A DNA stretch of 64,000 nt from Rhododendron vialii. Taxonomy: Eukaryota; Streptophyta; Magnoliopsida; Ericales; Ericaceae. Under the pieces are notes generated by a model. The model made no database searches. It was not told the DNA's origin and saw only the letters and a program-made list of their open reading frames with translations. The stretch is from contig NC_080558.1 of NCBI RefSeq assembly GCF_030253575.1, forward strand, positions 3,978,001 to 4,042,000. Reading direction: 5' to 3'. The position numbers were made by a program, and so were the translations under genes. Each line of letters starts with the position of its first letter. Position 1 is the first letter of the stretch. This document shows, one piece after another, positions 1-64,000 of this stretch.

Positions 1-1175
1 AGGATTTATGTGCATTGGTCAAAAGTTTCAAAGGAGGAAAAGGGAAAAGAGAGGACTAGATAGGTCCGCAAAAGGATGGTGAAGAAGATTGGGGTTATAG
101 GTTAGGCGGCAGAGGAAATCAGGAATGGTGATTGGGATAAATCTAAGGTAAAATTTGGAGAAAATGGTATTATTGTCAAAACAAATACTCCTACTATATT
201 AGTAACTTTAAAATCATTTTATTTTTTGAGAATAAAATAGAAACAAGTTGTAACATATGAAAAATGTGTTTATGAAATTAAAGTTCGTGACATTGTTGGC
301 TCCTTAACCGTTGCCCGCTATGCAATTGTTAAGCATTTAGCATGAACAACTCTTAGGATTTATGGAGGAGATGAAGACCGTGAGGTGAGGTGAGGAAAAC
401 AACGTTTTACAATTGTGAAGGGTGTGTGCCCCGGGAAAATGTGCGTGTAAAGAGAAGCTCCCTTCCCTGCCTTTTCAAATTACTATTAAGGACCTCGAAC
501 TTTACACTACTCACCGCAGAACCCCCACCCGTGACCATCGTGAGTCGCATGGATGATATTTAAATAAATTACACTTTTTTTTTTGAGCGACTATACATTT
601 AATAAATTAAGGACATAAGCGTGCAATATTAGTGATTGATCACATAATAATGAAGTGTATTATGACTATTTTTAGCAGTCATAGTTGAAGTTAAATAATT
701 CTCAGGTATGAGAAATTTAATTTCTAACATCAATACTTTCCTAGCTTACGTGATATTAGCTATGTATTAGTACAATCTCAATTTGTTCATATATGTATCT
801 CAAAAAAAAAAAAGGTTTATCATTTATACTTGTTTCATTGACCGGTACTTTTTCTTTTTCTTTTTCTTTTTTTGGTGAAAGTCACTGTAATTATATTAGC
901 ATATTGAAAAATGAGTTGAACTCGCGATTAATTCTTAATATAATGGTGATAAGTATGTCACATACCAATAAGTATTTTAATTACTATGCCGTCATAAGCT
1001 TAGACCCGTATGTTTTTCAATTAAATTGTCTCCTTTACTTATTGGTGTGCTGGCATAGCAGATAAATATATATGTTATAAACTTATAATATTAAATAGCC
1101 CCAAATCATAAAGTCAAAAGAAAAACGAAAATCACAACCATCAGAATAGAAGATCTTCAACAATCGAGATACATG
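1..1175. other. AT-rich intergenic DNA, no gene seen
   Basis: No conserved reading frame or splice-consistent exon series was found. The only sizeable frame (793-1065) is low-complexity Phe/Ser/Lys sequence and does not look coding. The stretch ends at the left target duplication of the hAT-like element at 1176. Confidence 0.6.
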
Positions 1176-1632
1176 TAGGCCTGTCAATGGGCCGGATCCG
1201 ATCCGGATCCGACATGACACAATCCGATCCGGATCCGATAAGACTCAAATCCGATAGTGAGAATCCGGATCCGATCCGAAAATCCGAATCCGATCCGGAA
1301 ACTTTTTTTACTTTAAAAATTTTAGCAAAAAAAAAAATATTTTTTTCAAAAAAATTATTTTCCGAAAAAAAATTTAAAATAAAAAATAAAAATAAAAATA
1401 TAACTTCTTAAACATTTTTTTTTTCAAAATAAAAATTTTACTATTTTTTTTAAAAAAAATAAAGTTCGGATTCGAATTGATAACGGATTTAATCCGATCC
1501 GATCCGGATCCGTATTGAATTACCTGATTCGGATTATCGAATTATTGGATCGATGTTATCGGATTCGGATCCGGATCCGGATCGAATTTTTCGGATCGGA
1601 TCCGGATCGGATCCGGTCCATTGACGGACCTA
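1176..1632. mobile_element. hAT-like non-autonomous element, GATCCG-rich interior
   Basis: The element begins TAGGCCTGTCAATGG and ends CCATTGACGGACCTA, an imperfect terminal inverted repeat. It is flanked by GATACATG (1168-1175) and GATACATA (1633-1640), an 8-bp target duplication with one mismatch, as expected for hAT elements. Both arms are packed with degenerate GGATCCGATCC words facing each other around an A/T-rich centre. It has no coding capacity. Four other elements here share the same kind of ends (14761, 47392, 48413, 60118). Confidence 0.8.
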
Positions 1633-3642
1633 GATACATATACTCAACTAGACATTTGATTTCTCGTATGCAATAGTTGGGTAAATATCTCAATTTCCAT
1701 GAATAATTTATATAATAATGTCAATATATATATGCCCATCCATATTTATTCAAGCCAATTATATATGTTGAGTACTCAACGTCCAGATAAAAAAGTTTTA
1801 ATGTTCAAGGCATGTTTTAGTTTGTAAGATTGTTAACCACAAATTGACTAAATATGTGAAATAGTCTATCTGCACGTCCATTTGTGTGGAAAAAGTACTA
1901 CTCCTCCGTTGCAAGATAATTGTACGTCTTAATTGCACTGTTATCACGCTTTTGAGAAATTGTTTATATATTGCAATTTATAATATATTTGTTTAGGAGA
2001 ACTAAGAAAATTCTATCAGATTCATATGGTATAAAAATTTACTTTAAGTTAATTAATAAAAATGAGTTTTTTTAAGAGGTGCAAATAGTACAACATATAT
2101 GGACAATAATTTTGGGAGGGAGAGAGTAAGTGACTAGATGCATGATTATTGCGTGCATGTATTGATATTGGAACCTCTTTTTGTGTCCAAGCCAAACTTT
2201 TTACCATTGTGAGGATTGAACTGTCATTTCATGAGTGGCTGATTTATGAAATATTAAAATCTCACAACTACTCTTGTCAAAAAAAAAAAAAAAATCTCAC
2301 AACTACCATGGAAAGGAGATCACAAGGGGATGGAGTACTGCTTTGTAAAATTAAATGTTATAATGGACAAGTTGATGAAAGTCTCAGCCTCTTCTTCAAG
2401 GCAATATGGGAGCATTTATAGTGCGTCACATGTAGCTTAATAAAAGTACGTCTTTTATTTTTGAATGGCAAAAAAATTTTCTTTAATATTTGAAATTGTT
2501 ACAAAGACTAATAAGACAAGGAGAACGGCATCGTATTGTATCAAAGCGAACGGAATCCTTATAGCCACGCTCACAAGGTAACTACACGGGTCGTCCCTCG
2601 TTCCACCCCTGAAGGATAAAAGTATGCAATCTGGTTACATAACTGTGTAGGTACGTACTGAAAATTAGATAAAATAATTTAGCGAGATTACACATGAATC
2701 CCACAAAGAAAGCGACAGAGTACTGGAAGAGAATCTCTTCTGATATGATCTTAATTAATAATTAGTCTTCTCTCATTTAGATACATAGGCAACATTTTTA
2801 AGGCCCACTTGCAGATTAATGCATGCAGTACTTCTGACTTGAGGTGGTGGCCGTGTGTATATAAGATGTTTTTTATAATCGGATGTCCAGGTCAACTTAC
2901 GCGCACTTCGACTATCTACGGAACCTTGAAATTAACGACTGGCCAAATCCTCCAATGATTCCAAAGTTCGGAATGTTTCGGTATTTACTGCTGGGAATCT
3001 TGGGTTTCCTTTGAAAACTATTTGTTTTGATATTGCATCCAAAGACTACGACACAAATTTGAAAACATTAGAAAACGCACTCGATCAATCTGTGGTCCAT
3101 TTTCAAAGGTATAGACTGGGACAAACGGGTATCTGTCCATGTTCATTTGACCACTATATTTTGTTTGTCAATTTTAATTGGCTTCAACTCGATAAGATCA
3201 GATCGATCGATGGCGAAGAGCCCGAATACTAGGCGGCGCAATTGAAAAGAATGTACATATAAACTTTCCGGTATGTTTGTTCGATGACACTACTCGTAAA
3301 AGGATTAATTAGTAGCTAGTTTAATAGGATAGGTAATCTCATACTCTATATATGGTATCGACACATTGTGAGATCAATTCCGACGCATGTTTAATCCAGA
3401 CGATAGAGATTCTGACCAAATACGTAATTCAGTGCTCATATTCGATAAACAAATGAGCCTTCAATATATGTACTTAAAATTTGATGATTCAAGCAATGAA
3501 GTTTCTTTGATGGTAGATGGTAAACGTCAATGAAGTTTCTTTGTTATTGGGTCATCTCTTTCAATGAAAGTTTCTTTGTTGGTAAATGGTAAACGTCAAT
3601 GAAGTTTCTTTGTTAACGGGTCATCTCTTTCAAAGAAGTTTC
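1633..3642. other. Intergenic DNA without recognisable gene
   Basis: Nothing coding was recognised on either strand. The short frames at 2149-2421 and 3011-3232 match no family I know and lack splice support. A half-conserved CTCCTCCGT motif near 1900 may be a decayed Stowaway end. At 3490-3640 a roughly 70-bp unit containing AATGAAGTTTCTTTG is repeated imperfectly in tandem. Confidence 0.5.
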
Positions 3643-3773
3643 GAAAAATGACGACCCAGGACGTGTTTTGATAATTAAAATTCGTTAAGGATATTTTCAG
3701 CATTAATAAATATTCTCAATTTGTCCTTGGCGGATATTAATTATAAAAACATGTCATTGGCCGTTATTTTCCC
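3643..3773. mobile_element. Foldback MITE, family CGTGTTTTGATAATTAA
   Basis: A 131-bp near palindrome. The left arm carries ACGTGTTTTGATAATTAA and the right arm its complement (TTAATTATAAAAACATGT), with GAAAAATGAC / GTTATTTTCC at the tips. GAAGTTTC flanks both sides (3635-3642 and 3776-3783), a possible 8-bp duplication, although that word also recurs in the local tandem repeat. A second, closely related copy lies at 11743-11870. Confidence 0.65.
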
Positions 3774-5012
3774 ATGAAGTTTCTTGGTAAAATATAGACG
3801 TCAACGTTCAATTTAGTAAAACTGGATTCAGTTGGTATTTGTGGAATCAATATTCAAAGTCTTTTTTTGGAACATGACAAATTGCATTCAAACCCCAAAG
3901 ACCATACAAGCGATTTCATCGCATAAATAGAAATCAACCAAAAAATACTAATCACTTTTAGGCCCCAATTTTTCCTAAATTTTTGGTAATCTTTTTATTT
4001 TTATATTGTTTTTCATTTTTTTTTCCTGAATTTTTATTAGATTCATGTTATATTTTTTGGATTAATCATCTATTTTGAGAGGAGTTTAAAAAGTAAAAAA
4101 TTATGATTAAAAGCAAAAAAAATCAATGAAGACGAAAATATACCAAATAACTAATGTTTTCGGTATTTTTGTCTTCTTATATGAAAATTTTCAACTTTGT
4201 TTCATATTATTATATTTTTCTGGTTCTTCTTGTTAAAAGAAATGACTAATTTCAAAAATTACTACAAACACCTAAACTAAAAATTACAAAAAGTAAAAAG
4301 AATACTGAAAAAATACCTAACAATAAACTTAAAGAGAATGAGGCCTTTAGACACAACTAGCGATTGAACATTACGATCTGAAATGACACATACTAGAAAG
4401 TAGAGGAAAAACGAGTTAGAAGTAGAAAATGCACGTATCAAAAAAACAAGTAAAGGAGTTCCTTCGGAGACATCCGATAAAATTGGAGAGATACAGAGGA
4501 AAAGAAGTAAAGAGCAAACATCCACCGGGGTTTGAAGTCTAAAGCAACAAAAGTACGAGGGTAGTTACGAGAAATCTCACTAGAAGGAGGACTTCCATAA
4601 TCTCAGAAGTTCGAAATGAAGTCGTTCTTTTTTATGGGGGAAAAAAATCACTCTTTCGAAAAATTATTCAATGGAGCTACTTTGTTGCCGGCTCCCTAGG
4701 CGTTTGAATTTTAAAATTTTTATTTTATATATATCTGAATTTAAATATTATTAATAATTATTTGTGTATAACTATTTATTTTTAATATTAATAATTTTGA
4801 TTTAATTTGATAAAAAAATCAGTTGAAGTGACTTAAGAAAAAAACAAAATAATTGGTATATTTTAACTGTATAAGGTTAGAATCATTTCAACGTATAAAT
4901 ATAATGTATTAGAAAGCAAAAACATTATGATAAAATAAATATGGGTTTCGATAAAAAATATGTGTTTATTAAGCTGGCCCCTCCGAGTTCAAAATCTTAG
5001 CTCCGCCACTGG
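3774..5012. other. Intergenic AT-rich DNA
   Basis: No gene seen. About 3950-4270 has arms rich in poly-T and poly-A words resembling the foldback at 49772-50433, but its ends could not be fixed. The minus-strand frame at 4277-4525 is hydrophobic low-complexity sequence without homology that I recognise. Confidence 0.45.
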
Positions 5013-5149
5013 CTCCTGGGACACCGTCACATGATGTTCCAAACGTTTTTTTCACTACATATGTGTGTGTACTCATCACAAAGTGTACAAAGCTCACACA
5101 AAAATATAGCATAGAAAAATTTGGGACACCATCATGTGGTGCCCCAAGG
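5013..5149. mobile_element. Small MITE, GGTCTTGG-type family
   Basis: Terminal sequences resembling GGGACACCGTCACATGAT and, inverted, GGGGCACCACATGATGG bound about 137 bp. Related ends occur at 26468-26609 and 54990-55138, so this looks like a third short inverted-repeat family in the window. No clear target duplication was found for this copy. Confidence 0.45.
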
Positions 5150-5545
5150 GCATAAAATAATTACTTTGTTCATCCCCATTTGCCAAATATCGTACTCCAC
5201 AGTGTTTTGTTGTCCATTAATTTGATAAAAATATTTGTAAAATCTTGTGTATTGTACGTCTTTCGTTAATTTTTAAATATTTTAATTAAATTATTATTAT
5301 TTGAACAGAAGTACGCTATATATATATATATATATTAAAAATAATAAGAAAAAAAACAAATCAACACGCTGTTATTGATTATTTTCATAAACTCGAATAT
5401 CATTGGTTTCGTGGACGTGTTAAGCAACGAGTAATCTCTCCCCAACACGGCAACACGTATCACTTGTCCGGAACGAGTATACCGTGTTTACCGTGGGGTC
5501 GCGCGTACAATATCCGCAGACTAAATTTGAACGCCGGTGTGGGTC

Positions 5546-5547
5546 TT

Positions 5548-5582
<35 letters not shown>
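5546..5582 (+). promoter_or_regulatory. TATA-like box and CT-rich leader of the HRLI gene
   Basis: TTTAAATA at 5546-5553 runs directly into a CT dinucleotide tract to about 5582, some 130 nt before the start codon. A TATA-like element followed by a pyrimidine patch is common near plant transcription starts. The start site itself is not determined. The CT tract is also a microsatellite likely to vary in length. Confidence 0.4.
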
Positions 5583-5587
<5 letters not shown>

Positions 5588-5708
5588 AGTACAAAGGAAG
5601 CCCCTCGATTCACTCCTCGCATCTCTGTGCGCTGTCTCGATTCCCAGAGAGAGAGAAACACAGAGATTTTAGACAAGGGACAGGGAGAGAGGAAGAGCAG
5701 CAGCATCA

Positions 5709-8700
5709 ATGGCGTTCGTGTCGTTCCTCGGGAGAGTCCTGTTTGCTTCTGTCTTCATACTCTCCGCCTGGCAAGAGTAAGATTTTTCTTTTCGCTTCTT
5801 CACTCTGCTTCTTATCAGATCTCCTTTGTTCGAACTTTTTCTCTCTGTATTCGCTAATGTGTTCAGAATTTCGGTGGCTTATTGTCTGTCGTTCGTGATT
5901 TTGCACCTGCTTGTCAGATTTTAGGGTTTATAGCCACTTTTGGCAAGATTTTTGTTGTGAGTGTTTTTCTTTCTCTCTTTTTTTTTTTGACCAGACGGTA
6001 GAACGTTAGTTTGATAGTTAGTTGGATTACTACAAAGGGTCCAACCGATGCTCCATCAACTCGAATCCACGACCTGAGCGCTCAAATCCAAGGGGAAAGA
6101 TCACTTAGCTAAAGCCTAAGGTCTGTTGTGAGGGTTTACATGGTAGATTTGGGAAGTGGGTAGTCTACTTTATCTTGGATCTTGTTTATTTGAACTGACA
6201 TTGGTTTACCCGTTGAATTTATTAACCTTTTCCGTCTCTAGTTAGCTCTATCACTCTGTTTTTTTAGAGCTAATATATTAGGGTTTCTTGAAATGTGCTA
6301 ACTTAGATGATTTGCAAAATGTGGTTGGGCATTGTATTCAGGTGCAGCTGTAAGATTTTAACTCAGTGGCGACAAAAATATAGTATTAAAGAACATTTTG
6401 TATACAAGACACTATATAAGAAATAGTTTTGGTTGAGAACTTATCTGCCCTACGTACTCACGGATTGAAGTGACTTTTCATCTAGTAGATTTGTACGAAT
6501 GATCCAATATAGACAATATTAAAGGAATATCAAATTAATTATGTGCCAAAAAGTATAAAATTTTGGTGCATCCTGTGGCTGCTCTAGGAATTTAGGTCAC
6601 GGTTTACATTAAGAATGTGAGTCGTAATATAAGCTTCTCGAATCATAACAAAAGAGAAAGTACTGTTTTTTTTCTTCCTATTCTTTTGTTATATGGTCTT
6701 CAGTTGCTCAAAAGTACTTGATTTGTGAATACGAGATGGAACCATTGAATGTGAAATTTAGTGGGTTCAAAGCTCATCTTTGGTTTCTCTTAGGAAAAAA
6801 ATTATTGCAGAGCTTTGAGTCTAGTTTTGTTATGGACTTATTGTTTTTCTGTAGAAACAATTTTTGTCATAAGGTCATCAGAAGAGAGTATGTACTACAT
6901 AATTATGACGTTTATGTGATGCGTCTTCTGGTCTTCACTTTTTTGGATAATTAGTGACGAGGCATAATTAATAATTGAGAGTAAAGTTTTGTTTATGACA
7001 TTGAACTAACTTTATTGGAGTTCTGTTTGGGTTGGCAGCTGGCCATCGTCACATCTGGGGTTTGTAAAGGTTGACCGAAACTTTTGGGAACTGTGGTCGT
7101 TGTTTACTGGAAAGAAAGGATTATGGGGTACCTGGATCTTATGGGAAAATTGAATTCATTGTGAACAGCCAACTTCAGTATCTCTTTTATTGCTTAAATA
7201 AGATTTTATATGCACATATTATTATATCTTTGTTACCCTTCCATTCCCTTGTGCATTTCTGAATTGTCTGTGGGTGTTGGAAATTAGTTGTCTGCTCTTG
7301 TAGTTCTTTGCTTTACTTTCCAAACAGAAATGTTCTCTGTGGTTGTATGTGGAAATTGGAATGTCTATTGTAAGAGTAACGAAGCATTGTTGGGGCAGAC
7401 TTCCTTTTCTATTTCCTTCAAAGTATGGGTCCTCTAAAGTAGACTTGAAAGTGGAGTTTGTTAGCCAACTTCTTGCCCTAGAAGGCATCCGAGGTAATTG
7501 GAGATATTGGGTTCAACTCATATTAGGCAATTGAGCGTTTATAGCTAGTTGGCTACTAGGCACCATCACACACTACGTATAGGGATTGAAAAACATTTAG
7601 CATTGTGGAGATTGTACATGACTCGGATGTACTCATATAACATGAAACAGTCACTTGTTTCCAGTTGTACCAATTGCCGTGTTCACTACGACAATTTGCC
7701 TGCAGCCCCTAGCATTGGTTAGCTGTATTGGTACGACTTTGCGATGTTTTCTGTGCAAAACTTTGTTGCATGTTATGAGTCTCAGTTTAGGAGGATGTTT
7801 TTCCGAAGAAGCTCAATATGTTAGTTGCTTACTAGTTCTGTGTATTGATGGAAATTTACTTGACATAACTTGTTGATACAAGACAAACGAGAAGTTAAAT
7901 TACATAGAGTGCTGTATTTGGTAATTGTCTCGTGTTAATAGATTTGATGCATTTGTGACATGGTATTTTTCTGTCATGGTGACGAGGAAATATTTTCTCT
8001 CACTCTTGAAAACATGAACCTTCTCTGAAAATTTTCCTTCTGGAGGCTTAGAGGGAAATGTTTGCGGCATGTTATTTGTTTATTTGGCTCAAGTTATTGA
8101 TACGGAGATGTTTATGTCTCTATTTTGAACTAACATATTCTGTTCCTGCTTGTAGGTTTAATGAATTTGGCATTGACGGTGGGCCAGCGGCAAAGTCCCT
8201 GACTCCGAAGTTCGATATTTTCACTAAACATGTGTCAGTTCAGACAGGGCTGCAAGTGCCAGAGGTTGAAGTAAGAAATCTTTTTATATTCCCTGATTGC
8301 AATGACCTTAGCCACGTCCTTACAATAGCAGAAATAACCTGAATTGTCATTCACAGATCAAATATCTAGTTGCCGCAGCTATTGGTGTGAAGGCTCTCGG
8401 AAGCCTTCTTTTCGTCCTTGGCAGCTCTCTTGGAGCTTATCTGCTGGTCAGTCTCTCAACCTATTCAGTCTTCCTTCGATATCTAGCCAATCAAATCAAT
8501 TTCCTTGGGTCTTCTAATTATTTTGGAAAATCCCAATAACACCTCACTGGGCTTTTAATAAAGTTGAAGTAGTATGTCAGTATTACTGTATGTAGAAAGT
8601 GCATAGAAGCATATGAAATTCAAAGGGAGGACCATTCATTTATTTTGTTCTTGTGCAGCTTCTGCACCAAGCAATTGCCACTCCACTCTTGTACGACTTC

Positions 8701-8995
8701 TACAACTACGATGTTGACAAGAAAGAATTTGCTCAGCTTTTTGTCAAGTTTACACAGGTCAGCAAATTAGATCCTATCTCCTGAGGAGCGTTGATTTCTT
8801 TGTTCATTTTCCATGCTTGGCATCCTCATGTCCGCCAATATCAGAAGAATCGGAATTGATCGTGTTTTTCTTTTCTCTTTTCCTTTTCTCTTGCAGAGCT
8901 TGGCATTGTTGGGGGCATTGCTCTTCTTTATCGGCATGAAGAATTCGATGCCGAGGAGAATCAAGAAGAAGGCTCCCAAAACTAAGACAGTTTGA
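5709..8995 (+). CDS. HR-like lesion-inducing protein (DoxX-like membrane protein), 5 exons
   Basis: Exons 5709-5776, 8156-8270, 8357-8446, 8659-8757 and 8897-8995 join in phase to a 156-residue protein that starts MAFVSFLGRVLF and ends KKKAPKTKTV. All introns are GT-AG. The protein is mostly hydrophobic, with about four membrane segments: residues 3-20, the region after IKYLVAAAIGVKA, the LLLHQAIATPLL stretch, and ALLGALLFFIG near the end. Its lysine-rich tail suggests a cytosolic end. Length and sequence fit the plant HRLI family (DoxX-like fold), whose founding member causes hypersensitive-like lesions when overexpressed. The biochemical role is unknown and location is probably the endomembrane system. 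The 2.4-kb first intron holds a SINE (5967-6124). The neighbouring dioxygenases match the Arabidopsis arrangement At5g43440-43460 as I recall it. The family assignment is firm; the lesion function is inferred. Confidence 0.93.
5967..6124 (-). mobile_element. tRNA-derived SINE in intron 1 of the HRLI gene
   Basis: Read on the minus strand it has an A-box-like TTTAGCTAAGTG, a B-box-like GGATTCGAGTT about 35 nt later, and an A-rich tail (plus-strand T run about 5978-5989). It is flanked by GTTGTGAGTGTTT (5954-5966) and GTTGTGAGGGTTT (6125-6137), a 13-bp target duplication with one mismatch. At 158 bp it is a short SINE. It lies antisense to the host gene. Confidence 0.8.
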
Positions 8996-10844
8996 GAGAG
9001 AAGGGAATGGGTTCGGGGTTTTTTGTTGTTGGTACTTGGTCTCTCAATGCCATTGTGAACTGGATTTCACTCAAAAACTGAAGGGCTGAGTTTCATATGC
9101 TTTGTAGAACACAGCAGACAGTTCTTGTTCTTCTTTTCCTTTTCGTCTAGGCTTATTTTGACCTTTCAACATTTAGGGTGTGAATTCTGATTCTGGATTT
9201 ATGTGTTTTTTTCTTGGGAATTATTTACCACAGAGTATGAGGAAAAGGTCTGCCTTTACTCGCGCTTATTTGATGTATGGTCCATTTGATTTGGGATAAA
9301 ATGTTTTGGAAAATATTTTTCACGATCATTGAAAAATGAGTTGATTTTGATGAAAATAAATTCTTAGTAGTATTTTTGTAAAGTTGGGTAATTTTTCCCC
9401 GGAAATAAAAGGAGAGTGAAGTGTCTCTTGGTTTGAGAACATGGTTAAAATTGGTATGATGCTTGCCTGATTCAGCATATTAACCAAGTTACAGAGGATT
9501 GTACCTACTGCTGAGGTGGAAATTTGGATAGTGCCAGTAGCATTCGTTACTAATTATTGGACCTTCAATGGAATACCATGCGAGATTGAATGCACGATAA
9601 TTTCACAATGAACCCTACGTGGGTCATTCTTTGTCTTTTAATTGCATTATATTCTTTTGCAAACTTTATCGTACGTCATGCAATATGTTAGTAGTACCAC
9701 GTGAAAATATCACACATTATTGCGAAACTTTACATACTTATTACATGCAACAGAGATAAGTTTGCAATCATCTTATCAACGTGGATCCTACCAAATAATA
9801 AGGTCCACCTGCATTGGGCTATTTTAAAAAAAAAAATTGATGAAAATGAAAATGCTGAATCTGCCTGACATGTTATGCCCAAATGTGGCTTCAACGGAAT
9901 CCCAAGTGATAAGGCAGATTTTGGCTAGACCCATTAAAGTATCCCACTACTACTTTTTTCAATCGATAGAAGAGTTCATTTTTGCATCAGATATGGAGTA
10001 TAAAGTACAAATTCAAGACACTACATCAATTGCAAGAGTTCACGAGACAACCAAACCCAACAATGTAACAAATACAAGAAATAAGCCCATTATAAGGTAA
10101 AGACAAAAAAAAGAAAGAAAGGAAAAGCTCTGTAAGGAAAGAACACTCATACACAGGTGAGAAGACTCGAACTCCTGACTGAGTTCTTGTCAACTGACCT
10201 GGCCCCAGTTGATTAATATCCCACTACTTGTCTCCTGTACTTTTGGTACTTGATCTCTCTAGAAAATCATAAGCAGGTATTGTGGGTTTTTTGAACTCAT
10301 ATATCCCTGTTTGTTATGCTTCTTTGAATGTCTCCATCACTAGTACTCAGTTGCATACATCAATCCTTCTCTAGATTCCGTAATAGCGGGAGTTTGGTGC
10401 ACTGAGCTTGCCCTTTACTAGTACTCAGTTGCCATCGGTTTATAACTGACCCATGAGGCTATTGACAATTTTTTTTTTTTTGGTAATTAGCTATTGACAT
10501 AATTCATAGGGCAGAAAATTACATGAATTCCCCAATTAATTAAACAGCTTAGGCCGAAGGTGTTATAAAGTTGGTTGGCTGATATATACTAATTGATAGG
10601 ATAAAATTACATATAAATATGCAGAAAGCAAAATTAGCATTATGTTTAATCTTTAGCATATCCCGAGCAAAAATCGACTCCGGTCCGTTTTCTTGATCTT
10701 TGAGAGTATTTTTGGTGATTTAATTTTGAGTATGTCGAATAACTCCCAAGTCTATCAAAATCCTTGTGATTTATCCCTGGATTCATTTTTTTTAATTTAT
10801 TATTATTGTTGTTATTATTTTTATTTTTATGGTTTTGAACTCAA
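8996..10844. other. 3' flank of HRLI gene and intergenic DNA
   Basis: The first few hundred bases are the likely 3' UTR. Nothing coding follows; the frame at 9837-10100 is not convincing. About 10140-10205 contains a tRNA-like B-box on the minus strand (GGAGTTCGAGTC), a probable SINE fragment without definable ends. Confidence 0.5.
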
Positions 10845-11104
10845 AATCAGGTTGGAGGAAGCTCCTACGTATCAAGTCTCCTTACCCTCCATTCCCGCCC
10901 GGTTTCTCATTCGTGAGTCCACCTCGGGCCAAAGTAGATGATCGGAACTTTCACCTCGCTCAGAAGAATATCCCATAAAAACAAAAAAAAATTGCTAGGT
11001 CATCAATAGTTGTGTGAACAGATTTGTTTGGAAAAATGGATAGCAGATATAGTTTGAGACTTCAAACCGTCAACTTTTTATTGAGCAAGTCTTATTTGTT
11101 CATG

Positions 11105-11675
11105 GGACTCGGGTTCTTTACCGTCCAAATTTTGGACCGGACAAGACAGTCTATATATGGATCATACATTTGTTGTGCGCCACCAGGACCTCAAACCAAA
11201 CACACGCGCGCGTGAATCAAACACGAGAGAAACACAAGTATTTCCGAGAGAAAATTTTCACTAAAGAACTCTCACTGAAGGCGAAAGATAAGCGTCCCCA
11301 CACCGGAGCTCACACTCAACTCACAAATCTGGTTCTCTCCCTCACCACAGCTCTCACTCCCTCACAGCGCTCTATTCCACTGTGAAAAACGCCAACCAAT
11401 TACAGGAGAATCACACAACCCAACAAAAGGCTCTCATTTAAATTTTAACGCCTCTGATTTCCTCTTCTGATCCCAGCTGCTGCCACTACAAATTTTAGAA
11501 GATAAGGCCTTAATTTGTGAGCCAATATAATCAATGATTCGTATTCGCTCAAAAAACTCTAACCGGTAAGAGTTCAGTCTCAAAGCAAATCCTAACCGTT
11601 AATCGTAGCAATGAACAATTCAGATTTGAACTGTCTCATCCAGTCTAAATTAAGGACCGGAGAGGATCCAATTCC
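11105..11675. mobile_element. Inverted-repeat DNA element, probably Mutator-like, absent from unit B
   Basis: The left end GGACTCGGGTTCTTTACCGTCC pairs with the right end read inversely (GGAATTGGATCCTCTCCGG). Matching continues through GGACCGGACAAGACAG versus GACTGGATGAGACAG, giving terminal repeats of about 40 bp. Flanks TTGTTCATG (11096-11104) and TTGTTTCTG (11676-11684) agree at 7 of 9 positions. Unit B reads straight across this point near 18440. No transposase coding was seen. Confidence 0.6.
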
Positions 11676-11742
11676 TTGTTTCTGTATCCTTAAATGATTG
11701 ATTGTCAGAGCATCTTTGGCCGTTGCTCCTTTTTTCTTTTTT

Positions 11743-11870
11743 TTGGAAAATGACGGCCAATGACGTGTTTTGATAATTAATATCCGTCAAGAACATTTTC
11801 AGCATTAACAAATGTTCTTAGTTCCTTGGCGGGTATTAATTATCAAAACACGTCCTGAGCTGTCATTTCC
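11743..11870. mobile_element. Foldback MITE, second copy of family at 3643
   Basis: Arms GGAAAATGACGGCC and (inverted) GGAAATGACAGCTC enclose ACGTGTTTTGATAATTAATA and its complement. The matching region of unit B (about 18465) lacks it, and T-rich sequence flanks both sides, so it inserted after the duplication or was lost precisely from B. Confidence 0.7.
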
Positions 11871-12271
11871 CCCCCTTTTTTTTCCCACTTAAACTAAAAA
11901 ATTGAGTAAAACCTCTTCAAAACCCGTTCCTCTCGTTAACTCAAAATTATACCAAAGTGAGTTTTACTCAAATTTTAACTTAAATTTAGGGGGGCTTAAT
12001 TCCTTGCTAAAATTTTAGAACACTGCTATTTGGCTCCAAATTTACAATTACACCATTACTAAAGCTTTTACGTACTCAATTTTTTTTTGTTTAGATTTGG
12101 AGTTGTCGAATTCGGAGTGCTTCAAGTCAAATGAAGCATTTGCTCAAATATTTACTCAAACTCGAGTAATGATCACTGCTAGCCCGGACATTTGAATTGC
12201 CCAAATCCAACCTCATGCTTTGTTACCCACCTACTATTAAGTCGTATAACAAAAAACAACAACATACAACT

Positions 12272-12272
<1 letters not shown>

Positions 12273-12340
<68 letters not shown>
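12273..12340. repeat. Compound (CA)n(TA)n microsatellite
   Basis: A CA tract (about 12273-12298) is followed directly by an uninterrupted TA tract to about 12340. It lies in the A-specific block upstream of dioxygenase A. Confidence 0.95.
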
Positions 12341-12344
<4 letters not shown>

Positions 12345-13800
12345 AATACATGTTGTTCCTTTAGCTTGAATAATATAAACAAAATCAACATCAAAATATA
12401 ACCCATTATAATGCTTTATAATTAGGATGATTCGATTCAAATTAAATAATTTTCCTTGTATTTTTTAAAGCAAAATTTGTCAATTGGGTCATCGTACTTT
12501 ATTTATCCAAGAACTTGGGGTCCGTTCATCTAACTTTTGATTATTTGACTTTTTGTGCTTTTTAGTTAATATATGTGACAAAAATAGTCTATCTCGAAAA
12601 ACATAAAAAGTTTTAAAAAAATCCCAAAATGCTTTTAATGGAATGATGCCTCAAATTATTATTTTTTAACGGCAAAGAAAAATTTATTAACTAAAGGTTA
12701 AAAAGGATAGAAAGTACAAGCATCATAACGACGCCTCATTTCAATTGAGATCATAGCTAATCTATTTAATATGTCTTGTGAAATGGTAGTTCAAAGGTAA
12801 AAAAAAATCGCCTTAACTCTCTTGATTTTATTTTAACTATGACTTTTGTTTTTAATTAAAATGTAAGAACAAATCACATATACATTACTCCACTATTGTG
12901 TTTGTTAAGTTGAAAATTTCCAAAAATGTAATTTAGTATATTGTTTTTTGTAAAATTGTGGGTTGGGAGAAAAACAAAAAAAAGGTAGAACAAAAATAGA
13001 AAAATAAATTGTGGATTGGGAGAAAAACAAAGAATAAAGAAAAAAAAGGAAAGGAGATGACACGCCAAGGGATCAAACCTGGACCACTAGGACTCATATC
13101 AGAGTGCAGTGCCGTAACGCTAAGCAATTGCAGTACTGCCGTAACGCCAAGCAGTTGCCTTGCGCCAGATATGGGAAACTTGTTAGTAATATTTATATCT
13201 AACTTAATTTTTTTTTTTTTTGGAATGCCCCAGCCCAGGGGTTTGCCCAAGCCCGAGAGCTTGCGGGGCTTACCCCGGGGCTGGCCTTGGTAATGATATG
13301 GGCTTAGTTACATAATCTTTTAAAATGCCCTGCTCTCCCGCTCTCATTCCTTCTTCTCGCGGATTTTAATTGTTTAACATATGTTTCAAAGACATTTTTA
13401 CTCTCACTCCCGCACCCGCACACGAATTATGTGACTTAGGATATGGGTAAAGTCTCGACAACTTTCATGAGATGGATGGTTGCGATTGTGTTCGTGAAAT
13501 GGATCCACAAAAGATAAAATCAAGAGAGTTAAGGCGATTTTTATTTATTTTTTGGAATGGATCCACAAAAGATAATTTGAAAAGAACTGCAGGGTAAGGA
13601 AACCGGAGGATCTTCCTCCAATCATGAATTTTTCTTTTCTTCCCTCCAATCATCCGTGTTTGTTTCTTTAGTTCATTGTATGACATTTAACTTAAAATAT
13701 AGTAACTGCATTTGATGTAACGTTTTTGCTTCATCCATTGGCAGACTTGTCTTCATTCTTCCTCAGTTAAAAATGGCTGGCTATCCCCGTCCCTTATCCT

Positions 13801-13815
13801 TTGATATATTCTAAC
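13801..13815 (+). promoter_or_regulatory. Candidate TATA box of dioxygenase A
   Basis: TTGATATATTCTAAC lies about 95 nt before the start codon. The aligned position in copy B (around 19935) reads TTGATTCTAAC, lacking the ATATAT core. Flanking bases on both sides are otherwise conserved. Whether this is the working TATA box is inferred. Confidence 0.4.
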
Positions 13816-13902
13816 CCATAAGGCAATCATAAGTCAAGTTTTTGGCATAGAATTCCATAAACTCCAGTTTCAGGCATAGAATCCCAATACCAAAGAAAGA
13901 AA

Positions 13903-16686
13903 ATGGTTAGCACTGCAGAATCTCCAATTCCAACAAGCTACGACAGAGAAAGTGAATTAAAGGCCTTTGACGCCACAAAACTTGGCGTCAAAGGCCTGGT
14001 GGATTCCGGAATTTCCCAAGTACCACGGATTTTCATCCGAACACCAGAAAATTCCCAAAACCCGCCAAATCAGGCCAAAACCCAGTTCAGCTTTCCGGTC
14101 GTAGACCTTCATAACGTCCAAAAGGATCCGATCAGACACAAGGAGGTGTTGGAAAAAGTCCGGGAGGCGGCGGAGACTTGGGGTTTTTTCCAAGTGGTGA
14201 GTCATGGGTTGAGTGAGAGTGAGATAGAGGAGATGCTGGAGGGAGTTCATGGGTTTTTTGGACAAGAAAATGAGGTGAGAAAACAGTGGTACACAAGGGA
14301 TTTGAACAGGCCATTTTTGTACAACAGTAATTTTGACTTGTATGGTGCTCCGGCGACGAATTGGAGGGATACTTTTAATTGCAGTGTGGCTCCTATGGCT
14401 CCTAATCCAGAGGATTTGCCACCACCTTGCAGGTATACAATGTAAAACTTGTACTATATACTTTTGGGTAATTCGGGTGTTCGGTCAGTTTGACTTTACA
14501 CGCGCTTACGTTTCACCTATATGTCACCTATATGTGACATTTTTGGTAATTCCGAAATATAGGTGACGTTTCGGAAAGAAAAATGATTCACGGACAGAAA
14601 ACGGCAATCACAAAATCATTTTGTTGCGGCACTTTTCTAAACTTTTAGCCGTAATAATGAATGTGTTAAGTGTTCATTTGTGTCACTGTAAATCCAATCA
14701 TGAACGTTAAATTTTGACCAAATTTTTTTCAACCAAGTGTGGATACGCGGGCACCTTGGATAGGGGTGGGTAACGTGTCGTGTTCGTCTCCTGTTTCTGT
14801 CAAAATTCTCTCAATTCTAAACCTGATCTGTTTAGCTTTTCGTATTATCATATCATGTCATATTCATGTTCCGTGTCAGAGATAACCGAACCTAACCCGC
14901 TAACTTCGTGTCTGGTTCGTGTCGTGTTATCGTGTCCTTTCATAAATTCCCACCCCATGCTGTGTCGTGCCGTGTAATCTTGTGTTTGTGTCAGAATTCT
15001 CTCAACCCTAACCTGATCTCTTTAGCTTTTCGTGTTATTGTGTCATGTCATATTTTTGTTCTGTGTCGGAAATAGCCGACCCTAACCCACAAACTTCGTG
15101 TCGGAAATTCTCACCCCTAACCTTGGATATATAGTTCAATTTCCAGTAAAAGAAAACAGAGACTCCCAGTACTAATAAATTTCTCACAGACACATTCTAC
15201 TGGAGTACTCCAAGAAAATCCAGAACTTAGGCAACACACTGTTTGAGTTACTGTCAGAGGCTCTTGGGCTCAAGCCAAACCACCTCAAAGAAATGGAGTG
15301 CACTGAAGGTCTTGTTATATTGGGCCATTACTACCCAGAATGCCCCCAGCCAGAGCTGACAATGGGCACAAGCCCACATGCTGATGATGACTTCCTCACT
15401 GTGCTGTTGCAAGATCATATTGGGGGACTCCAAGTTCTTCACCAGAATCAGTGGGTTGATGTCCCCCCGACCCCTGGTGCTCTGGTGGTCAACATTGGTG
15501 ATCTTCTACAGGCAAGTCTTTTGTGCTATACGATCCCAAAAAACTTGTAGAAAACGTATAAAAGAACGATGTGGCTAGATTGTGTGCCTATAGAGATATC
15601 AACCATTTTACAGGCACACACAAGAGTCTTGCACTCGCACTCACGTGTTCACTGTGGCCCTGGTGCAGTGTGGGGGGACTCGTACTGAATGTGTGTGCGC
15701 GCGCGCGCTCATACTAGCATTTCTCTTAAGATACATCTATACCACATCATTCAGGTGAAACACTCAGTAAAAAGTAAGATTCTGAAAAAGAATAACTATT
15801 TCCTTCATCCATTGGTAAAACGAACAAAGCTAATTAAGGCTTGAGTTGTGTCTCGAATGCTAAAAGTTCGTTTGAGATTGACAATTTAGTTTTTATAAGC
15901 CAAACTTGAACACATTTTGAAGCTTCTTAATTTTCTGAAATTGGCACAAAGCTGTCTCAATAGCTTTGTAAAATGGACTTCCAAGTTACTCAGGTTGTTT
16001 GTGATCGGCTTAACTGAAATTCGTTAGAGATTGGCTTTAAAGATGGACAAGACATTTTTGAAAGGTTAGTTAAGTTTCAAATCTAGCCACTCACTGCTCG
16101 GCTCGGCTCTCCTTGCCTATAGACCAAATCATAGCGCATCATAAAGATTTAAAAATGGTATGCTATGCTTTTGGCTTGAGGTCTTTATCTGCAATAAAAT
16201 CATCAATAACAGATTATAATGTTCTTCGAAAAGTTACTTAACTCCTTGCATCTTTGAATTCAAAGTTCATTATGGAATTCAAGTTCTATACAAGTAGGTG
16301 ATCAAGTCTAAACTATGCAACATTAAGGCATTTAACATATCCTGTTGGCAACTTTTTAAGATGAAAAATGGAACATCGTCTTCTGAAGTAGCTGTAATTG
16401 TGATTTGACATTGTTCATCATTTGAATCCTTCAGCTTGTGTCAAACGACAAGTTCAAAAGCGTTGAGCACAGAGTTCTAGCAAACCGCGTCGGTCCAAGA
16501 GTGTCAGTGGCATTCTTTTTCACCACAGGAAGGATGGCCCCTTCAAGGTTGTATGGACCCATTAAGGAGTTGTTATCAGAAGAGAATCCCCCAAAGTACA
16601 GGGAAACTACAACAGCAGAGTATTCATCCTACTTGATGGCCAAAGGACTTGGTGGAACTCCTGCACTGTTGAATTTCAGGCTCTAA
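13903..16686 (+). CDS. 2-oxoglutarate/Fe(II)-dependent dioxygenase, ACC-oxidase-homolog type, copy A
   Basis: Exons 13903-14432, 15190-15511 and 16435-16686 join in phase to 367 residues, the usual length for ACC oxidase homologs (E8-like, DOXC class). An N-terminal DIOX_N region (about 60-165, FSFPVVDLH...[11 protein letters not shown]) precedes the catalytic double-stranded beta-helix. The iron ligands are H240 and D242 (HADDD) and H296 (VEHRV). R306 and S308 (GPRVS) form the 2-oxoglutarate-binding RxS motif. The protein is probably cytosolic; the substrate is unknown, and it is not ACC oxidase itself. Intron 1 carries an hAT-like element (14761-15119). Intron 2 starts with GC rather than GT (GCAAGT at 15512), as in copy B. 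Proteins A and B differ at about 36 of 367 positions by my count. The gene looks intact. Confidence 0.95.
14761..15119. mobile_element. hAT-like non-autonomous element in intron 1 of dioxygenase A
   Basis: It starts TAGGGGTGGGTAACGTG and ends TTCTCACCCCTA, with perfect 8-bp duplications ACCTTGGA at 14753-14760 and 15120-15127. The same intron in copy B (around 20938) holds a single ACCTTGGA, the empty site. The interior is a degenerate array of CGTGTCGTG and TTTCGTGTTAT words, repeated about twice. Confidence 0.9.
15512..15517 (+). other. GC-type 5' splice site, intron 2 of dioxygenase A
   Basis: CTACAG|GCAAGT: the exon must end at 15511 for the frame to join L285 in exon 3. The intron therefore starts GC, with the rest of the donor matching consensus, as typical of GC-AG introns. 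A GT-based alternative nearby would break the conserved DLLQ-LVSND junction. Confidence 0.85.
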
Positions 16687-17062
16687 ACTAGCCAAAATGA
16701 CAAAGAAATCATTTGGTTTCTATCTGTGATTACATATGGTATGTGTTCTCCATTGATATGTTTGTGTGAGTTGTACCAAAAATTGATATGTTGTGTGAGG
16801 CTGAGTTTCCCTAAAAAGGACAATTTGCTGTTTAGTTTGATATTTATTCAAACTTTTTCAGTGTTTGTTAGTTTGGCGTCAAACTTTCACGAATTCTTGG
16901 TACGAGAAGTGACCAAGATTGGAAACAGGTCAGAGCAACTCGAAAATTGCATGATCGCTACTGTGATACTTTACAACTTCCTTGAATTTTCGATTGTACA
17001 TGCAAAACTCGTACTCAACTAAGGTGGCCTTTTTCTGCAAGGCCCTGAAAGTTAGTAGTAGT
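16687..17062. other. 3' flank of dioxygenase A
   Basis: Shared with unit B (22612-22950) including the words GAGAAGTGACCAAGATTGG and GGCCCTGAAAGTTAGTAG. It probably contains the 3' UTR. No further gene was seen. Confidence 0.6.
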
Positions 17063-17658
17063 TGTTGGAACATTTCCAAAATATTTAATGGATATTAAAT
17101 GTAAATATTGGTGAACGGTTTTAATCTAAAAGGTGTGTCTATTCAGGTTATATGAATGGACATAGTTATTGGATTTAAAGGCAAAAGATGTGTCTATTCA
17201 GGTTAAATGAATAGACATGATCTCATCAAAAGGTAAGACTATTAGGATCCCATGAATAGACATGACTATTGGGATTAAATCAAAAGATGCGATATTTGGC
17301 TAAAAGTCATGATCCGTGCCTATATAAGGGCAAGGGGTTCTACCAGTTGGAGGGGAGATAATCAGAATCATTCTGATTGTTGTTTCTGTCTAGAATTATC
17401 TCCTACGATTATACTTGAGGGGCTCGCAAAATCCAAAGGTATTCGAGTCTCTCTTCGTTTGTGCATAACGCAGTTAGACAACAATTGGAAACTGGGCTTC
17501 ATTTTATCTTGGAGGCGGCTTCGCTGTAACCCGGTGCACACCGAATTATCTCGAATTGGTGGGGGCAAATATCGTCTTAAAGATAGTGACATAGTAACGT
17601 GACTTGAAACATCTCTGTTTATCCACTTTCATCAACCACGACGACTTTTGCACCAACA
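17063..17658. mobile_element. Solo LTR (retrotransposon fossil)
   Basis: A 596-bp unit with TG...CA ends (TGTTGGAAC ... CACCAACA) is flanked by the 5-bp duplication GTAGT (17058-17062 and 17659-17663). A TATA-like CTATATAAGG lies near 17320 and there is no internal region, so it is best read as a solo LTR left by recombination. Unit B around 22950 shows a single GTAGT followed by ATCCA, the empty site. The superfamily (Copia or Gypsy) cannot be told from one LTR. Insertion probably postdates the A/B duplication. Confidence 0.85.
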
Positions 17659-17663
17659 GTAGT

Positions 17664-18150
17664 ATCCATTTTAAAGTTAGTAGTGGTATCAATTCATTTT
17701 TATCATCGTACGTAGATACCTATTATCTTTCTAATTTTAGAGTGCTAATTGTTCGTGTAAAAACTCTAATTAATCAAATATCTACAACCATTATATAATG
17801 AAATATCATGTATATACGATTTGAGAAAAATGGAGGGTTACAATTCTGATTGGTCATTGTACTCGGGATATATCGAGTTAGTTCAGCGCAAAACATATCG
17901 ATATCTTATAACTTGGTTTTTGTCCACTCGACTTCTTAAATGAACAGGTCGGATCATGCATTTGGGATTCTCATCGGGTTCTAATTATCAGCATCACACT
18001 GGAAAAACATGGTTTCTACGAGTTGACAACTATATCTTGCCCGATCTGATGGGCCTACTGCACATCAGCCCGCACTCCCACATGGGCAAAGGCCATATTC
18101 GTCGGTCCCTGTTGGCGAACAAGTATTGTGCTATGGAACACCATTCCCGT
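17664..18150. other. Unit A distal flank
   Basis: About 290 bp (roughly 17670-17975) has no counterpart in unit B. From about 17985 on (CAGCATCACACTGG...) it matches 22974-23130. The frame at 17956-18219 looks protein-like but is not conserved in length between units and is probably non-coding. Confidence 0.5.
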
Positions 18151-19095
18151 CCAGTTTCTCTCTCGGGCGTACTGCACAAAATCATGCATGTTGGAGGAAG
18201 CTCCTATCAAGTCTCCTAGCTTACCCTCCATTCCCGTCCAGTTTCTCTCACGGGAATCCGCCCTGAGCCAAAATCGATAATCGGAACCTTCACCTCGCTC
18301 AGAAGAATATCACATAAAAAAATAATTGATAGGTCATCAATAGTTGTGTGAACAGATTTGTTTGGAAAAATGGATAGGAGATATAATTTGAGACTTCAAC
18401 TGTGAAACTTTTTATTGAGGAAGTCTTATATGTTCATGTATCCATAAATCCTTGCCCTTGCTCCCTTTTTTTCTCACTTAAAAGTAGAAAATTGAGTACA
18501 AACCCTTCAAAAGTCACCCCTCTCGTCGACTCAAAACTATATCAAAGTGAATTTTACTCAAATTTCAAACCCTTCAAAAGTCACCCCTCTCGTCGACTCA
18601 AAATTATATCAAAGTGAGTTTTACTCAAATCAAGAGGGCTTAAATCCTTGCTCAAATTTTAAAACACCATGTTGCAGCTCGCAAATTTACAATTATACGA
18701 TTACTATAGCTTTTACTCAAAATTTTGTTAGATTTGGAGTTGTCAAATTTAGCGTGCTTCACATCAAATGAAGCTTTTGCTCAAATATTTACTCAAAACT
18801 GAGTAACGGCACGAATTTAGTCACATGATCCTTTAAAATACCTTGCGCTCCTGCTACTCCTCGCACTCTCATTCTTTGCTCTCGCGGATTTTAGTTGTTT
18901 ATGATGTGTTTCAAATAGGCTTTTACACTCATGCACCCGCACACGAATTATGTGACTTAGGATATGGGAAAAGTCTCAACAACTTTTATGAGATGGATGA
19001 TTGCGATTGTGTTCATTAACGTGGAATGAATCCACAAAAGAAAATAAATTTGAAAAGAACTGAAGGGTAAGGACAATCATGGATTTTTTTTTCCC

Positions 19096-19530
19096 AGGTT
19101 TAGTTCATGTCCAAATTTTTAATGGTCCAGTCCGGTCCAGTTTTGGGCCGTTGTGGGCCCGAGACTGACCCACAACGATGATCGAAATCGTTCATTTTAT
19201 AGAGCTCGTCGAATATGTCATCCACGCCAAAAATTAGCTTGATTGAACATCAATAGGTACATGAAAGAAATAGATTTGTACAAGAAAAAAACGGGCAATT
19301 ATTAATTTAATTTCAACTTAATTTTTGTCATCTCTTTTTTCTTGTACAAATCTGTTTCATCCATGTATCTATTGATGTTCGATCAAGCTAATTTTTGGCG
19401 GAGATAACATATTCGACGAGCTCTACAAAATGAACGATTTCGATCATTGTTGTAGGCCCGGGATGGGCCCACAACGGCCCAAAACTGGACTGGACTAGAC
19501 CATTAAAAAACAGGATATGAACTAAAACCC
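19096..19530. mobile_element. Long foldback element upstream of dioxygenase B
   Basis: A near-complete palindrome of about 435 bp. GGTTTAGTTCATGTCC at the left pairs with GGATATGAACTAAAACC at the right, and the arms continue through GGCCGTTGTGGGCCCG and the GATTGAACATCAATAG / CTATTGATGTTCGATC pair near the centre. T-rich CCC flanks on both sides may be a 9-bp duplication but are low complexity. It is absent from unit A (near 13630). A decayed relative lies at 57070-57400. Confidence 0.75.
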
Positions 19531-19586
19531 TTTTTTCCCCCTCCAATCATGTTTGTTTGCGTTGTTTTGTCTGCCTAGTTCATTGT

Positions 19587-19805
19587 GAAAATTTTTAAAT
19601 GTCAGGTGAGTACCACGTGATACTCGCTCGGCGCATCCGAACCGCTCATTGTTTTTGGACGAATCAAATTTGGAGAGAGAGAAAGTGTTGGGGTAAGAGG
19701 AGAAAGAGAATTTCAATCCGAGCTGTCCAAAAATATATTGAACGGCCCGAATGTGCCGAACGTATACCACATGGGATATGCCCACCCGGTACCGAAAAAT
19801 TTCTC
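19587..19805. mobile_element. Mutator-like MITE with CACGTG arm, promoter side of dioxygenase B
   Basis: A 219-bp element with ends GAAAATTTTTAAATGTCAGG and, inverted, GAGAAATTTTTCGGTACC. It is flanked by the 10-bp duplication AGTTCATTGT (19577-19586 and 19806-19815). Unit A has one copy of that word at 13670-13679, the empty site. The left arm contains CACGTG at 19614-19619, about 410 bp before the start codon of copy B. Related copies lie at 25094, 51735, 56661 and 63442. Confidence 0.9.
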
Positions 19806-20030
19806 AGTTCATTGTATGACATTTAACTTAAAATATAGCTGCATTGATGTAACGTTTTTGCTTCATCCATTGGCAGACTGTCTTCATTCTTTCTTCTTCA
19901 GTCAAAAATGGTTGCTATCCCCATACCGTATCCTTTGATTCTAACCCATAAGGCCATCACAAGTCAAGTTTTGGCATAGAATTCCATATATCTTGTTTCA
20001 TTCATAGAATCCCAATACCCAAGAAAGAAA

Positions 20031-22611
20031 ATGGTTACCACTGCAGAACCTCTAATTCCAACAAACTACGACAGAGAAAGTGAATTAAACGCCTTCGACG
20101 CCACAAAGCTTGGCGTCAAAGGCCTAGTGGATTCCGGAATTTCCCAAGTACCACGGATTTTCGTCCGAACACCAGGAAAATCCGAAAACCCACCAAATCA
20201 GGCCAAAACCCAGTTCAGCTTTCCAGTCATAGACCTTCATGACGTCCAAAAAGATCCAATCAGGCACAAGGAGGTGTTGGAAAAAGTCCGGGAGGCAGCG
20301 GAGACGTGGGGTTTTTTCCAAGTGGTGAGTCATGGGGTGAGTGAGAGTGTGATGGAGGAGATGCTGGAGGGAGTTCATGGGTTTTTTGGACAAGAAAATG
20401 AGGTGAGAAAACAGTGGTACGCAAGGAATTTGAAGAGGCCATTTGCTTACAACAGTAATTTTGACTTGTACAGTGCTCCGGCGACGAATTGGAGGGATAC
20501 TTTTTACTGCAGTGTGGCTCCTATGGCTCCTAATCCAGAGGATTTGCCACCACCTTGCAGGTATACAATGGAAAACTTCTAATGTATACTTTTGGGTAAT
20601 CAGGTGTTCGGTCCGTTTGACTTTACGCGCACTTACATTTTACCTATATATCATGAAGTTACAGATGATGGATCGGATGAAGTAATTTCTGTATTGAATA
20701 TAATCAGAAATCAAAGATTTTACATTTAAAATGCCATCAGAAATAATGTCGCGGTGATGTTTCGGAAGCAAAAATGATTCGTGGACAGAAAACGGCACCA
20801 CAAAATCATTTTGTAGCGGCACTTTTTAAAACTTTTAGCCGTACTACTGAATCTGTTAGTGTTACATTTGTGTCGCTGAACATCTGATGAATGCTAATTT
20901 TGACCGAACTTTTTTAACCAAGCGTTCATATGCGGGCACCTTGGATATATAATTCAATTCGATATTGATATCCGGTCAAATAAATACACAGACTAGGTAT
21001 AATGAGTTTTGTAAATGTTTGCACATCTGCACAAGCTCCTAGTACTAATCAATTTTCCCACAGACACATTCTCTTGGAGTACTCCAAGGAAATCCAGAGC
21101 TTAGGCAACACACTGTTTGAGTTACTGGCAGAGGGTCTTGGGCTCAACCCAAACCACCTCAAAGAAATGGGGTGCACTGAAGGTCTTGTTATATTAGGCC
21201 ATTGCTACCCAGAATGCCCCCAGCCAGAGTTGACAATGGGCACAAGCCAACATGCTGATGATGACTTCCTCACTGTGCTGTTGCAAGATCATATTGGGGG
21301 ACTCCAAGTTCTTCACCAGAATCAGTGGGTTGATGTCCCCCCTACCCCTGGTGCTCTGGTGGTCAACATTGGTGATCTTCTACAGGCAAGTCTTTCGTGC
21401 TACACGATCCAAATAAACTTATACTCCAGTAAACGTATAAAAAAGAACGATGTGGCAAGATAGTAGCCAATTGAAGCCTACCATTTTAAAAGAAAAAACC
21501 TATAGAGATATCAACCATTTTACAGGCACACACAAGAGTCTTGCACTCGTACTCACGTGTTCACCACGGCCCTGGTGCAGGGTGGGGGAACTCATAGTGA
21601 ACGTGATGCGCACCTATGTGTCACACTAGCATTTCTCTTAAGATACATCTATAGTCTATACCACATCACGCAGATGAACATTCAGTAGAAAGTAAGATTC
21701 CGAAAAAGAATAACTATTTCCTTCATGGTAAAAGGAACCAAGCTACTTAAGGCTTGAGTTGTGTCGCGAATGCTAAAAGTTAGTTTGAGATTGACTTTTT
21801 TATGTTATAAGCTAAACTTGAATAAAATTTGAAGCTTCTTAATTTTCTGAAATTGGCACAAAGCTGTCTCAATAGCTTTTATGTAGTCCACATAAATGGA
21901 ACACCAAGTTACTTAGGTTGTTTGTGATCGGCTTAACTGAAATTCGTTAGAGAATGGCTTTGAAGATGAACAAGCCATTTTTTGAAAGGTTAGTTAAGTT
22001 TTCAAATCTAGCCGCTCACTGCTCGGCTCGGATCTCCTTGCCTTTAGACCTAATCATAGAGCATTGCAAAAAATTTTAAATGGTTTAGCTATGCTTTTGG
22101 CTTGAGGTCTTTATCTGCAATAAAATCATCAATAACAGATTATAATGTTCTTCAAAAGTTACTTAACTCCTTGCATCTTTGAATTCAACGTTCATTATGG
22201 GATTCAAGTTCTATACAAGTAGGAAAGCAAGACCAAACTTTGCAACAATAAGGCATTTAACATATTTTGTTGGCAACTTTTTAAGATAAAAAATGGAACA
22301 TCGTCTTCTGAAGTAGCTGCAATTGTGATTTGACATTGTTCATTATTTGAATCCTTCAGCTTGTGTCAAACGACAAGTTCAAAAGCGTTGAGCATAGAGT
22401 TCTAGCAAACCGCGTCGGTCCAAGAGTGTCAGTGGCATCCTTTTTCACCCCAAGAAGGATGGCCCCGCCAAGGGTGTATGGACCCATTAAGGAGTTGTCA
22501 TCAGAAGAGAATCCCCCAAAGTACCGGGAAACTACAGCAGCAGAATATTCATCCTACTTGATGGCCAAGGGACTTGATGGAACTCCTGCACTGTTGAATT
22601 TCAGGCTCTAA
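20031..22611 (+). CDS. 2-oxoglutarate/Fe(II)-dependent dioxygenase, ACC-oxidase-homolog type, copy B
   Basis: Exons 20031-20560, 21064-21385 and 22360-22611 have exactly the lengths of copy A (530, 322 and 252 nt) and give 367 residues. The iron ligands H240, D242 and H296 and the R306/S308 cosubstrate motif are kept. Notable changes from A are Y224C and P239Q next to the active-site elements, and FFTTGRM to FFTPRRM after the RxS motif. Substrate preference may therefore differ, which is inference. Intron 2 again begins GCAAGT (21386). Upstream, this copy alone has a foldback and a CACGTG-bearing MITE and lacks the ATATAT core of A's candidate TATA box, so regulation may have diverged. The gene looks intact. 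Confidence 0.95.
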
Positions 22612-23496
22612 ACTAGCAAAAATGACAATGAAATCATTTGGTTTCTATGTTATGTATGGCATGTGTTCTCCATTGATGTCATGTGAGGCTGAGTTTCCCT
22701 TAAAAAGACAATTTGCCGTTTTGTTTGATCTTTATTCGAACTTTTTTCGCTTTTGTTAGTTTGGCGTCAAACTTTCACAAATTCTTGGTGCGAGAAGTGA
22801 CCAAGATTGGAATCAAACAGGTCAGAGTGACTCAAAATTTGCATGATCGCTACTGTGATACTAAACAACTCCCTTGGATTTTCGATTGTACCTGCAAAAC
22901 TCATACTTAACTAAGGTGGCCTTTATCCACAAGGCCCTGAAAGTTAGTAGTAGTATCCAATTGAGTGGACTTATCAGCATCACACTAGAAAAACAATGGT
23001 GTCTACCAGTAGACAACTATATCTTGCCTGATCTGATGGGCATACTTCACATCAGCCTGCACTCCCACATGGGTAAAGGCCATATTCGTCAGTTCCTGTT
23101 GGCGAAGAAGTATCGTGCTATGGAACACCATGGAATGGAGTTGTTTTTACTTTTTTTCAGTTGACCCGAAACACCACCATCTAATGGGAAAAAAGGAGAA
23201 AGATATATGATCCTTGATCTGTATGAAGAGCAAGATGCGATAATAAAACACACGCCAAGATGGCTGATGTCTTCTACTCAATAATAGTGATTCTAAATCA
23301 TTTCATTTCCAAGATAAAATAACATTCGCTACCACTTTGCGGCATTCAAGCATTTCTATCCAATATCATCAAACACGTCCATATTTTTTGAGGAAAGGGA
23401 AATAGATTCGTAAACAAGCCAAAAGAAACATCACATTCACATAGTACCTTGATAGCAATACTTTGACGATAACACTCAATTCATTTATCAATGAAA
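22612..23496. other. 3' flank of dioxygenase B; convergent spacer
   Basis: Up to about 23140 this matches the 3' flank of unit A. The remainder is AT-rich, contains the probable 3' UTR of the minus-strand RING gene, and shows nothing else. Confidence 0.6.
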
Positions 23497-24594
23497 TCAG
23501 CAGGGCATGGTAAAGCGGCAAACCAGACACATGTGGATACCCGCCAGCCACGTGTAAATACATTGCCAATGAAACACATGAGCGCATGGCATACGAGCAA
23601 GCTTCCCTACTGCAAGGGTCTTTGAGCACTGCTCGCATTCCTTAACTGGCCACAAACCATCAAAAGCCACTTCCTCTAATGCTCCAATGGATGCTTTCGC
23701 GGCAGGTGCGTAGTCCCAAACATCCATTTCCGTCGTAGCCCTGGCAATCCCCTCATCTTCACTCTCACCGGGTAACTGCGACATTCTGATCCCAACATCC
23801 ACAAGAAGTGGCAATGGCTTCAAGCCCAAGTCCAGCATCGAGCAGCCAAATCTGTGCACCTCGTCTACTATTGAGTCCTTAACACTGTCGTCGGGTACAA
23901 ATGCCAACAGTAGACAGGTATACATGAGATACTTGAGTTTCTCTCCTGCTAGAAACTCACTGCGGTTCACAGTAAATACAGAACGCACCGTGCCCAGCTT
24001 TACTTCGTTGTCGTCTGCATCACTGTCCCCATGATCAGCAAGCTTCCTCAGTTTATGACACATCCGCAGATCAACAAAAAAGCCATCATACTGCCCTTTC
24101 TTCTTCTCTGGGACAATGCTATCATCCTGCCGGCAACAATAGGAATACCTAACATCCAAGCCGTTATGATCTGATACCAAAATGTAAAACCAAAATGAAT
24201 GTGTAAGACAAATCAATATGAAGACGACTAGATGAGCAGTGGAATTCGATAAACCAAATAAAAAAAGGCAGCTGCAAGCATATTATTATGTGACCGTGAA
24301 CAAAGATTGATCAGTGCCACCGAACATAATGATTTTCGAACATTACCCTTCCCCATCTGATGCTAATTCATCCATTATGCGAAGTAACTTACAGAACAAG
24401 GGGACACTCTTTGGGCCTTGGGACACATTTGCAACGAATCCTTTCAATCGCCAACAACGTAAACAAGCCATTAGAGGGATGATATAGTTTGTAGATGAGT
24501 GTCCACCACCACAACTCGCCCCTTTGGAAAACCAATTCGCAAAAATAAGCCCATGTAAATTGACAAAGTAGTTCTTTGCAGGCAAACCGGCCAT
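23497..24594 (-). CDS. RING-H2 finger protein, putative E3 ubiquitin ligase
   Basis: The secure part is the terminal exon (24170 down to 23497, stop TGA). It encodes an acidic middle region (HGDSDADDNE) and a C-terminal RING-H2 of pattern C-x2-C-x13-C-x-H-x2-H-x2-C-x10-C-x2-C, running from CEQC to CLVC, with the Trp between Cys6 and Cys7 that usually contacts E2. The protein ends eight residues after the last ring Cys-x2-Cys begins (VCRFTMPC). The usual Pro in the final CPxC is replaced (CLVC). A strong donor TTCT|GTAAGT at 24393 joins in phase with the acceptor at 24171, allowing an upstream exon 24594-24393 and a 291-residue protein. That exon has no recognised homology, so the start is tentative; continuous reading from 24216 would give 239 residues. 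No transmembrane segment like that of ATL proteins is evident. Substrate is unknown. Confidence 0.7.
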
Positions 24595-24646
24595 TTCTTT
24601 TTAGTTTTGTAGAGAGAGTAAAATATATCAGAAAGAAGGAGGACAA

Positions 24647-26067
24647 GATGGATGCTAAGGAAGAAATGGTGCTTTTAAAACCTCATTTACCAAACAAACA
24701 GAGTTGTTCAATGCTGGGATAAATGCGTTTAGCTACGGTTAGCTATGTAGCAGGGACAAAGACACAGGGAACAACAATTCTTAAAAAACGGGACACGGAC
24801 TTGGCAGGGACACATTGGATCCACCCATACAATGTAATGTAAACCTACAGGAAACTAACACAGCAATTCACCACTACGGCCTCCCACTTAAATCCCTGGG
24901 TGCTATCAAGAGGAATCGAACCCATGGCAGGCGCAGATCCACCCTTACCACTACCTTTACCACTGGGGCAACCGAGGGGCAGGTATATATATTCCCATCC
25001 TTAATTGCAAAATGTACATAGTTAAAAACTGTGTTTTCCTCGTATGTAAATCTATACATTGATACAATAACATATACACACACACGTACTCAAGAAATTT
25101 TTTAGTGCCGAGCGGGTACCACGTGGTGCCTGCTCATGCATCCGGGCCGTCCATTTCGGTTTTGGACGGCTCAGATGTGCCCGCTTGGACACTACGTCAG
25201 CCGGGTGACGTAGTACCCACCTGGCACTGAAAAATTCTCCCTCAACCATGTTCCATCGTGTCCCGTGCCAAAAAATATTAGTAAAAGCTAAGGGCGTGTC
25301 GCACATGTATTTGGGCGTGTCCTCACTAGGTCCCCATGTCCGAAACGTGAATACAACGACTTCTAAGAGTGTCGGTGCTTCAAAAGTAATCACACATTAT
25401 AACCTAAAAAACAATGATCTTCCTGTTTTATTTTCCAGGACAAAAACATAATATCCAAAGCAACAACTGATTCAGAAATCTAAGATCAAGTCTTTAAATG
25501 ACCCAGCAACTGACACTAGACAAACTCATAACATATAGCAAGAGAAATATCTGATGCAAACAGCAATAGGTGAAAAACTTAAGAGAAACGCATAATCAAA
25601 ATAGAACGAATGGATAACTGGAAACTCAAATGAATGCCCTTAACGGGTTATATATATAGCATTTGAGAGGTTTCAAATTTGAAATCTTTGTAGGACGTAA
25701 ACATTTTTTAAGTCTTAAACCTTGACCACCAGACCAATCCCCTGAGATGGTAAAACTAATGAAACCGCTAAGGGCATGAATCTGAAAAGCTCTCTTCGAT
25801 GGACTACTTTTCTTCTCACATTTTTACTCCATTAAAATGTCACTCACCATTGTCACCAAATAGTTTTGCTTTTAGGCACCAAAATTTGTTTTCAGATGAT
25901 CATCCCAAAACCATTAGTATATTGCACTATCTAGTGATACAGGGTCCAACCACATTAGACTAATAGGCAGGTCAAAGCCCATAGTTTGTAAAACAATATT
26001 GGGCTGGCAGCTCCAAAGCCCACAGCTTGTACATGTCCAACCCATGTTTTAACATAGGACATGATTC
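24647..26067. other. Intergenic DNA with retroposon fragments
   Basis: No gene recognised. About 24885-24980 contains tRNA-like A and B boxes on the minus strand (TTGCCCCAGTGGTAAAGG, GGGTTCGATTCC), probably a SINE head. About 25634-25776 is bounded by the inverted pair ATGCCCTTAACGG / CCGCTAAGGGCAT and may be a small inverted-repeat element. Confidence 0.45.
25094..25239. mobile_element. Mutator-like MITE, short copy
   Basis: Same family as 19587-19805: GAAATTTTTTAGTGCCGAGCGG at the left and the inverse of GGCACTGAAAAATTCTC at the right. CACGTG lies in the left arm (TACCACGTGG). The purine-rich middle present in longer copies is missing, leaving mainly the two arms. No clear target duplication was seen. 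Confidence 0.7.
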
Positions 26068-26079
26068 GTTATAGATTTC

Positions 26080-26427
26080 CTACTATTTTTTTTCCCTGAG
26101 TAAAAAAAGTTGAGGGGGACACCAGAGTAGCAATCCCTCGGGAAGAGGGCCTCCAACCGTCATGAAATGTTCAGTCAATGAGTCAGTACCTCCCATTGAA
26201 GGATCCAAGCTCACTGGGATATTCTTGCGGAGTAACCACTACCCGGGGGAGGATAACCCGTCACCATAGCCCCACCTGGGTGCCAGCTAGACAAGATAAG
26301 GACACGCACGACATCTGGTTCATGAGTGTCGTCACCCTACATAGGGTGTGGTTCAAACTCGCGACTGCGTGATGGACTACGATTTGTGCCTCATCCGTCT
26401 TGTCAACTGGGCTACCACCTCGGTGGT
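26080..26427 (-). mobile_element. tRNA-derived SINE with perfect 12-bp duplication
   Basis: On the minus strand it starts with a tRNA-like head (GGTAGCCCAGTTGACAAG as A-box region, GAGTTTGAACCAC as B-box) and ends in an A-rich tail (plus-strand T run 26085-26093). GTTATAGATTTC flanks it perfectly at 26068-26079 and 26428-26439. At about 348 bp it is longer than the other SINEs here. The perfect duplication suggests a fairly recent insertion. Confidence 0.85.
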
Positions 26428-26467
26428 GTTATAGATTTCGCACTTGATGCTCCAATAATTATTTGAT

Positions 26468-26609
26468 GGTCTTGGAGTGCCGCCACGTTATGCCCCATTA
26501 CACTTATCTCCACATGTTTCTAAGTGGCCTAGTACTAAGTATATGTATACCATAAAAATGTGCGGTAAATGAAAGTGTTTGGGTACACCACGTAACGATG
26601 TCCAAGACC
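26468..26609. mobile_element. Small MITE, GGTCTTGG family
   Basis: GGTCTTGGAGTGCCGCCACG at the left pairs with inverted GGTCTTGGACATCGTTACG at the right over a 142-bp element. Related to 5013-5149 and 54990-55138. No target duplication could be assigned confidently. Confidence 0.6.
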
Positions 26610-27319
26610 ATTATAAAGATCCACACAACCAAGGCCAACGCCAGATCAAAAAAAAAAAAAAAAACCAAGGCCAATGAAAAAGAACATAACCTTGGTTGTT
26701 TTTTCGATAATACCCTCTTCACTCACAACGCTCCACTGCAAAATCCTTACCTTTTCACAGTAAAATTCTCATATTTCCTTTGTAAAACAAGGGCAAAATT
26801 GTCAACACATGCCCAAAAAGACTTGCACATCCATAAAACCTAAGCTAATAATAACTGAACAAGTCATGACCAGTCGGTAAAATTGCCTATTTTTATAAAC
26901 CCAAAAAGTTGGCCCAGTAGTCAAGGTGTAGGGTTCGTCCCCGTCAACTCCTTTAGAGCCATTTTACACAGTTTTTAGAATACGAAGTTTTGCTCAGAAA
27001 TTTAATTGGAAATCCTCACAAGTAGATGATGAGATTGATCCTCCAAATTCTCCCATTATTAATTGAGTTACGTAAAAATTGACCCAAACATATGAGTAAT
27101 AAATAAAAAAAATTGCCTACTTTATTCATCTTTCACTGTCCACAAAAGATAGAAAAAGGCATAGCGGCTAGAGAAACGAGAATAAATTACTGTTGACGTA
27201 AACAAGACAACAATGAAAATGAATACAAAACAAAGTTGATACTACGAATATTTGTCATGTTACGTGGCAATTGGCTCTTACTTGTTCCACTTTTCTGCCT
27301 TGTCCATTCTGTAAAAGTA

Positions 27320-27329
<10 letters not shown>

Positions 27330-27381
<52 letters not shown>
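27330..27381. repeat. (TA)n microsatellite
   Basis: An A run is followed by uninterrupted TA repeats to about 27381. Confidence 0.95.
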
Positions 27382-27387
<6 letters not shown>

Positions 27388-27440
27388 CTTCTCCTAAGAA
27401 CCACCTTAACTTAATAAAATAAAAATCTTTCTTTCCCGAT

Positions 27441-27689
27441 AGAATTTCGATGATCCAAGCCGCTCAATGTGTTCAGAACGTGATTTTAAAGGTACACTCC
27501 AGAAATCAGCAAAAAAAAAATGACTTGAAAGGCTTTATCCGAGTAGTTTTTGTTTATTTTTTATCGAACAGTTCAAATAAAAACTGCTCGGATGAAGCTC
27601 TTCTCGGTCATTTTTTTTTGCTGATTCCTCGTGGGCACTCTTAAAATCATGTTCTAAACACATTGAGCGACTCGGATCATCGAAATTCG
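27441..27689. mobile_element. Foldback MITE, family GCTCAATGTGTT
   Basis: GAATTTCGATGATCCAAGCC at the left pairs inversely with GGATCATCGAAATTC at the right. Further in, CTCAATGTGTTCAGAAC pairs with GTTCTAAACACATTGAG. A related element with the same inner words lies at 44388-44622. Confidence 0.7.
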
Positions 27690-28339
27690 AATGAAAAATG
27701 GGAGAAATGGAGAGGTTCTTATTTTAACTAAAATAAAGACCTCCTTATTTGAAAATGACTGTATATATATATATATTTATAAAAGCCTAAAATCAAAGCT
27801 CATTTGGCGAAAAAGGAGCAGGGGAAAAAAAGTAAAAGTAGAAACTAATTTTTTATTTCTGGGTTGAATTAAAAAAATAAGGGAAACGAAATATTCCTGT
27901 CAGTCAGATCCTTTTTTTTTTTGAAGATCATGCTAAATTTTATAGTATATATGTTTGATTGCAAAATTATAACGTTATGGAATTTTTGTTTGAGCTAAGT
28001 CCGATTGGTTGGTGGGTCTGCATCATACCAATTGATCAGGTTTGATATTTGGGGCCATGCTGCAAGAAAATATAATTTCTTGTGAATTTTTTACTCCCGC
28101 CCTGAATGACTTATCTTTAACCGGGCTGAGGATAGAATTAATTAAGGGACGCGTAATCAAGTCTGGACACCACTAACCGTCGAACGAAAAAGGGAAGAAT
28201 TTTTGTTTAGTTAGGAAATCACTTCTGAGTCACATTTAGAAAACCAGATTTTCAACCCCAAAAAAGAACGAAATTTCAAAAACCAGTTTATATTTTGCTG
28301 TTTCTTTCTTGCGCCTCCATTATTGCCTTCTGCTGCACC

Positions 28340-28341
<2 letters not shown>

Positions 28342-28414
<73 letters not shown>
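28342..28414 (+). repeat. Compound (TC)n(TA)n microsatellite in the CASPL gene upstream region
   Basis: CT/TC repeats pass directly into TA repeats, about 450-520 bp before the CASPL start codon. It could lie in the promoter or a long 5' leader. Length variation here may affect expression, which is inference. Confidence 0.85.
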
Positions 28415-28418
<4 letters not shown>

Positions 28419-28860
28419 TTCTTGAATTTCAGCTTCTTATTTCAGTTTTTTCTGTTTCCACACTTTTTCTTTTTGCAAGTGGGGTTTCTTGATTTTCTTT
28501 TTCTAACTTTTCAGTTTTCTCCCTCAAAGTTTTGCTTGAAACTTCATTTTCCAAGAGGACCACCTGTTCCTTCCCTTTCTCTCTCTTCATGATTTTGTTC
28601 CCACCAAGGAAAGTTTTCCAACTTCCAAGCAATATTTTCAATTTCATCAAAAATAAAAAAATTAGTTTCAGTTGATTAGTTTAGCAGGTGGGTTCTGGGT
28701 TTTCTTTTTCTTTCTTCTAACCTCTATCTGCTAAAGGTTAGGTCGAAACGGTCTTTGCATTTTTTGGTTTTTTTTTTCTTTCTTAATAAAATTGGATCTT
28801 TATATGATTTTGACGTGTGGGTAAAGGATTTGAGTTCTTATTGGATTCTAGAGAGAGAAA

Positions 28861-31800
28861 ATGAAGGATTTCGCGGGCACTCCAGGGACTATTACTGGGC
28901 TTGTCCTTAGGGTTTCTCAGTGTTTGTTTGCAGCAGGTTCAATTGCTTCTATGGCTACTACCAACAACTTCTTCAGTATCACAGCCTTCTGGTATTTATC
29001 GCTATTTTCTTCATTGTTGATGAATTTGCTTCTTCAGAAGATTTGAGTTTCTCTTTCTGTTTGTTGCTTGGCGAAACTTTTTGGTTGTGTGTTCTGTGCA
29101 TCAAAAGGCATTTATGGATTGAAATTTGACAATCTCATACTTGGAATTTTTGGAAAAGTTTGATCTTTTAGAAGAATTAGAAAATAATAACCGGAGACAA
29201 GCCGAATTTTGTGTGGATTAATTCATTAATTGTTGATCAATTTACTCTTTGCATTGGGATTAAGCCTTGTTTGGATCCTCTGATTGTGAACTGGACAATG
29301 CTGTAGTTACATGCAGCAATGTTATGATTCTAGGGACCAGTTTCAGTTATTCATTGAGGTGAGAGAAAAATATGGTAAAGATCCAAAATCATCAGCATTT
29401 GCGATCTCCTTTGCCTGTAACTAGGCTAGAGATTCTACTTCGATGACACACGGAACACTTCAGTCCGTAGACATTCCCGCCTATGGGTTATCTTACGCTG
29501 TAATCTGCACATGGTTTGCTGCAGATAGTACCTCTCTAAAACGGTTTGCTGCAGATAGTACTTACAATCTAAAAGTAGTACCTCTCGAAAACCATTTTAG
29601 ACCAGTACTATTTGTAGATTGTTGGAAAAAAGTTTTTGACCCGTTCAATCTAAAACTGTTGGTTGCAGATAGATTGTTGGAACACATGGTTTGCTGCAGA
29701 TAGTACTTCTCCAAAAATAGTACCTCTCGAAAGCTTTAAACTACATTGTTTATGGAAGATGTTGATTCATTTAATCTGCACATGGTTTGCTGCAGAAACA
29801 GCATCAACCATTTGTAGAGGGTCATTTTGCTTGAAAAACTTGGGCAGACACTTGCCCTTTTATGAGCGTACTCTATCTTTGGCCGTATGAGTTTTTGAAT
29901 AATTTGGCAAAGATTTCTACCTGCTTATGTTGTCGTAGTAACTTTAAGTGGAATACGTCGCTTTCCATTAGTGCAAATTATGGTCGTATTGTGGAGAACC
30001 GTCTTTACTGAAATTTGCTTCTCATAATCATTAATGCAGTTCTTGATTACTTTTAATGTTTGTTCATTTCTGATTTCGTTGTTTCATGTGGGCCCACTCA
30101 CCCATCCAACTTTTCGCATTTTAAATCGTTCTGTTTTTATGACCTGTATTCATTAACTGCTAAGCAAAACTTGATAAAATAACGAATGGTGATTTCACTT
30201 CATTACATACCACTCCCTCGAGTTAGAGATACACAACTTTGCGCAAACCTCCAAAAGAGGCAAACTTCGCTTTTTTCCCCAGATGGCTACCTCTCTAAAA
30301 CTGTGTCCACTGTCCAGCACTTCTTGAGCGGGTCTAAATTACAAATCAGAGTCTTTAACCATACTGTCCGGACAAGTCAGCTACACTTCTTGAACCCCGG
30401 AAACATGTCCTATGCGATGAATCTCTGCAAGCAGAGTAATTCATTAAAAAAATTAACCACTGCATCGGAGAGGTCAGACCTAGAGACCCGATTCAGTTTT
30501 TGTGTTCATCATCTTACTTCATTCAAAACTCAGAGCATCAATAATGCACAAATCCCAGAAAATACTAGGAAGTAACAAATCTTGGAACTATGACTGCTGT
30601 CCTTGGATTACAATATTGCGATGCTGCTATTGTCTGGGGCAGAATGCGAAAGAAGCAGCTAATTCCGGACAAAGAACCAGTGCTGTTGTTCGTTGAGAGG
30701 GAACTTAATGTACATGTTATTGATACAAATGATTGCTACACTTGATGTTGTCATGACGTAAAGATTCAACTGATGGTTCAGGGAAAATGGGAGTAACTTT
30801 GTCAGAGTGTATATTCTATAGTACAGCCTTATAGATGCAGTTTAGCAGTCAAGTGACACAAACTGAATCAAACATAAAGCTATGTTGGTCAAACGTTGTT
30901 TGATCAGCTCACTTAAAGTATTTGCAGTCATCTCCTTTCTTGTTTTGATTTTTAGGTGTTGGAATTTTTTTTTGTTTTTGTATTAGTTACGTGCTTTTTA
31001 CTATTAAGAGTTGCATACATGTAGAGTCTCAATATATTGTCACTGTATGCTAACTACAGTCCTGAGTCTTCGGTTGCCGTAATTACCAAACCAAACTAGA
31101 TTCACGAGTACCAGTCTTGAACTGTGGAAATGTTCTTGAAATATGTGGTTCTAATGCTTGTTTGGGCATCCTTAGTTCTGTTTGTTTGGTGAAGTTTTTA
31201 GATGAAAGTGGTTTTGACATAGAATTGTCAACATACTTCCTTCTTCTGAATAATATTCACCATGCACCAGCACAATTGTTGCTATAATTGATGCTGTGTT
31301 TGCAGTTACTTGATTGCTTCAATGGGTTTGCAAATCATTTGGTGTTCTGGACTTGCGTTCTTGGATGCATATGCCTTGGCAAAGAAGAAGGTGCTCCACA
31401 ATCATGTCCTCGTCAGCCTCTTCGTCGTTGGAGACTGGGTCAGCCTCTCTAAATCCATTACTTATTGTCATAATCACGTATAAAACTAGGCATGGGTGTT
31501 ATCATGGGATACATAATCCTGCAGTAACTTGTCCCAAGGAGGGTATTTAGTCATTTGGACGCCAGAAATTATCTTGGGATAAGTTGTCCCACCTCCTCCC
31601 CTGGGACAACGTAATTCTGCGTATCTGTGATAAAACGGCTGCATGTTCAGGATTAGTTGTCAAACATCAAGAAACATTCCTAGTATTTCGGTTTGACTAA
31701 TAAAGATGCATCTCTATTTAACCAATGAAGACAGCTATCCAGTTTCTTTCTTGTTTCATTATTTTTTTTGCAGGTTACAGCAACACTATCCCTCGCTGCC

Positions 31801-31968
31801 GCTTCTGCTTCAGCCGGTGTGACGATGCTGTACTTTGCTGATGTGGCAAACTGCAGATTAGGACACGAATGCCTTAAGTACCAAATTTCGGTTGCTTTTG
31901 CATTTTTGAGCTGGATAACAATAGCCTTGTCATCCCTAATTATGTTTTGGCTTTTGGCTGCTGGATAG
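28861..31968 (+). CDS. CASPL5B: CASP-like protein, family 5B
   Basis: Exons 28861-28991, 31306-31438 and 31774-31968 join in phase (C-Y at the first junction, W-V at the second) to 152 residues. Four membrane segments are visible: about 13-32 ([19 protein letters not shown]), 38-62 ([19 protein letters not shown]), 78-105 ([20 protein letters not shown]) and 128-150 ([20 protein letters not shown]). This is the CASP/MARVEL-like four-helix layout, and the 5B type is suggested by [10 protein letters not shown] at the start and [15 protein letters not shown]. CASPs scaffold Casparian strip membrane domains; 5B proteins are plasma-membrane proteins of less clear function. The first intron, 2.3 kb, contains a repeated GGTTTGCTGCAGATAGTAC word. 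Both introns are GT-AG. The frame at 30186-30575 inside intron 1 is not conserved and is not called. Confidence 0.92.
29506..29800 (+). repeat. Short-word repeat array in CASPL intron 1
   Basis: GTTTGCTGCAGATAGTAC recurs at about 29515, 29544 and 29690, with a partial copy near 29785 (ATGGTTTGCTGCAGAAAC). Copies are separated by CCTCTCGAAA and GTAGATTGTTGG words. This is a diverged tandem repeat with no known function. Confidence 0.7.
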
Positions 31969-33305
31969 ATCCGTAGTAGTTTTGGTTTTTCGGTTTTCGT
32001 GATGTGTATAAGAAAAGAGAGTAAACAAGAGACCGATGGAGCCGATAGCTGAAACATGTTTTTGTTTCCAAATTTTGGAAGTTTGAGCAGCAAAGTGTGT
32101 CACACCTGAATATTGGTACATAAGGAAGATGTGGCATGGTGATCCAAGTTTACTCTTCAGCATATGAGAGACCAATATGAAATGCACATGAAATATTTGA
32201 TTCACTTAAGAAACTCAATAGGAGCAGCAAAATTGCTTCAACTCATCATTCTTGGCATTGGCACATGAAAGATTCTTCATTAAGAGAAAGGAAAAGGAAA
32301 ATAAAATGTAAAAGAGATCCAACTTTCTCAGGTACTACTACTACTATATAGGAAGGCAATGAGATAGAATCTTTCTACCTTGTTTTTCCTCTCGAAATTC
32401 AAAATCCAAGCACTACAAGTCAATGGAACGAAGCTCAAAGGCTGAAGGAAGGCCGAGATGAAGCCTGTGCGGAGCAAGCCTGCACTGGCTGAGATTATAA
32501 AAATGTGCTCCGGCACTCGCTGAGATGATAAAAATGTCGACACCGATCGGATGAGTTTGAAAACTCCAGCGTTAAGGCAACACACAGATTGCAAAAATTA
32601 ACAAAAAAGAAACTACTACTATAAAGCAAAGAGTGAAAATATTAAGTGGCTTCTTTGTATTCTGTGTTTGGAACGCAAAGAGCTGTGCAATCCCAGCTGT
32701 CAAAAAACGTTTTTAACGGTTCGATTTTGTTGAAAGACTCTTGGCAAGAAGGAATTATTATTTCCAGAAAATAGTCTTTTCAAAATCTAAACCACTTATT
32801 GCTGAGATGAATGAACAAGATGAGATCTATTGCAGAGAAGTCGGATCCATTGGAAAAACATCTCTGGGATCTCCAACCACACTTCAAATCTTCATTTCGA
32901 AGAATCTTCCTCTTCCAACCATATTTCATTTGAATTCTTCAAAACAATGAACCATTTTTTTATTTTTCAAAACAAAGAACCATTTTTCAAAACAATGTCA
33001 ACGTATAGTTCAAGGTGCTTCATTGATTCTCAGTTCAACACTACCCACTTGTCAAAATCAAGTCAAAAACCAAAAATAGTGTAAGCGAAAAACAAATTTC
33101 TAGCTTTGTACGAACTAGAATCAAAGAGAGAAGTAAATTCTTTCCAACAACTTTCTAGATTCATTCTAGCCAAACAATCAGGGAACATTCCACAGTTGGT
33201 CAAAATACTAGCAGCAATATTTACAAGTTCAACGGGAAAAAAAAAAACTGATTACTAGGAACATTAAGCATCCAGGAATAGTGCACAAATTCGTAAGACT
33301 ATTTT
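31969..33305. other. Convergent spacer between CASPL and bHLH genes
   Basis: It contains the likely 3' UTRs of both genes. The minus-strand frames at 31680-32205 and 32328-32594 are shadows or chance frames. Nothing else was seen. Confidence 0.55.
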
Positions 33306-36300
33306 CTAAGCAGCAGGAGGCCTGAGTTCTCGATCCTGTGTTGTGTCAAGAACATTTGGCGGTAGATATTGCCACATCGGAACATATCCATAGCTGGGGA
33401 AAACAGCCATCTTGTTTGCCGCAGCATGATATGCCGCTGCTGGATGAGGGGCTGGCAAAAACCCAGGAGGTGAGACAGTCATAGCTTTCAGCTGCTGCTC
33501 TATCCTTTCTTTGTCCTCCTTCAGCACCACTTTCTCTTCACGAAGTTCATTCTTCTCGGCCTGTTTCAGAGGCAGACTATTAGAATGACAAATCCAGAAG
33601 GGTCTTGAATAGCTCGCTGTAACGATATCAATTTATTGCCTGAGGGCTCAAAGCACGCCATGATGGCATTAAAAATGAACAATACATAACAAACACTTCA
33701 TTCGTGGCTATTTTTCTCCACTGTGTCTCCGTAGTCAATGTGGAAGGACTAAGAATTGGACTTCTACAGATACTGATTATAAGTGAAGGAAAATCTGAAA
33801 TGATAACAGGAGCAAAAATAGTACGACTGGCCATGAAGAATGGACAGTGCCGAAGGTCATGTCAAGATTTCAGACACTAACACACTTCAGACAGGTATCC
33901 GATATGTGACATAGGCAAAGGCATGTTCTAATAACAGGCAAAGCATATCATGCGCCAGAATACATAACAAAAATGAGCGACGCTTCACTCAAAAAGAATG
34001 CTGCATAAATAGAACCAACCTTTAAACTTTTTATCTCTTCTACAAGTTTCTCATTTGTCTCTTTGGATTCTTGAGATTCAGCTCGCAGCTGGTTCACAAC
34101 TCGGATGGCGTCCCCAAGTATGGCCAACTTGTCATTTTTGGGAGGTCTCCCAGGTTCCAATAAGGAGCTCAACTCTACAAACCTGCACAACAGACATCAT
34201 TCATCATTTAAAAATCACCAGAGAGCTACAACGTGAGAACTCTGTATAAGAGGACCACTACATGAATAACCTTTTTCCCTTCACATGAACGGATTCTACA
34301 AACAATTACTTTTGCCTGGTATACAATATAAGTTGATTACGTTGCTGCACATCGCAAGTGCTACATTACATGGACTTGGGCTTGGGCATGGGTGTTAGAT
34401 TGGGTACATGTCCAAGTAGTCAATTCTTCTAACACCTATGTTGAAGGACATAGAAAGTAACTACACAACTACGAGTTTAGTGTCCGTCAATTTAATTTTT
34501 GTGGGTACTACTACTTGGTTTGTTAAAGAGTAATAATATGATGCATTCTATGCACTATATGACCTTGTCTTGTGTTTTCATACAATCAGTTAGAGAAAAC
34601 AATCAATCTAACAGAGATCACAAGGCAAGCTGCTCATCAAATTGCAAGCATCACATTAATTTTCTCCTTTCATACCAACTGCACAACCAGGAAGTAAAGA
34701 TATCTATAATTTTTGCAGAATGCCATGCCCTCTTTACCATTGGCATTAAGTCGCGTGCGTTTAATTTCTTAGTAAAACAGGATTTCATGTATCAATACTC
34801 ACACTGGACATTGGATGAAAACTGATTAAGAAAAAGTGAGGTTTTTCTTGTAATTACAAGACATAACAGATTTTCTTCTGATAATTACTAAAAAGAATTC
34901 CAAATTGACTATTGAAACAACATAAAGATCCAATTCAATGAGATGCTTGCCTCTCGTTCAATTTTTCTCTCCGTAATCTCTCACGACAGGCTTTCGTCCC
35001 CAATCTGCTACATGAAATATTCCGTGCTCTGAGAAGTAATCATCAAGACAAACTCATCAAGAAAAACTAAGTACATGGAACAAACAATGTGTATGACGTT
35101 GGAAAAAATTGAGAAGCAACGAAAATAAACAAGTAGAACCAACACAGCTCAAAGTGTCCAAAGCAAAGTCATTGTGCACAACTTGGGGATCATCATAGTG
35201 GCCAAATGAAACAACCATTAAACTACCACCAGTCTCATCCAGATATCATCTAATCTCTATACAACAATGTCTTAGGAAAGCAAAAAACCTTTGCCAGCAA
35301 AGACAAAAGTCATCAAGTTCACAAAGGTGCAGAATCATCAAGTTCACAAAGGTGCAGATATTATGAGGTATATTCTTCAAAGCATGAAGAAAATCATGTC
35401 ATCCTGAACATGTAGTGAAATGAATCTTCAAGGTAACCAAAAACATCCTGCAAAGCTCAAGGAATCCCCAACAGAATGATTTAGAATACCGAATCATCAG
35501 TTGAAAAAAAATATCTGACTCTTGAATTGTCGAAGCAAGAATCCCGCACGTCATGGTCTTGAATACCAAATCATTAGAGTTTCCAATATATGAACACCAT
35601 ATGAGAAAGGTGAATCAATTTAAAAAATGATCATATATGAGGCATTTCACTTCTCAGATTCCACACACAACCCCCCAAAATTATTGAAAGATATATGAAC
35701 CCCTGCAAGTAGTCTTCTTACCAAAACAACCAGCGCACACCCCCAACCACTAAAGAAAACTATGTTTATTGTATCACGGCTACACTATCCTCAGATACCT
35801 ATGAGCCATCGTAAAAGGTTAAGCAAATTGTGGGTCAAAACGAGTTCTTAGTGGTAATCATACATTTGGTAGGCAAAATTATTTATTTTGAGCTTGACAA
35901 TAAGAGCCAACATTGCCGTCATAAAAGAAGAAAAGGAAAAAAGAGCCACAAATTCTTACCGATGCATTTAACATAACGGACAACTCTGTCTATTTCCCCT
36001 TTTGATGGTAAAGTTTCATCCATGCATTCTTTATGCCATTTAAACCAAACAAGTTCTTTTCAGATCGCTAAGTAGTGATATATGGAGTTTCATCATTAAT
36101 TCTCAAGTTTACCAACACAAGCAACACGAAGCTTTTAAGAACTGCGATAGGAGAAGTACAGTGCCCCGATTACAAAATGTAACCGAATACCTTTTCTTTG
36201 GGCATTCTTTCTCTATACAATCCTCATCTTGTAGCATTGGCTCAGTAAGTGAAAAATCAGCTTGCACATCAGCACTGTCATGAAACAAGCAATCACATCA

Positions 36301-37306
36301 CATCGCAAGTAAGAAACATTGTTATAGATGACAAAAAGGTATTTCAACTCCATATTTGCATATATACATATCTCCTTGGCTTACAACACATTGATCTTAA
36401 TATCCTCGTTTCAACTACACTCATTTTTCCCTAAAGCATCGCTGGCCTTTTAGTAACGTGTGTTCTAAAATGCCCCTTCCAATTTTTGTAAGTCCAACTA
36501 CCCCATGCTCAAGAAGAAGCCCTCCACTTATACCTACTCTACTTATTTGGGTACATCATTTGGAATTGCACCGCCCTCACTAATAGTGGAACCTGACGAA
36601 AAACTTCACTTTTTGAATCTCATGGTTTTTGAATAGTCGACCATCAAATTTACATTCCATTTGTTCAGTTTAATTCTTATTAAACCAACCACTTTAAATT
36701 CCAATGCTTCTCTCCAAATTGTAAATTCTAATTCAACCCTCGCTCATCGCCTAAACAAGTGTCAAGTAATTTTATTTCCCTTCACCCGCTTTTTCCTCAA
36801 TAAATCTACGAGTCAAACATAACACAACAAATCCCAACTAATTCCCCGATTCCTTCAAAGTAGGCCCTTCCGCTTCTGCTCTTAATTCCCACACTGCGTT
36901 TGCGCTCTCAATCCTTGCCCTCCTGAATTCTATTGCTATTCAGATATTTTTACAAGACGCTCACGCACGCTCATCTCAATCAATCATCTTCCACGCGCTC
37001 AAACACGATGAAGTTCCACATTCCACTAACACAAAAACAGATCACACCCAAATCTAATTGACTTTTCAAATCAAAATCCAAACTTTTTTATGGGTAAGCA
37101 TGAAAATCCTTCTTCTTTTTTCCGGTAAGCATCAAAATCCAAACTTTAGAGAAATAAACCGTTTATACACAATTTGACATACGTTTTTGCGTAATCAAAG
37201 CATGATAAAATAAATACCTTTGGCTTCCCCAATAGAGATCGGTCGATGGAACATCGTCGACGATATAATCGAGAAGATCCCAACTGGTACCATCAAACGG
37301 GTCCAT
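33306..37306 (-). CDS. BHLH104-like: bHLH transcription factor, subgroup IVc (bHLH34/bHLH104-like)
   Basis: Minus-strand exons 37306-37218, 36274-36191, 35004-34951, 34182-34020 and 33560-33306 join in phase to 214 residues. The start MDPFDGTSWDLLDYIVDDVP, the basic region KACRERLRREKLNERF (about 62-77), the helix-loop-helix with LEPGRPPKNDKLAILGDAIR, a heptad region ending EEIKSLKAEKNELREEK, and the C-terminal ELRPPAA are hallmarks of the IVc clade (ILR3/bHLH105, 115, 34, 104). These nuclear factors heterodimerise and activate iron-deficiency genes such as subgroup Ib bHLHs and PYE. The intron after the third exon starts GC (GAGAG|GCAAGC at 34950), supported by the ER-FVELSS junction. Introns of 0.46 to 1.2 kb look free of large insertions. 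Which of the two Arabidopsis paralogs is closer cannot be told here. Confidence 0.92.
34945..34950 (-). other. GC-type 5' splice site in the bHLH gene
   Basis: GAGAG|GCAAGC on the minus strand. The conserved LNERFVEL junction requires the exon to end at 34951, so the intron begins GC. No GT in phase is available next to it. Confidence 0.75.
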
Positions 37307-38933
37307 AATTCAGGTTCAACAAACCGAAAGAACTCTAGAATTCTTCGATTGGATCAGTTGTTCGATTCATCCGATCATGAATGGTGGTCCGAGGTGGAAT
37401 CGAAGTCTCCTGTTAGACTTTTCGATGATGAGAGAGAGAGAGAGAGAGTCAGGGGTTCATCATACGGGAGTTGAGAGGAGGAGCCAATCGTGTTGGAACA
37501 CGTGGAATGCTGGTCAATGATTAGCATCGTTTTGCGATATGTTTCGCCGCATCCTCCGGAAAATTATTCGATACTCCGAGAATACACTTCCTCCTCTCAT
37601 ATAATATGTGGAAGCGCTACTCCGGTATTATACCTCCTTTTCACATATACATGTGGAGTCTACACGGGTCCAAATATACGCTTCACATATTATGTGAGGC
37701 AAGAGAGTATACTTTCGGAGTAGAGTACTGAATAATTACCCCCGACAAGTCCAGGTGATTGGTGATCCAATGGGTCTCTCTCTTTTTTTCTTTTTTTTTA
37801 TCAGATTGTATTTATTTCGATTGACAGTAAATAAAGATGAAGCCATTGAGATATGCAGAATATAAATCTTGCCGCCACGACGTATGGAGTTGCGGCCATA
37901 GGGTTATAGAAGGACAAACATTTGCGTCCACTTCTCGACAACATCGTGGCCGCAAACTACTACTCCCTCTGTCTCTTTTTAACTGTCCAACTTTGTAAAC
38001 CCAATTTTATGAAGATAATCATTATACGTCAAACAATCTAACTATCAACCACTATCTTTTATAGACATCATCCTTGCACTTTTTTCTCTAACTATCAACC
38101 ACTATCCTTTATAGACATCATCCTTGCACTTTTTTCTCACTAGCATTTCATAAAGGCATATACTCAAAAGGGTCCAACGAGAAATTTTTCAACCTTGCGA
38201 CCACCCCACTAATTTTTCAGCTTAGAATAGAAATGCAGAATTAGAAGTTTACAAAATTGCTACCCTTGTAATGATCAAAAAAATAACAATTAGCACCATC
38301 ATGTTCTTCATTATTCTTCCTCGTTTAAGCGAGGGGCGGCCCCATAATTTTAATTCAGCGACAAAGAAAATTTAAAAAAAAAAAAATCATTCAGCAGAGT
38401 AGTATTTGTTTTGTTATACTATGGAGTATTAATCTACATACTCATCAGTATTAAAGAGAATATTTCTATAATTTGATTTCATACAAATGAGCCAATGCAG
38501 ATACTACTAGACAAATTCATTGTAACATGGAGGATACCCAAGAACAGTAGCAATTTTTTGTCTCTGTGAATTAGGGAAAATCCTTCGTTCTATTTTTGTT
38601 TTGGATCAACCCTACTTCTAAATTTGCCTCGTCTTAATTGGCGGGTGAGATTTTTGTTTTGGATCAACCCTACTCCTAAATTTGCCTCGTCTTAATTGGC
38701 GGGCTCACCGCGAGCCTCAACTTTTAATGTCAGACCATTCATCTCGCAGCTTACGCCGAATAATTGATCATCCACGCAAAAAATTGTTTGGAATAACCAT
38801 ATATTCTGTAGTTGCATTATCGTATGACGTTTGTTGGAAACTAAAATAGACAACTTCTAGAATAGTTCATCCTTTTATTGATTGGCACAAAATTGATTGT
38901 TACACAGACTCAAGTAGGAGGGTGAAATATTAA
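37307..38933. other. 5' flank of the bHLH gene and 3' flank of ETFB
   Basis: No gene seen. A half Stowaway-like terminus (CTCCCTCTGTCTC) occurs at about 37966. Two direct duplications are clear: about 50 bp at 38085-38136 containing CTATCAACCACTATC, and about 55 bp at 38598-38703 containing GGATCAACCCTACT. The frame at 37220-37474 overlaps bHLH exon 1 on the other strand and is a shadow. Confidence 0.5.
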
Positions 38934-41900
38934 TCAGATGACGCGAGCTTCATTTTTCAGCTTGTCAATCAACTCATCCACAGAAGAAACCATAACCCCT
39001 GATTTTCTCTTGGGTGGTTCAGTAACTTGAATGATCTGCAAGTCGGATTTGATTTCCACATTCAACTCCTTGGGAGTATATTTCTTAATGACCTTCGATT
39101 TTGCTTTCATTATGTTTGGGAGTGTCGCGTACCTTGGTTGGTTTAATCTCAGATCAGTCCTGCATGAGAACATAGTTGATCAGTAGCCATAAATCTCAAA
39201 AAAAAAAAAAGTTCAAGGATGCGTTTGGACTTCGAATTGTGGGGGATTTTGGCAAGGGGAAGATACTGAATAAATTCGCATGCTTTTTCCTGTCCATTTT
39301 TGTTTTCCTTTAAGACATACCTCTCAACAAGTCCAAGATCCAAAGTTCCAAACACGTCCCAGGGAATGATGAGGACACAGAGGCACAGATATGGACTTGC
39401 TAGTGAAAAGTCATTAGTTGCATCCACCTTTTTTCTTTTGAGGAAGAGATCCGGTATCTAAAAGCTACTCCACTACTTAAAAACTGGCAATCAAGATTTC
39501 TAACTGAAATCATCTTTGGAGACGGAAAGAATGCTAACAAACTCAAAAAGTAATCATCAACCTTCAGCTGGACATGATCATTTCAGGGGGGGTTTTTTGG
39601 CAGTATTTACTTCAGAGAAAGATGCATCGTATACCCAACTCCGCATTTTAAGGGCTAATAGCCGCATATAACTTGTCATTTGTTCAGAATTGTAACAGAA
39701 GTAGCAATTACACCTTGCAATATTGCTGAAGAACCCCTTATGTCAACAATTTCGGAGCAATTGTGTAAATGATATGAGCAGTACAGGGAAGGGGAGCGGC
39801 AGAGGGAGAAGAATTAGGGATCAGAAGCTAACGTGATTACTGCAGGTAAATCTAAGCACAAGGTCTCCAGGCCACCATCCACCTCTCTGTCCACTGTCAC
39901 TTCTTGTTTTTCTTTGTCCAGCACAACCTAAGGAAACCATCAGTAAGTAATGGAGGAAATGATAAGATTAAATCAAGCTTTTTTAAGAGGAAAAAAACGA
40001 ATTCCTCTTTTTAAAATGCAAAGTACAAATCATAAATGCTGCAAATAAGCATTCAGACAACTACTCAACAACTTGTTGCAACATGAGACGAGAATAAACC
40101 AATGCACGACCACTAAAACTGTTTCAGAGGGTTCTTTAAACGAGGAGACTCTGAAGCCCAGACATTTTGATCCAATTCAAAAGAGGCAAACAAGAACAAA
40201 CACAATTCAATATTACTCCGTTGGGTTTGGCACTCATGTGGTCATGGGTTCGAGGCATGCCGATGCCCCCTTGCTCCCATTTGAATCCCATGATCCGCCT
40301 CTTTCATTCTTTGGCCTCGGGTGGGGCGGTGCGGACCTATAGATTTTGGGTCTCCTTCAGAGGGCCCCGCTGCAGGTCTGGAGTCCTATGGCTGCGCCCA
40401 GGGGAGGGTTGCTACGCCTCGTTGCCCCCTCCTCAACCCTTTTTAGTAGCCAAAAAAAAAGACTCCACAACATAATACTATATAGTGGGCAGTCTTACCA
40501 ACATCATTTTTCTCCAGAATTTTAAACGAAATCATGTGACTTTTGTGGTCCTTTTATTTCAAAGAAAGACACTCCTCATTATGGTTCATGAACTTAAAGG
40601 GACAGTACCACATTGTACGAGTTCTTTGCATGAAGTATCTGTTTCTGAATGAGTGATTATCAGGATCTGCAGACATCATTTTGGAAGATCCTATAGCTGC
40701 TTTTTGGGCTTCTATTGCCTTTGTATGATCATCAATGAGGGGATCTGGGTCATCCATCGAGCACTACAGTGATTTCTAGCCACCGTATAACAGAAAAAAT
40801 CCCAATTCATCATGGCAGATTGGTGGCAAAGGCCACTAACAAGGTTCAGCCCACTGACTGTCTGGTGCGCGATTGGACATTGCAAATTGGCAGATTGGAT
40901 ACAAACCTGATCTTGCTAAGTTCAAATATGTCCAAAGCTGCAAGTTTTAGCAAATAACGGGAAAGGCTCATCTCAAAAATAGCCACCGAAAAGGCTCGTT
41001 TGGAAAGTAAAATGAAAGTAGAATGGAGAAATGGACTCAAACTTGAATAGCTTGATTGAGCACCAAATGGAAAAAATACCACAATTTGTAATTCGAAGAG
41101 GAAAATAGAATTTATGCATAAACCAGATTACCTTGGAAGCAAAAGTCCCTTGCGGCCAGTTGAGAAGCCCTGCCAACATTTGGCCTGTTTGATTGCAATC
41201 ATCATCGATGGCCTACAGATGAATCTCGACGTCAGGACATAAGTTACTAAAACATTTTCAATAAAAATAAGTTCAAGGAATCAATGACCATACACCAAAC
41301 TAATGTGATCGATCGATCGTCTAGAGAGCTGTCTATCCAACGTCCAGCAAAGTACAAAACCAGATCCAAAATCAATCCTATGCTTCAATTGGGTACATCA
41401 AACTAAAGGGAAAATCAGACCAAGTCTCAATTCTATTCAAAATACACTTTAGGGTCCAGAATCAAACAAGGAACGCCGCTTCAGCTGAGTCCGTGGGCAC
41501 GTATGAAAAGTAAATGACACACTTACTGCAGTGATACTCCCAAAGAAGATGGTCAACAGAAATCAAACATAATCGGGGGACAACGATATCACCAAACTCA
41601 CATCAAAGCAGGAGCTGCCTCAAATTGAAAACAACCTAATTGAAGGAAACAACGTGATTTGAGGTTGATACAAAATTTTGGGAATATTGTAGAAATGGTC
41701 AGTCAACCGACCAATCAAGATCATAAGATTAAATACAATGAATACTGAAAGCATAGAGACACCCCTTCAAGTGAATGAAATATGTAAAGACAAAGAGATA
41801 GCATACATAATACATCTGTATGTATTTCAAGACCGCATAGCGTGCATATGTGTGCTATCCTCACATACTGCATCACTGTATGTGTTAGTACTCTTTTACA

Positions 41901-42947
41901 TAGATCATAGATGTCAAACATTCACATAGGGCATGTTTCTTTGACCATTGCATAGGATTATCTATTAAATGTGACCATATATCTGATATTCAGTTAAAAT
42001 TTAACAGTTCGGATTAAGTAGTCATCAGACTCTATATCCCACGAATTGGATGTACAGTACCAAGATGATACCATATTATTAGTGCGAGGGAACTACCTAT
42101 TAGTATATCTCTGCACTATTAGTTCTAGGTGCGATAAACGAGCCAAACGACCCAAGTTTAGTTACTCAAGCTGGGCTCGAATTTTTAATGAGCTTCAAAA
42201 TCTGCCCAAATTTAGCTTGTTCATGAGACAAGACGATCCCGAACAAGTTTTAACCGAGCCGAACACAAGCCAATCTCGAGTAGCTTGAACTTTTTATAAA
42301 TCATAAGCCAAAAGAACCGAGTTACCACTCTTGTTCGAGCTTGGTTTGAAAGCTTAACAAGCTTAAAAAATGTTCAAGCTTGATCTTGAACGAGCTTCGA
42401 ACAAATGAACACGAGCTAAGACTCGAGTAGCTTAGTTCGTTTATCAGCGTTCAATCAAACAAACACAGCCTTATAAACTCCATTTACATGACGAGAGTCG
42501 AAATTTAACAAACCTGTTTTCCGAGGATAAGAATCTGGGGTTTCTCGACCTCGACCAGGGCCCTAAGCAGCTTGGCAACCGAGAGCGGGTAGAGCGTCTC
42601 CTTCGTCTCCACGTGTATCCCCCTGTCGGCGCCCATGGCAAGTCCCGTGCGCAGAGTATCGACGCACTGCTGCGGGCCCATGCTGACGGCGACCACCTCC
42701 GACGCCCGACCCGACTCCCGGATCCGGAGCGCCTCCTCCAAGGCTATTTCGCAGAACGGGTTCATCGACATCTTTACGTTTGTGGTCTCGACGCCGGTCT
42801 GAAACGGAAATGGATGAGGAGAGAGAAATCGAACTGGGAATTAATTAGAAGTGGGGGATTTGGAGGGGGTTTGTTTACCTTGTCGGGTTTGACGCGGATC
42901 TTGACGGCGTAGTCGACCACCCGCTTTATGGCTACCATTATCTTCAT
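38934..42947 (-). CDS. ETFB: Electron transfer flavoprotein subunit beta, mitochondrial
   Basis: Exons 42947-42879, 42798-42514, 41212-41132, 39927-39833 and 39159-38934 join in phase to 251 residues, the normal plant length. The start [19 protein letters not shown], the AANH-like nucleotide-binding fold with [16 protein letters not shown], and the ETF-beta signature around residues 147-167 ([11 protein letters not shown]...LPAV) leave little doubt. ETFB pairs with ETFA, binds AMP and shares FAD. It carries electrons from matrix dehydrogenases (in plants isovaleryl-CoA and 2-hydroxyglutarate dehydrogenases) to ETF:ubiquinone oxidoreductase, which matters for amino-acid catabolism in darkness. 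There is no classical N-terminal presequence, as is usual for this subunit. All introns are GT-AG. A SINE-like insertion lies in intron 4's upstream part (40221-40460). Confidence 0.97.
40221..40460 (+). mobile_element. Probable SINE inside an ETFB intron
   Basis: A GC-rich island within AT-rich intron DNA begins TTGGGTTTGGCACTCATGTGG, carries a B-box-like GGGTTCGAGGC at about 40248, and ends in an A run after CCTTTTTAGTAGCC (40448-40460). It is plus-oriented, antisense to ETFB. No convincing target duplication was found, so the 5' end is approximate. Confidence 0.5.
42124..42470. other. Degenerate GAGCTCG/CGAGC-word element in ETFB intron
   Basis: Repeats of AAACGAGCC, GGGCTCGA, CGAGTAGCTT and AACGAGCTTCGAAC face each other across about 340 bp. 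This resembles the low-complexity interiors of the hAT-like elements here, but no matching ends or target duplication could be fixed. It lies in intron 2 of ETFB. Confidence 0.4.
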
Positions 42948-43300
42948 TTTTCTGGTTTGGATTTTGGGTTTGGGTTGCCCTGTCACGGGGGTGAACGGTG
43001 GGGGGTGGTGGGTATGGGAGAGACGTCTGGTGGTAGTGTGGTAAGAAGAAATAGGAATTATTTTACGGAACGGTTACGAGTACCCCTGAAAAAACGGGAG
43101 ACTTAAAAGTTCGGCATTATTGTCCTCTTCGCTTATTGATTTCTATCGTGTCTTTTTCAACAACTTGTAAATTCATCATTTTCATACTTTTAATACCGGT
43201 ATTATCCTTTGAGCGTTGTTAATTATATATATTTATATATTTTATACCATATATATAGGCCTGATTTTAAAGTATATATGTAATACAAGCTTTTCGATTT
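42948..43300. other. ETFB promoter region
   Basis: The 5' leader and promoter of the minus-strand ETFB gene should lie here. No clear TATA box was recognised, as is common for housekeeping genes. The sequence becomes AT-rich after about 43100. Confidence 0.45.
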
Positions 43301-43440
43301 CATGGTAAATTATTTGTAACATGTACCATGAAATATGACCGTATGTTTCTATCATTTCATGGTTAATTATTTGGACCATATATCATGAAACTATTTCATG
43401 GTTAATTATTTGGACCGTTTACCATGAAACTAATCCGGCG
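43300..43440. repeat. CATGGTTAATTATTT repeat cluster
   Basis: TTTCATGGTAAATTATTTG, TTTCATGGTTAATTATTTGGACC and a further copy occur within about 140 bp. Each is followed by TACCATGAAA or ATCATGAAA, so single units can fold back on themselves. Confidence 0.7.
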
Positions 43441-43496
43441 AAATCTGTTAGGCCTTGCGCGAATCAATTCATATAAGGATAGTTTGAAATGTATAA

Positions 43497-43931
43497 ATAA
43501 TTATGTTTACATCCTAAAATTCTTGTCTATATAGGCCAAGAATTTTAGGATGTAAAAACTTGTCTATATAGACCGAGAATTTTAAGATGAAATCATAAAT
43601 ATTTTAAGATGAAATTATAACTATTTTACATATGCCAAGAATTTTAGGATGAAATCATAAATATTTTACATCCCAAAATTTTTGTCTATATATGCCAAGA
43701 ATTTTAGGATGAAATCATAAGTATTTTACATCCCAAAATTCTTGTCTATATAGGCCAATAATTTTAGGATGAAATCATAAGTATTTTTAAGATGTAATCA
43801 TAAGTAATTTACATCCCAAAATTTTTGTCTATATAGGCTAAGAATTTTAGGATTAAATCATAAGTGATTTACATCCCAAAATTCTTTTCAATATAGACCG
43901 AGAATTTTATGCCGTAATCATAAGTAATTAA
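43497..43931. repeat. Tandem array of AAAATTCTTG hairpin units
   Basis: About six imperfect units of roughly 60 bp. Each contains CATCCCAAAATTCTTG, a short loop TCTATATAGGC, and the complement CAAGAATTTTAGGATG, followed by AAATCATAAGTATTTTA. Each unit can form a stem of about 16 bp. No coding sequence was seen and it has no resemblance to a plant RNA gene that I know. Confidence 0.85.
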
Positions 43932-44387
43932 CCATGTAATGTCATGGTAATTTAACCATGTAACGGTTTGAGGATGTCATATTATATATTTTTATGATAA
44001 TTTAGCCATGTTCCTTTGGCCAACTCGAACAATAAAGAAAAAATGCAAAAATGTGGTCAACTTGTCATGTTATATTCCTAAAAATATCGATTCCTCAAAT
44101 ACATTCCATGATAAAAAATAATAATAATCAATCATATTGAAATTTACCAAATCACATTAAATTAGGAAAATAATCCAATCCAATCCCACTAAATTGGAAA
44201 AATAATTCAATCCAATCCCACTAAATTAGGAAAGCAATATAACATAATATATGTATATCATAGTGAAAAGGATAAGAAAGGTAATTCACACACTAAAAGG
44301 ATGAAAATATAAGTATGAAAAAAGGGCGGGATGAATTCTTACATGGCATAGATAAAGAGGATGGATATTTAAATATTCCCTAAAAAA

Positions 44388-44622
44388 ACACCCAAAATCT
44401 CAATTTTATAGTTTCCGATCAAATTTTTGTAATCTGAACCGTTCAATATATTTAAAAATGTGTATTTAAGGTACACGCAAGAAATCAATTCAAAATATAA
44501 CCGGAAAGTGCTTGATCCAAACAATTTGTCATACATATTTTGAGCTGATTTCTCGCAGATACCCTTAAAAACTCGTTTTAAACACATTAAACGGTTATTT
44601 GATCGAAGACTTTGGGGTGTCT
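44388..44622. mobile_element. Foldback MITE, second copy of family at 27441
   Basis: Arms contain CCGTTCAATATATTTAAA and, inverted, CCGTTTAATGTGTTTAAA, then GGTACACGCAAGAAATCA facing TGATTTCTCGCAGATACC. The outer tips CCAAAATCTCAATTTTAT and GACTTTGGGG are less well matched. Confidence 0.6.
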
Positions 44623-45090
44623 TTTAAAATAATTTTTTAGGTATCCCCGAAACTATCCTGTATTAAAAGTTATTATATATAACCTGAAATAATTGAGATT
44701 GGAGGTTGGCAAATGCTATCAATTTTTATGGGGCCGGTGCATAAGGTGCTTTGAACTAAATATACTAAATTCGATGTTTTCATAAATTTCCCCGTAGGTC
44801 ATTCACATAAATCAACGAAAATACTATTTGCCAGAAACAATTTGATTATTGTCATTATTAGACTGCAGTTGTTAGTTTTAACTGAAACACACCATTTGTC
44901 TCGATTTCAATCAAACTCTCCACCACAGAACCATACCACAGAACGATGGGGATGAAGCCTTAAAAATACCAAAGTATGCGTAAATTGATTCGAACACCAT
45001 GAGTTGAAGAGTAGAAAAATAATAATAATTGGGACTGGATCAAGTCATGGAGGACATGTACCTTGTGCTATGAGTTTAAACTGTGATTTC

Positions 45091-45579
45091 TGTTAACAGT
45101 AAGATCATTCATCCTAAAACCAATTGGCAATGAGTGGAGAAGTTCCAGATGTTATTAAGTGATTACTCATTCAACTCCCAAGCAATGTGGGATTCATTTA
45201 CTTACCTTAACATCTCCCCTCACGTGCAGCCGTGCCGTGTTTTGAGGTCTGTCACGTGTGACCATTTTTTGGGTCTCCCAAGCAATGTGGGATTCATTTC
45301 CTTAACATCCTCCCTCACGTGCAGTCGTGTTTTGAGGTCTATCACGTGTGACCACTTTTTGGGTCCTATCATCATGCAGCCTTTTCGCTAGTCTATAATC
45401 GCGGGGTGTGGATTATGAATTTTATAAAATATGGGGTGGAACGGGCCCCGCTCTGATACCATGTGGAAGCTTTATATCCATCTCAAAACCAATTGGTAAT
45501 GAGTGGAGAGGTACCAGATATTATTAAGTGATTACCCATTTCACTCCCAAGCAATGTGGGATTCATTTCCTTAACAACA
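45091..45579 (-). mobile_element. TRIM (miniature LTR retrotransposon fossil)
   Basis: Minus-oriented, 489 bp. LTRs of about 120 bp lie at 45462-45579 (5') and 45091-45212 (3'), each starting TGTT...AAGG with ATGAATCCCACATTG inside. A primer-binding site TGGTATCAGAGC, complementary to initiator tRNA-Met, follows the 5' LTR (45461-45450). A polypurine tract GAGGGGAGA directly precedes the 3' LTR (45221-45213). Flanks GAAAG and GAAAT on the element strand are probably the 5-bp duplication. The internal region is non-coding, as expected for TRIMs, and repeats part of its own LTR/polypurine junction. It looks structurally near whole. Confidence 0.85.
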
Positions 45580-45780
45580 CTTTCTCTGCTGGAATACTTA
45601 ATTTTTTAGTAATATAAACGGATCCAATAAATACAAGGCTCAAGACGAGGAACGGCGCCGTTTTTGTTGGTGCGGTAGAAGCGTGCGGTCATTGTAGCAT
45701 TTTTGTAGAAGAATATGCTTCGTGCCTTCGTGGCCAAATTTCTGCAATTCGAAACGTTGTAAGGGGTTAAATTAGTAGTT

Positions 45781-45874
45781 TTTTTTGGATCTTAGCTTGT
45801 ACCAAGCCTTGAACCCTTGACCGCGGAGTTTTGAGATGTGACACCACCCATGTCAGGTCAAGGAGGCTAAGTTA
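45781..45874 (-). mobile_element. Short SINE with perfect 14-bp duplication
   Basis: TTAAATTAGTAGTT flanks it perfectly at 45767-45780 and 45875-45888. The minus-strand insert has TTAGCCTCCTTGACC and GGTCAAGGGTTCAAGGC (A- and B-box-like) and an A tail. At 94 bp it is probably 5'-truncated or a very short class. Confidence 0.8.
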
Positions 45875-45984
45875 TTAAATTAGTAGTTGGAAACATGATA
45901 AAGGCCATAAAAGCCTGAGAGGATGAATCAACAAAAGAGGGAGAAGCTTATCCACTCTCCCTCTCACTCTCTCATCTTCACTCG

Positions 45985-46139
45985 TTTTTTTTTTTTTTAA
46001 AGGTTTAGTGAAAAATTAGTCAATGAGGGGCTCAGAAACTATTCATAGCCTTGAAACTCCAAATCCCGCCCTTTGTGGAAATCGAACCTTGATCTCCATG
46101 AAAAAGGAACATGAGCAAAACATCTCACCAAACATAATT
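45985..46139 (-). mobile_element. tRNA-derived SINE with 15-bp duplication
   Basis: TCTCATCTTCACTCG (45970-45984) and TCTCATCTTCACTTG (46140-46154) flank a minus-strand insert. It has a B-box-like GGTTCGATTTCC and an A tail (plus-strand T run 45985-45998). It lies only 110 bp from the preceding SINE. Confidence 0.8.
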
Positions 46140-46154
46140 TCTCATCTTCACTTG

Positions 46155-47383
46155 GTTGGATACCTTCATCTTTGTAGTGAGCAAGTAACTCAAAGTACTT
46201 ACTCATGCTCTAAGCACGTTTTTCATATTTATTTTCAGAGAAGCATGCACCTAAATAGTTATACAATGCGCGTGCGAGCCACAGTGAAAATGCAAGGGGT
46301 AGTGCAAAAACATCTTTTCAAAAACGTCATAAACTATTCAAATTCGAGAACGATGATTAAGAAACACGAAGGTAAAACAAAGATCGAACCGGGACCAGAG
46401 GGTCCGAAGGCTTGTCTGATCGACCAAGGCACGCCGCATTGTACGATACTACGATTGTCAAAATTGGATGGAGATACCCTAGCAGCCAGACCCCACTAAT
46501 ATGGCCCTACTTTAGCTTTTCCCCTTCCCATCAAGTGTCTAATTACTTGGACTTTTCTTAACGAAAAAATTTACTACATCGTCACGTGGTACCGAGAATA
46601 CTGAGGATCGCTGAATAATGACGCTTTCGGTAAACCTCGTCGGTGTTTTCGAGATCACGTTTACCATAATTCTTTTTTAATCATTCTCTTAAATTACTTC
46701 TCCATCCTTGACGTGTGTTGTTGCATTGTATATGGGGTAACCATTACCCATTTGTAGTCGCCGTTCAATGAATGTTATCCCAAGTTACATCATCGTCCTT
46801 GATGCGGCTAAAAAAGGCAATCTCTCAGATCCAAGTTTTTTTTTAATTATTCCTTAATTTACCATGATTCTCCCTCCATTAGTGGGGTAGATTAGGGTAA
46901 TCAGATGCTTTTCATTCCACTAAACTAGTAGTATTAGCAATTACTCCGTACGTAGGGACATTTTCCTAGGCTTACGTAACAAGACGAATAAAATCAGATT
47001 TGCTAATCTTAGGAAGGGCCCATTTTAATTACAAATATAGATGGGGACCCACACTAATGCATGCATATATAGGTGAAAATCTTAGTAAAACTTTGTATAT
47101 GTTTTCATCAAAAGTAAAATTCCGATGTGTGTGTAAATTATTCGAAGCTAAGTTATTTTACCATATCTTTTTATCCTTAGCGGTATAAGAATACAAATAA
47201 TTGAATTACGTCCGGCAGGACATAAGCCCAAACGATAGCCCATTAAGCGAACGAGTAACTACAAAAATAACTCTTATCTATGAAAAAAAATAATCAATCT
47301 TTGCTCTTGGTAAGAATTGACGACTAACCTCTTTATAGGGTCTAAAAAGCTGACAACTTGAGCTAGATTCAGTTATAGCTTTA
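46155..47383. other. Intergenic DNA
   Basis: A minus-strand tRNA-like fragment (GGTCCCGGTTCGATC near 46380) suggests another SINE remnant. The long chance frame 46023-46499 spans SINE sequence and is not a gene. The rest is AT-rich and featureless. Confidence 0.45.
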
Positions 47384-47391
47384 CCTTTGAC

Positions 47392-48033
47392 TAGGGCTGT
47401 TACTCGAAACCGGAAAATCGATCGAAACCGGAAAAATCGGACCGGATCGAATTTTTTAAACCGGTTGAATAATTTCGATCCGGTTCCGATTTATAAAATT
47501 TTATAAACCGGAAAAATAATTTCGATCCGGTTTATGTGTTTTAAAAATCGGTTGAAACCGGAACCGGTTATATATATGTATAATACATACATATATATAT
47601 ATATATATATAAAAACATAGGGGAGGAGTTGAATTATAGGTTTTTGGTTGATATTTTGTGGTGTATATTGGTCTAATAAATATATTTATTAGATAAAAAC
47701 TATTTTTATGGGCTTAATTATGTTTTTATGGATTTTTTTTTTATGTATTGGGCTCAAATTTGATCCTTTTTTGTTGGGCCCAAAAAAAAGGGTTGAATTA
47801 TAGATTTTTAGTTGATATTTTATGAGTTGAATTGTGAATTTTTTGATGTGTTGAGCAAAAAATATGGCCCATGAATGAAAACCGGATAAACCAGACCGAA
47901 ACCGGTTGAGCCGGTCGAAACCGGACCGGTTTTATCTCAACCGGTTCCGGTTTCTAAAAATCTCAAACCGGATATCAGGTTTCGACCGAAAAATACACTC
48001 AAACCGGTCGAAACCGGACCGGTATCACCCCTA
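47392..48033. mobile_element. hAT-like non-autonomous element, GAAACCGG-rich interior
   Basis: TAGGGCTGTTACTCG at the left and GGTATCACCCCTA at the right, flanked by perfect 8-bp duplications CCTTTGAC (47384-47391 and 48034-48041). Both ends are filled with CGAAACCGG / CCGGTTTCG words facing each other around an AT-rich core with a TA tract. No coding capacity. Confidence 0.9.
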
Positions 48034-48412
48034 CCTTTGACCAATTAACAAGCTTGTGATTCAATAAAAAGCTTAGAAAGTATAATGTTGTGTTTAGATT
48101 TGGATTTGAATTTTTTTTTGAAAAATAGTAGGAGTAATAAGTGGAGAGAGATAGAGAGAGAAATGTTGAAAGTAAGAGGATTCTATGGGGCATTTTTTGA
48201 AAAGCAAAGAGAATAAGGCATTAGTTTTTTGGTTTTTTTCTTGGATATCTTTAGATTCCTTTCGTCGAAACAAATTAGTAATACATAAAAAATTAATTGG
48301 CACTAAACTAACAAATGAAAAAAAAAATTGAATAAGAACAAAACCAAAAAGTTGTGATCCACAACTTGTTATGCTTAGTGGAAACACCCCCAAATTATGG
48401 GGGGCGTACAAG

Positions 48413-48576
48413 TAGGCTTGGCAATCGGACCTGCCCCGCCCCGAATGGGGGCGGGTTTTCCACCATATGAAAGGGTATAGGGTTGGGGTCAAAATTTCAA
48501 AACCCGATCGGGTTCGAGTAGAGTTCATGGTGACTATACCCCACCCTTAAACCCACCCCGAACTACCCGCCCCAAT

Positions 48577-48610
<34 letters not shown>

Positions 48611-48997
48611 GTTACATGCCCTTACATTTTTATCCATAGTAATTAAATAGGAATGGATTCATTATACATTTTAAGTTCATTTTTTGGGCTAATTCAACAT
48701 TACAATTTGCTTTAGGCTCAGGGATGGGCCTAAATTTTAAAAAAAATTACACAGCCGAGAAAAAGATCAAAAGAGTTGCAAATTTTTTTTATTCTGATTG
48801 AGAATTGGGGAAAAAAGATGAAGGACGGGACGGGGCGGGGCGGGGCGGGGTGGGTAAATCCATTAGCCAACAGGGGCGAGTACAGGGGAAATTTTCATTA
48901 CCCGATCGGGTTTCGGAATGGGGTCGGGAGAGTTCGGGAATTTTCAGGTCAGGATAGGGGTACATCAAAACCCGTCCCAGCCCGTTTGTCATTCCTA
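48413..48997. mobile_element. hAT-like non-autonomous element, GGGGC-rich interior
   Basis: TAGGCTTGGCAATCGG at the left and CGTTTGTCATTCCTA at the right, with CGTACAAG (48405-48412) and TGTACAAG (48998-49005) as the 8-bp duplication, one mismatch. Subterminal CCCGCCCC words on one side and GGGGCGGGGC words on the other flank an AT-rich core with a TA tract. Only about 380 bp from the preceding element of the same class. Confidence 0.85.
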
Positions 48998-49771
48998 TGT
49001 ACAAGCTCTAAGGGAGCATCTGATTGATGGGAAGTTTTTGCTAATAACCGAATATCCGGGTTAGTTTACACGTATTTTTAGACTACTTCGAGGACCCTGA
49101 CCTAAAGTTAACAACTAGACAAACACTCCAGTGATTTCAAAGTTGTATAATGTTTGGCATCCGTTCGATGCTAACGAAATTAGAGTGGAATAGAAGTACT
49201 TTCTACCTAACATTGCTACGCATCTCCCACTCATCTCTAAAACTCTAAAATGGAGAATAGATGCGACATATTGGATGGAGAATTTATAATTTATTTGCAC
49301 TTTTTACACTTTAAGAAAGAAATCTAGGAGGAACCTATTGTACTTATAGAGATTTTGTCTCCAAAATGGAAGTAGGGTCTCCATATTCGGAGAACCAAAG
49401 GCAATTTCGAGACCCAAGCATCTAAAAAGTACGATGAGTCCCTTCTACATTCTCTCATAAAGTGCAAAAGTTGAGAATAAATTACAAAATCTTCCTCTAA
49501 TATGCCACTATCAATTCTCCATTTTGAAATTTTAGAAATGAATTGAAGATGTTCTTAAAATAAAAAATTCATATAAAGTAGATGCGCCCCCCAACTAATA
49601 TTACTAGAAGAAGATATTGAAACGAACATCTAATGGAATATTTATAGTTGGGAATTACCGTCTCCAAATTAGAGGAAAAGTCATTTTGTATTCAAAGGCT
49701 GGGGTCTACTCCTTTTCAAAATCCAGTCCCACGAACCAAACACCACCCTTAGCTCATGTGATGATCAGGCG
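48998..49771. other. Intergenic DNA
   Basis: AT-rich, with inverted-looking words around 49190-49560 (CATCTCCCACTCATCTC, CTCCATTTTG) that may be an old foldback, but no definable ends. No gene seen. Confidence 0.4.
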
Positions 49772-50433
49772 TTTTCACTCAGTAATAAGTTGTTGACAAT
49801 AATTTTTTGTTTTTGTTCTTATTCAATTTTTTTTTTGTGTATGCTAGTTTTGCGCCAAATTTTATATATTATTGGTTAGTTTCGACGAGAAGAATTGAAG
49901 AAGTAAAAGATTATGATGTTTACACAAGTATTTTGGGAAATATTCAAGAAAATAAAAAAAAAATCAAATTTTCGGCCTTTTTCTTGAATATTTCACAAAA
50001 TATTTGTATAAAAGTCATAATTTTTTACTTTTTCGATTCATCTCATCGAGAACAATCCATATTATATACTCCCTCCGTCCTTTTTTAAGTGTCTTGCTTC
50101 ATAATTCCAACTTATTAAAAAGATATCATCATTATACCTTTCATATCAACTTTTTCTTCTACTTTTCCTACTTACACATCATCATTACACTTTTACTCAC
50201 TAATTTTTCAAAATAGAATCTACTTTTAGGAACAAAATAGACAATGCATCAACTTTTACCCATTATCTTTACAAAGTGGACGTTTATTAAGGGACAACCC
50301 AAAATGAAATACTGGACTCTAAATAAGGGACGGAGGGAGTAAAATTTTAGCGCAAAACTAACATATGCGAAATTTTTTTAAATAAAGACAAAACCAAAAA
50401 AATTATTGTCAACAGCTTATTACTTAGTGGAAA
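49772..50433. mobile_element. Foldback element interrupted by a Stowaway MITE
   Basis: Left TTCACTCAGTAATAAGTTGT and inverted right CCACTAAGTAATAAGCTGT continue into long matched arms (GTTGACAATAATTTTTT on both sides, then TTTTGCGCCAAATTTTA facing AAATTTTAGCGCAAAAC). The right arm starts just after the nested element at 50069-50339. Half copies of this family appear near 48240-48370 and 60420-60540. Confidence 0.75.
50069..50339. mobile_element. Stowaway-type MITE (Tc1/mariner)
   Basis: CTCCCTCCGTCC at the left and GGACGGAGGGAG at the right, with TA on both sides (50067-50068, 50340-50341). These are the standard Stowaway end and target. The 271-bp interior is AT-rich and non-coding. Confidence 0.92.
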
Positions 50434-50975
50434 TTGGGTTTTTCACCGAAAAATGAACACACTACTATTTTTCCTGGTGGTATTAATTGGCACGAGACTT
50501 GGGAGTTTTTCACTGAAATTTGGTTTCGATTTTTCTCGCCAGCCGACAACTTTTGAGACCACATCACACACATACATGGGTGTGAAAAGGACTTTGGTAG
50601 AAGCTATAGAAAAAAAATCCGAAGCACGCACAAATTAGCTTGGTCCCGCAGTGGATAACATTTTCTATGATACACGCACAAGAAGATATGCCAAAGTCCT
50701 GCACGTGTGATTTGTGACATTGAAAACCTTTTCTGACCAAGATAAAATTTTCTCCAGAAACAAACCCCCTTTCTTTCATTCAGTCACACGCATAAAGAGA
50801 AGGTCATGAGTTTCCAAAGCCACCACTTTGACCATCCAGGTGCACTGGACGCAAACCCAGGTCTCCATCGAAGGTTCTTCTACACGCTGCGAAATTCTTA
50901 CCCACATGATTTTCCACGTGGCGGGCCGCGAGCCCTTCCTTTTTTGGCCAAACCCAGGTGCCCTTTTTCCACCCG

Positions 50976-50983
50976 TATAAAAT
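50976..50983 (+). promoter_or_regulatory. TATA box of the ERF gene
   Basis: TATAAAAT in the context CCCGTATAAAATCAC lies 48 nt before the end of the leader, so the transcript probably starts about 25-30 nt before the ATG. Upstream from about 50800 the sequence is unusually GC-rich for this region and includes CCACGTGG at about 50919. Confidence 0.7.
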
Positions 50984-51030
50984 CACTTGCGATCCACACA
51001 ATGTTTTAGCCAAAGAGCATATATTAATTG

Positions 51031-51483
51031 ATGGAGGGTGGCAATGCGAGGGACGAGAGGGAAGGGGGAGACCAGGTGAAGTACAGGGGCGTCCGGAGGC
51101 GGCCGTGGGGGAAGTTCGCGGCGGAGATACGGGACTCCGCCAGGCACGGGGCACGGGTGTGGCTTGGGACGTTTAACACGGCCGAGGAGGCGGCCCGGGC
51201 CTACGACCGTGCCGCCTACGCCATGAGGGGTCAGCTGGCCATCCTCAACTTCCCGGAGGAGTACCCGAATTCGCAAGGTGGTGCTACCGCCTCCTCCTCC
51301 TCCTCCTCTAGTGCTTCGTCTTCATCATCTCCGTCGTCGTCGTCGATGCACGCGAGGGGAGAGAACAGAGCAGAGAGAAGCGACCAGCATGGGAGGCAAG
51401 TGTTTGAGTTTGAGTACTTGGATGATAAGTTGTTGGATGAGCTTCTTGAAAGTGATCAAGAGAAAAGGAATAGGAGACAATGA
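51031..51483 (+). CDS. ERF096-like: Small ERF transcription factor, group IX (ERF095-098-like)
   Basis: A single exon of 150 residues. The AP2/ERF domain spans about 18-76 ([18 protein letters not shown] ... LNFP) with the Ala and Asp typical of ERF, rather than DREB, binding to the GCC box. A Ser-rich linker (about 86-108) is followed by an acidic, hydrophobic [15 protein letters not shown] near the C-terminus, the EDLL-type activation motif of group IXc. Such small ERFs act in ethylene, jasmonate and pathogen responses in the nucleus. The ATG at 51031 is chosen because the preceding in-frame TTG is not a plant start. Position next to DUF2828 and ETFB agrees with Arabidopsis At5g43410 (ERF096), from memory. 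The Ser tract is coded by a TCC/TCG repeat that may vary in length. Confidence 0.94.
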
Positions 51484-51734
51484 AATTCATAGTTATCCCA
51501 TCTTCTAGGCCTCAAAGAGTTCAAATACCCGCAAAAGTTTTCTCATTAATCCTCTCTCTCTCTCTCTCTCATTTTCCAGAATTTTGGTAAATTGTTTTAA
51601 TGTGTAAGGATAAGATTGATGATGCATGCTTTTTTATGGTACTGATAGTAAATTTTGTTAAGTCAAGAATGTGCGGACTAGAATGGAGCTTTGGTTTGTC
51701 AAAAGTTTTTCCACCATATAGGGAAGCCTTCAAG
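51484..51734. other. ERF 3' flank
   Basis: Likely 3' UTR, including a CT repeat at about 51551-51570. No further gene. Confidence 0.5.
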
Positions 51735-51964
51735 GAGAAATTGTTGGGTGCCAAGTGGGTACCACGTGGCTGTGCTCACGTGGTGTTTGAGTAGTCCATT
51801 CGGGCCGTTCAAAAGTGTGTTAGACGGACTAAATTAAAACACTATCTCTCCTCTTTCTCTCTCCAAATCTGAGCCATCCAAAATAGATCCAAATTTGAGC
51901 CATCCAAAATAGAAGTATACGGTCCGGATACGCTGTTCGGACACCACGTGGTGCCTTTGAGAGG
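51735..51964. mobile_element. Mutator-like MITE, CACGTG in both arms
   Basis: GAGAAATTGTTGGGTGCCAAG then GGGTACCACGTGG at the left, and ACACCACGTGGTGCC at the right, match the family of 19587-19805. The middle contains pyrimidine-rich words and a short direct repeat of CAAATCTGAGCCATCCAAAA. The right tip is weak and no duplication was identified. Confidence 0.6.
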
Positions 51965-52860
51965 TTTTAGGTTTGGCCAGGTGTGTAAATGGCAAAAGAC
52001 AAGCGTGGGACTGATGTAATTGGCCCATGATGTAATGGAGAAGTTGACTCTGTTTTCAGTTTTTATCAATGTGGCCAAGAGTCTATCTATAAAGAATTAG
52101 TAGAGTGATGATCAGGGACAAGTTATTCTGATTGCGAAGTTCCCTTTTGAACAGCAGTTTTGCATTTTGTTCTTCTTTTTATTAAGTGATTTCGTATTCG
52201 GCAACAGGCTGATTGATCCACTGGGAATGGCCAATAAAAGTCGGGGCAAATGTCTGTATTGACTATCTCAACACAAAAGTTGATAGCATGCGAGTGAAAG
52301 TCGGACCCCAAACTAAAAAGCTTCTTGAAACCCATGAGGTCATGATATACCGTTAGGCGACTACCATTGAGCCAATCAGGAATAGTTAAATGTTGAGATC
52401 TGGTGAGAAAAGAAAAGACTAAGAAACGAAAATGCCATGTGTTCGGATGAATAAAAGATATGAGAAGTAGTACCGAGGGTGTGTTGAATTAAATGTGATG
52501 TATAGTAAGAGAATAACTTGTCTCGTAAAATAAGAAATAAAAATCTTAACGAAACGGGTCTAAATATAAACAAGGCTCTTCTCATTACTCAAAAACTCTT
52601 CATGTGTTTCGTGTGTCGGTGAGTGAGAGAAAGTATCTAAGGGCGGTCAACTGAACTGTGCCACAACTGTTCGTATATAGTATGGATATCAAGATCTCAT
52701 AATTAAGGGTTGAATGCCATGGCCCCAGGCCCCCATGTATATGTAGGGAATGGGATGTATAACTTCTTCAGAAAGTGAAGTCCAATTGCACAGAAAGCAG
52801 TACTCTTTTTCAAACAATTATTCTAGAATCACACCCAAACACACACCAAAATACACACTC
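51965..52860. other. Intergenic DNA
   Basis: No gene recognised. The frame beginning at 52750 turns into Pro/Ser low-complexity sequence inside the adjacent retroposon-like region and is rejected. Confidence 0.45.
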
Positions 52861-53690
52861 ACAACTTCAAAATCTGGTGGCGGGGCTGGCAGTTCAGAGG
52901 GGGCCGCCGCCTCTCTCTCCCCTCCCCCCGGAGCTCCACCTCCCTTTTCCCCCCCTCTCCATCTTTCTCCCCCACTCTCTTCTCTGGGTTTGTTTTCAGA
53001 CTTTCCTCCGATTTTGGTTTTGGTTCGAGTGTTGTTAAGTTCGCTTCCTGACTCCGGCCGGCGGCCTGTGAGTCTGGTTTAGTTCGGGCTCCTCCTCAAC
53101 CTCAAGATCTGGTGGCAGGGCTGACAGTTCAGAGGGCGTAGGTGGTGGGTTGCGAATAACGGTGAGGTGGGGGGCGGAGTTGAGGTTTTGTTTTCTTTCT
53201 CTGTCTTTCTTTTTTTTTCTTTTTTCCGGCCGTTTGGCTTGGTTTCTACCGGCTGATCTAGGTTTCTCCCAAATCAGTCCGGTTTGGTACCAGTTTGGCT
53301 TCCCCAAATCTGGTGTGGAAGAGGAGGTGGGCGAATAATCCGGCGCCTATTGAGGATCGTCCGAGATTGGGGTTGTTTGTGATTGTTGAGGTTTGTCTGA
53401 GTGCTGTTGTCGGTGATGGGTTCTGCTACTGACTTCTGCTCCGGTGAATGGCTCTCGCTCTCCAGATTTCATATGCGCTTATCGAGTTTGAGTTGGGGTC
53501 CGGTCCGTTTGGATTCTCTACTATCTAGGCCTTGATTGGTTCTCATTTGGCGATTTCGCCGATCTTGCTTCTGCAGGGGGTGCCTGTGTCGAAATCTGGA
53601 TAGTTTTGGCTCATTCTTGTATTTTTTGATGAAATCTGTATTGCCTTCGGGCATTGTTATGAAATGAATTGAATGTGTTGTCAAAAAAAA
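52860..53690 (+). mobile_element. Possible non-LTR retroposon (unidentified)
   Basis: GC-rich block in AT-rich surroundings that ends GGGCATTGTTATGAAATGAA ... GTTGTC followed by an A run (53682-53689). A GCCTTCGGGC hairpin precedes the tail, as I recall for some plant LINE 3' ends. A roughly 35-bp word (ATCTGGTGGC.GGGCTG.CAG) is directly repeated at 52868 and 53104. CACACCCA-rich sequence lies on both sides and may be a target duplication. No reverse transcriptase is encoded. Confidence 0.35.
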
Positions 53691-54246
53691 TTACACACCC
53701 ACACACATAAGTGTGTGGGCCCCACACACATTGCACACTCTAGTGTGTGTGGGTGTGTATATGGGTGTGTATATGGGTGTGAACAGTACCCCTGATACAC
53801 GAATCAAGATCTGTGATGCCAGCCCCAAGGATTAATCTAGTACGTTGGTGGGTTTGCTTGCCACACGTATAATTGATTAGGGTTTGCTTTTTAGGGCTCG
53901 GGTCAGGCCACAAGAAAGAATTTTTTTTGTGAATCTCCTAGTCTCAATGTTGATGGCTTGCCATTAATAAGACCGAATTTTTTTGTCAAGCTACATAAGC
54001 CGTCCCAAATTCTCCTGACCGTCACATAAAAATTTCTGATGCCTTCTTGAAGCTGTATTTGTCACTATATCCTAATATGCTTTGAAACATTTCTAAAACT
54101 GCACCGCCCTTGTGATAACTACTTGATGTCCCACAAGGCATACACCTTTATTTATTTTTTTGGACTCTTGGGTAATTCTAAAAAATAATACTCTTGATCT
54201 TACATAAAACAAAGAATTATTATATGCATCAAATATAAGCTGCTGA
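53691..54246. other. Intergenic DNA with CACACA-rich start
   Basis: CACACCC / GTGTGTGGG words at 53692-53790 form a local inverted repeat around GTGTGTGGGCCCCACACAC. No gene seen afterwards. Confidence 0.45.
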
Positions 54247-54403
54247 TTTTGCCACTCCTTTTTTTAACATCACTCCCCTGCAAGTGTATTTTTGGTGCTC
54301 CCCTGCAAGTGTATTTTTGCACAAAAAATACACTTGCAGGGAAGTGATGTTAAAATATACTTGCAGGGGAGTGACGTTAACAAAAAAAGGAGTGGCAAAA
54401 TCA
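54247..54403. mobile_element. Near-perfect foldback, CCCCTGCAAGTGTATTTT arms
   Basis: ATTTTGCCACTCC at the left pairs with GGAGTGGCAAAAT at the right. Inside, CCCCTGCAAGTGTATTTT occurs twice on the left and its complement twice on the right (AAAATACACTTGCAGGG and ATATACTTGCAGGGG). The arms are therefore themselves tandemly doubled. Very low divergence suggests youth. Confidence 0.8.
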
Positions 54404-54437
54404 TTTCTCCAAATATATTCCCGTAACTCTATATAAT

Positions 54438-54565
54438 GTTTGAAACAAAGTTAACAAACAATACATGCAGTATGGGTGTAGTATTATTAATCTCATCCAT
54501 ATTGATCCAATAGAGTGAAATTAATCATACTGTATTGTTTGTTAACTTTTTTGTAACATTCATAA
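54438..54565. mobile_element. Second foldback, adjacent
   Basis: ACAAAGTTAACAAACAATAC pairs with GTATTGTTTGTTAACTTTTT across a short AT-rich loop. It starts about 35 bp after the preceding foldback. Confidence 0.6.
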
Positions 54566-54654
54566 CGGGCACTCTTTTGTAAGCGGTAATTAATGCACTA
54601 AAAACAATAGTACATAGGAGAAACCTACAATCAAGATTGCGGATGTTAGAGAAA

Positions 54655-54875
54655 ATCTTATTTCTGGAGGTGCTGTAAATAAGTGTTTACAATACTCATT
54701 CGTGACTATCTAAAAGTTTTTTAGACGGTCAGGATGTTAATGAAACTTTTCTGGAGAAGAGTAGGAAAAGTTTCTTCGGAAAAATTTCATTAAAATTCGG
54801 ACCGTCCAGACGGTTGCGATTGGTTGGTGCGTAAACTTACAACATCTCCGTAAATAAGTATTTCTCTACATGTTT
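54655..54875. mobile_element. Foldback MITE
   Basis: GGTGCTGTAAATAAGTGTTTAC and inverted GAGAAATACTTATTTACGG mark the ends. GACGGTCAGGATGTTAATGAAA pairs with TTTCATTAAAATTCGGACCGTC inside. No target duplication assigned. Confidence 0.55.
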
Positions 54876-54989
54876 TACGCAACGGACTCCTGAGTTAAAA
54901 AGAAAATTCTATGGTGTCAATTCAAAACAAACTGAAAACGTTATCTAGAATTCAAAGTGAAAGATCTAGATGTGGAAAATTTCTCAGGT

Positions 54990-55138
54990 GGTCTTGGGGC
55001 ACACTATATTGCGGGGCTCCAACTCTTTTCTCCCACCACATATGTGGGACCCAATACTAACAGTAAGAACCCTCGCAAAAATTTGTGATGAAAAAAGGTA
55101 TTGGGGTATCATGTGACGGTAGCCCTAAATTTGGGGCC
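54990..55138. mobile_element. Small MITE, GGTCTTGG family
   Basis: Starts GGTCTTGGGGCACACTATAT; the inverted right end GGGCTACCGTCACATGATAC matches the left end of the 5013 copy. Non-coding. Confidence 0.5.
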
Positions 55139-55808
55139 ATAAATTTAGATGAATCGTCAACTTTGATTTTCAATTGGCACTTCTGCAGAGATTTTTTTAT
55201 TTTTAGACTCAAACCATGGCCCTACTGCAGTTAAAAAGATCTAGACTGAATCCATGGCCATAAAAATAAATTATGAACCCACTTTTCCTTTTTCTTTTTT
55301 TATATGTCTTTTTCGGACTTTCATTTTACTCAGTAATTGATGGGAAAATGACAATAACATCAAGTTTTCCCTCAGCCCAGCCCAGCCCAATAGGTTTTTT
55401 TTTTTCATCAGCAGCCCAATAGGTTAGTCCCCGATTAAATAAACAGTACAGCTAAACGGACCGACCACCCACTTATTGATGGGTATCAACGGACATGCAA
55501 GGCTCACTCTCATTTTCAGTTCGATGATTCAAGCCATTTAATAAATTTTAAAAAAAAACCTAGTGGGCCCGATTCAAAATCTGGGTAAAAAAAAATGAAA
55601 AATTAGATTGAGCACTTAGGATTGAGCTAACTTTTACAAGTCAACTCGTTTTTTTTTTAAAAATAATTAAACAAAATGATTATCTGGACTTGGAGAGGGT
55701 CCCGTGTGCCCATTGGCTTTTGGTCGATACCAATAGCAGGGTTCATAAATAAAACCATTCACGAGAGAATTTGTGACCATAATAACATTGATGATTCGGT
55801 TGTGTTCC
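55139..55808. other. Intergenic DNA upstream of the DUF2828 gene
   Basis: AT-rich, no gene. GATGATTCAAGCCATTTAATAAA near 55522 resembles the inner part of the 27441 foldback family and may be a truncated copy. Confidence 0.4.
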
Positions 55809-55819
55809 CTATTTAAATA
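55809..55819 (+). promoter_or_regulatory. TATA-like box of the DUF2828 gene
   Basis: CTATTTAAATA lies about 130 nt before the start codon, followed by TCTAGGGTTCC, whose AGGGTT core resembles a telo-box. Both are candidates only. Confidence 0.4.
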
Positions 55820-55945
55820 ACACATTCTAGGGTTCCAAAAACACATGCATACAAACTCGTACTAACATATACAAACCCCAACCCTAATTTTGCACCAAAC
55901 CCATAAAACCATCACAGAAGAAAAAGAAAAAGAAAATCTACAACA

Positions 55946-58752
55946 ATGGCAACACCGCTCCTCGGACCACCGGAGATCCGCCTCCCCATTATCACCACCA
56001 CAACCGCTACCACTGCCAATCCTCCGATGGGTTTCACAGAAAACAATTCCGCCACCTACTTGGCCACGGGAAACCCGTGCCTCGACTTCTTCTTCCACGT
56101 GGTGCCCGACACTCCACCGGAACAATTGGTGGAGAGATTGCTTAAGGCGTGGGACCACGAGGCCTTGACGTCTCTAAAACTAGTGTGCAACCTACGGGGC
56201 GTGCGCGGGACCGGGAAGTCCGACAAGGAAGGATTTTACGTGGCGGCGTTGTGGTTGCACAAGCACCACCCGAAAACCCTAGCGTGCAACGTGAAGGCCA
56301 TAGCGGAGTTCGGGTACTTCAAGGACATGTTGGAGATTCTTTACAGGTTGCTCCAAGGACCGGAGATCCGGAAGAAGGAGAAATCCGAGTGGCAGGGCAA
56401 GAAGGGAGAAGTGATGGATCGGAACCCGGGTCGGAAGAAGAGGAAGGCGACGGAGGATAAGGAGACAGTGCAGGGTTTGAGGTTGGAGAGGACGGTGGCA
56501 AGGGCCAAAAAGGCTTTTGAAAGGTATTGGATGTCTATTAATTATTTTGGATTTACTTTGCAAAACTTTTGTGCTTGTTTATTTGTTCTGATATTTTACA
56601 TATTTGACCTCACATGTATTGAAATTTTACCAAAAGAAAAGCACATCAGCTCTCTACCGGGGGAATTTTTGGATGCAAATAGGGTATTGTACATGTGGTA
56701 TCCGGCGGCCGGCAGCGCATCCGAGCCTAGATCTGAGTAGAGGAAAGGAGGAGAGAAAGTGGGAGAGAGAATGCTCAGATCTTAGCTGTCCAAAACACGT
56801 TTGGACGGCTCGAATGGGCGCTGTGGCGGTACCCAATTGACACCCAAAAATTTCTCCTGCGTCATACATGTTTGACCCAAATAACTATATATCCTCGATC
56901 CACACCTGGAATAGTACTCCTATAATTTTGTCATGTGATCAACCATAGCTAAATTAATCGAAGTCACAATTTGTCATGTGAACCATAGCTAGATTAATCT
57001 AAGTCACAATTTTGTCATGTGAACCATAGCTAAATTAATCTAGTCCCATGTTATGTTTTAACTGTCTTTGTGGAAAGAATGTGTTTTCGTTCATATTGTG
57101 GGATCCATAATGTAATATATTCACGCAAAAAATTAATTTGATTGAATATCGATAGATCAATCAAAAGTTGAATTTTAGTTTATAAACTAGACAGTTCGAT
57201 CTTGTCAAGTTAAATTATTCATGATCATCCAATTTACAAACCAAAATTTAAATTTTGATGTACCTATTAATGTCCGATGAAACTAACTTTTTTAATAAGA
57301 AGAACTAACTTTTTTAATAAGAATACTACTGTACCGGCTCTACTAGATGAATGATTTAGGTCGGCAATTAGCGTACTATGGGGCCCAAAATGATAGCGGT
57401 GAAAAATCCATTATTTTCACCACCGGTGGATCTCCTTGTTCACAAGATCAAATCTGCGCATTGTTTGTACTGTTCCTCTAATAGCAGAGTATTTTGGGTT
57501 TTTTTTTTCTTTCACCAACAGGTATAACCGCGATCCAGACTACCAGTTCTTGCATGACCGCGTGTCGGATCTCTTTGCGGAGCTTCTGAGATCCGACATG
57601 GAGTCTTACAATGCCGGGGAGCTTTGCAAAATCAGCCTCGCGGCGAAATGGTGTCCCTCTCTCGACTCCTCCTACGACCGAGCCACACTGATGTGCGAGC
57701 GTGTTGCGAGGAAAGTATTCCCGCGAGAAGAGTACATAGAGTACCAAGACATCGAAGAAGCTCACTATGCTTATAAGGTTCGAAACCGCCTCCGAAGGGA
57801 AGTACTTGTCCCTCTCCACAAGGCCCTGGAAATACCGGAAGTCTACATATGCGCAAGCAAATGGAAGTACCTCCCGTACAAACGCGTCCCCTCGGTCGCG
57901 ATGAAGCTCTACAAGAAGTTGTTCTACAAGCACGACAAGGAGCGATTCGAGGAGTATTTAGAAAATGTGAAGAGCGGGAAGAGCACAATCGCGGCCGGGG
58001 CACTGCTTCCCCACGAGATCATCAAGTCCTTGGACGACGAGACCAGTCCAGAGGTGGCGGAGCTCCAATGGAAGCGGATGGTGGACGACATGGCGAAGAA
58101 AGGCAAGTTGACGAATTGCATGGCTATTTGCGACGTATCGGGGAGCATGCAAGGGATCCCCATGGAAGTCTCTGTCGCCTTAGGGCTATTGATATCCGAG
58201 CTAAGCGAAAAGCCGTGGAGAGGGAAGCTGATAACATTCAGCGCGAACCCACAACTTCACAAGATCAAAGGCGACAGTCTTCAATCCAAGACGGAGTTTA
58301 TCCGGGATATGGACTGGGGGGTGAACACGGATTTTCAAAAGGTTTTCGACAGGATCTTGGAAGTCGCGGTGAAGGGGAAACTAAGCGAAGATGAGATGAT
58401 AAAGACGCTTTTCGTTTTCAGCGACATGGAGTTCGATCAGGCCTCGAGGACTTATAATGGCTCGGGGTATGGTCGGGCCTCGACTAAGAACTGGGAGACC
58501 GATTATACGGTGATTGAGAGGAAGTATAAGGAGAAGGGGTACGAAAAGGTGCCGGAAATAGTGTTTTGGAACTTGCGAAACTCTGTTGCCACGCTGGTGC
58601 CTAGCAAACAGAAGGGCGTGGCGCTAGTAAGCGGGTTCTCGAAGAATCTCGTGACTTTGTTTTTGGAAGGGGGAGGGATTTTGAGCCCTGAGGCTGTGAT
58701 GTTACAAGCTATTCGTGGTGAAGAATATCAGAAGCTTGCGGTGATTGATTAA
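55946..58752 (+). CDS. DUF2828 protein with vWA-like domain
   Basis: Exons 55946-56523 and 57522-58752 join in phase (FER-YNRD) to 602 residues. The N-terminal half (about 25-190: FTENNSATYLATGNPCLDFFFHVVP, LLKAWDHEALTSLKLVCNLRGVRG, a Lys/Arg-rich EIRKKEKSEWQGKK) matches the DUF2828 family, which resembles the TROVE/Ro60-type helical repeat. The C-terminal half holds a von Willebrand A-like domain starting CDVSGSM (D397-S399-S401 of a MIDAS metal site) with NTDFQKVFDRIL later. Function in plants is unknown; RNA binding by analogy with Ro60 is only a possibility. The 998-bp intron contains a Mutator-like MITE, a threefold 50-bp tandem repeat and a decayed foldback. The Arabidopsis relatives At5g43390/43400 lie beside the ERF and ETFB orthologs, as I recall. 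Confidence 0.93.
56661..56856. mobile_element. Mutator-like MITE inside the DUF2828 intron
   Basis: Left GGGAATTTTTGGATGC... with ACATGTGGTATCCGGC, a purine-rich centre (GGAGAGAAAGTGGGAGAGAG), GCTGTCCAAAACACG, and right CACCCAAAAATTTCTC. This matches the layout of 19587-19805 and 63442-63671. Target duplication not evident. Confidence 0.7.
56932..57046. repeat. Threefold tandem repeat in the DUF2828 intron
   Basis: TTTGTCATGTGAACCATAGC followed by TAAATTAATCTAAGTCACAA occurs three times with small differences, with a period of about 41-43 bp. Confidence 0.85.
57070..57400. mobile_element. Decayed foldback related to 19096-19530
   Basis: CGCAAAAAATTAATTTGATTG near 57124 and GATGTACCTATTAATGTCCG near 57255 correspond to the inner arms of the unit B foldback. 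The outer GGGCCC and ATGAATGATTTAGGTC words also recur near 57380. The arms are diverged and the ends approximate. Confidence 0.45.
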
Positions 58753-60117
58753 GGCAAAAACGGACAGAGAGTGAGAGAGAGTATGTGTAATAGAACTTGT
58801 AGAAATCAAGAATTTCAAATAGTAGTTATTACTCCAAGTTTTACCAATCCCATCGGGATTAGTCGAAGTACGAGTAAGCTAGGCCCGACACCTGGTTATC
58901 AGAAAAAAATACTTTTAGTAATGTTAGTTGGGGGAACATGTACTGCTTGCATAAATTTATTTAGCAATGTTAGGTGGAAAGTACCATTCCATGTCAGGGC
59001 CTCTTGTGATGATCTTCGGCTGATTTATGAGTGGGGTTCTCTCTGCTCTTGAAGCCTTCTCATTTTCTTGTTGGTGCTGCTCTGGTATGGTATTTCTCTC
59101 AGTCCAAATGGGATTCTCCACAGACTTTGCTGCTCTTTGGGGAAGCAATTTGGTTATGTTTTTTCACTACCTCAATCTTCACAAGAGTCCAGTTTTCCAC
59201 CTGCTGATTTGGAAGATTGGTTCTGTCTTCTGAATTATGGCCTGCCTATATATGGAATGCTAATTTTGGATCCCCTCTGTAATGGTTTAGTGTTTTGGTG
59301 TGCCTAGGCTTTGGGCACCGTTTAGTAGCTGAATCAATTTTATGAACCCTCCCTGTTTTGGGGTTCAATATTTTTTTTGGTTTCGAAAATGTTATGGACA
59401 ATCCTCTTTCGGTTTTCTCCTTGGTTGATCTGTGTTCCCATTTTCCCTTTTCTGTACCTCGTTTTAATTTTGGCACTCTATTTTTTGTTAACCGCACTTT
59501 AATATTTGTCCGTTTGTGTTTAAAATACACATGTCAAGAACACTAGATGAAAAATACTAGAAGAATGTGGTTATCAAAAGGTAAAGTGCCAAAATCATTG
59601 CTCTATTTTTATGTTTACGGAAAAAAAATACGATTCCACTCTAACTTCATTACTAAAAGAATGTAGAACCAGGACTTTATATTAATGCAGGGTACACCAC
59701 ATGGTTGTACGGCATGATTTGTATCGTCTGTTGCAGCAATTAATAGTCTAAATTTTATCTCGGTAATGGATGGCTCATGACTAAACATGCAGAAGGTGAG
59801 ATGAAATATCAATATTGATGTCGAGACAAACGACTCGGATCGCGGCACGCTATAGCAATGTAGAGCACCCCTACATTACAGAGTCATTGCATTGAGAAAG
59901 GTAGAGGATTGAATATTAGTCTATTCGTTTTCAAAATCATTCCGACAAATCAAATGTGTTAAAAGTGTGTTCGATTAACTAAAATAAGTACTTATTTTAA
60001 AATTTTATATTTTGAATTAAAGTTGATGTATTGTAAGAGTATGACTTATCTTGAAAAACAAAAAATAAATATTTAAAAAATAAAAATCTAAGTGAAACAG
60101 GGCTAAGTGGTTACATG
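58753..60117. other. 3' flank of DUF2828 gene and intergenic DNA
   Basis: The first few hundred bases are probably 3' UTR. The frames at 58771-59052 and 59027-59307 match nothing I recognise. The rest is AT-rich. Confidence 0.45.
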
Positions 60118-60780
60118 TAGGGGTGGCAAACGGGCGGATTTGGGTCAAATTGGGTAAGTTGTTAGTGGGTTGGGTTTTTAATGGGTCATTGACCCATTTA
60201 GACCCATTAACTATGAGTCTAATTACCCATACTCAACCCGACCCATTTATTTTAAAGCAAACCCGACCCGCCCATTAACCCAATTACATATATCCTAAAA
60301 GTTATGATCGAAAAATAAGAAAAGTAAAAAAAAATTATGATCAAAACTCATAAATTTTTTCAAAAAGACGAGAATAAGTAATTTTTTTGTCTTATTGATT
60401 TATTTTTGTCTTTATTCAAAAAATTATAAGTTTTGATCAATTTTTTTTACTTTTCCGATTCTTTTCGTCGAAACAAATCAATAAGTCACAAAAATTTGAC
60501 ATAAAACAAAAAAAATTTGAATAAGGACAAAAAAATAAGTCAACTTTTTTAATCCAAACCCTATGCGGGACTACCATGAGAGAAATTTATTCATAGCGGA
60601 GCACAATTTCACCGGTCCATTCGCGCAATTAATGGATGAGATGTGTTTTCAATTTTGACTGGTCAAAATAATTGTCATCGGTCACAATTGATTTTTAATC
60701 CGAACCGTTCAAAATATTTTTGGATGCGTGTGATTTAGCATAGAACAATTGAATAAAAGAAAGAAAGAGAAGGCCATGCT

Positions 60781-60818
<38 letters not shown>

Positions 60819-61074
60819 CCATACTCCTTCCCAATTGCAAAAGAGACGGGAAACCTGGTAATTAGTAAAGAGGCAAGAATTTGGTGGGTTACTTTCATTA
60901 CTCCTTAGGTCAGTTAAGTTGACCCAATTGATGCCCAATTAAGACCCAACTAATAATGGGTTAGTTGAGTTTGGACCCATTCTTACCCAACTAATAAATG
61001 AGTTGGGTTGGGTCTATTTTTTAATTGATGAGTCTGAGTTTGTTAATGGATCTGGGTTCAATTTGCCACATCTA
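60118..61074. mobile_element. hAT-like non-autonomous element, ACCCATTTA/GGGTTGG-rich interior
   Basis: TAGGGGTGGCAAACGGGC at the left and AATTTGCCACATCTA at the right, flanked by GTTACATG (60110-60117) and ATTACATG (61075-61082), 8 bp with one mismatch. The left arm repeats GGGT and GACCCATT words; the right arm repeats AACCCA/GGGTTG words. The centre contains a half copy of the 49772-type foldback and a GA microsatellite (about 60784-60814), so it is probably a composite, which explains the 957-bp length. Confidence 0.82.
60784..60814. repeat. (GA)n microsatellite
   Basis: Uninterrupted GA repeats; AAGGCCAT flanks on both sides (GAAGGCCATGCTC before, GAAGGCCATACTCC after). Confidence 0.9.
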
Positions 61075-61359
61075 ATTACATGGAAAGAAAAAACTCCCAG
61101 CCTAACACAAGACTAGCTAAGAATTAAGAATGAGGAGACCAAGGAGTGAACGGTCTTTGATGTGGAGTAAGAGCAAGTATTCAGTGGTTTGATGCAATGT
61201 CGCGTGGTGCCCAACCCAATGCTTCTTCACCATAAATCAGGCAGCCATACCAGAGCACCAAATCGGTTTCCCTCGATATGCCCTTTGGTTCTGTTTGGTG
61301 GGCTTTTTTTCCTTAATGGAAATTAACTTACCCAAAAAAGAGGGCTGCTTTCCCCCCGG

Positions 61360-61376
61360 CCCCCCCCCCCCCCCCC
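61360..61376. repeat. C17 homopolymer
   Basis: Seventeen Cs after CCCCCCGG. Its true length should be treated with caution, as homopolymers are prone to assembly error. Confidence 0.8.
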
Positions 61377-61814
61377 GACACCCCACCCCCCTGGCCCCAC
61401 ATCCCATTTCTCATATTACCCCCTCCCCTCCTCCCGTTCCTCCCTCCTTTCATTTACTTTTTTTTTCTTCTTTTTTCTTCTTTATTTTCTTTTGTTTTTT
61501 TTTCTGCCAGAATTTTTTTTCGTTTTTTTTCTCTTTATTTCCTTTTGATTCCTTCCACTTTGAATCTTTCTTTATTTGTTTCTTTTCCCATTTACCTCCA
61601 TTCTTCTTTTTTTTTTTGGTTAACTCAAATTTTATTTTCAATTAAAATTGACTTTATACTTAATAAATTTATATTATTTTAATTAGTTAATTAGTCTTAA
61701 CAATGAATAATAAAAATAACTTGTAATGAACAATAATAAATTGAAATAAAATTTCATTTTTATTATAATTGAGTACATATTGTCAAAACATGAAAATACA
61801 TAAAAACACAAATT

Positions 61815-62771
61815 TTAATCAATATCTCCTCCAAATGCTGCTCTCGGCATGCTTATACCAATTACTTCGTACCACAATAGCAAACGTGTTTCATAACTGG
61901 CAGCCCATCCTTTAGCTTCATCCGATGAATGCTCCTCCCACCATGTTGGGATGGGTGGTACAGGGTAATGAGGTTCTAAGAAAATTTGCACGAAGTGATT
62001 GTTGTTAACACGGGCAATAGCAATTTCCCGGCGGTATTCAACTGGAACTGGAGGGGACCTCAATGGCAAATGAGTAAAACAACCGTAAACATCCTCATCA
62101 AATGTATGCAGTACTAGGTTGTACCTTGTTGCGATGACAACTCCCAAAGTCATAGCCTCCATCCAATGATTCTCTGATGCTGTAGGCTCGAACCAATTCA
62201 GTAAAATTAGTAGACGATTTGCCCAATCATGTACTGGATAAATCACACTGTATAGATAATAATTTTGTCGAATTTCTTCAATAAGCTCCTCTCGTACTCG
62301 ACTCCAATCATTTTCACTATACCCGATTAGTGCAGGTATCGCCCTGAATCCACAATGACCATCACCAAGCACGTCAACAGTGTGGGAAATATAACGCTGA
62401 AAAGCCTGAGGTAATCGTTGAATGTAGCGATCAGTGATGGATGGAACTATAAATTGAGTGTTGCGAACCCCCGAACCCTTCCCACGTCTCCCTCTCCCTC
62501 TCACTCTCGATGTTGCAGTCCTTGATCCTGAAGTGGATGCTTCTGAGAAAGAAGGTATGCGACGTGTACTTTGCTCATCTCTACCTGTAGGTCGACCTCT
62601 ATGTTCTGTGTTGTACGATGGAGGTCGAACTGTGCTACGAGATGGATCTGCCATATCGATAATCCTGTCTATGATATGCTCTCGCATAGGTGGATCCATC
62701 CCATCTAATATCTCAACGACTTGAGATGTCCTGTCAGATCGTGCTCCCTCCTCATAAATTTTTGCCCCCAA
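61815..62771 (-). CDS. OTU-like cysteine protease ORF, Mutator-like transposon type
   Basis: About 318 codons open without interruption. Numbering from the first codon of the frame (a TTG), residues 48-105 are a low-complexity Arg/Ser/Gly linker. Residues 130-265 form an OTU domain with VLGDGHCGFRAI (D137, C140 nucleophile) and VNNNHFVQIF (H259). The pattern fits the OTU-like segments found at the C-terminus of some plant MULE transposases, with HWMEAMTLG, FTHLPLRSPPVPVEYRREIAIA and PHYPVPPIP typical of those. No transposase or zinc-knuckle domain was seen upstream, so it is a separate remnant, an exon of a larger gene, or a domesticated protease. The first ATG is Met25 in this numbering (MDPPMREHII); an upstream exon cannot be excluded. 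Deubiquitinase activity is inference. Confidence 0.7.
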   Translation of the reverse strand: MGAKIYEEGARSDRTSQVVEILDGMDPPMREHIIDRIIDMADPSRSTVRPPSYNTEHRGRPTGRDEQSTRRIPSFSEASTSGSRTATSRVRGRGRRGKGSGVRNTQFIVPSITDRYIQRLPQAFQRYISHTVDVLGDGHCGFRAIPALIGYSENDWSRVREELIEEIRQNYYLYSVIYPVHDWANRLLILLNWFEPTASENHWMEAMTLGVVIATRYNLVLHTFDEDVYGCFTHLPLRSPPVPVEYRREIAIARVNNNHFVQIFLEPHYPVPPIPTWWEEHSSDEAKGWAASYETRLLLWYEVIGISMPRAAFGGDID

Positions 62772-63222
62772 GGCCTTTCAATGAAAACTCTAAGAGAGTC
62801 TTCAAACTAAATAATGAGTTTTATGGTGTTTGTTGAAAAATCTTAAAGCAAAAAATTCATTATGACCATTTAAAATAAAATGATCAAAAAAACATGATTT
62901 TTGACCCCGTGTATTTATAGAAGTTAAATAAATAAGATAAAATTAATTAAATAAATTTATATTTGCTAAGGTGAAGGTGTTTTAAGAAGGGAGGGGTGGC
63001 CGGGGGATAATCCGGATTGTAAGAAAAAGGCTGGGGTTTGATAAAAAAAAAAAAAAAAACAAAAAGAGAAGGCTTGGGAGGGGGGGGCCGGGTAACAAAA
63101 ACAGAAAAACAAAAATGAAAGGCTGGGGGAAGGCTGGGGGGAAGGGGGGGGCCCGGGTAAAAAAACAAAGGAAAACGGCTGGTTAAAAAAAAAAGAAAAC
63201 AAAAGGGAAGGCTGGGCCCGCT

Positions 63223-63242
63223 GGGGGGGGGGGGGGGGGGGG
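63223..63242. repeat. G20 homopolymer
   Basis: Twenty Gs after GGGCCCGCT, within a purine-rich arm (62980-63300) that repeats AAGGCTGGG and GAAAACAAAA words. It could form G-quadruplex structure. Confidence 0.8.
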
Positions 63243-63345
63243 AAGAGATGGCGGGTAAAAATAAAAGAAAACAAAAAAGAAAAGGGAAGGCCGGAGGGTA
63301 AGGGTAAAGAGGTCAATTTGGTATGGGGTCGGGGTGGGATGTGGC

Positions 63346-63370
63346 GGGGGGGGGGGGGGGGGGGGGGGGG
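63346..63370. repeat. G25 homopolymer
   Basis: Twenty-five Gs after GATGTGGC and before AGATAGCAATTTACCCC, at the outer edge of the right arm of the OTU element. Confidence 0.8.
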
Positions 63371-63441
63371 AGATAGCAATTTACCCCAAAAAAATGGTTT
63401 TCCTTGTTGTGGGGTCATAAATCGGTGGATAACCTATACTG

Positions 63442-63671
63442 GAAAATTTTTCAGTGTCGAGCGGGTATCATGTGGTGCCCGCTCGTGCATTCGAGTCGTC
63501 TATTTCATTTTTGAACGGCTCAAATTTGGTAAGAGAAAATGAGAGAGAAAGTGTTGGGATGAGAGGAAAGAAAATGTTTTAATTTGAGCTGTCCAAAAAT
63601 GTATCGAATGACTCGGATGCGCCGAGCGAGTACTACATGAAGTATACCCGCTGGACACTGAAAAATCTCTC
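63442..63671. mobile_element. Mutator-like MITE with perfect 10-bp duplication
   Basis: Ends GAAAATTTTTCAGTGTCGAG and, inverted, GAGAGATTTTTCAGTGTCC. Flanked by ACCTATACTG at 63432-63441 and 63672-63681. The centre has the AGAGAAAGTGTTGGGATGAG stretch shared with 19587-19805. The arm has CATGTG where other copies have CACGTG. Confidence 0.9.
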
Positions 63672-63681
63672 ACCTATACTG

Positions 63682-64000
63682 TACAGTACGGCCGGGAATG
63701 TTTTAGCGAGTGCGACATGTGGCATAATCTAATACTGTAATTTTAAATGTATTGATGTTTTAACTATTTTAAAATTCAATTGGTCCAATTAATTAATAGG
63801 ATAACTTAAAATTTGGTCTTTTAGTTAGCGGTCAGTCAAATCTATTTACTTATCTATCTCTATTAACATAGTATGAAGCGGTGCCGATCAAAAATAAAAA
63901 TAAAAATAAAAATAACATATGAAGCGGTAAAAAAAATGCGATCTTCCAATTTTTTTATTTTTACTTTTACTTTCAATTATTGTGCATACTACGGGTTGAT
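63682..64000. other. AT-rich window end
   Basis: No feature recognised apart from an (AAAAAT)n-like stretch at about 63890-63916. Confidence 0.5.

Follow-up and report, generated by a model that had tools for sequence, protein, structure and literature searches.

The window, i.e., the entire 64,000-nucleotide stretch of Rhododendron vialii DNA that was analysed (contig NC_080558.1), contained open reading frames (ORFs) whose Pfam families included 2OG-Fe(II) oxygenase and DIOX_N as well as AP2 and a Casparian-strip domain. It also held five short hAT-like elements, E1 to E5 (Table 1). Their starts, together with a left TAGG and a right CCTA (four elements) or TCTA (one element), had been described in the original prediction and were borne out by the letters. 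The same was true of their 8-bp target-site duplications, a hallmark of the hAT superfamily, which were perfect in two elements and matched at 7/8 positions in three.

Table 1. Positions of the five elements and of the empty site of E2 (TSD, target-site duplication; TIR, terminal inverted repeat).
Feature	Position in window	Strand	Description
E1, non-autonomous hAT-like, 457 bp	1176..1632	.	TSD GATACATG/GATACATA, 7/8; TIR 12/14
E2, hAT-like, 359 bp	14761..15119	.	TSD ACCTTGGA twice, 8/8; TIR 10/14
E3, hAT-like, 642 bp	47392..48033	.	TSD CCTTTGAC twice, 8/8; TIR 10/14
E4, hAT-like, 585 bp	48413..48997	.	TSD CGTACAAG/TGTACAAG, 7/8; TIR 10/14
E5, hAT-like, 957 bp	60118..61074	.	TSD GTTACATG/ATTACATG, 7/8; TIR 11/14
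Empty site of E2 in tandem paralogue	20938..20945	+	Single copy of ACCTTGGA

The window was scanned for end pairs of the form (T/C)AG...CT(A/G) spanning 80–3000 bp, with a duplication of at least 7/8 and a TIR of at least 9/14. This yielded six pairs: the five elements (TIR 10–12/14) and a weaker one at 56680–59545 (9/14). In 40 Markov-1 simulated windows, a null without any real transposons, a TIR of at least 9/14 gave a mean of 1.3 pairs (maximum 4) and a TIR of at least 10/14 a mean of 0.4 (maximum 2). For TAGG-type pairs with a TIR of at least 10/14, the simulated mean was 0.025 (maximum 1) vs. five in the real window.

The inverted ends of the elements were imperfect. TAG was present at 10 of 10 ends, as was G at position 8, and G at position 5 occurred at 5 of 10. 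In the consensus of hAT TIRs, positions 2 and 5 are A and G, respectively. The occupancy of position 5, the TIRs of 10–12/14 and the duplications, which by eye shared no single consensus, are what would be expected if some of the five were non-hAT elements that also make 8-bp duplications and whose ends had converged. Considering TAG and the position-8 G at every end, and 8-bp duplications at all five insertions, this is very improbable. The left duplications of E1, E4 and E5 (1168–1175, 48405–48412 and 60110–60117), i.e., three of the five, had TACA(T/A)G in common, and a target preference is possible.

E2 was flanked by ORFs at 13861–14442 and 15179–15547. From their letters, these were assigned as putative exon-like parts of a 2OG-dioxygenase-like gene; the Pfam output gave the oxygenase and DIOX_N families for the window ORFs as a set, without naming individual ORFs. 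A tandem paralogue of this host gene (ORFs 19980–20579 and 20984–21460) had the same intron without E2. The left flank of E2 matched 20753–20945 of the paralogue at 84% over 200 columns. Its right flank matched 20938–20959 over the initial 22 bases (21 identical, 95%), the two matches overlapping by exactly the 8-bp duplication of E2. Beyond a differing stretch, the right-flank match picked up again at 21036 (95% over 358 columns). The empty site was established from BLAST pieces and the letters; a MAFFT alignment of both introns misplaced the right flank of E2. The paralogous intron thus holds ACCTTGGA once and no E2. Most simply, the insertion of E2 postdates the separation of the two tandem genes.

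Each element was marked by recurrent short words. In E1 the word was ATCCG/GGATCC, with 37 ATCCG copies on both strands, lying within the outermost 122 and 166 bp. E3 carried AAACCGG/ACCGGT, with 27 irregularly spaced ACCGG copies in both orientations (outer 177 and 153 bp), and E5 carried GACCCA/AACCCA, with 19 ACCCA copies in both orientations (outer 165 and 190 bp). E4 had a mixed C-rich set (CCCCGCC and AACCCG). The word of E2 was CGTGTC, with 10 CGTGT copies, all on one strand and spread along the element, which contained an internal head-to-tail duplication (positions 14–152 vs. 206–342, 82%). In E1, E3, E4 and E5 words occurred in both orientations and formed inverted pairs. The longest start-to-start gaps between words in these four elements were 174, 317, about 260–269 and 607 bp, respectively; the word-free gaps were mostly AT-rich, with a TA run in the core of E4. 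The description of each interior as filled by its word was thus not upheld: in four of the five the words were subterminal, lying in the outer 120–190 bp of both arms, most weakly so in E4.

Under uniform placement of word copies, end-closeness as extreme as observed arose in 3, 1 and 0 of 20000 draws for E1, E3 and E5, respectively, and in E4 it depended on the word chosen (CCCG 102, ACCCG 467, CCCC 419 and CCCGC 3544, each of 20000); these figures are only rough, because overlapping word copies are not independent. For E2 it arose in 16004 of 20000 draws, i.e., its CGTGT copies were not subterminal. Of 1500 random intervals matched in length and lying outside the elements, 0, 1, 0, 0 and 7 reached the word enrichment of E1 to E5, respectively, scored without AT-only words and words of period 1–3, and 0, 42, 0, 0 and 0 reached the enrichment of a word common to both arms. 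Subterminal repeats at both ends, as in the hAT superfamily, were therefore found in E1, E3, E4 and E5 and weakly in E2 (the 42 of 1500).

The two arms of an element resembled each other more than those of other elements. When k-mer profiles corrected for window background were compared (k = 5 and 6; arms of 130, 160 and 175 bp), the arrangement in which every left arm is matched to the right arm of the same element ranked first of 120 pairings. Each own-arm similarity value was reached by at most 0.33% of 1811–1820 random intervals, although that of E1 is not independent evidence, since one of its arms is in part an inverted copy of the other (80% over 81 columns). No long inverted match was found between the arms of E3 or between those of E5.

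The words had been described as unrelated among elements. They were not wholly so: the arm similarities of E3-left with E1-right (0.44) and E5-left with E4-right (0.36) suggest that the words of E1 and E3, and those of E4 and E5, are partly similar and may be related, although the reverse arm pairs (0.12 and 0.07, respectively) do not. By eye, the five words resemble variations on a single CC(C/G)-centred theme. A common core of the five top words was not significant (3.40 matches vs. 3.01, P = 0.07), and substituting the hand-picked E4 word AACCCG gave P = 0.0003 post hoc; one core common to all five would at present be only a hint. E2 also held TGTCG in five copies vs. 0.3 expected, a sequence that may resemble the DREF/ZBED1 site.

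Several further repeats were noted around the elements. A word cluster of the CGTGTC type at 25256–25316, with no element around it in the end-pair scan, adjoined what by eye is an imperfect palindrome of about 130 bp at 25100–25235 (AGTGCC...GGCACT), perhaps another small inverted-repeat element. Stretches at 49768–49895, 50341–50433 and 60457–60532 were 71–76% alike to 48255–48388; the last lies within the core of E5, which suggests a dispersed repeat that may be nested in or captured by this element. Outside the five elements, at 43560–43929 and 45175–45365, lay tandem arrays (about 60 bp) and a 90-bp repeat in two copies. Inverted G/C-run repeats at 61352–61389 and 63331–63368 (87%) bracketed a minus-strand ORF of 320 amino acids (61815–62777) carrying a DGHCGFR stretch reminiscent of the OTU-type proteases of plant Mutator-like elements; no OTU family was among the Pfam results for the window ORFs (150 of 174 scanned).

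The original prediction had offered replication slippage between inverted arms as an alternative. In a wider form of this alternative, the words would have no binding role and would have arisen incidentally, through replication slippage or through fold-back synthesis within the inverted arms. Tandem Repeats Finder reported tandem runs of 11, 19 and 26 bp in E1 (score threshold 50) and, at a score of 30, a CGGGG run of 5.8 copies in E4 and, in E5, a short GACCCAATTAA run (11 bp, three copies); the inverted arms of E1 would also suit fold-back synthesis. As a sole origin, slippage is disfavoured and we regard it as improbable, because the tandem word arrays are only local and none occurred in the arms of E3 at score 30, where the 27 ACCGG copies are irregularly spaced on two strands, and because both arms carry copies of one word, with long cores between them free of it. 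A partial contribution of slippage is compatible with the explanation that we favour.

CG content bears on a different possibility, that a single transposase moves all five elements through their common ends and that the arrays serve another purpose, e.g., sensing methylation or drawing silencing. Observed/expected CpG ratios were 2.68, 1.11, 1.88, 0.85 and 0.71 for E1 to E5, respectively, and 0.71 elsewhere in the window. The outer 160 bp held 10.6, 5.0, 10.0 and 6.2 CG per 100 bp in E1, E2, E3 and E4, compared to 2.7 in the window, the ends are alike across the five, and hemimethylation is described in a review as governing the binding of Ac transposase. The arms of E5 had only 1.6 CG per 100 bp, however, and a role in methylation alone would not call for a separate word family in each element, so that we consider this quite unlikely. 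A more elaborate scheme is speculative and on balance unlikely: several lineages would use a near-identical cleavage end, with BED-finger words split into mutually exclusive CG-rich and CG-poor "addresses", their divergence insulating the lineages and their CG content tuning the response to methylation.

Taken together, E1 to E5 are very probably non-autonomous (Ds-like or MITE-like) hAT elements of several lineages, whose arrays would be transposase binding sites multiplied in part by local slippage. The hAT identity and the binding-site arrays, both part of the original prediction, fit the 8-bp duplications, the TAG(G) ends, the empty site of E2 and the words in both arms; as a whole, that prediction was partly confirmed in its observations and partly supported in its interpretation, and its proposal of a different transposase for each word is plausible. 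Under this explanation, an Ac-type transposase would use its conserved catalytic part to cut the short TAGGGNTGNCAA-like end, and its N-terminal BED zinc finger would recognise the word array, with a transposase multimer binding cooperatively to several copies. The word would diverge among transposase lineages, and elements with different words would answer to different lineages; E1 and E3, and likewise E4 and E5, with their partly similar words, may depend on enzymes that are related. In E1, E4 and E5, some of the increase in site number is probably due to local tandem slippage. Against this explanation, the words of E2 are neither subterminal nor on both strands, and the clustering in E4 varies with the word. 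A transposase domain is not expected within non-autonomous elements, and the 150 of 174 window ORFs that were scanned (stop-to-stop, at least 72 amino acids, a set from which shorter or spliced pieces would escape) yielded no hAT or BED family, neither a BED finger nor a C-terminal dimerisation domain. If each word does track one transposase clade, plant genomes would hold ready-made pairs of BED fingers and words, and sequence alone could reveal the code by which hAT transposases recognise DNA.

Searches beyond the window covered sources poorly suited to plant elements. The end-plus-G pattern gave one match in viral contigs, by eye a chance one, and the longer pattern had no match in contigs of prokaryote genomes. 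None of the five families appeared by name among the literature matches listed, a coverage that leaves out most subscription journals and repeat databases. Pineapple microsatellite MITEs were weighed as a parallel for slippage and rejected, being described as likely Mutator-derived and targeting TA repeats.

Among known systems, Ac/Ds of maize resembles the five elements in its (C/T)AGGG-type 11-bp end, its 8-bp duplication and its short repeats in the outermost 200 bp or so at both ends (PMC3260210). Ac, whose transposase shows cooperative binding to AAACGG repeats, requires about 200 bp of both ends (PMC3260210). The elements differ in that their ends continue TG-CAA-like, vs. TAGGGATGAAA of Ac/Ds, and in that AAACGG occurs in 0, 0, 0, 1 and 1 copies in E1 to E5, counted over whole elements, whereas at least three subterminal copies would be expected in a member of the Ac/Ds family proper. 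The motifs bound by the transposase of Tag1 of Arabidopsis, given as AAACCC and TGACCC (cited in PMC3143072), were enriched in E5 and E4: E5 had four TGACCC (0.3 expected) and three AAACCC (0.8 expected), and E4 five AAACCC (0.5 expected). Both motifs were absent from E1, E2 and E3, and the likeness to Tag1 is one of motifs. Hermes and Herves are animal elements. The site bound by Herves transposase, CGATTCAT (PMC3143072), was absent from all five, though its core GATTC occurred five times in E1 (1.0 expected). Hermes, whose BED domain binds AAGT/AAGC (PMC10368747), is like the five elements in having lineage-specific short subterminal repeats, in its case read by an N-terminal BED finger, and the inverted word pairs of E1, E3, E4 and E5 are similar to its quasi-palindromic STR1-STR2 (PMC10368747); AAGT was not enriched in E1 to E5.

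The same systems indicate that repeated words need not be bound or sufficient sites. In Hermes the much-repeated GTGGC is not the BED site, AAGT being that site, and mutation of inner sites did not dramatically lower transposition (PMC10368747). In maize, Ac excised none of the seven Ds-l elements tested that carry AAACGG hexamers, and some Ds1 elements that lack AAACGG still move (PMC3260210). The bound motifs of the left and right ends differ in Ac and Tol2 (PMC3143072), unlike the same-word arms of E1, E3, E4 and E5, and the transposases of Ac and Tag1 reportedly fail to bind their own terminal repeats (PMC3143072), while a title cited in PMC3260210 refers to a bipartite Ac domain that does. 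The left-right difference and the reported lack of binding sit uneasily with a division of labour between end and array.

Conserved ends with exchanged contents had been called an unusual pattern. This was not supported, since similar layouts with transposase-specific subterminal words have been published for hAT elements (PMC3143072) and maize Ds-l4 (486/903) combines common ends with varying filler, Ds1 being short (PMC3260210). In the account of Herves, the bound regions are stated to differ in sequence among hAT transposons, ensuring specificity (PMC3143072). E1 to E5 are thus five well-preserved examples of a pattern already described for hAT elements in general, to which the window adds one insertion most simply younger than a gene duplication.
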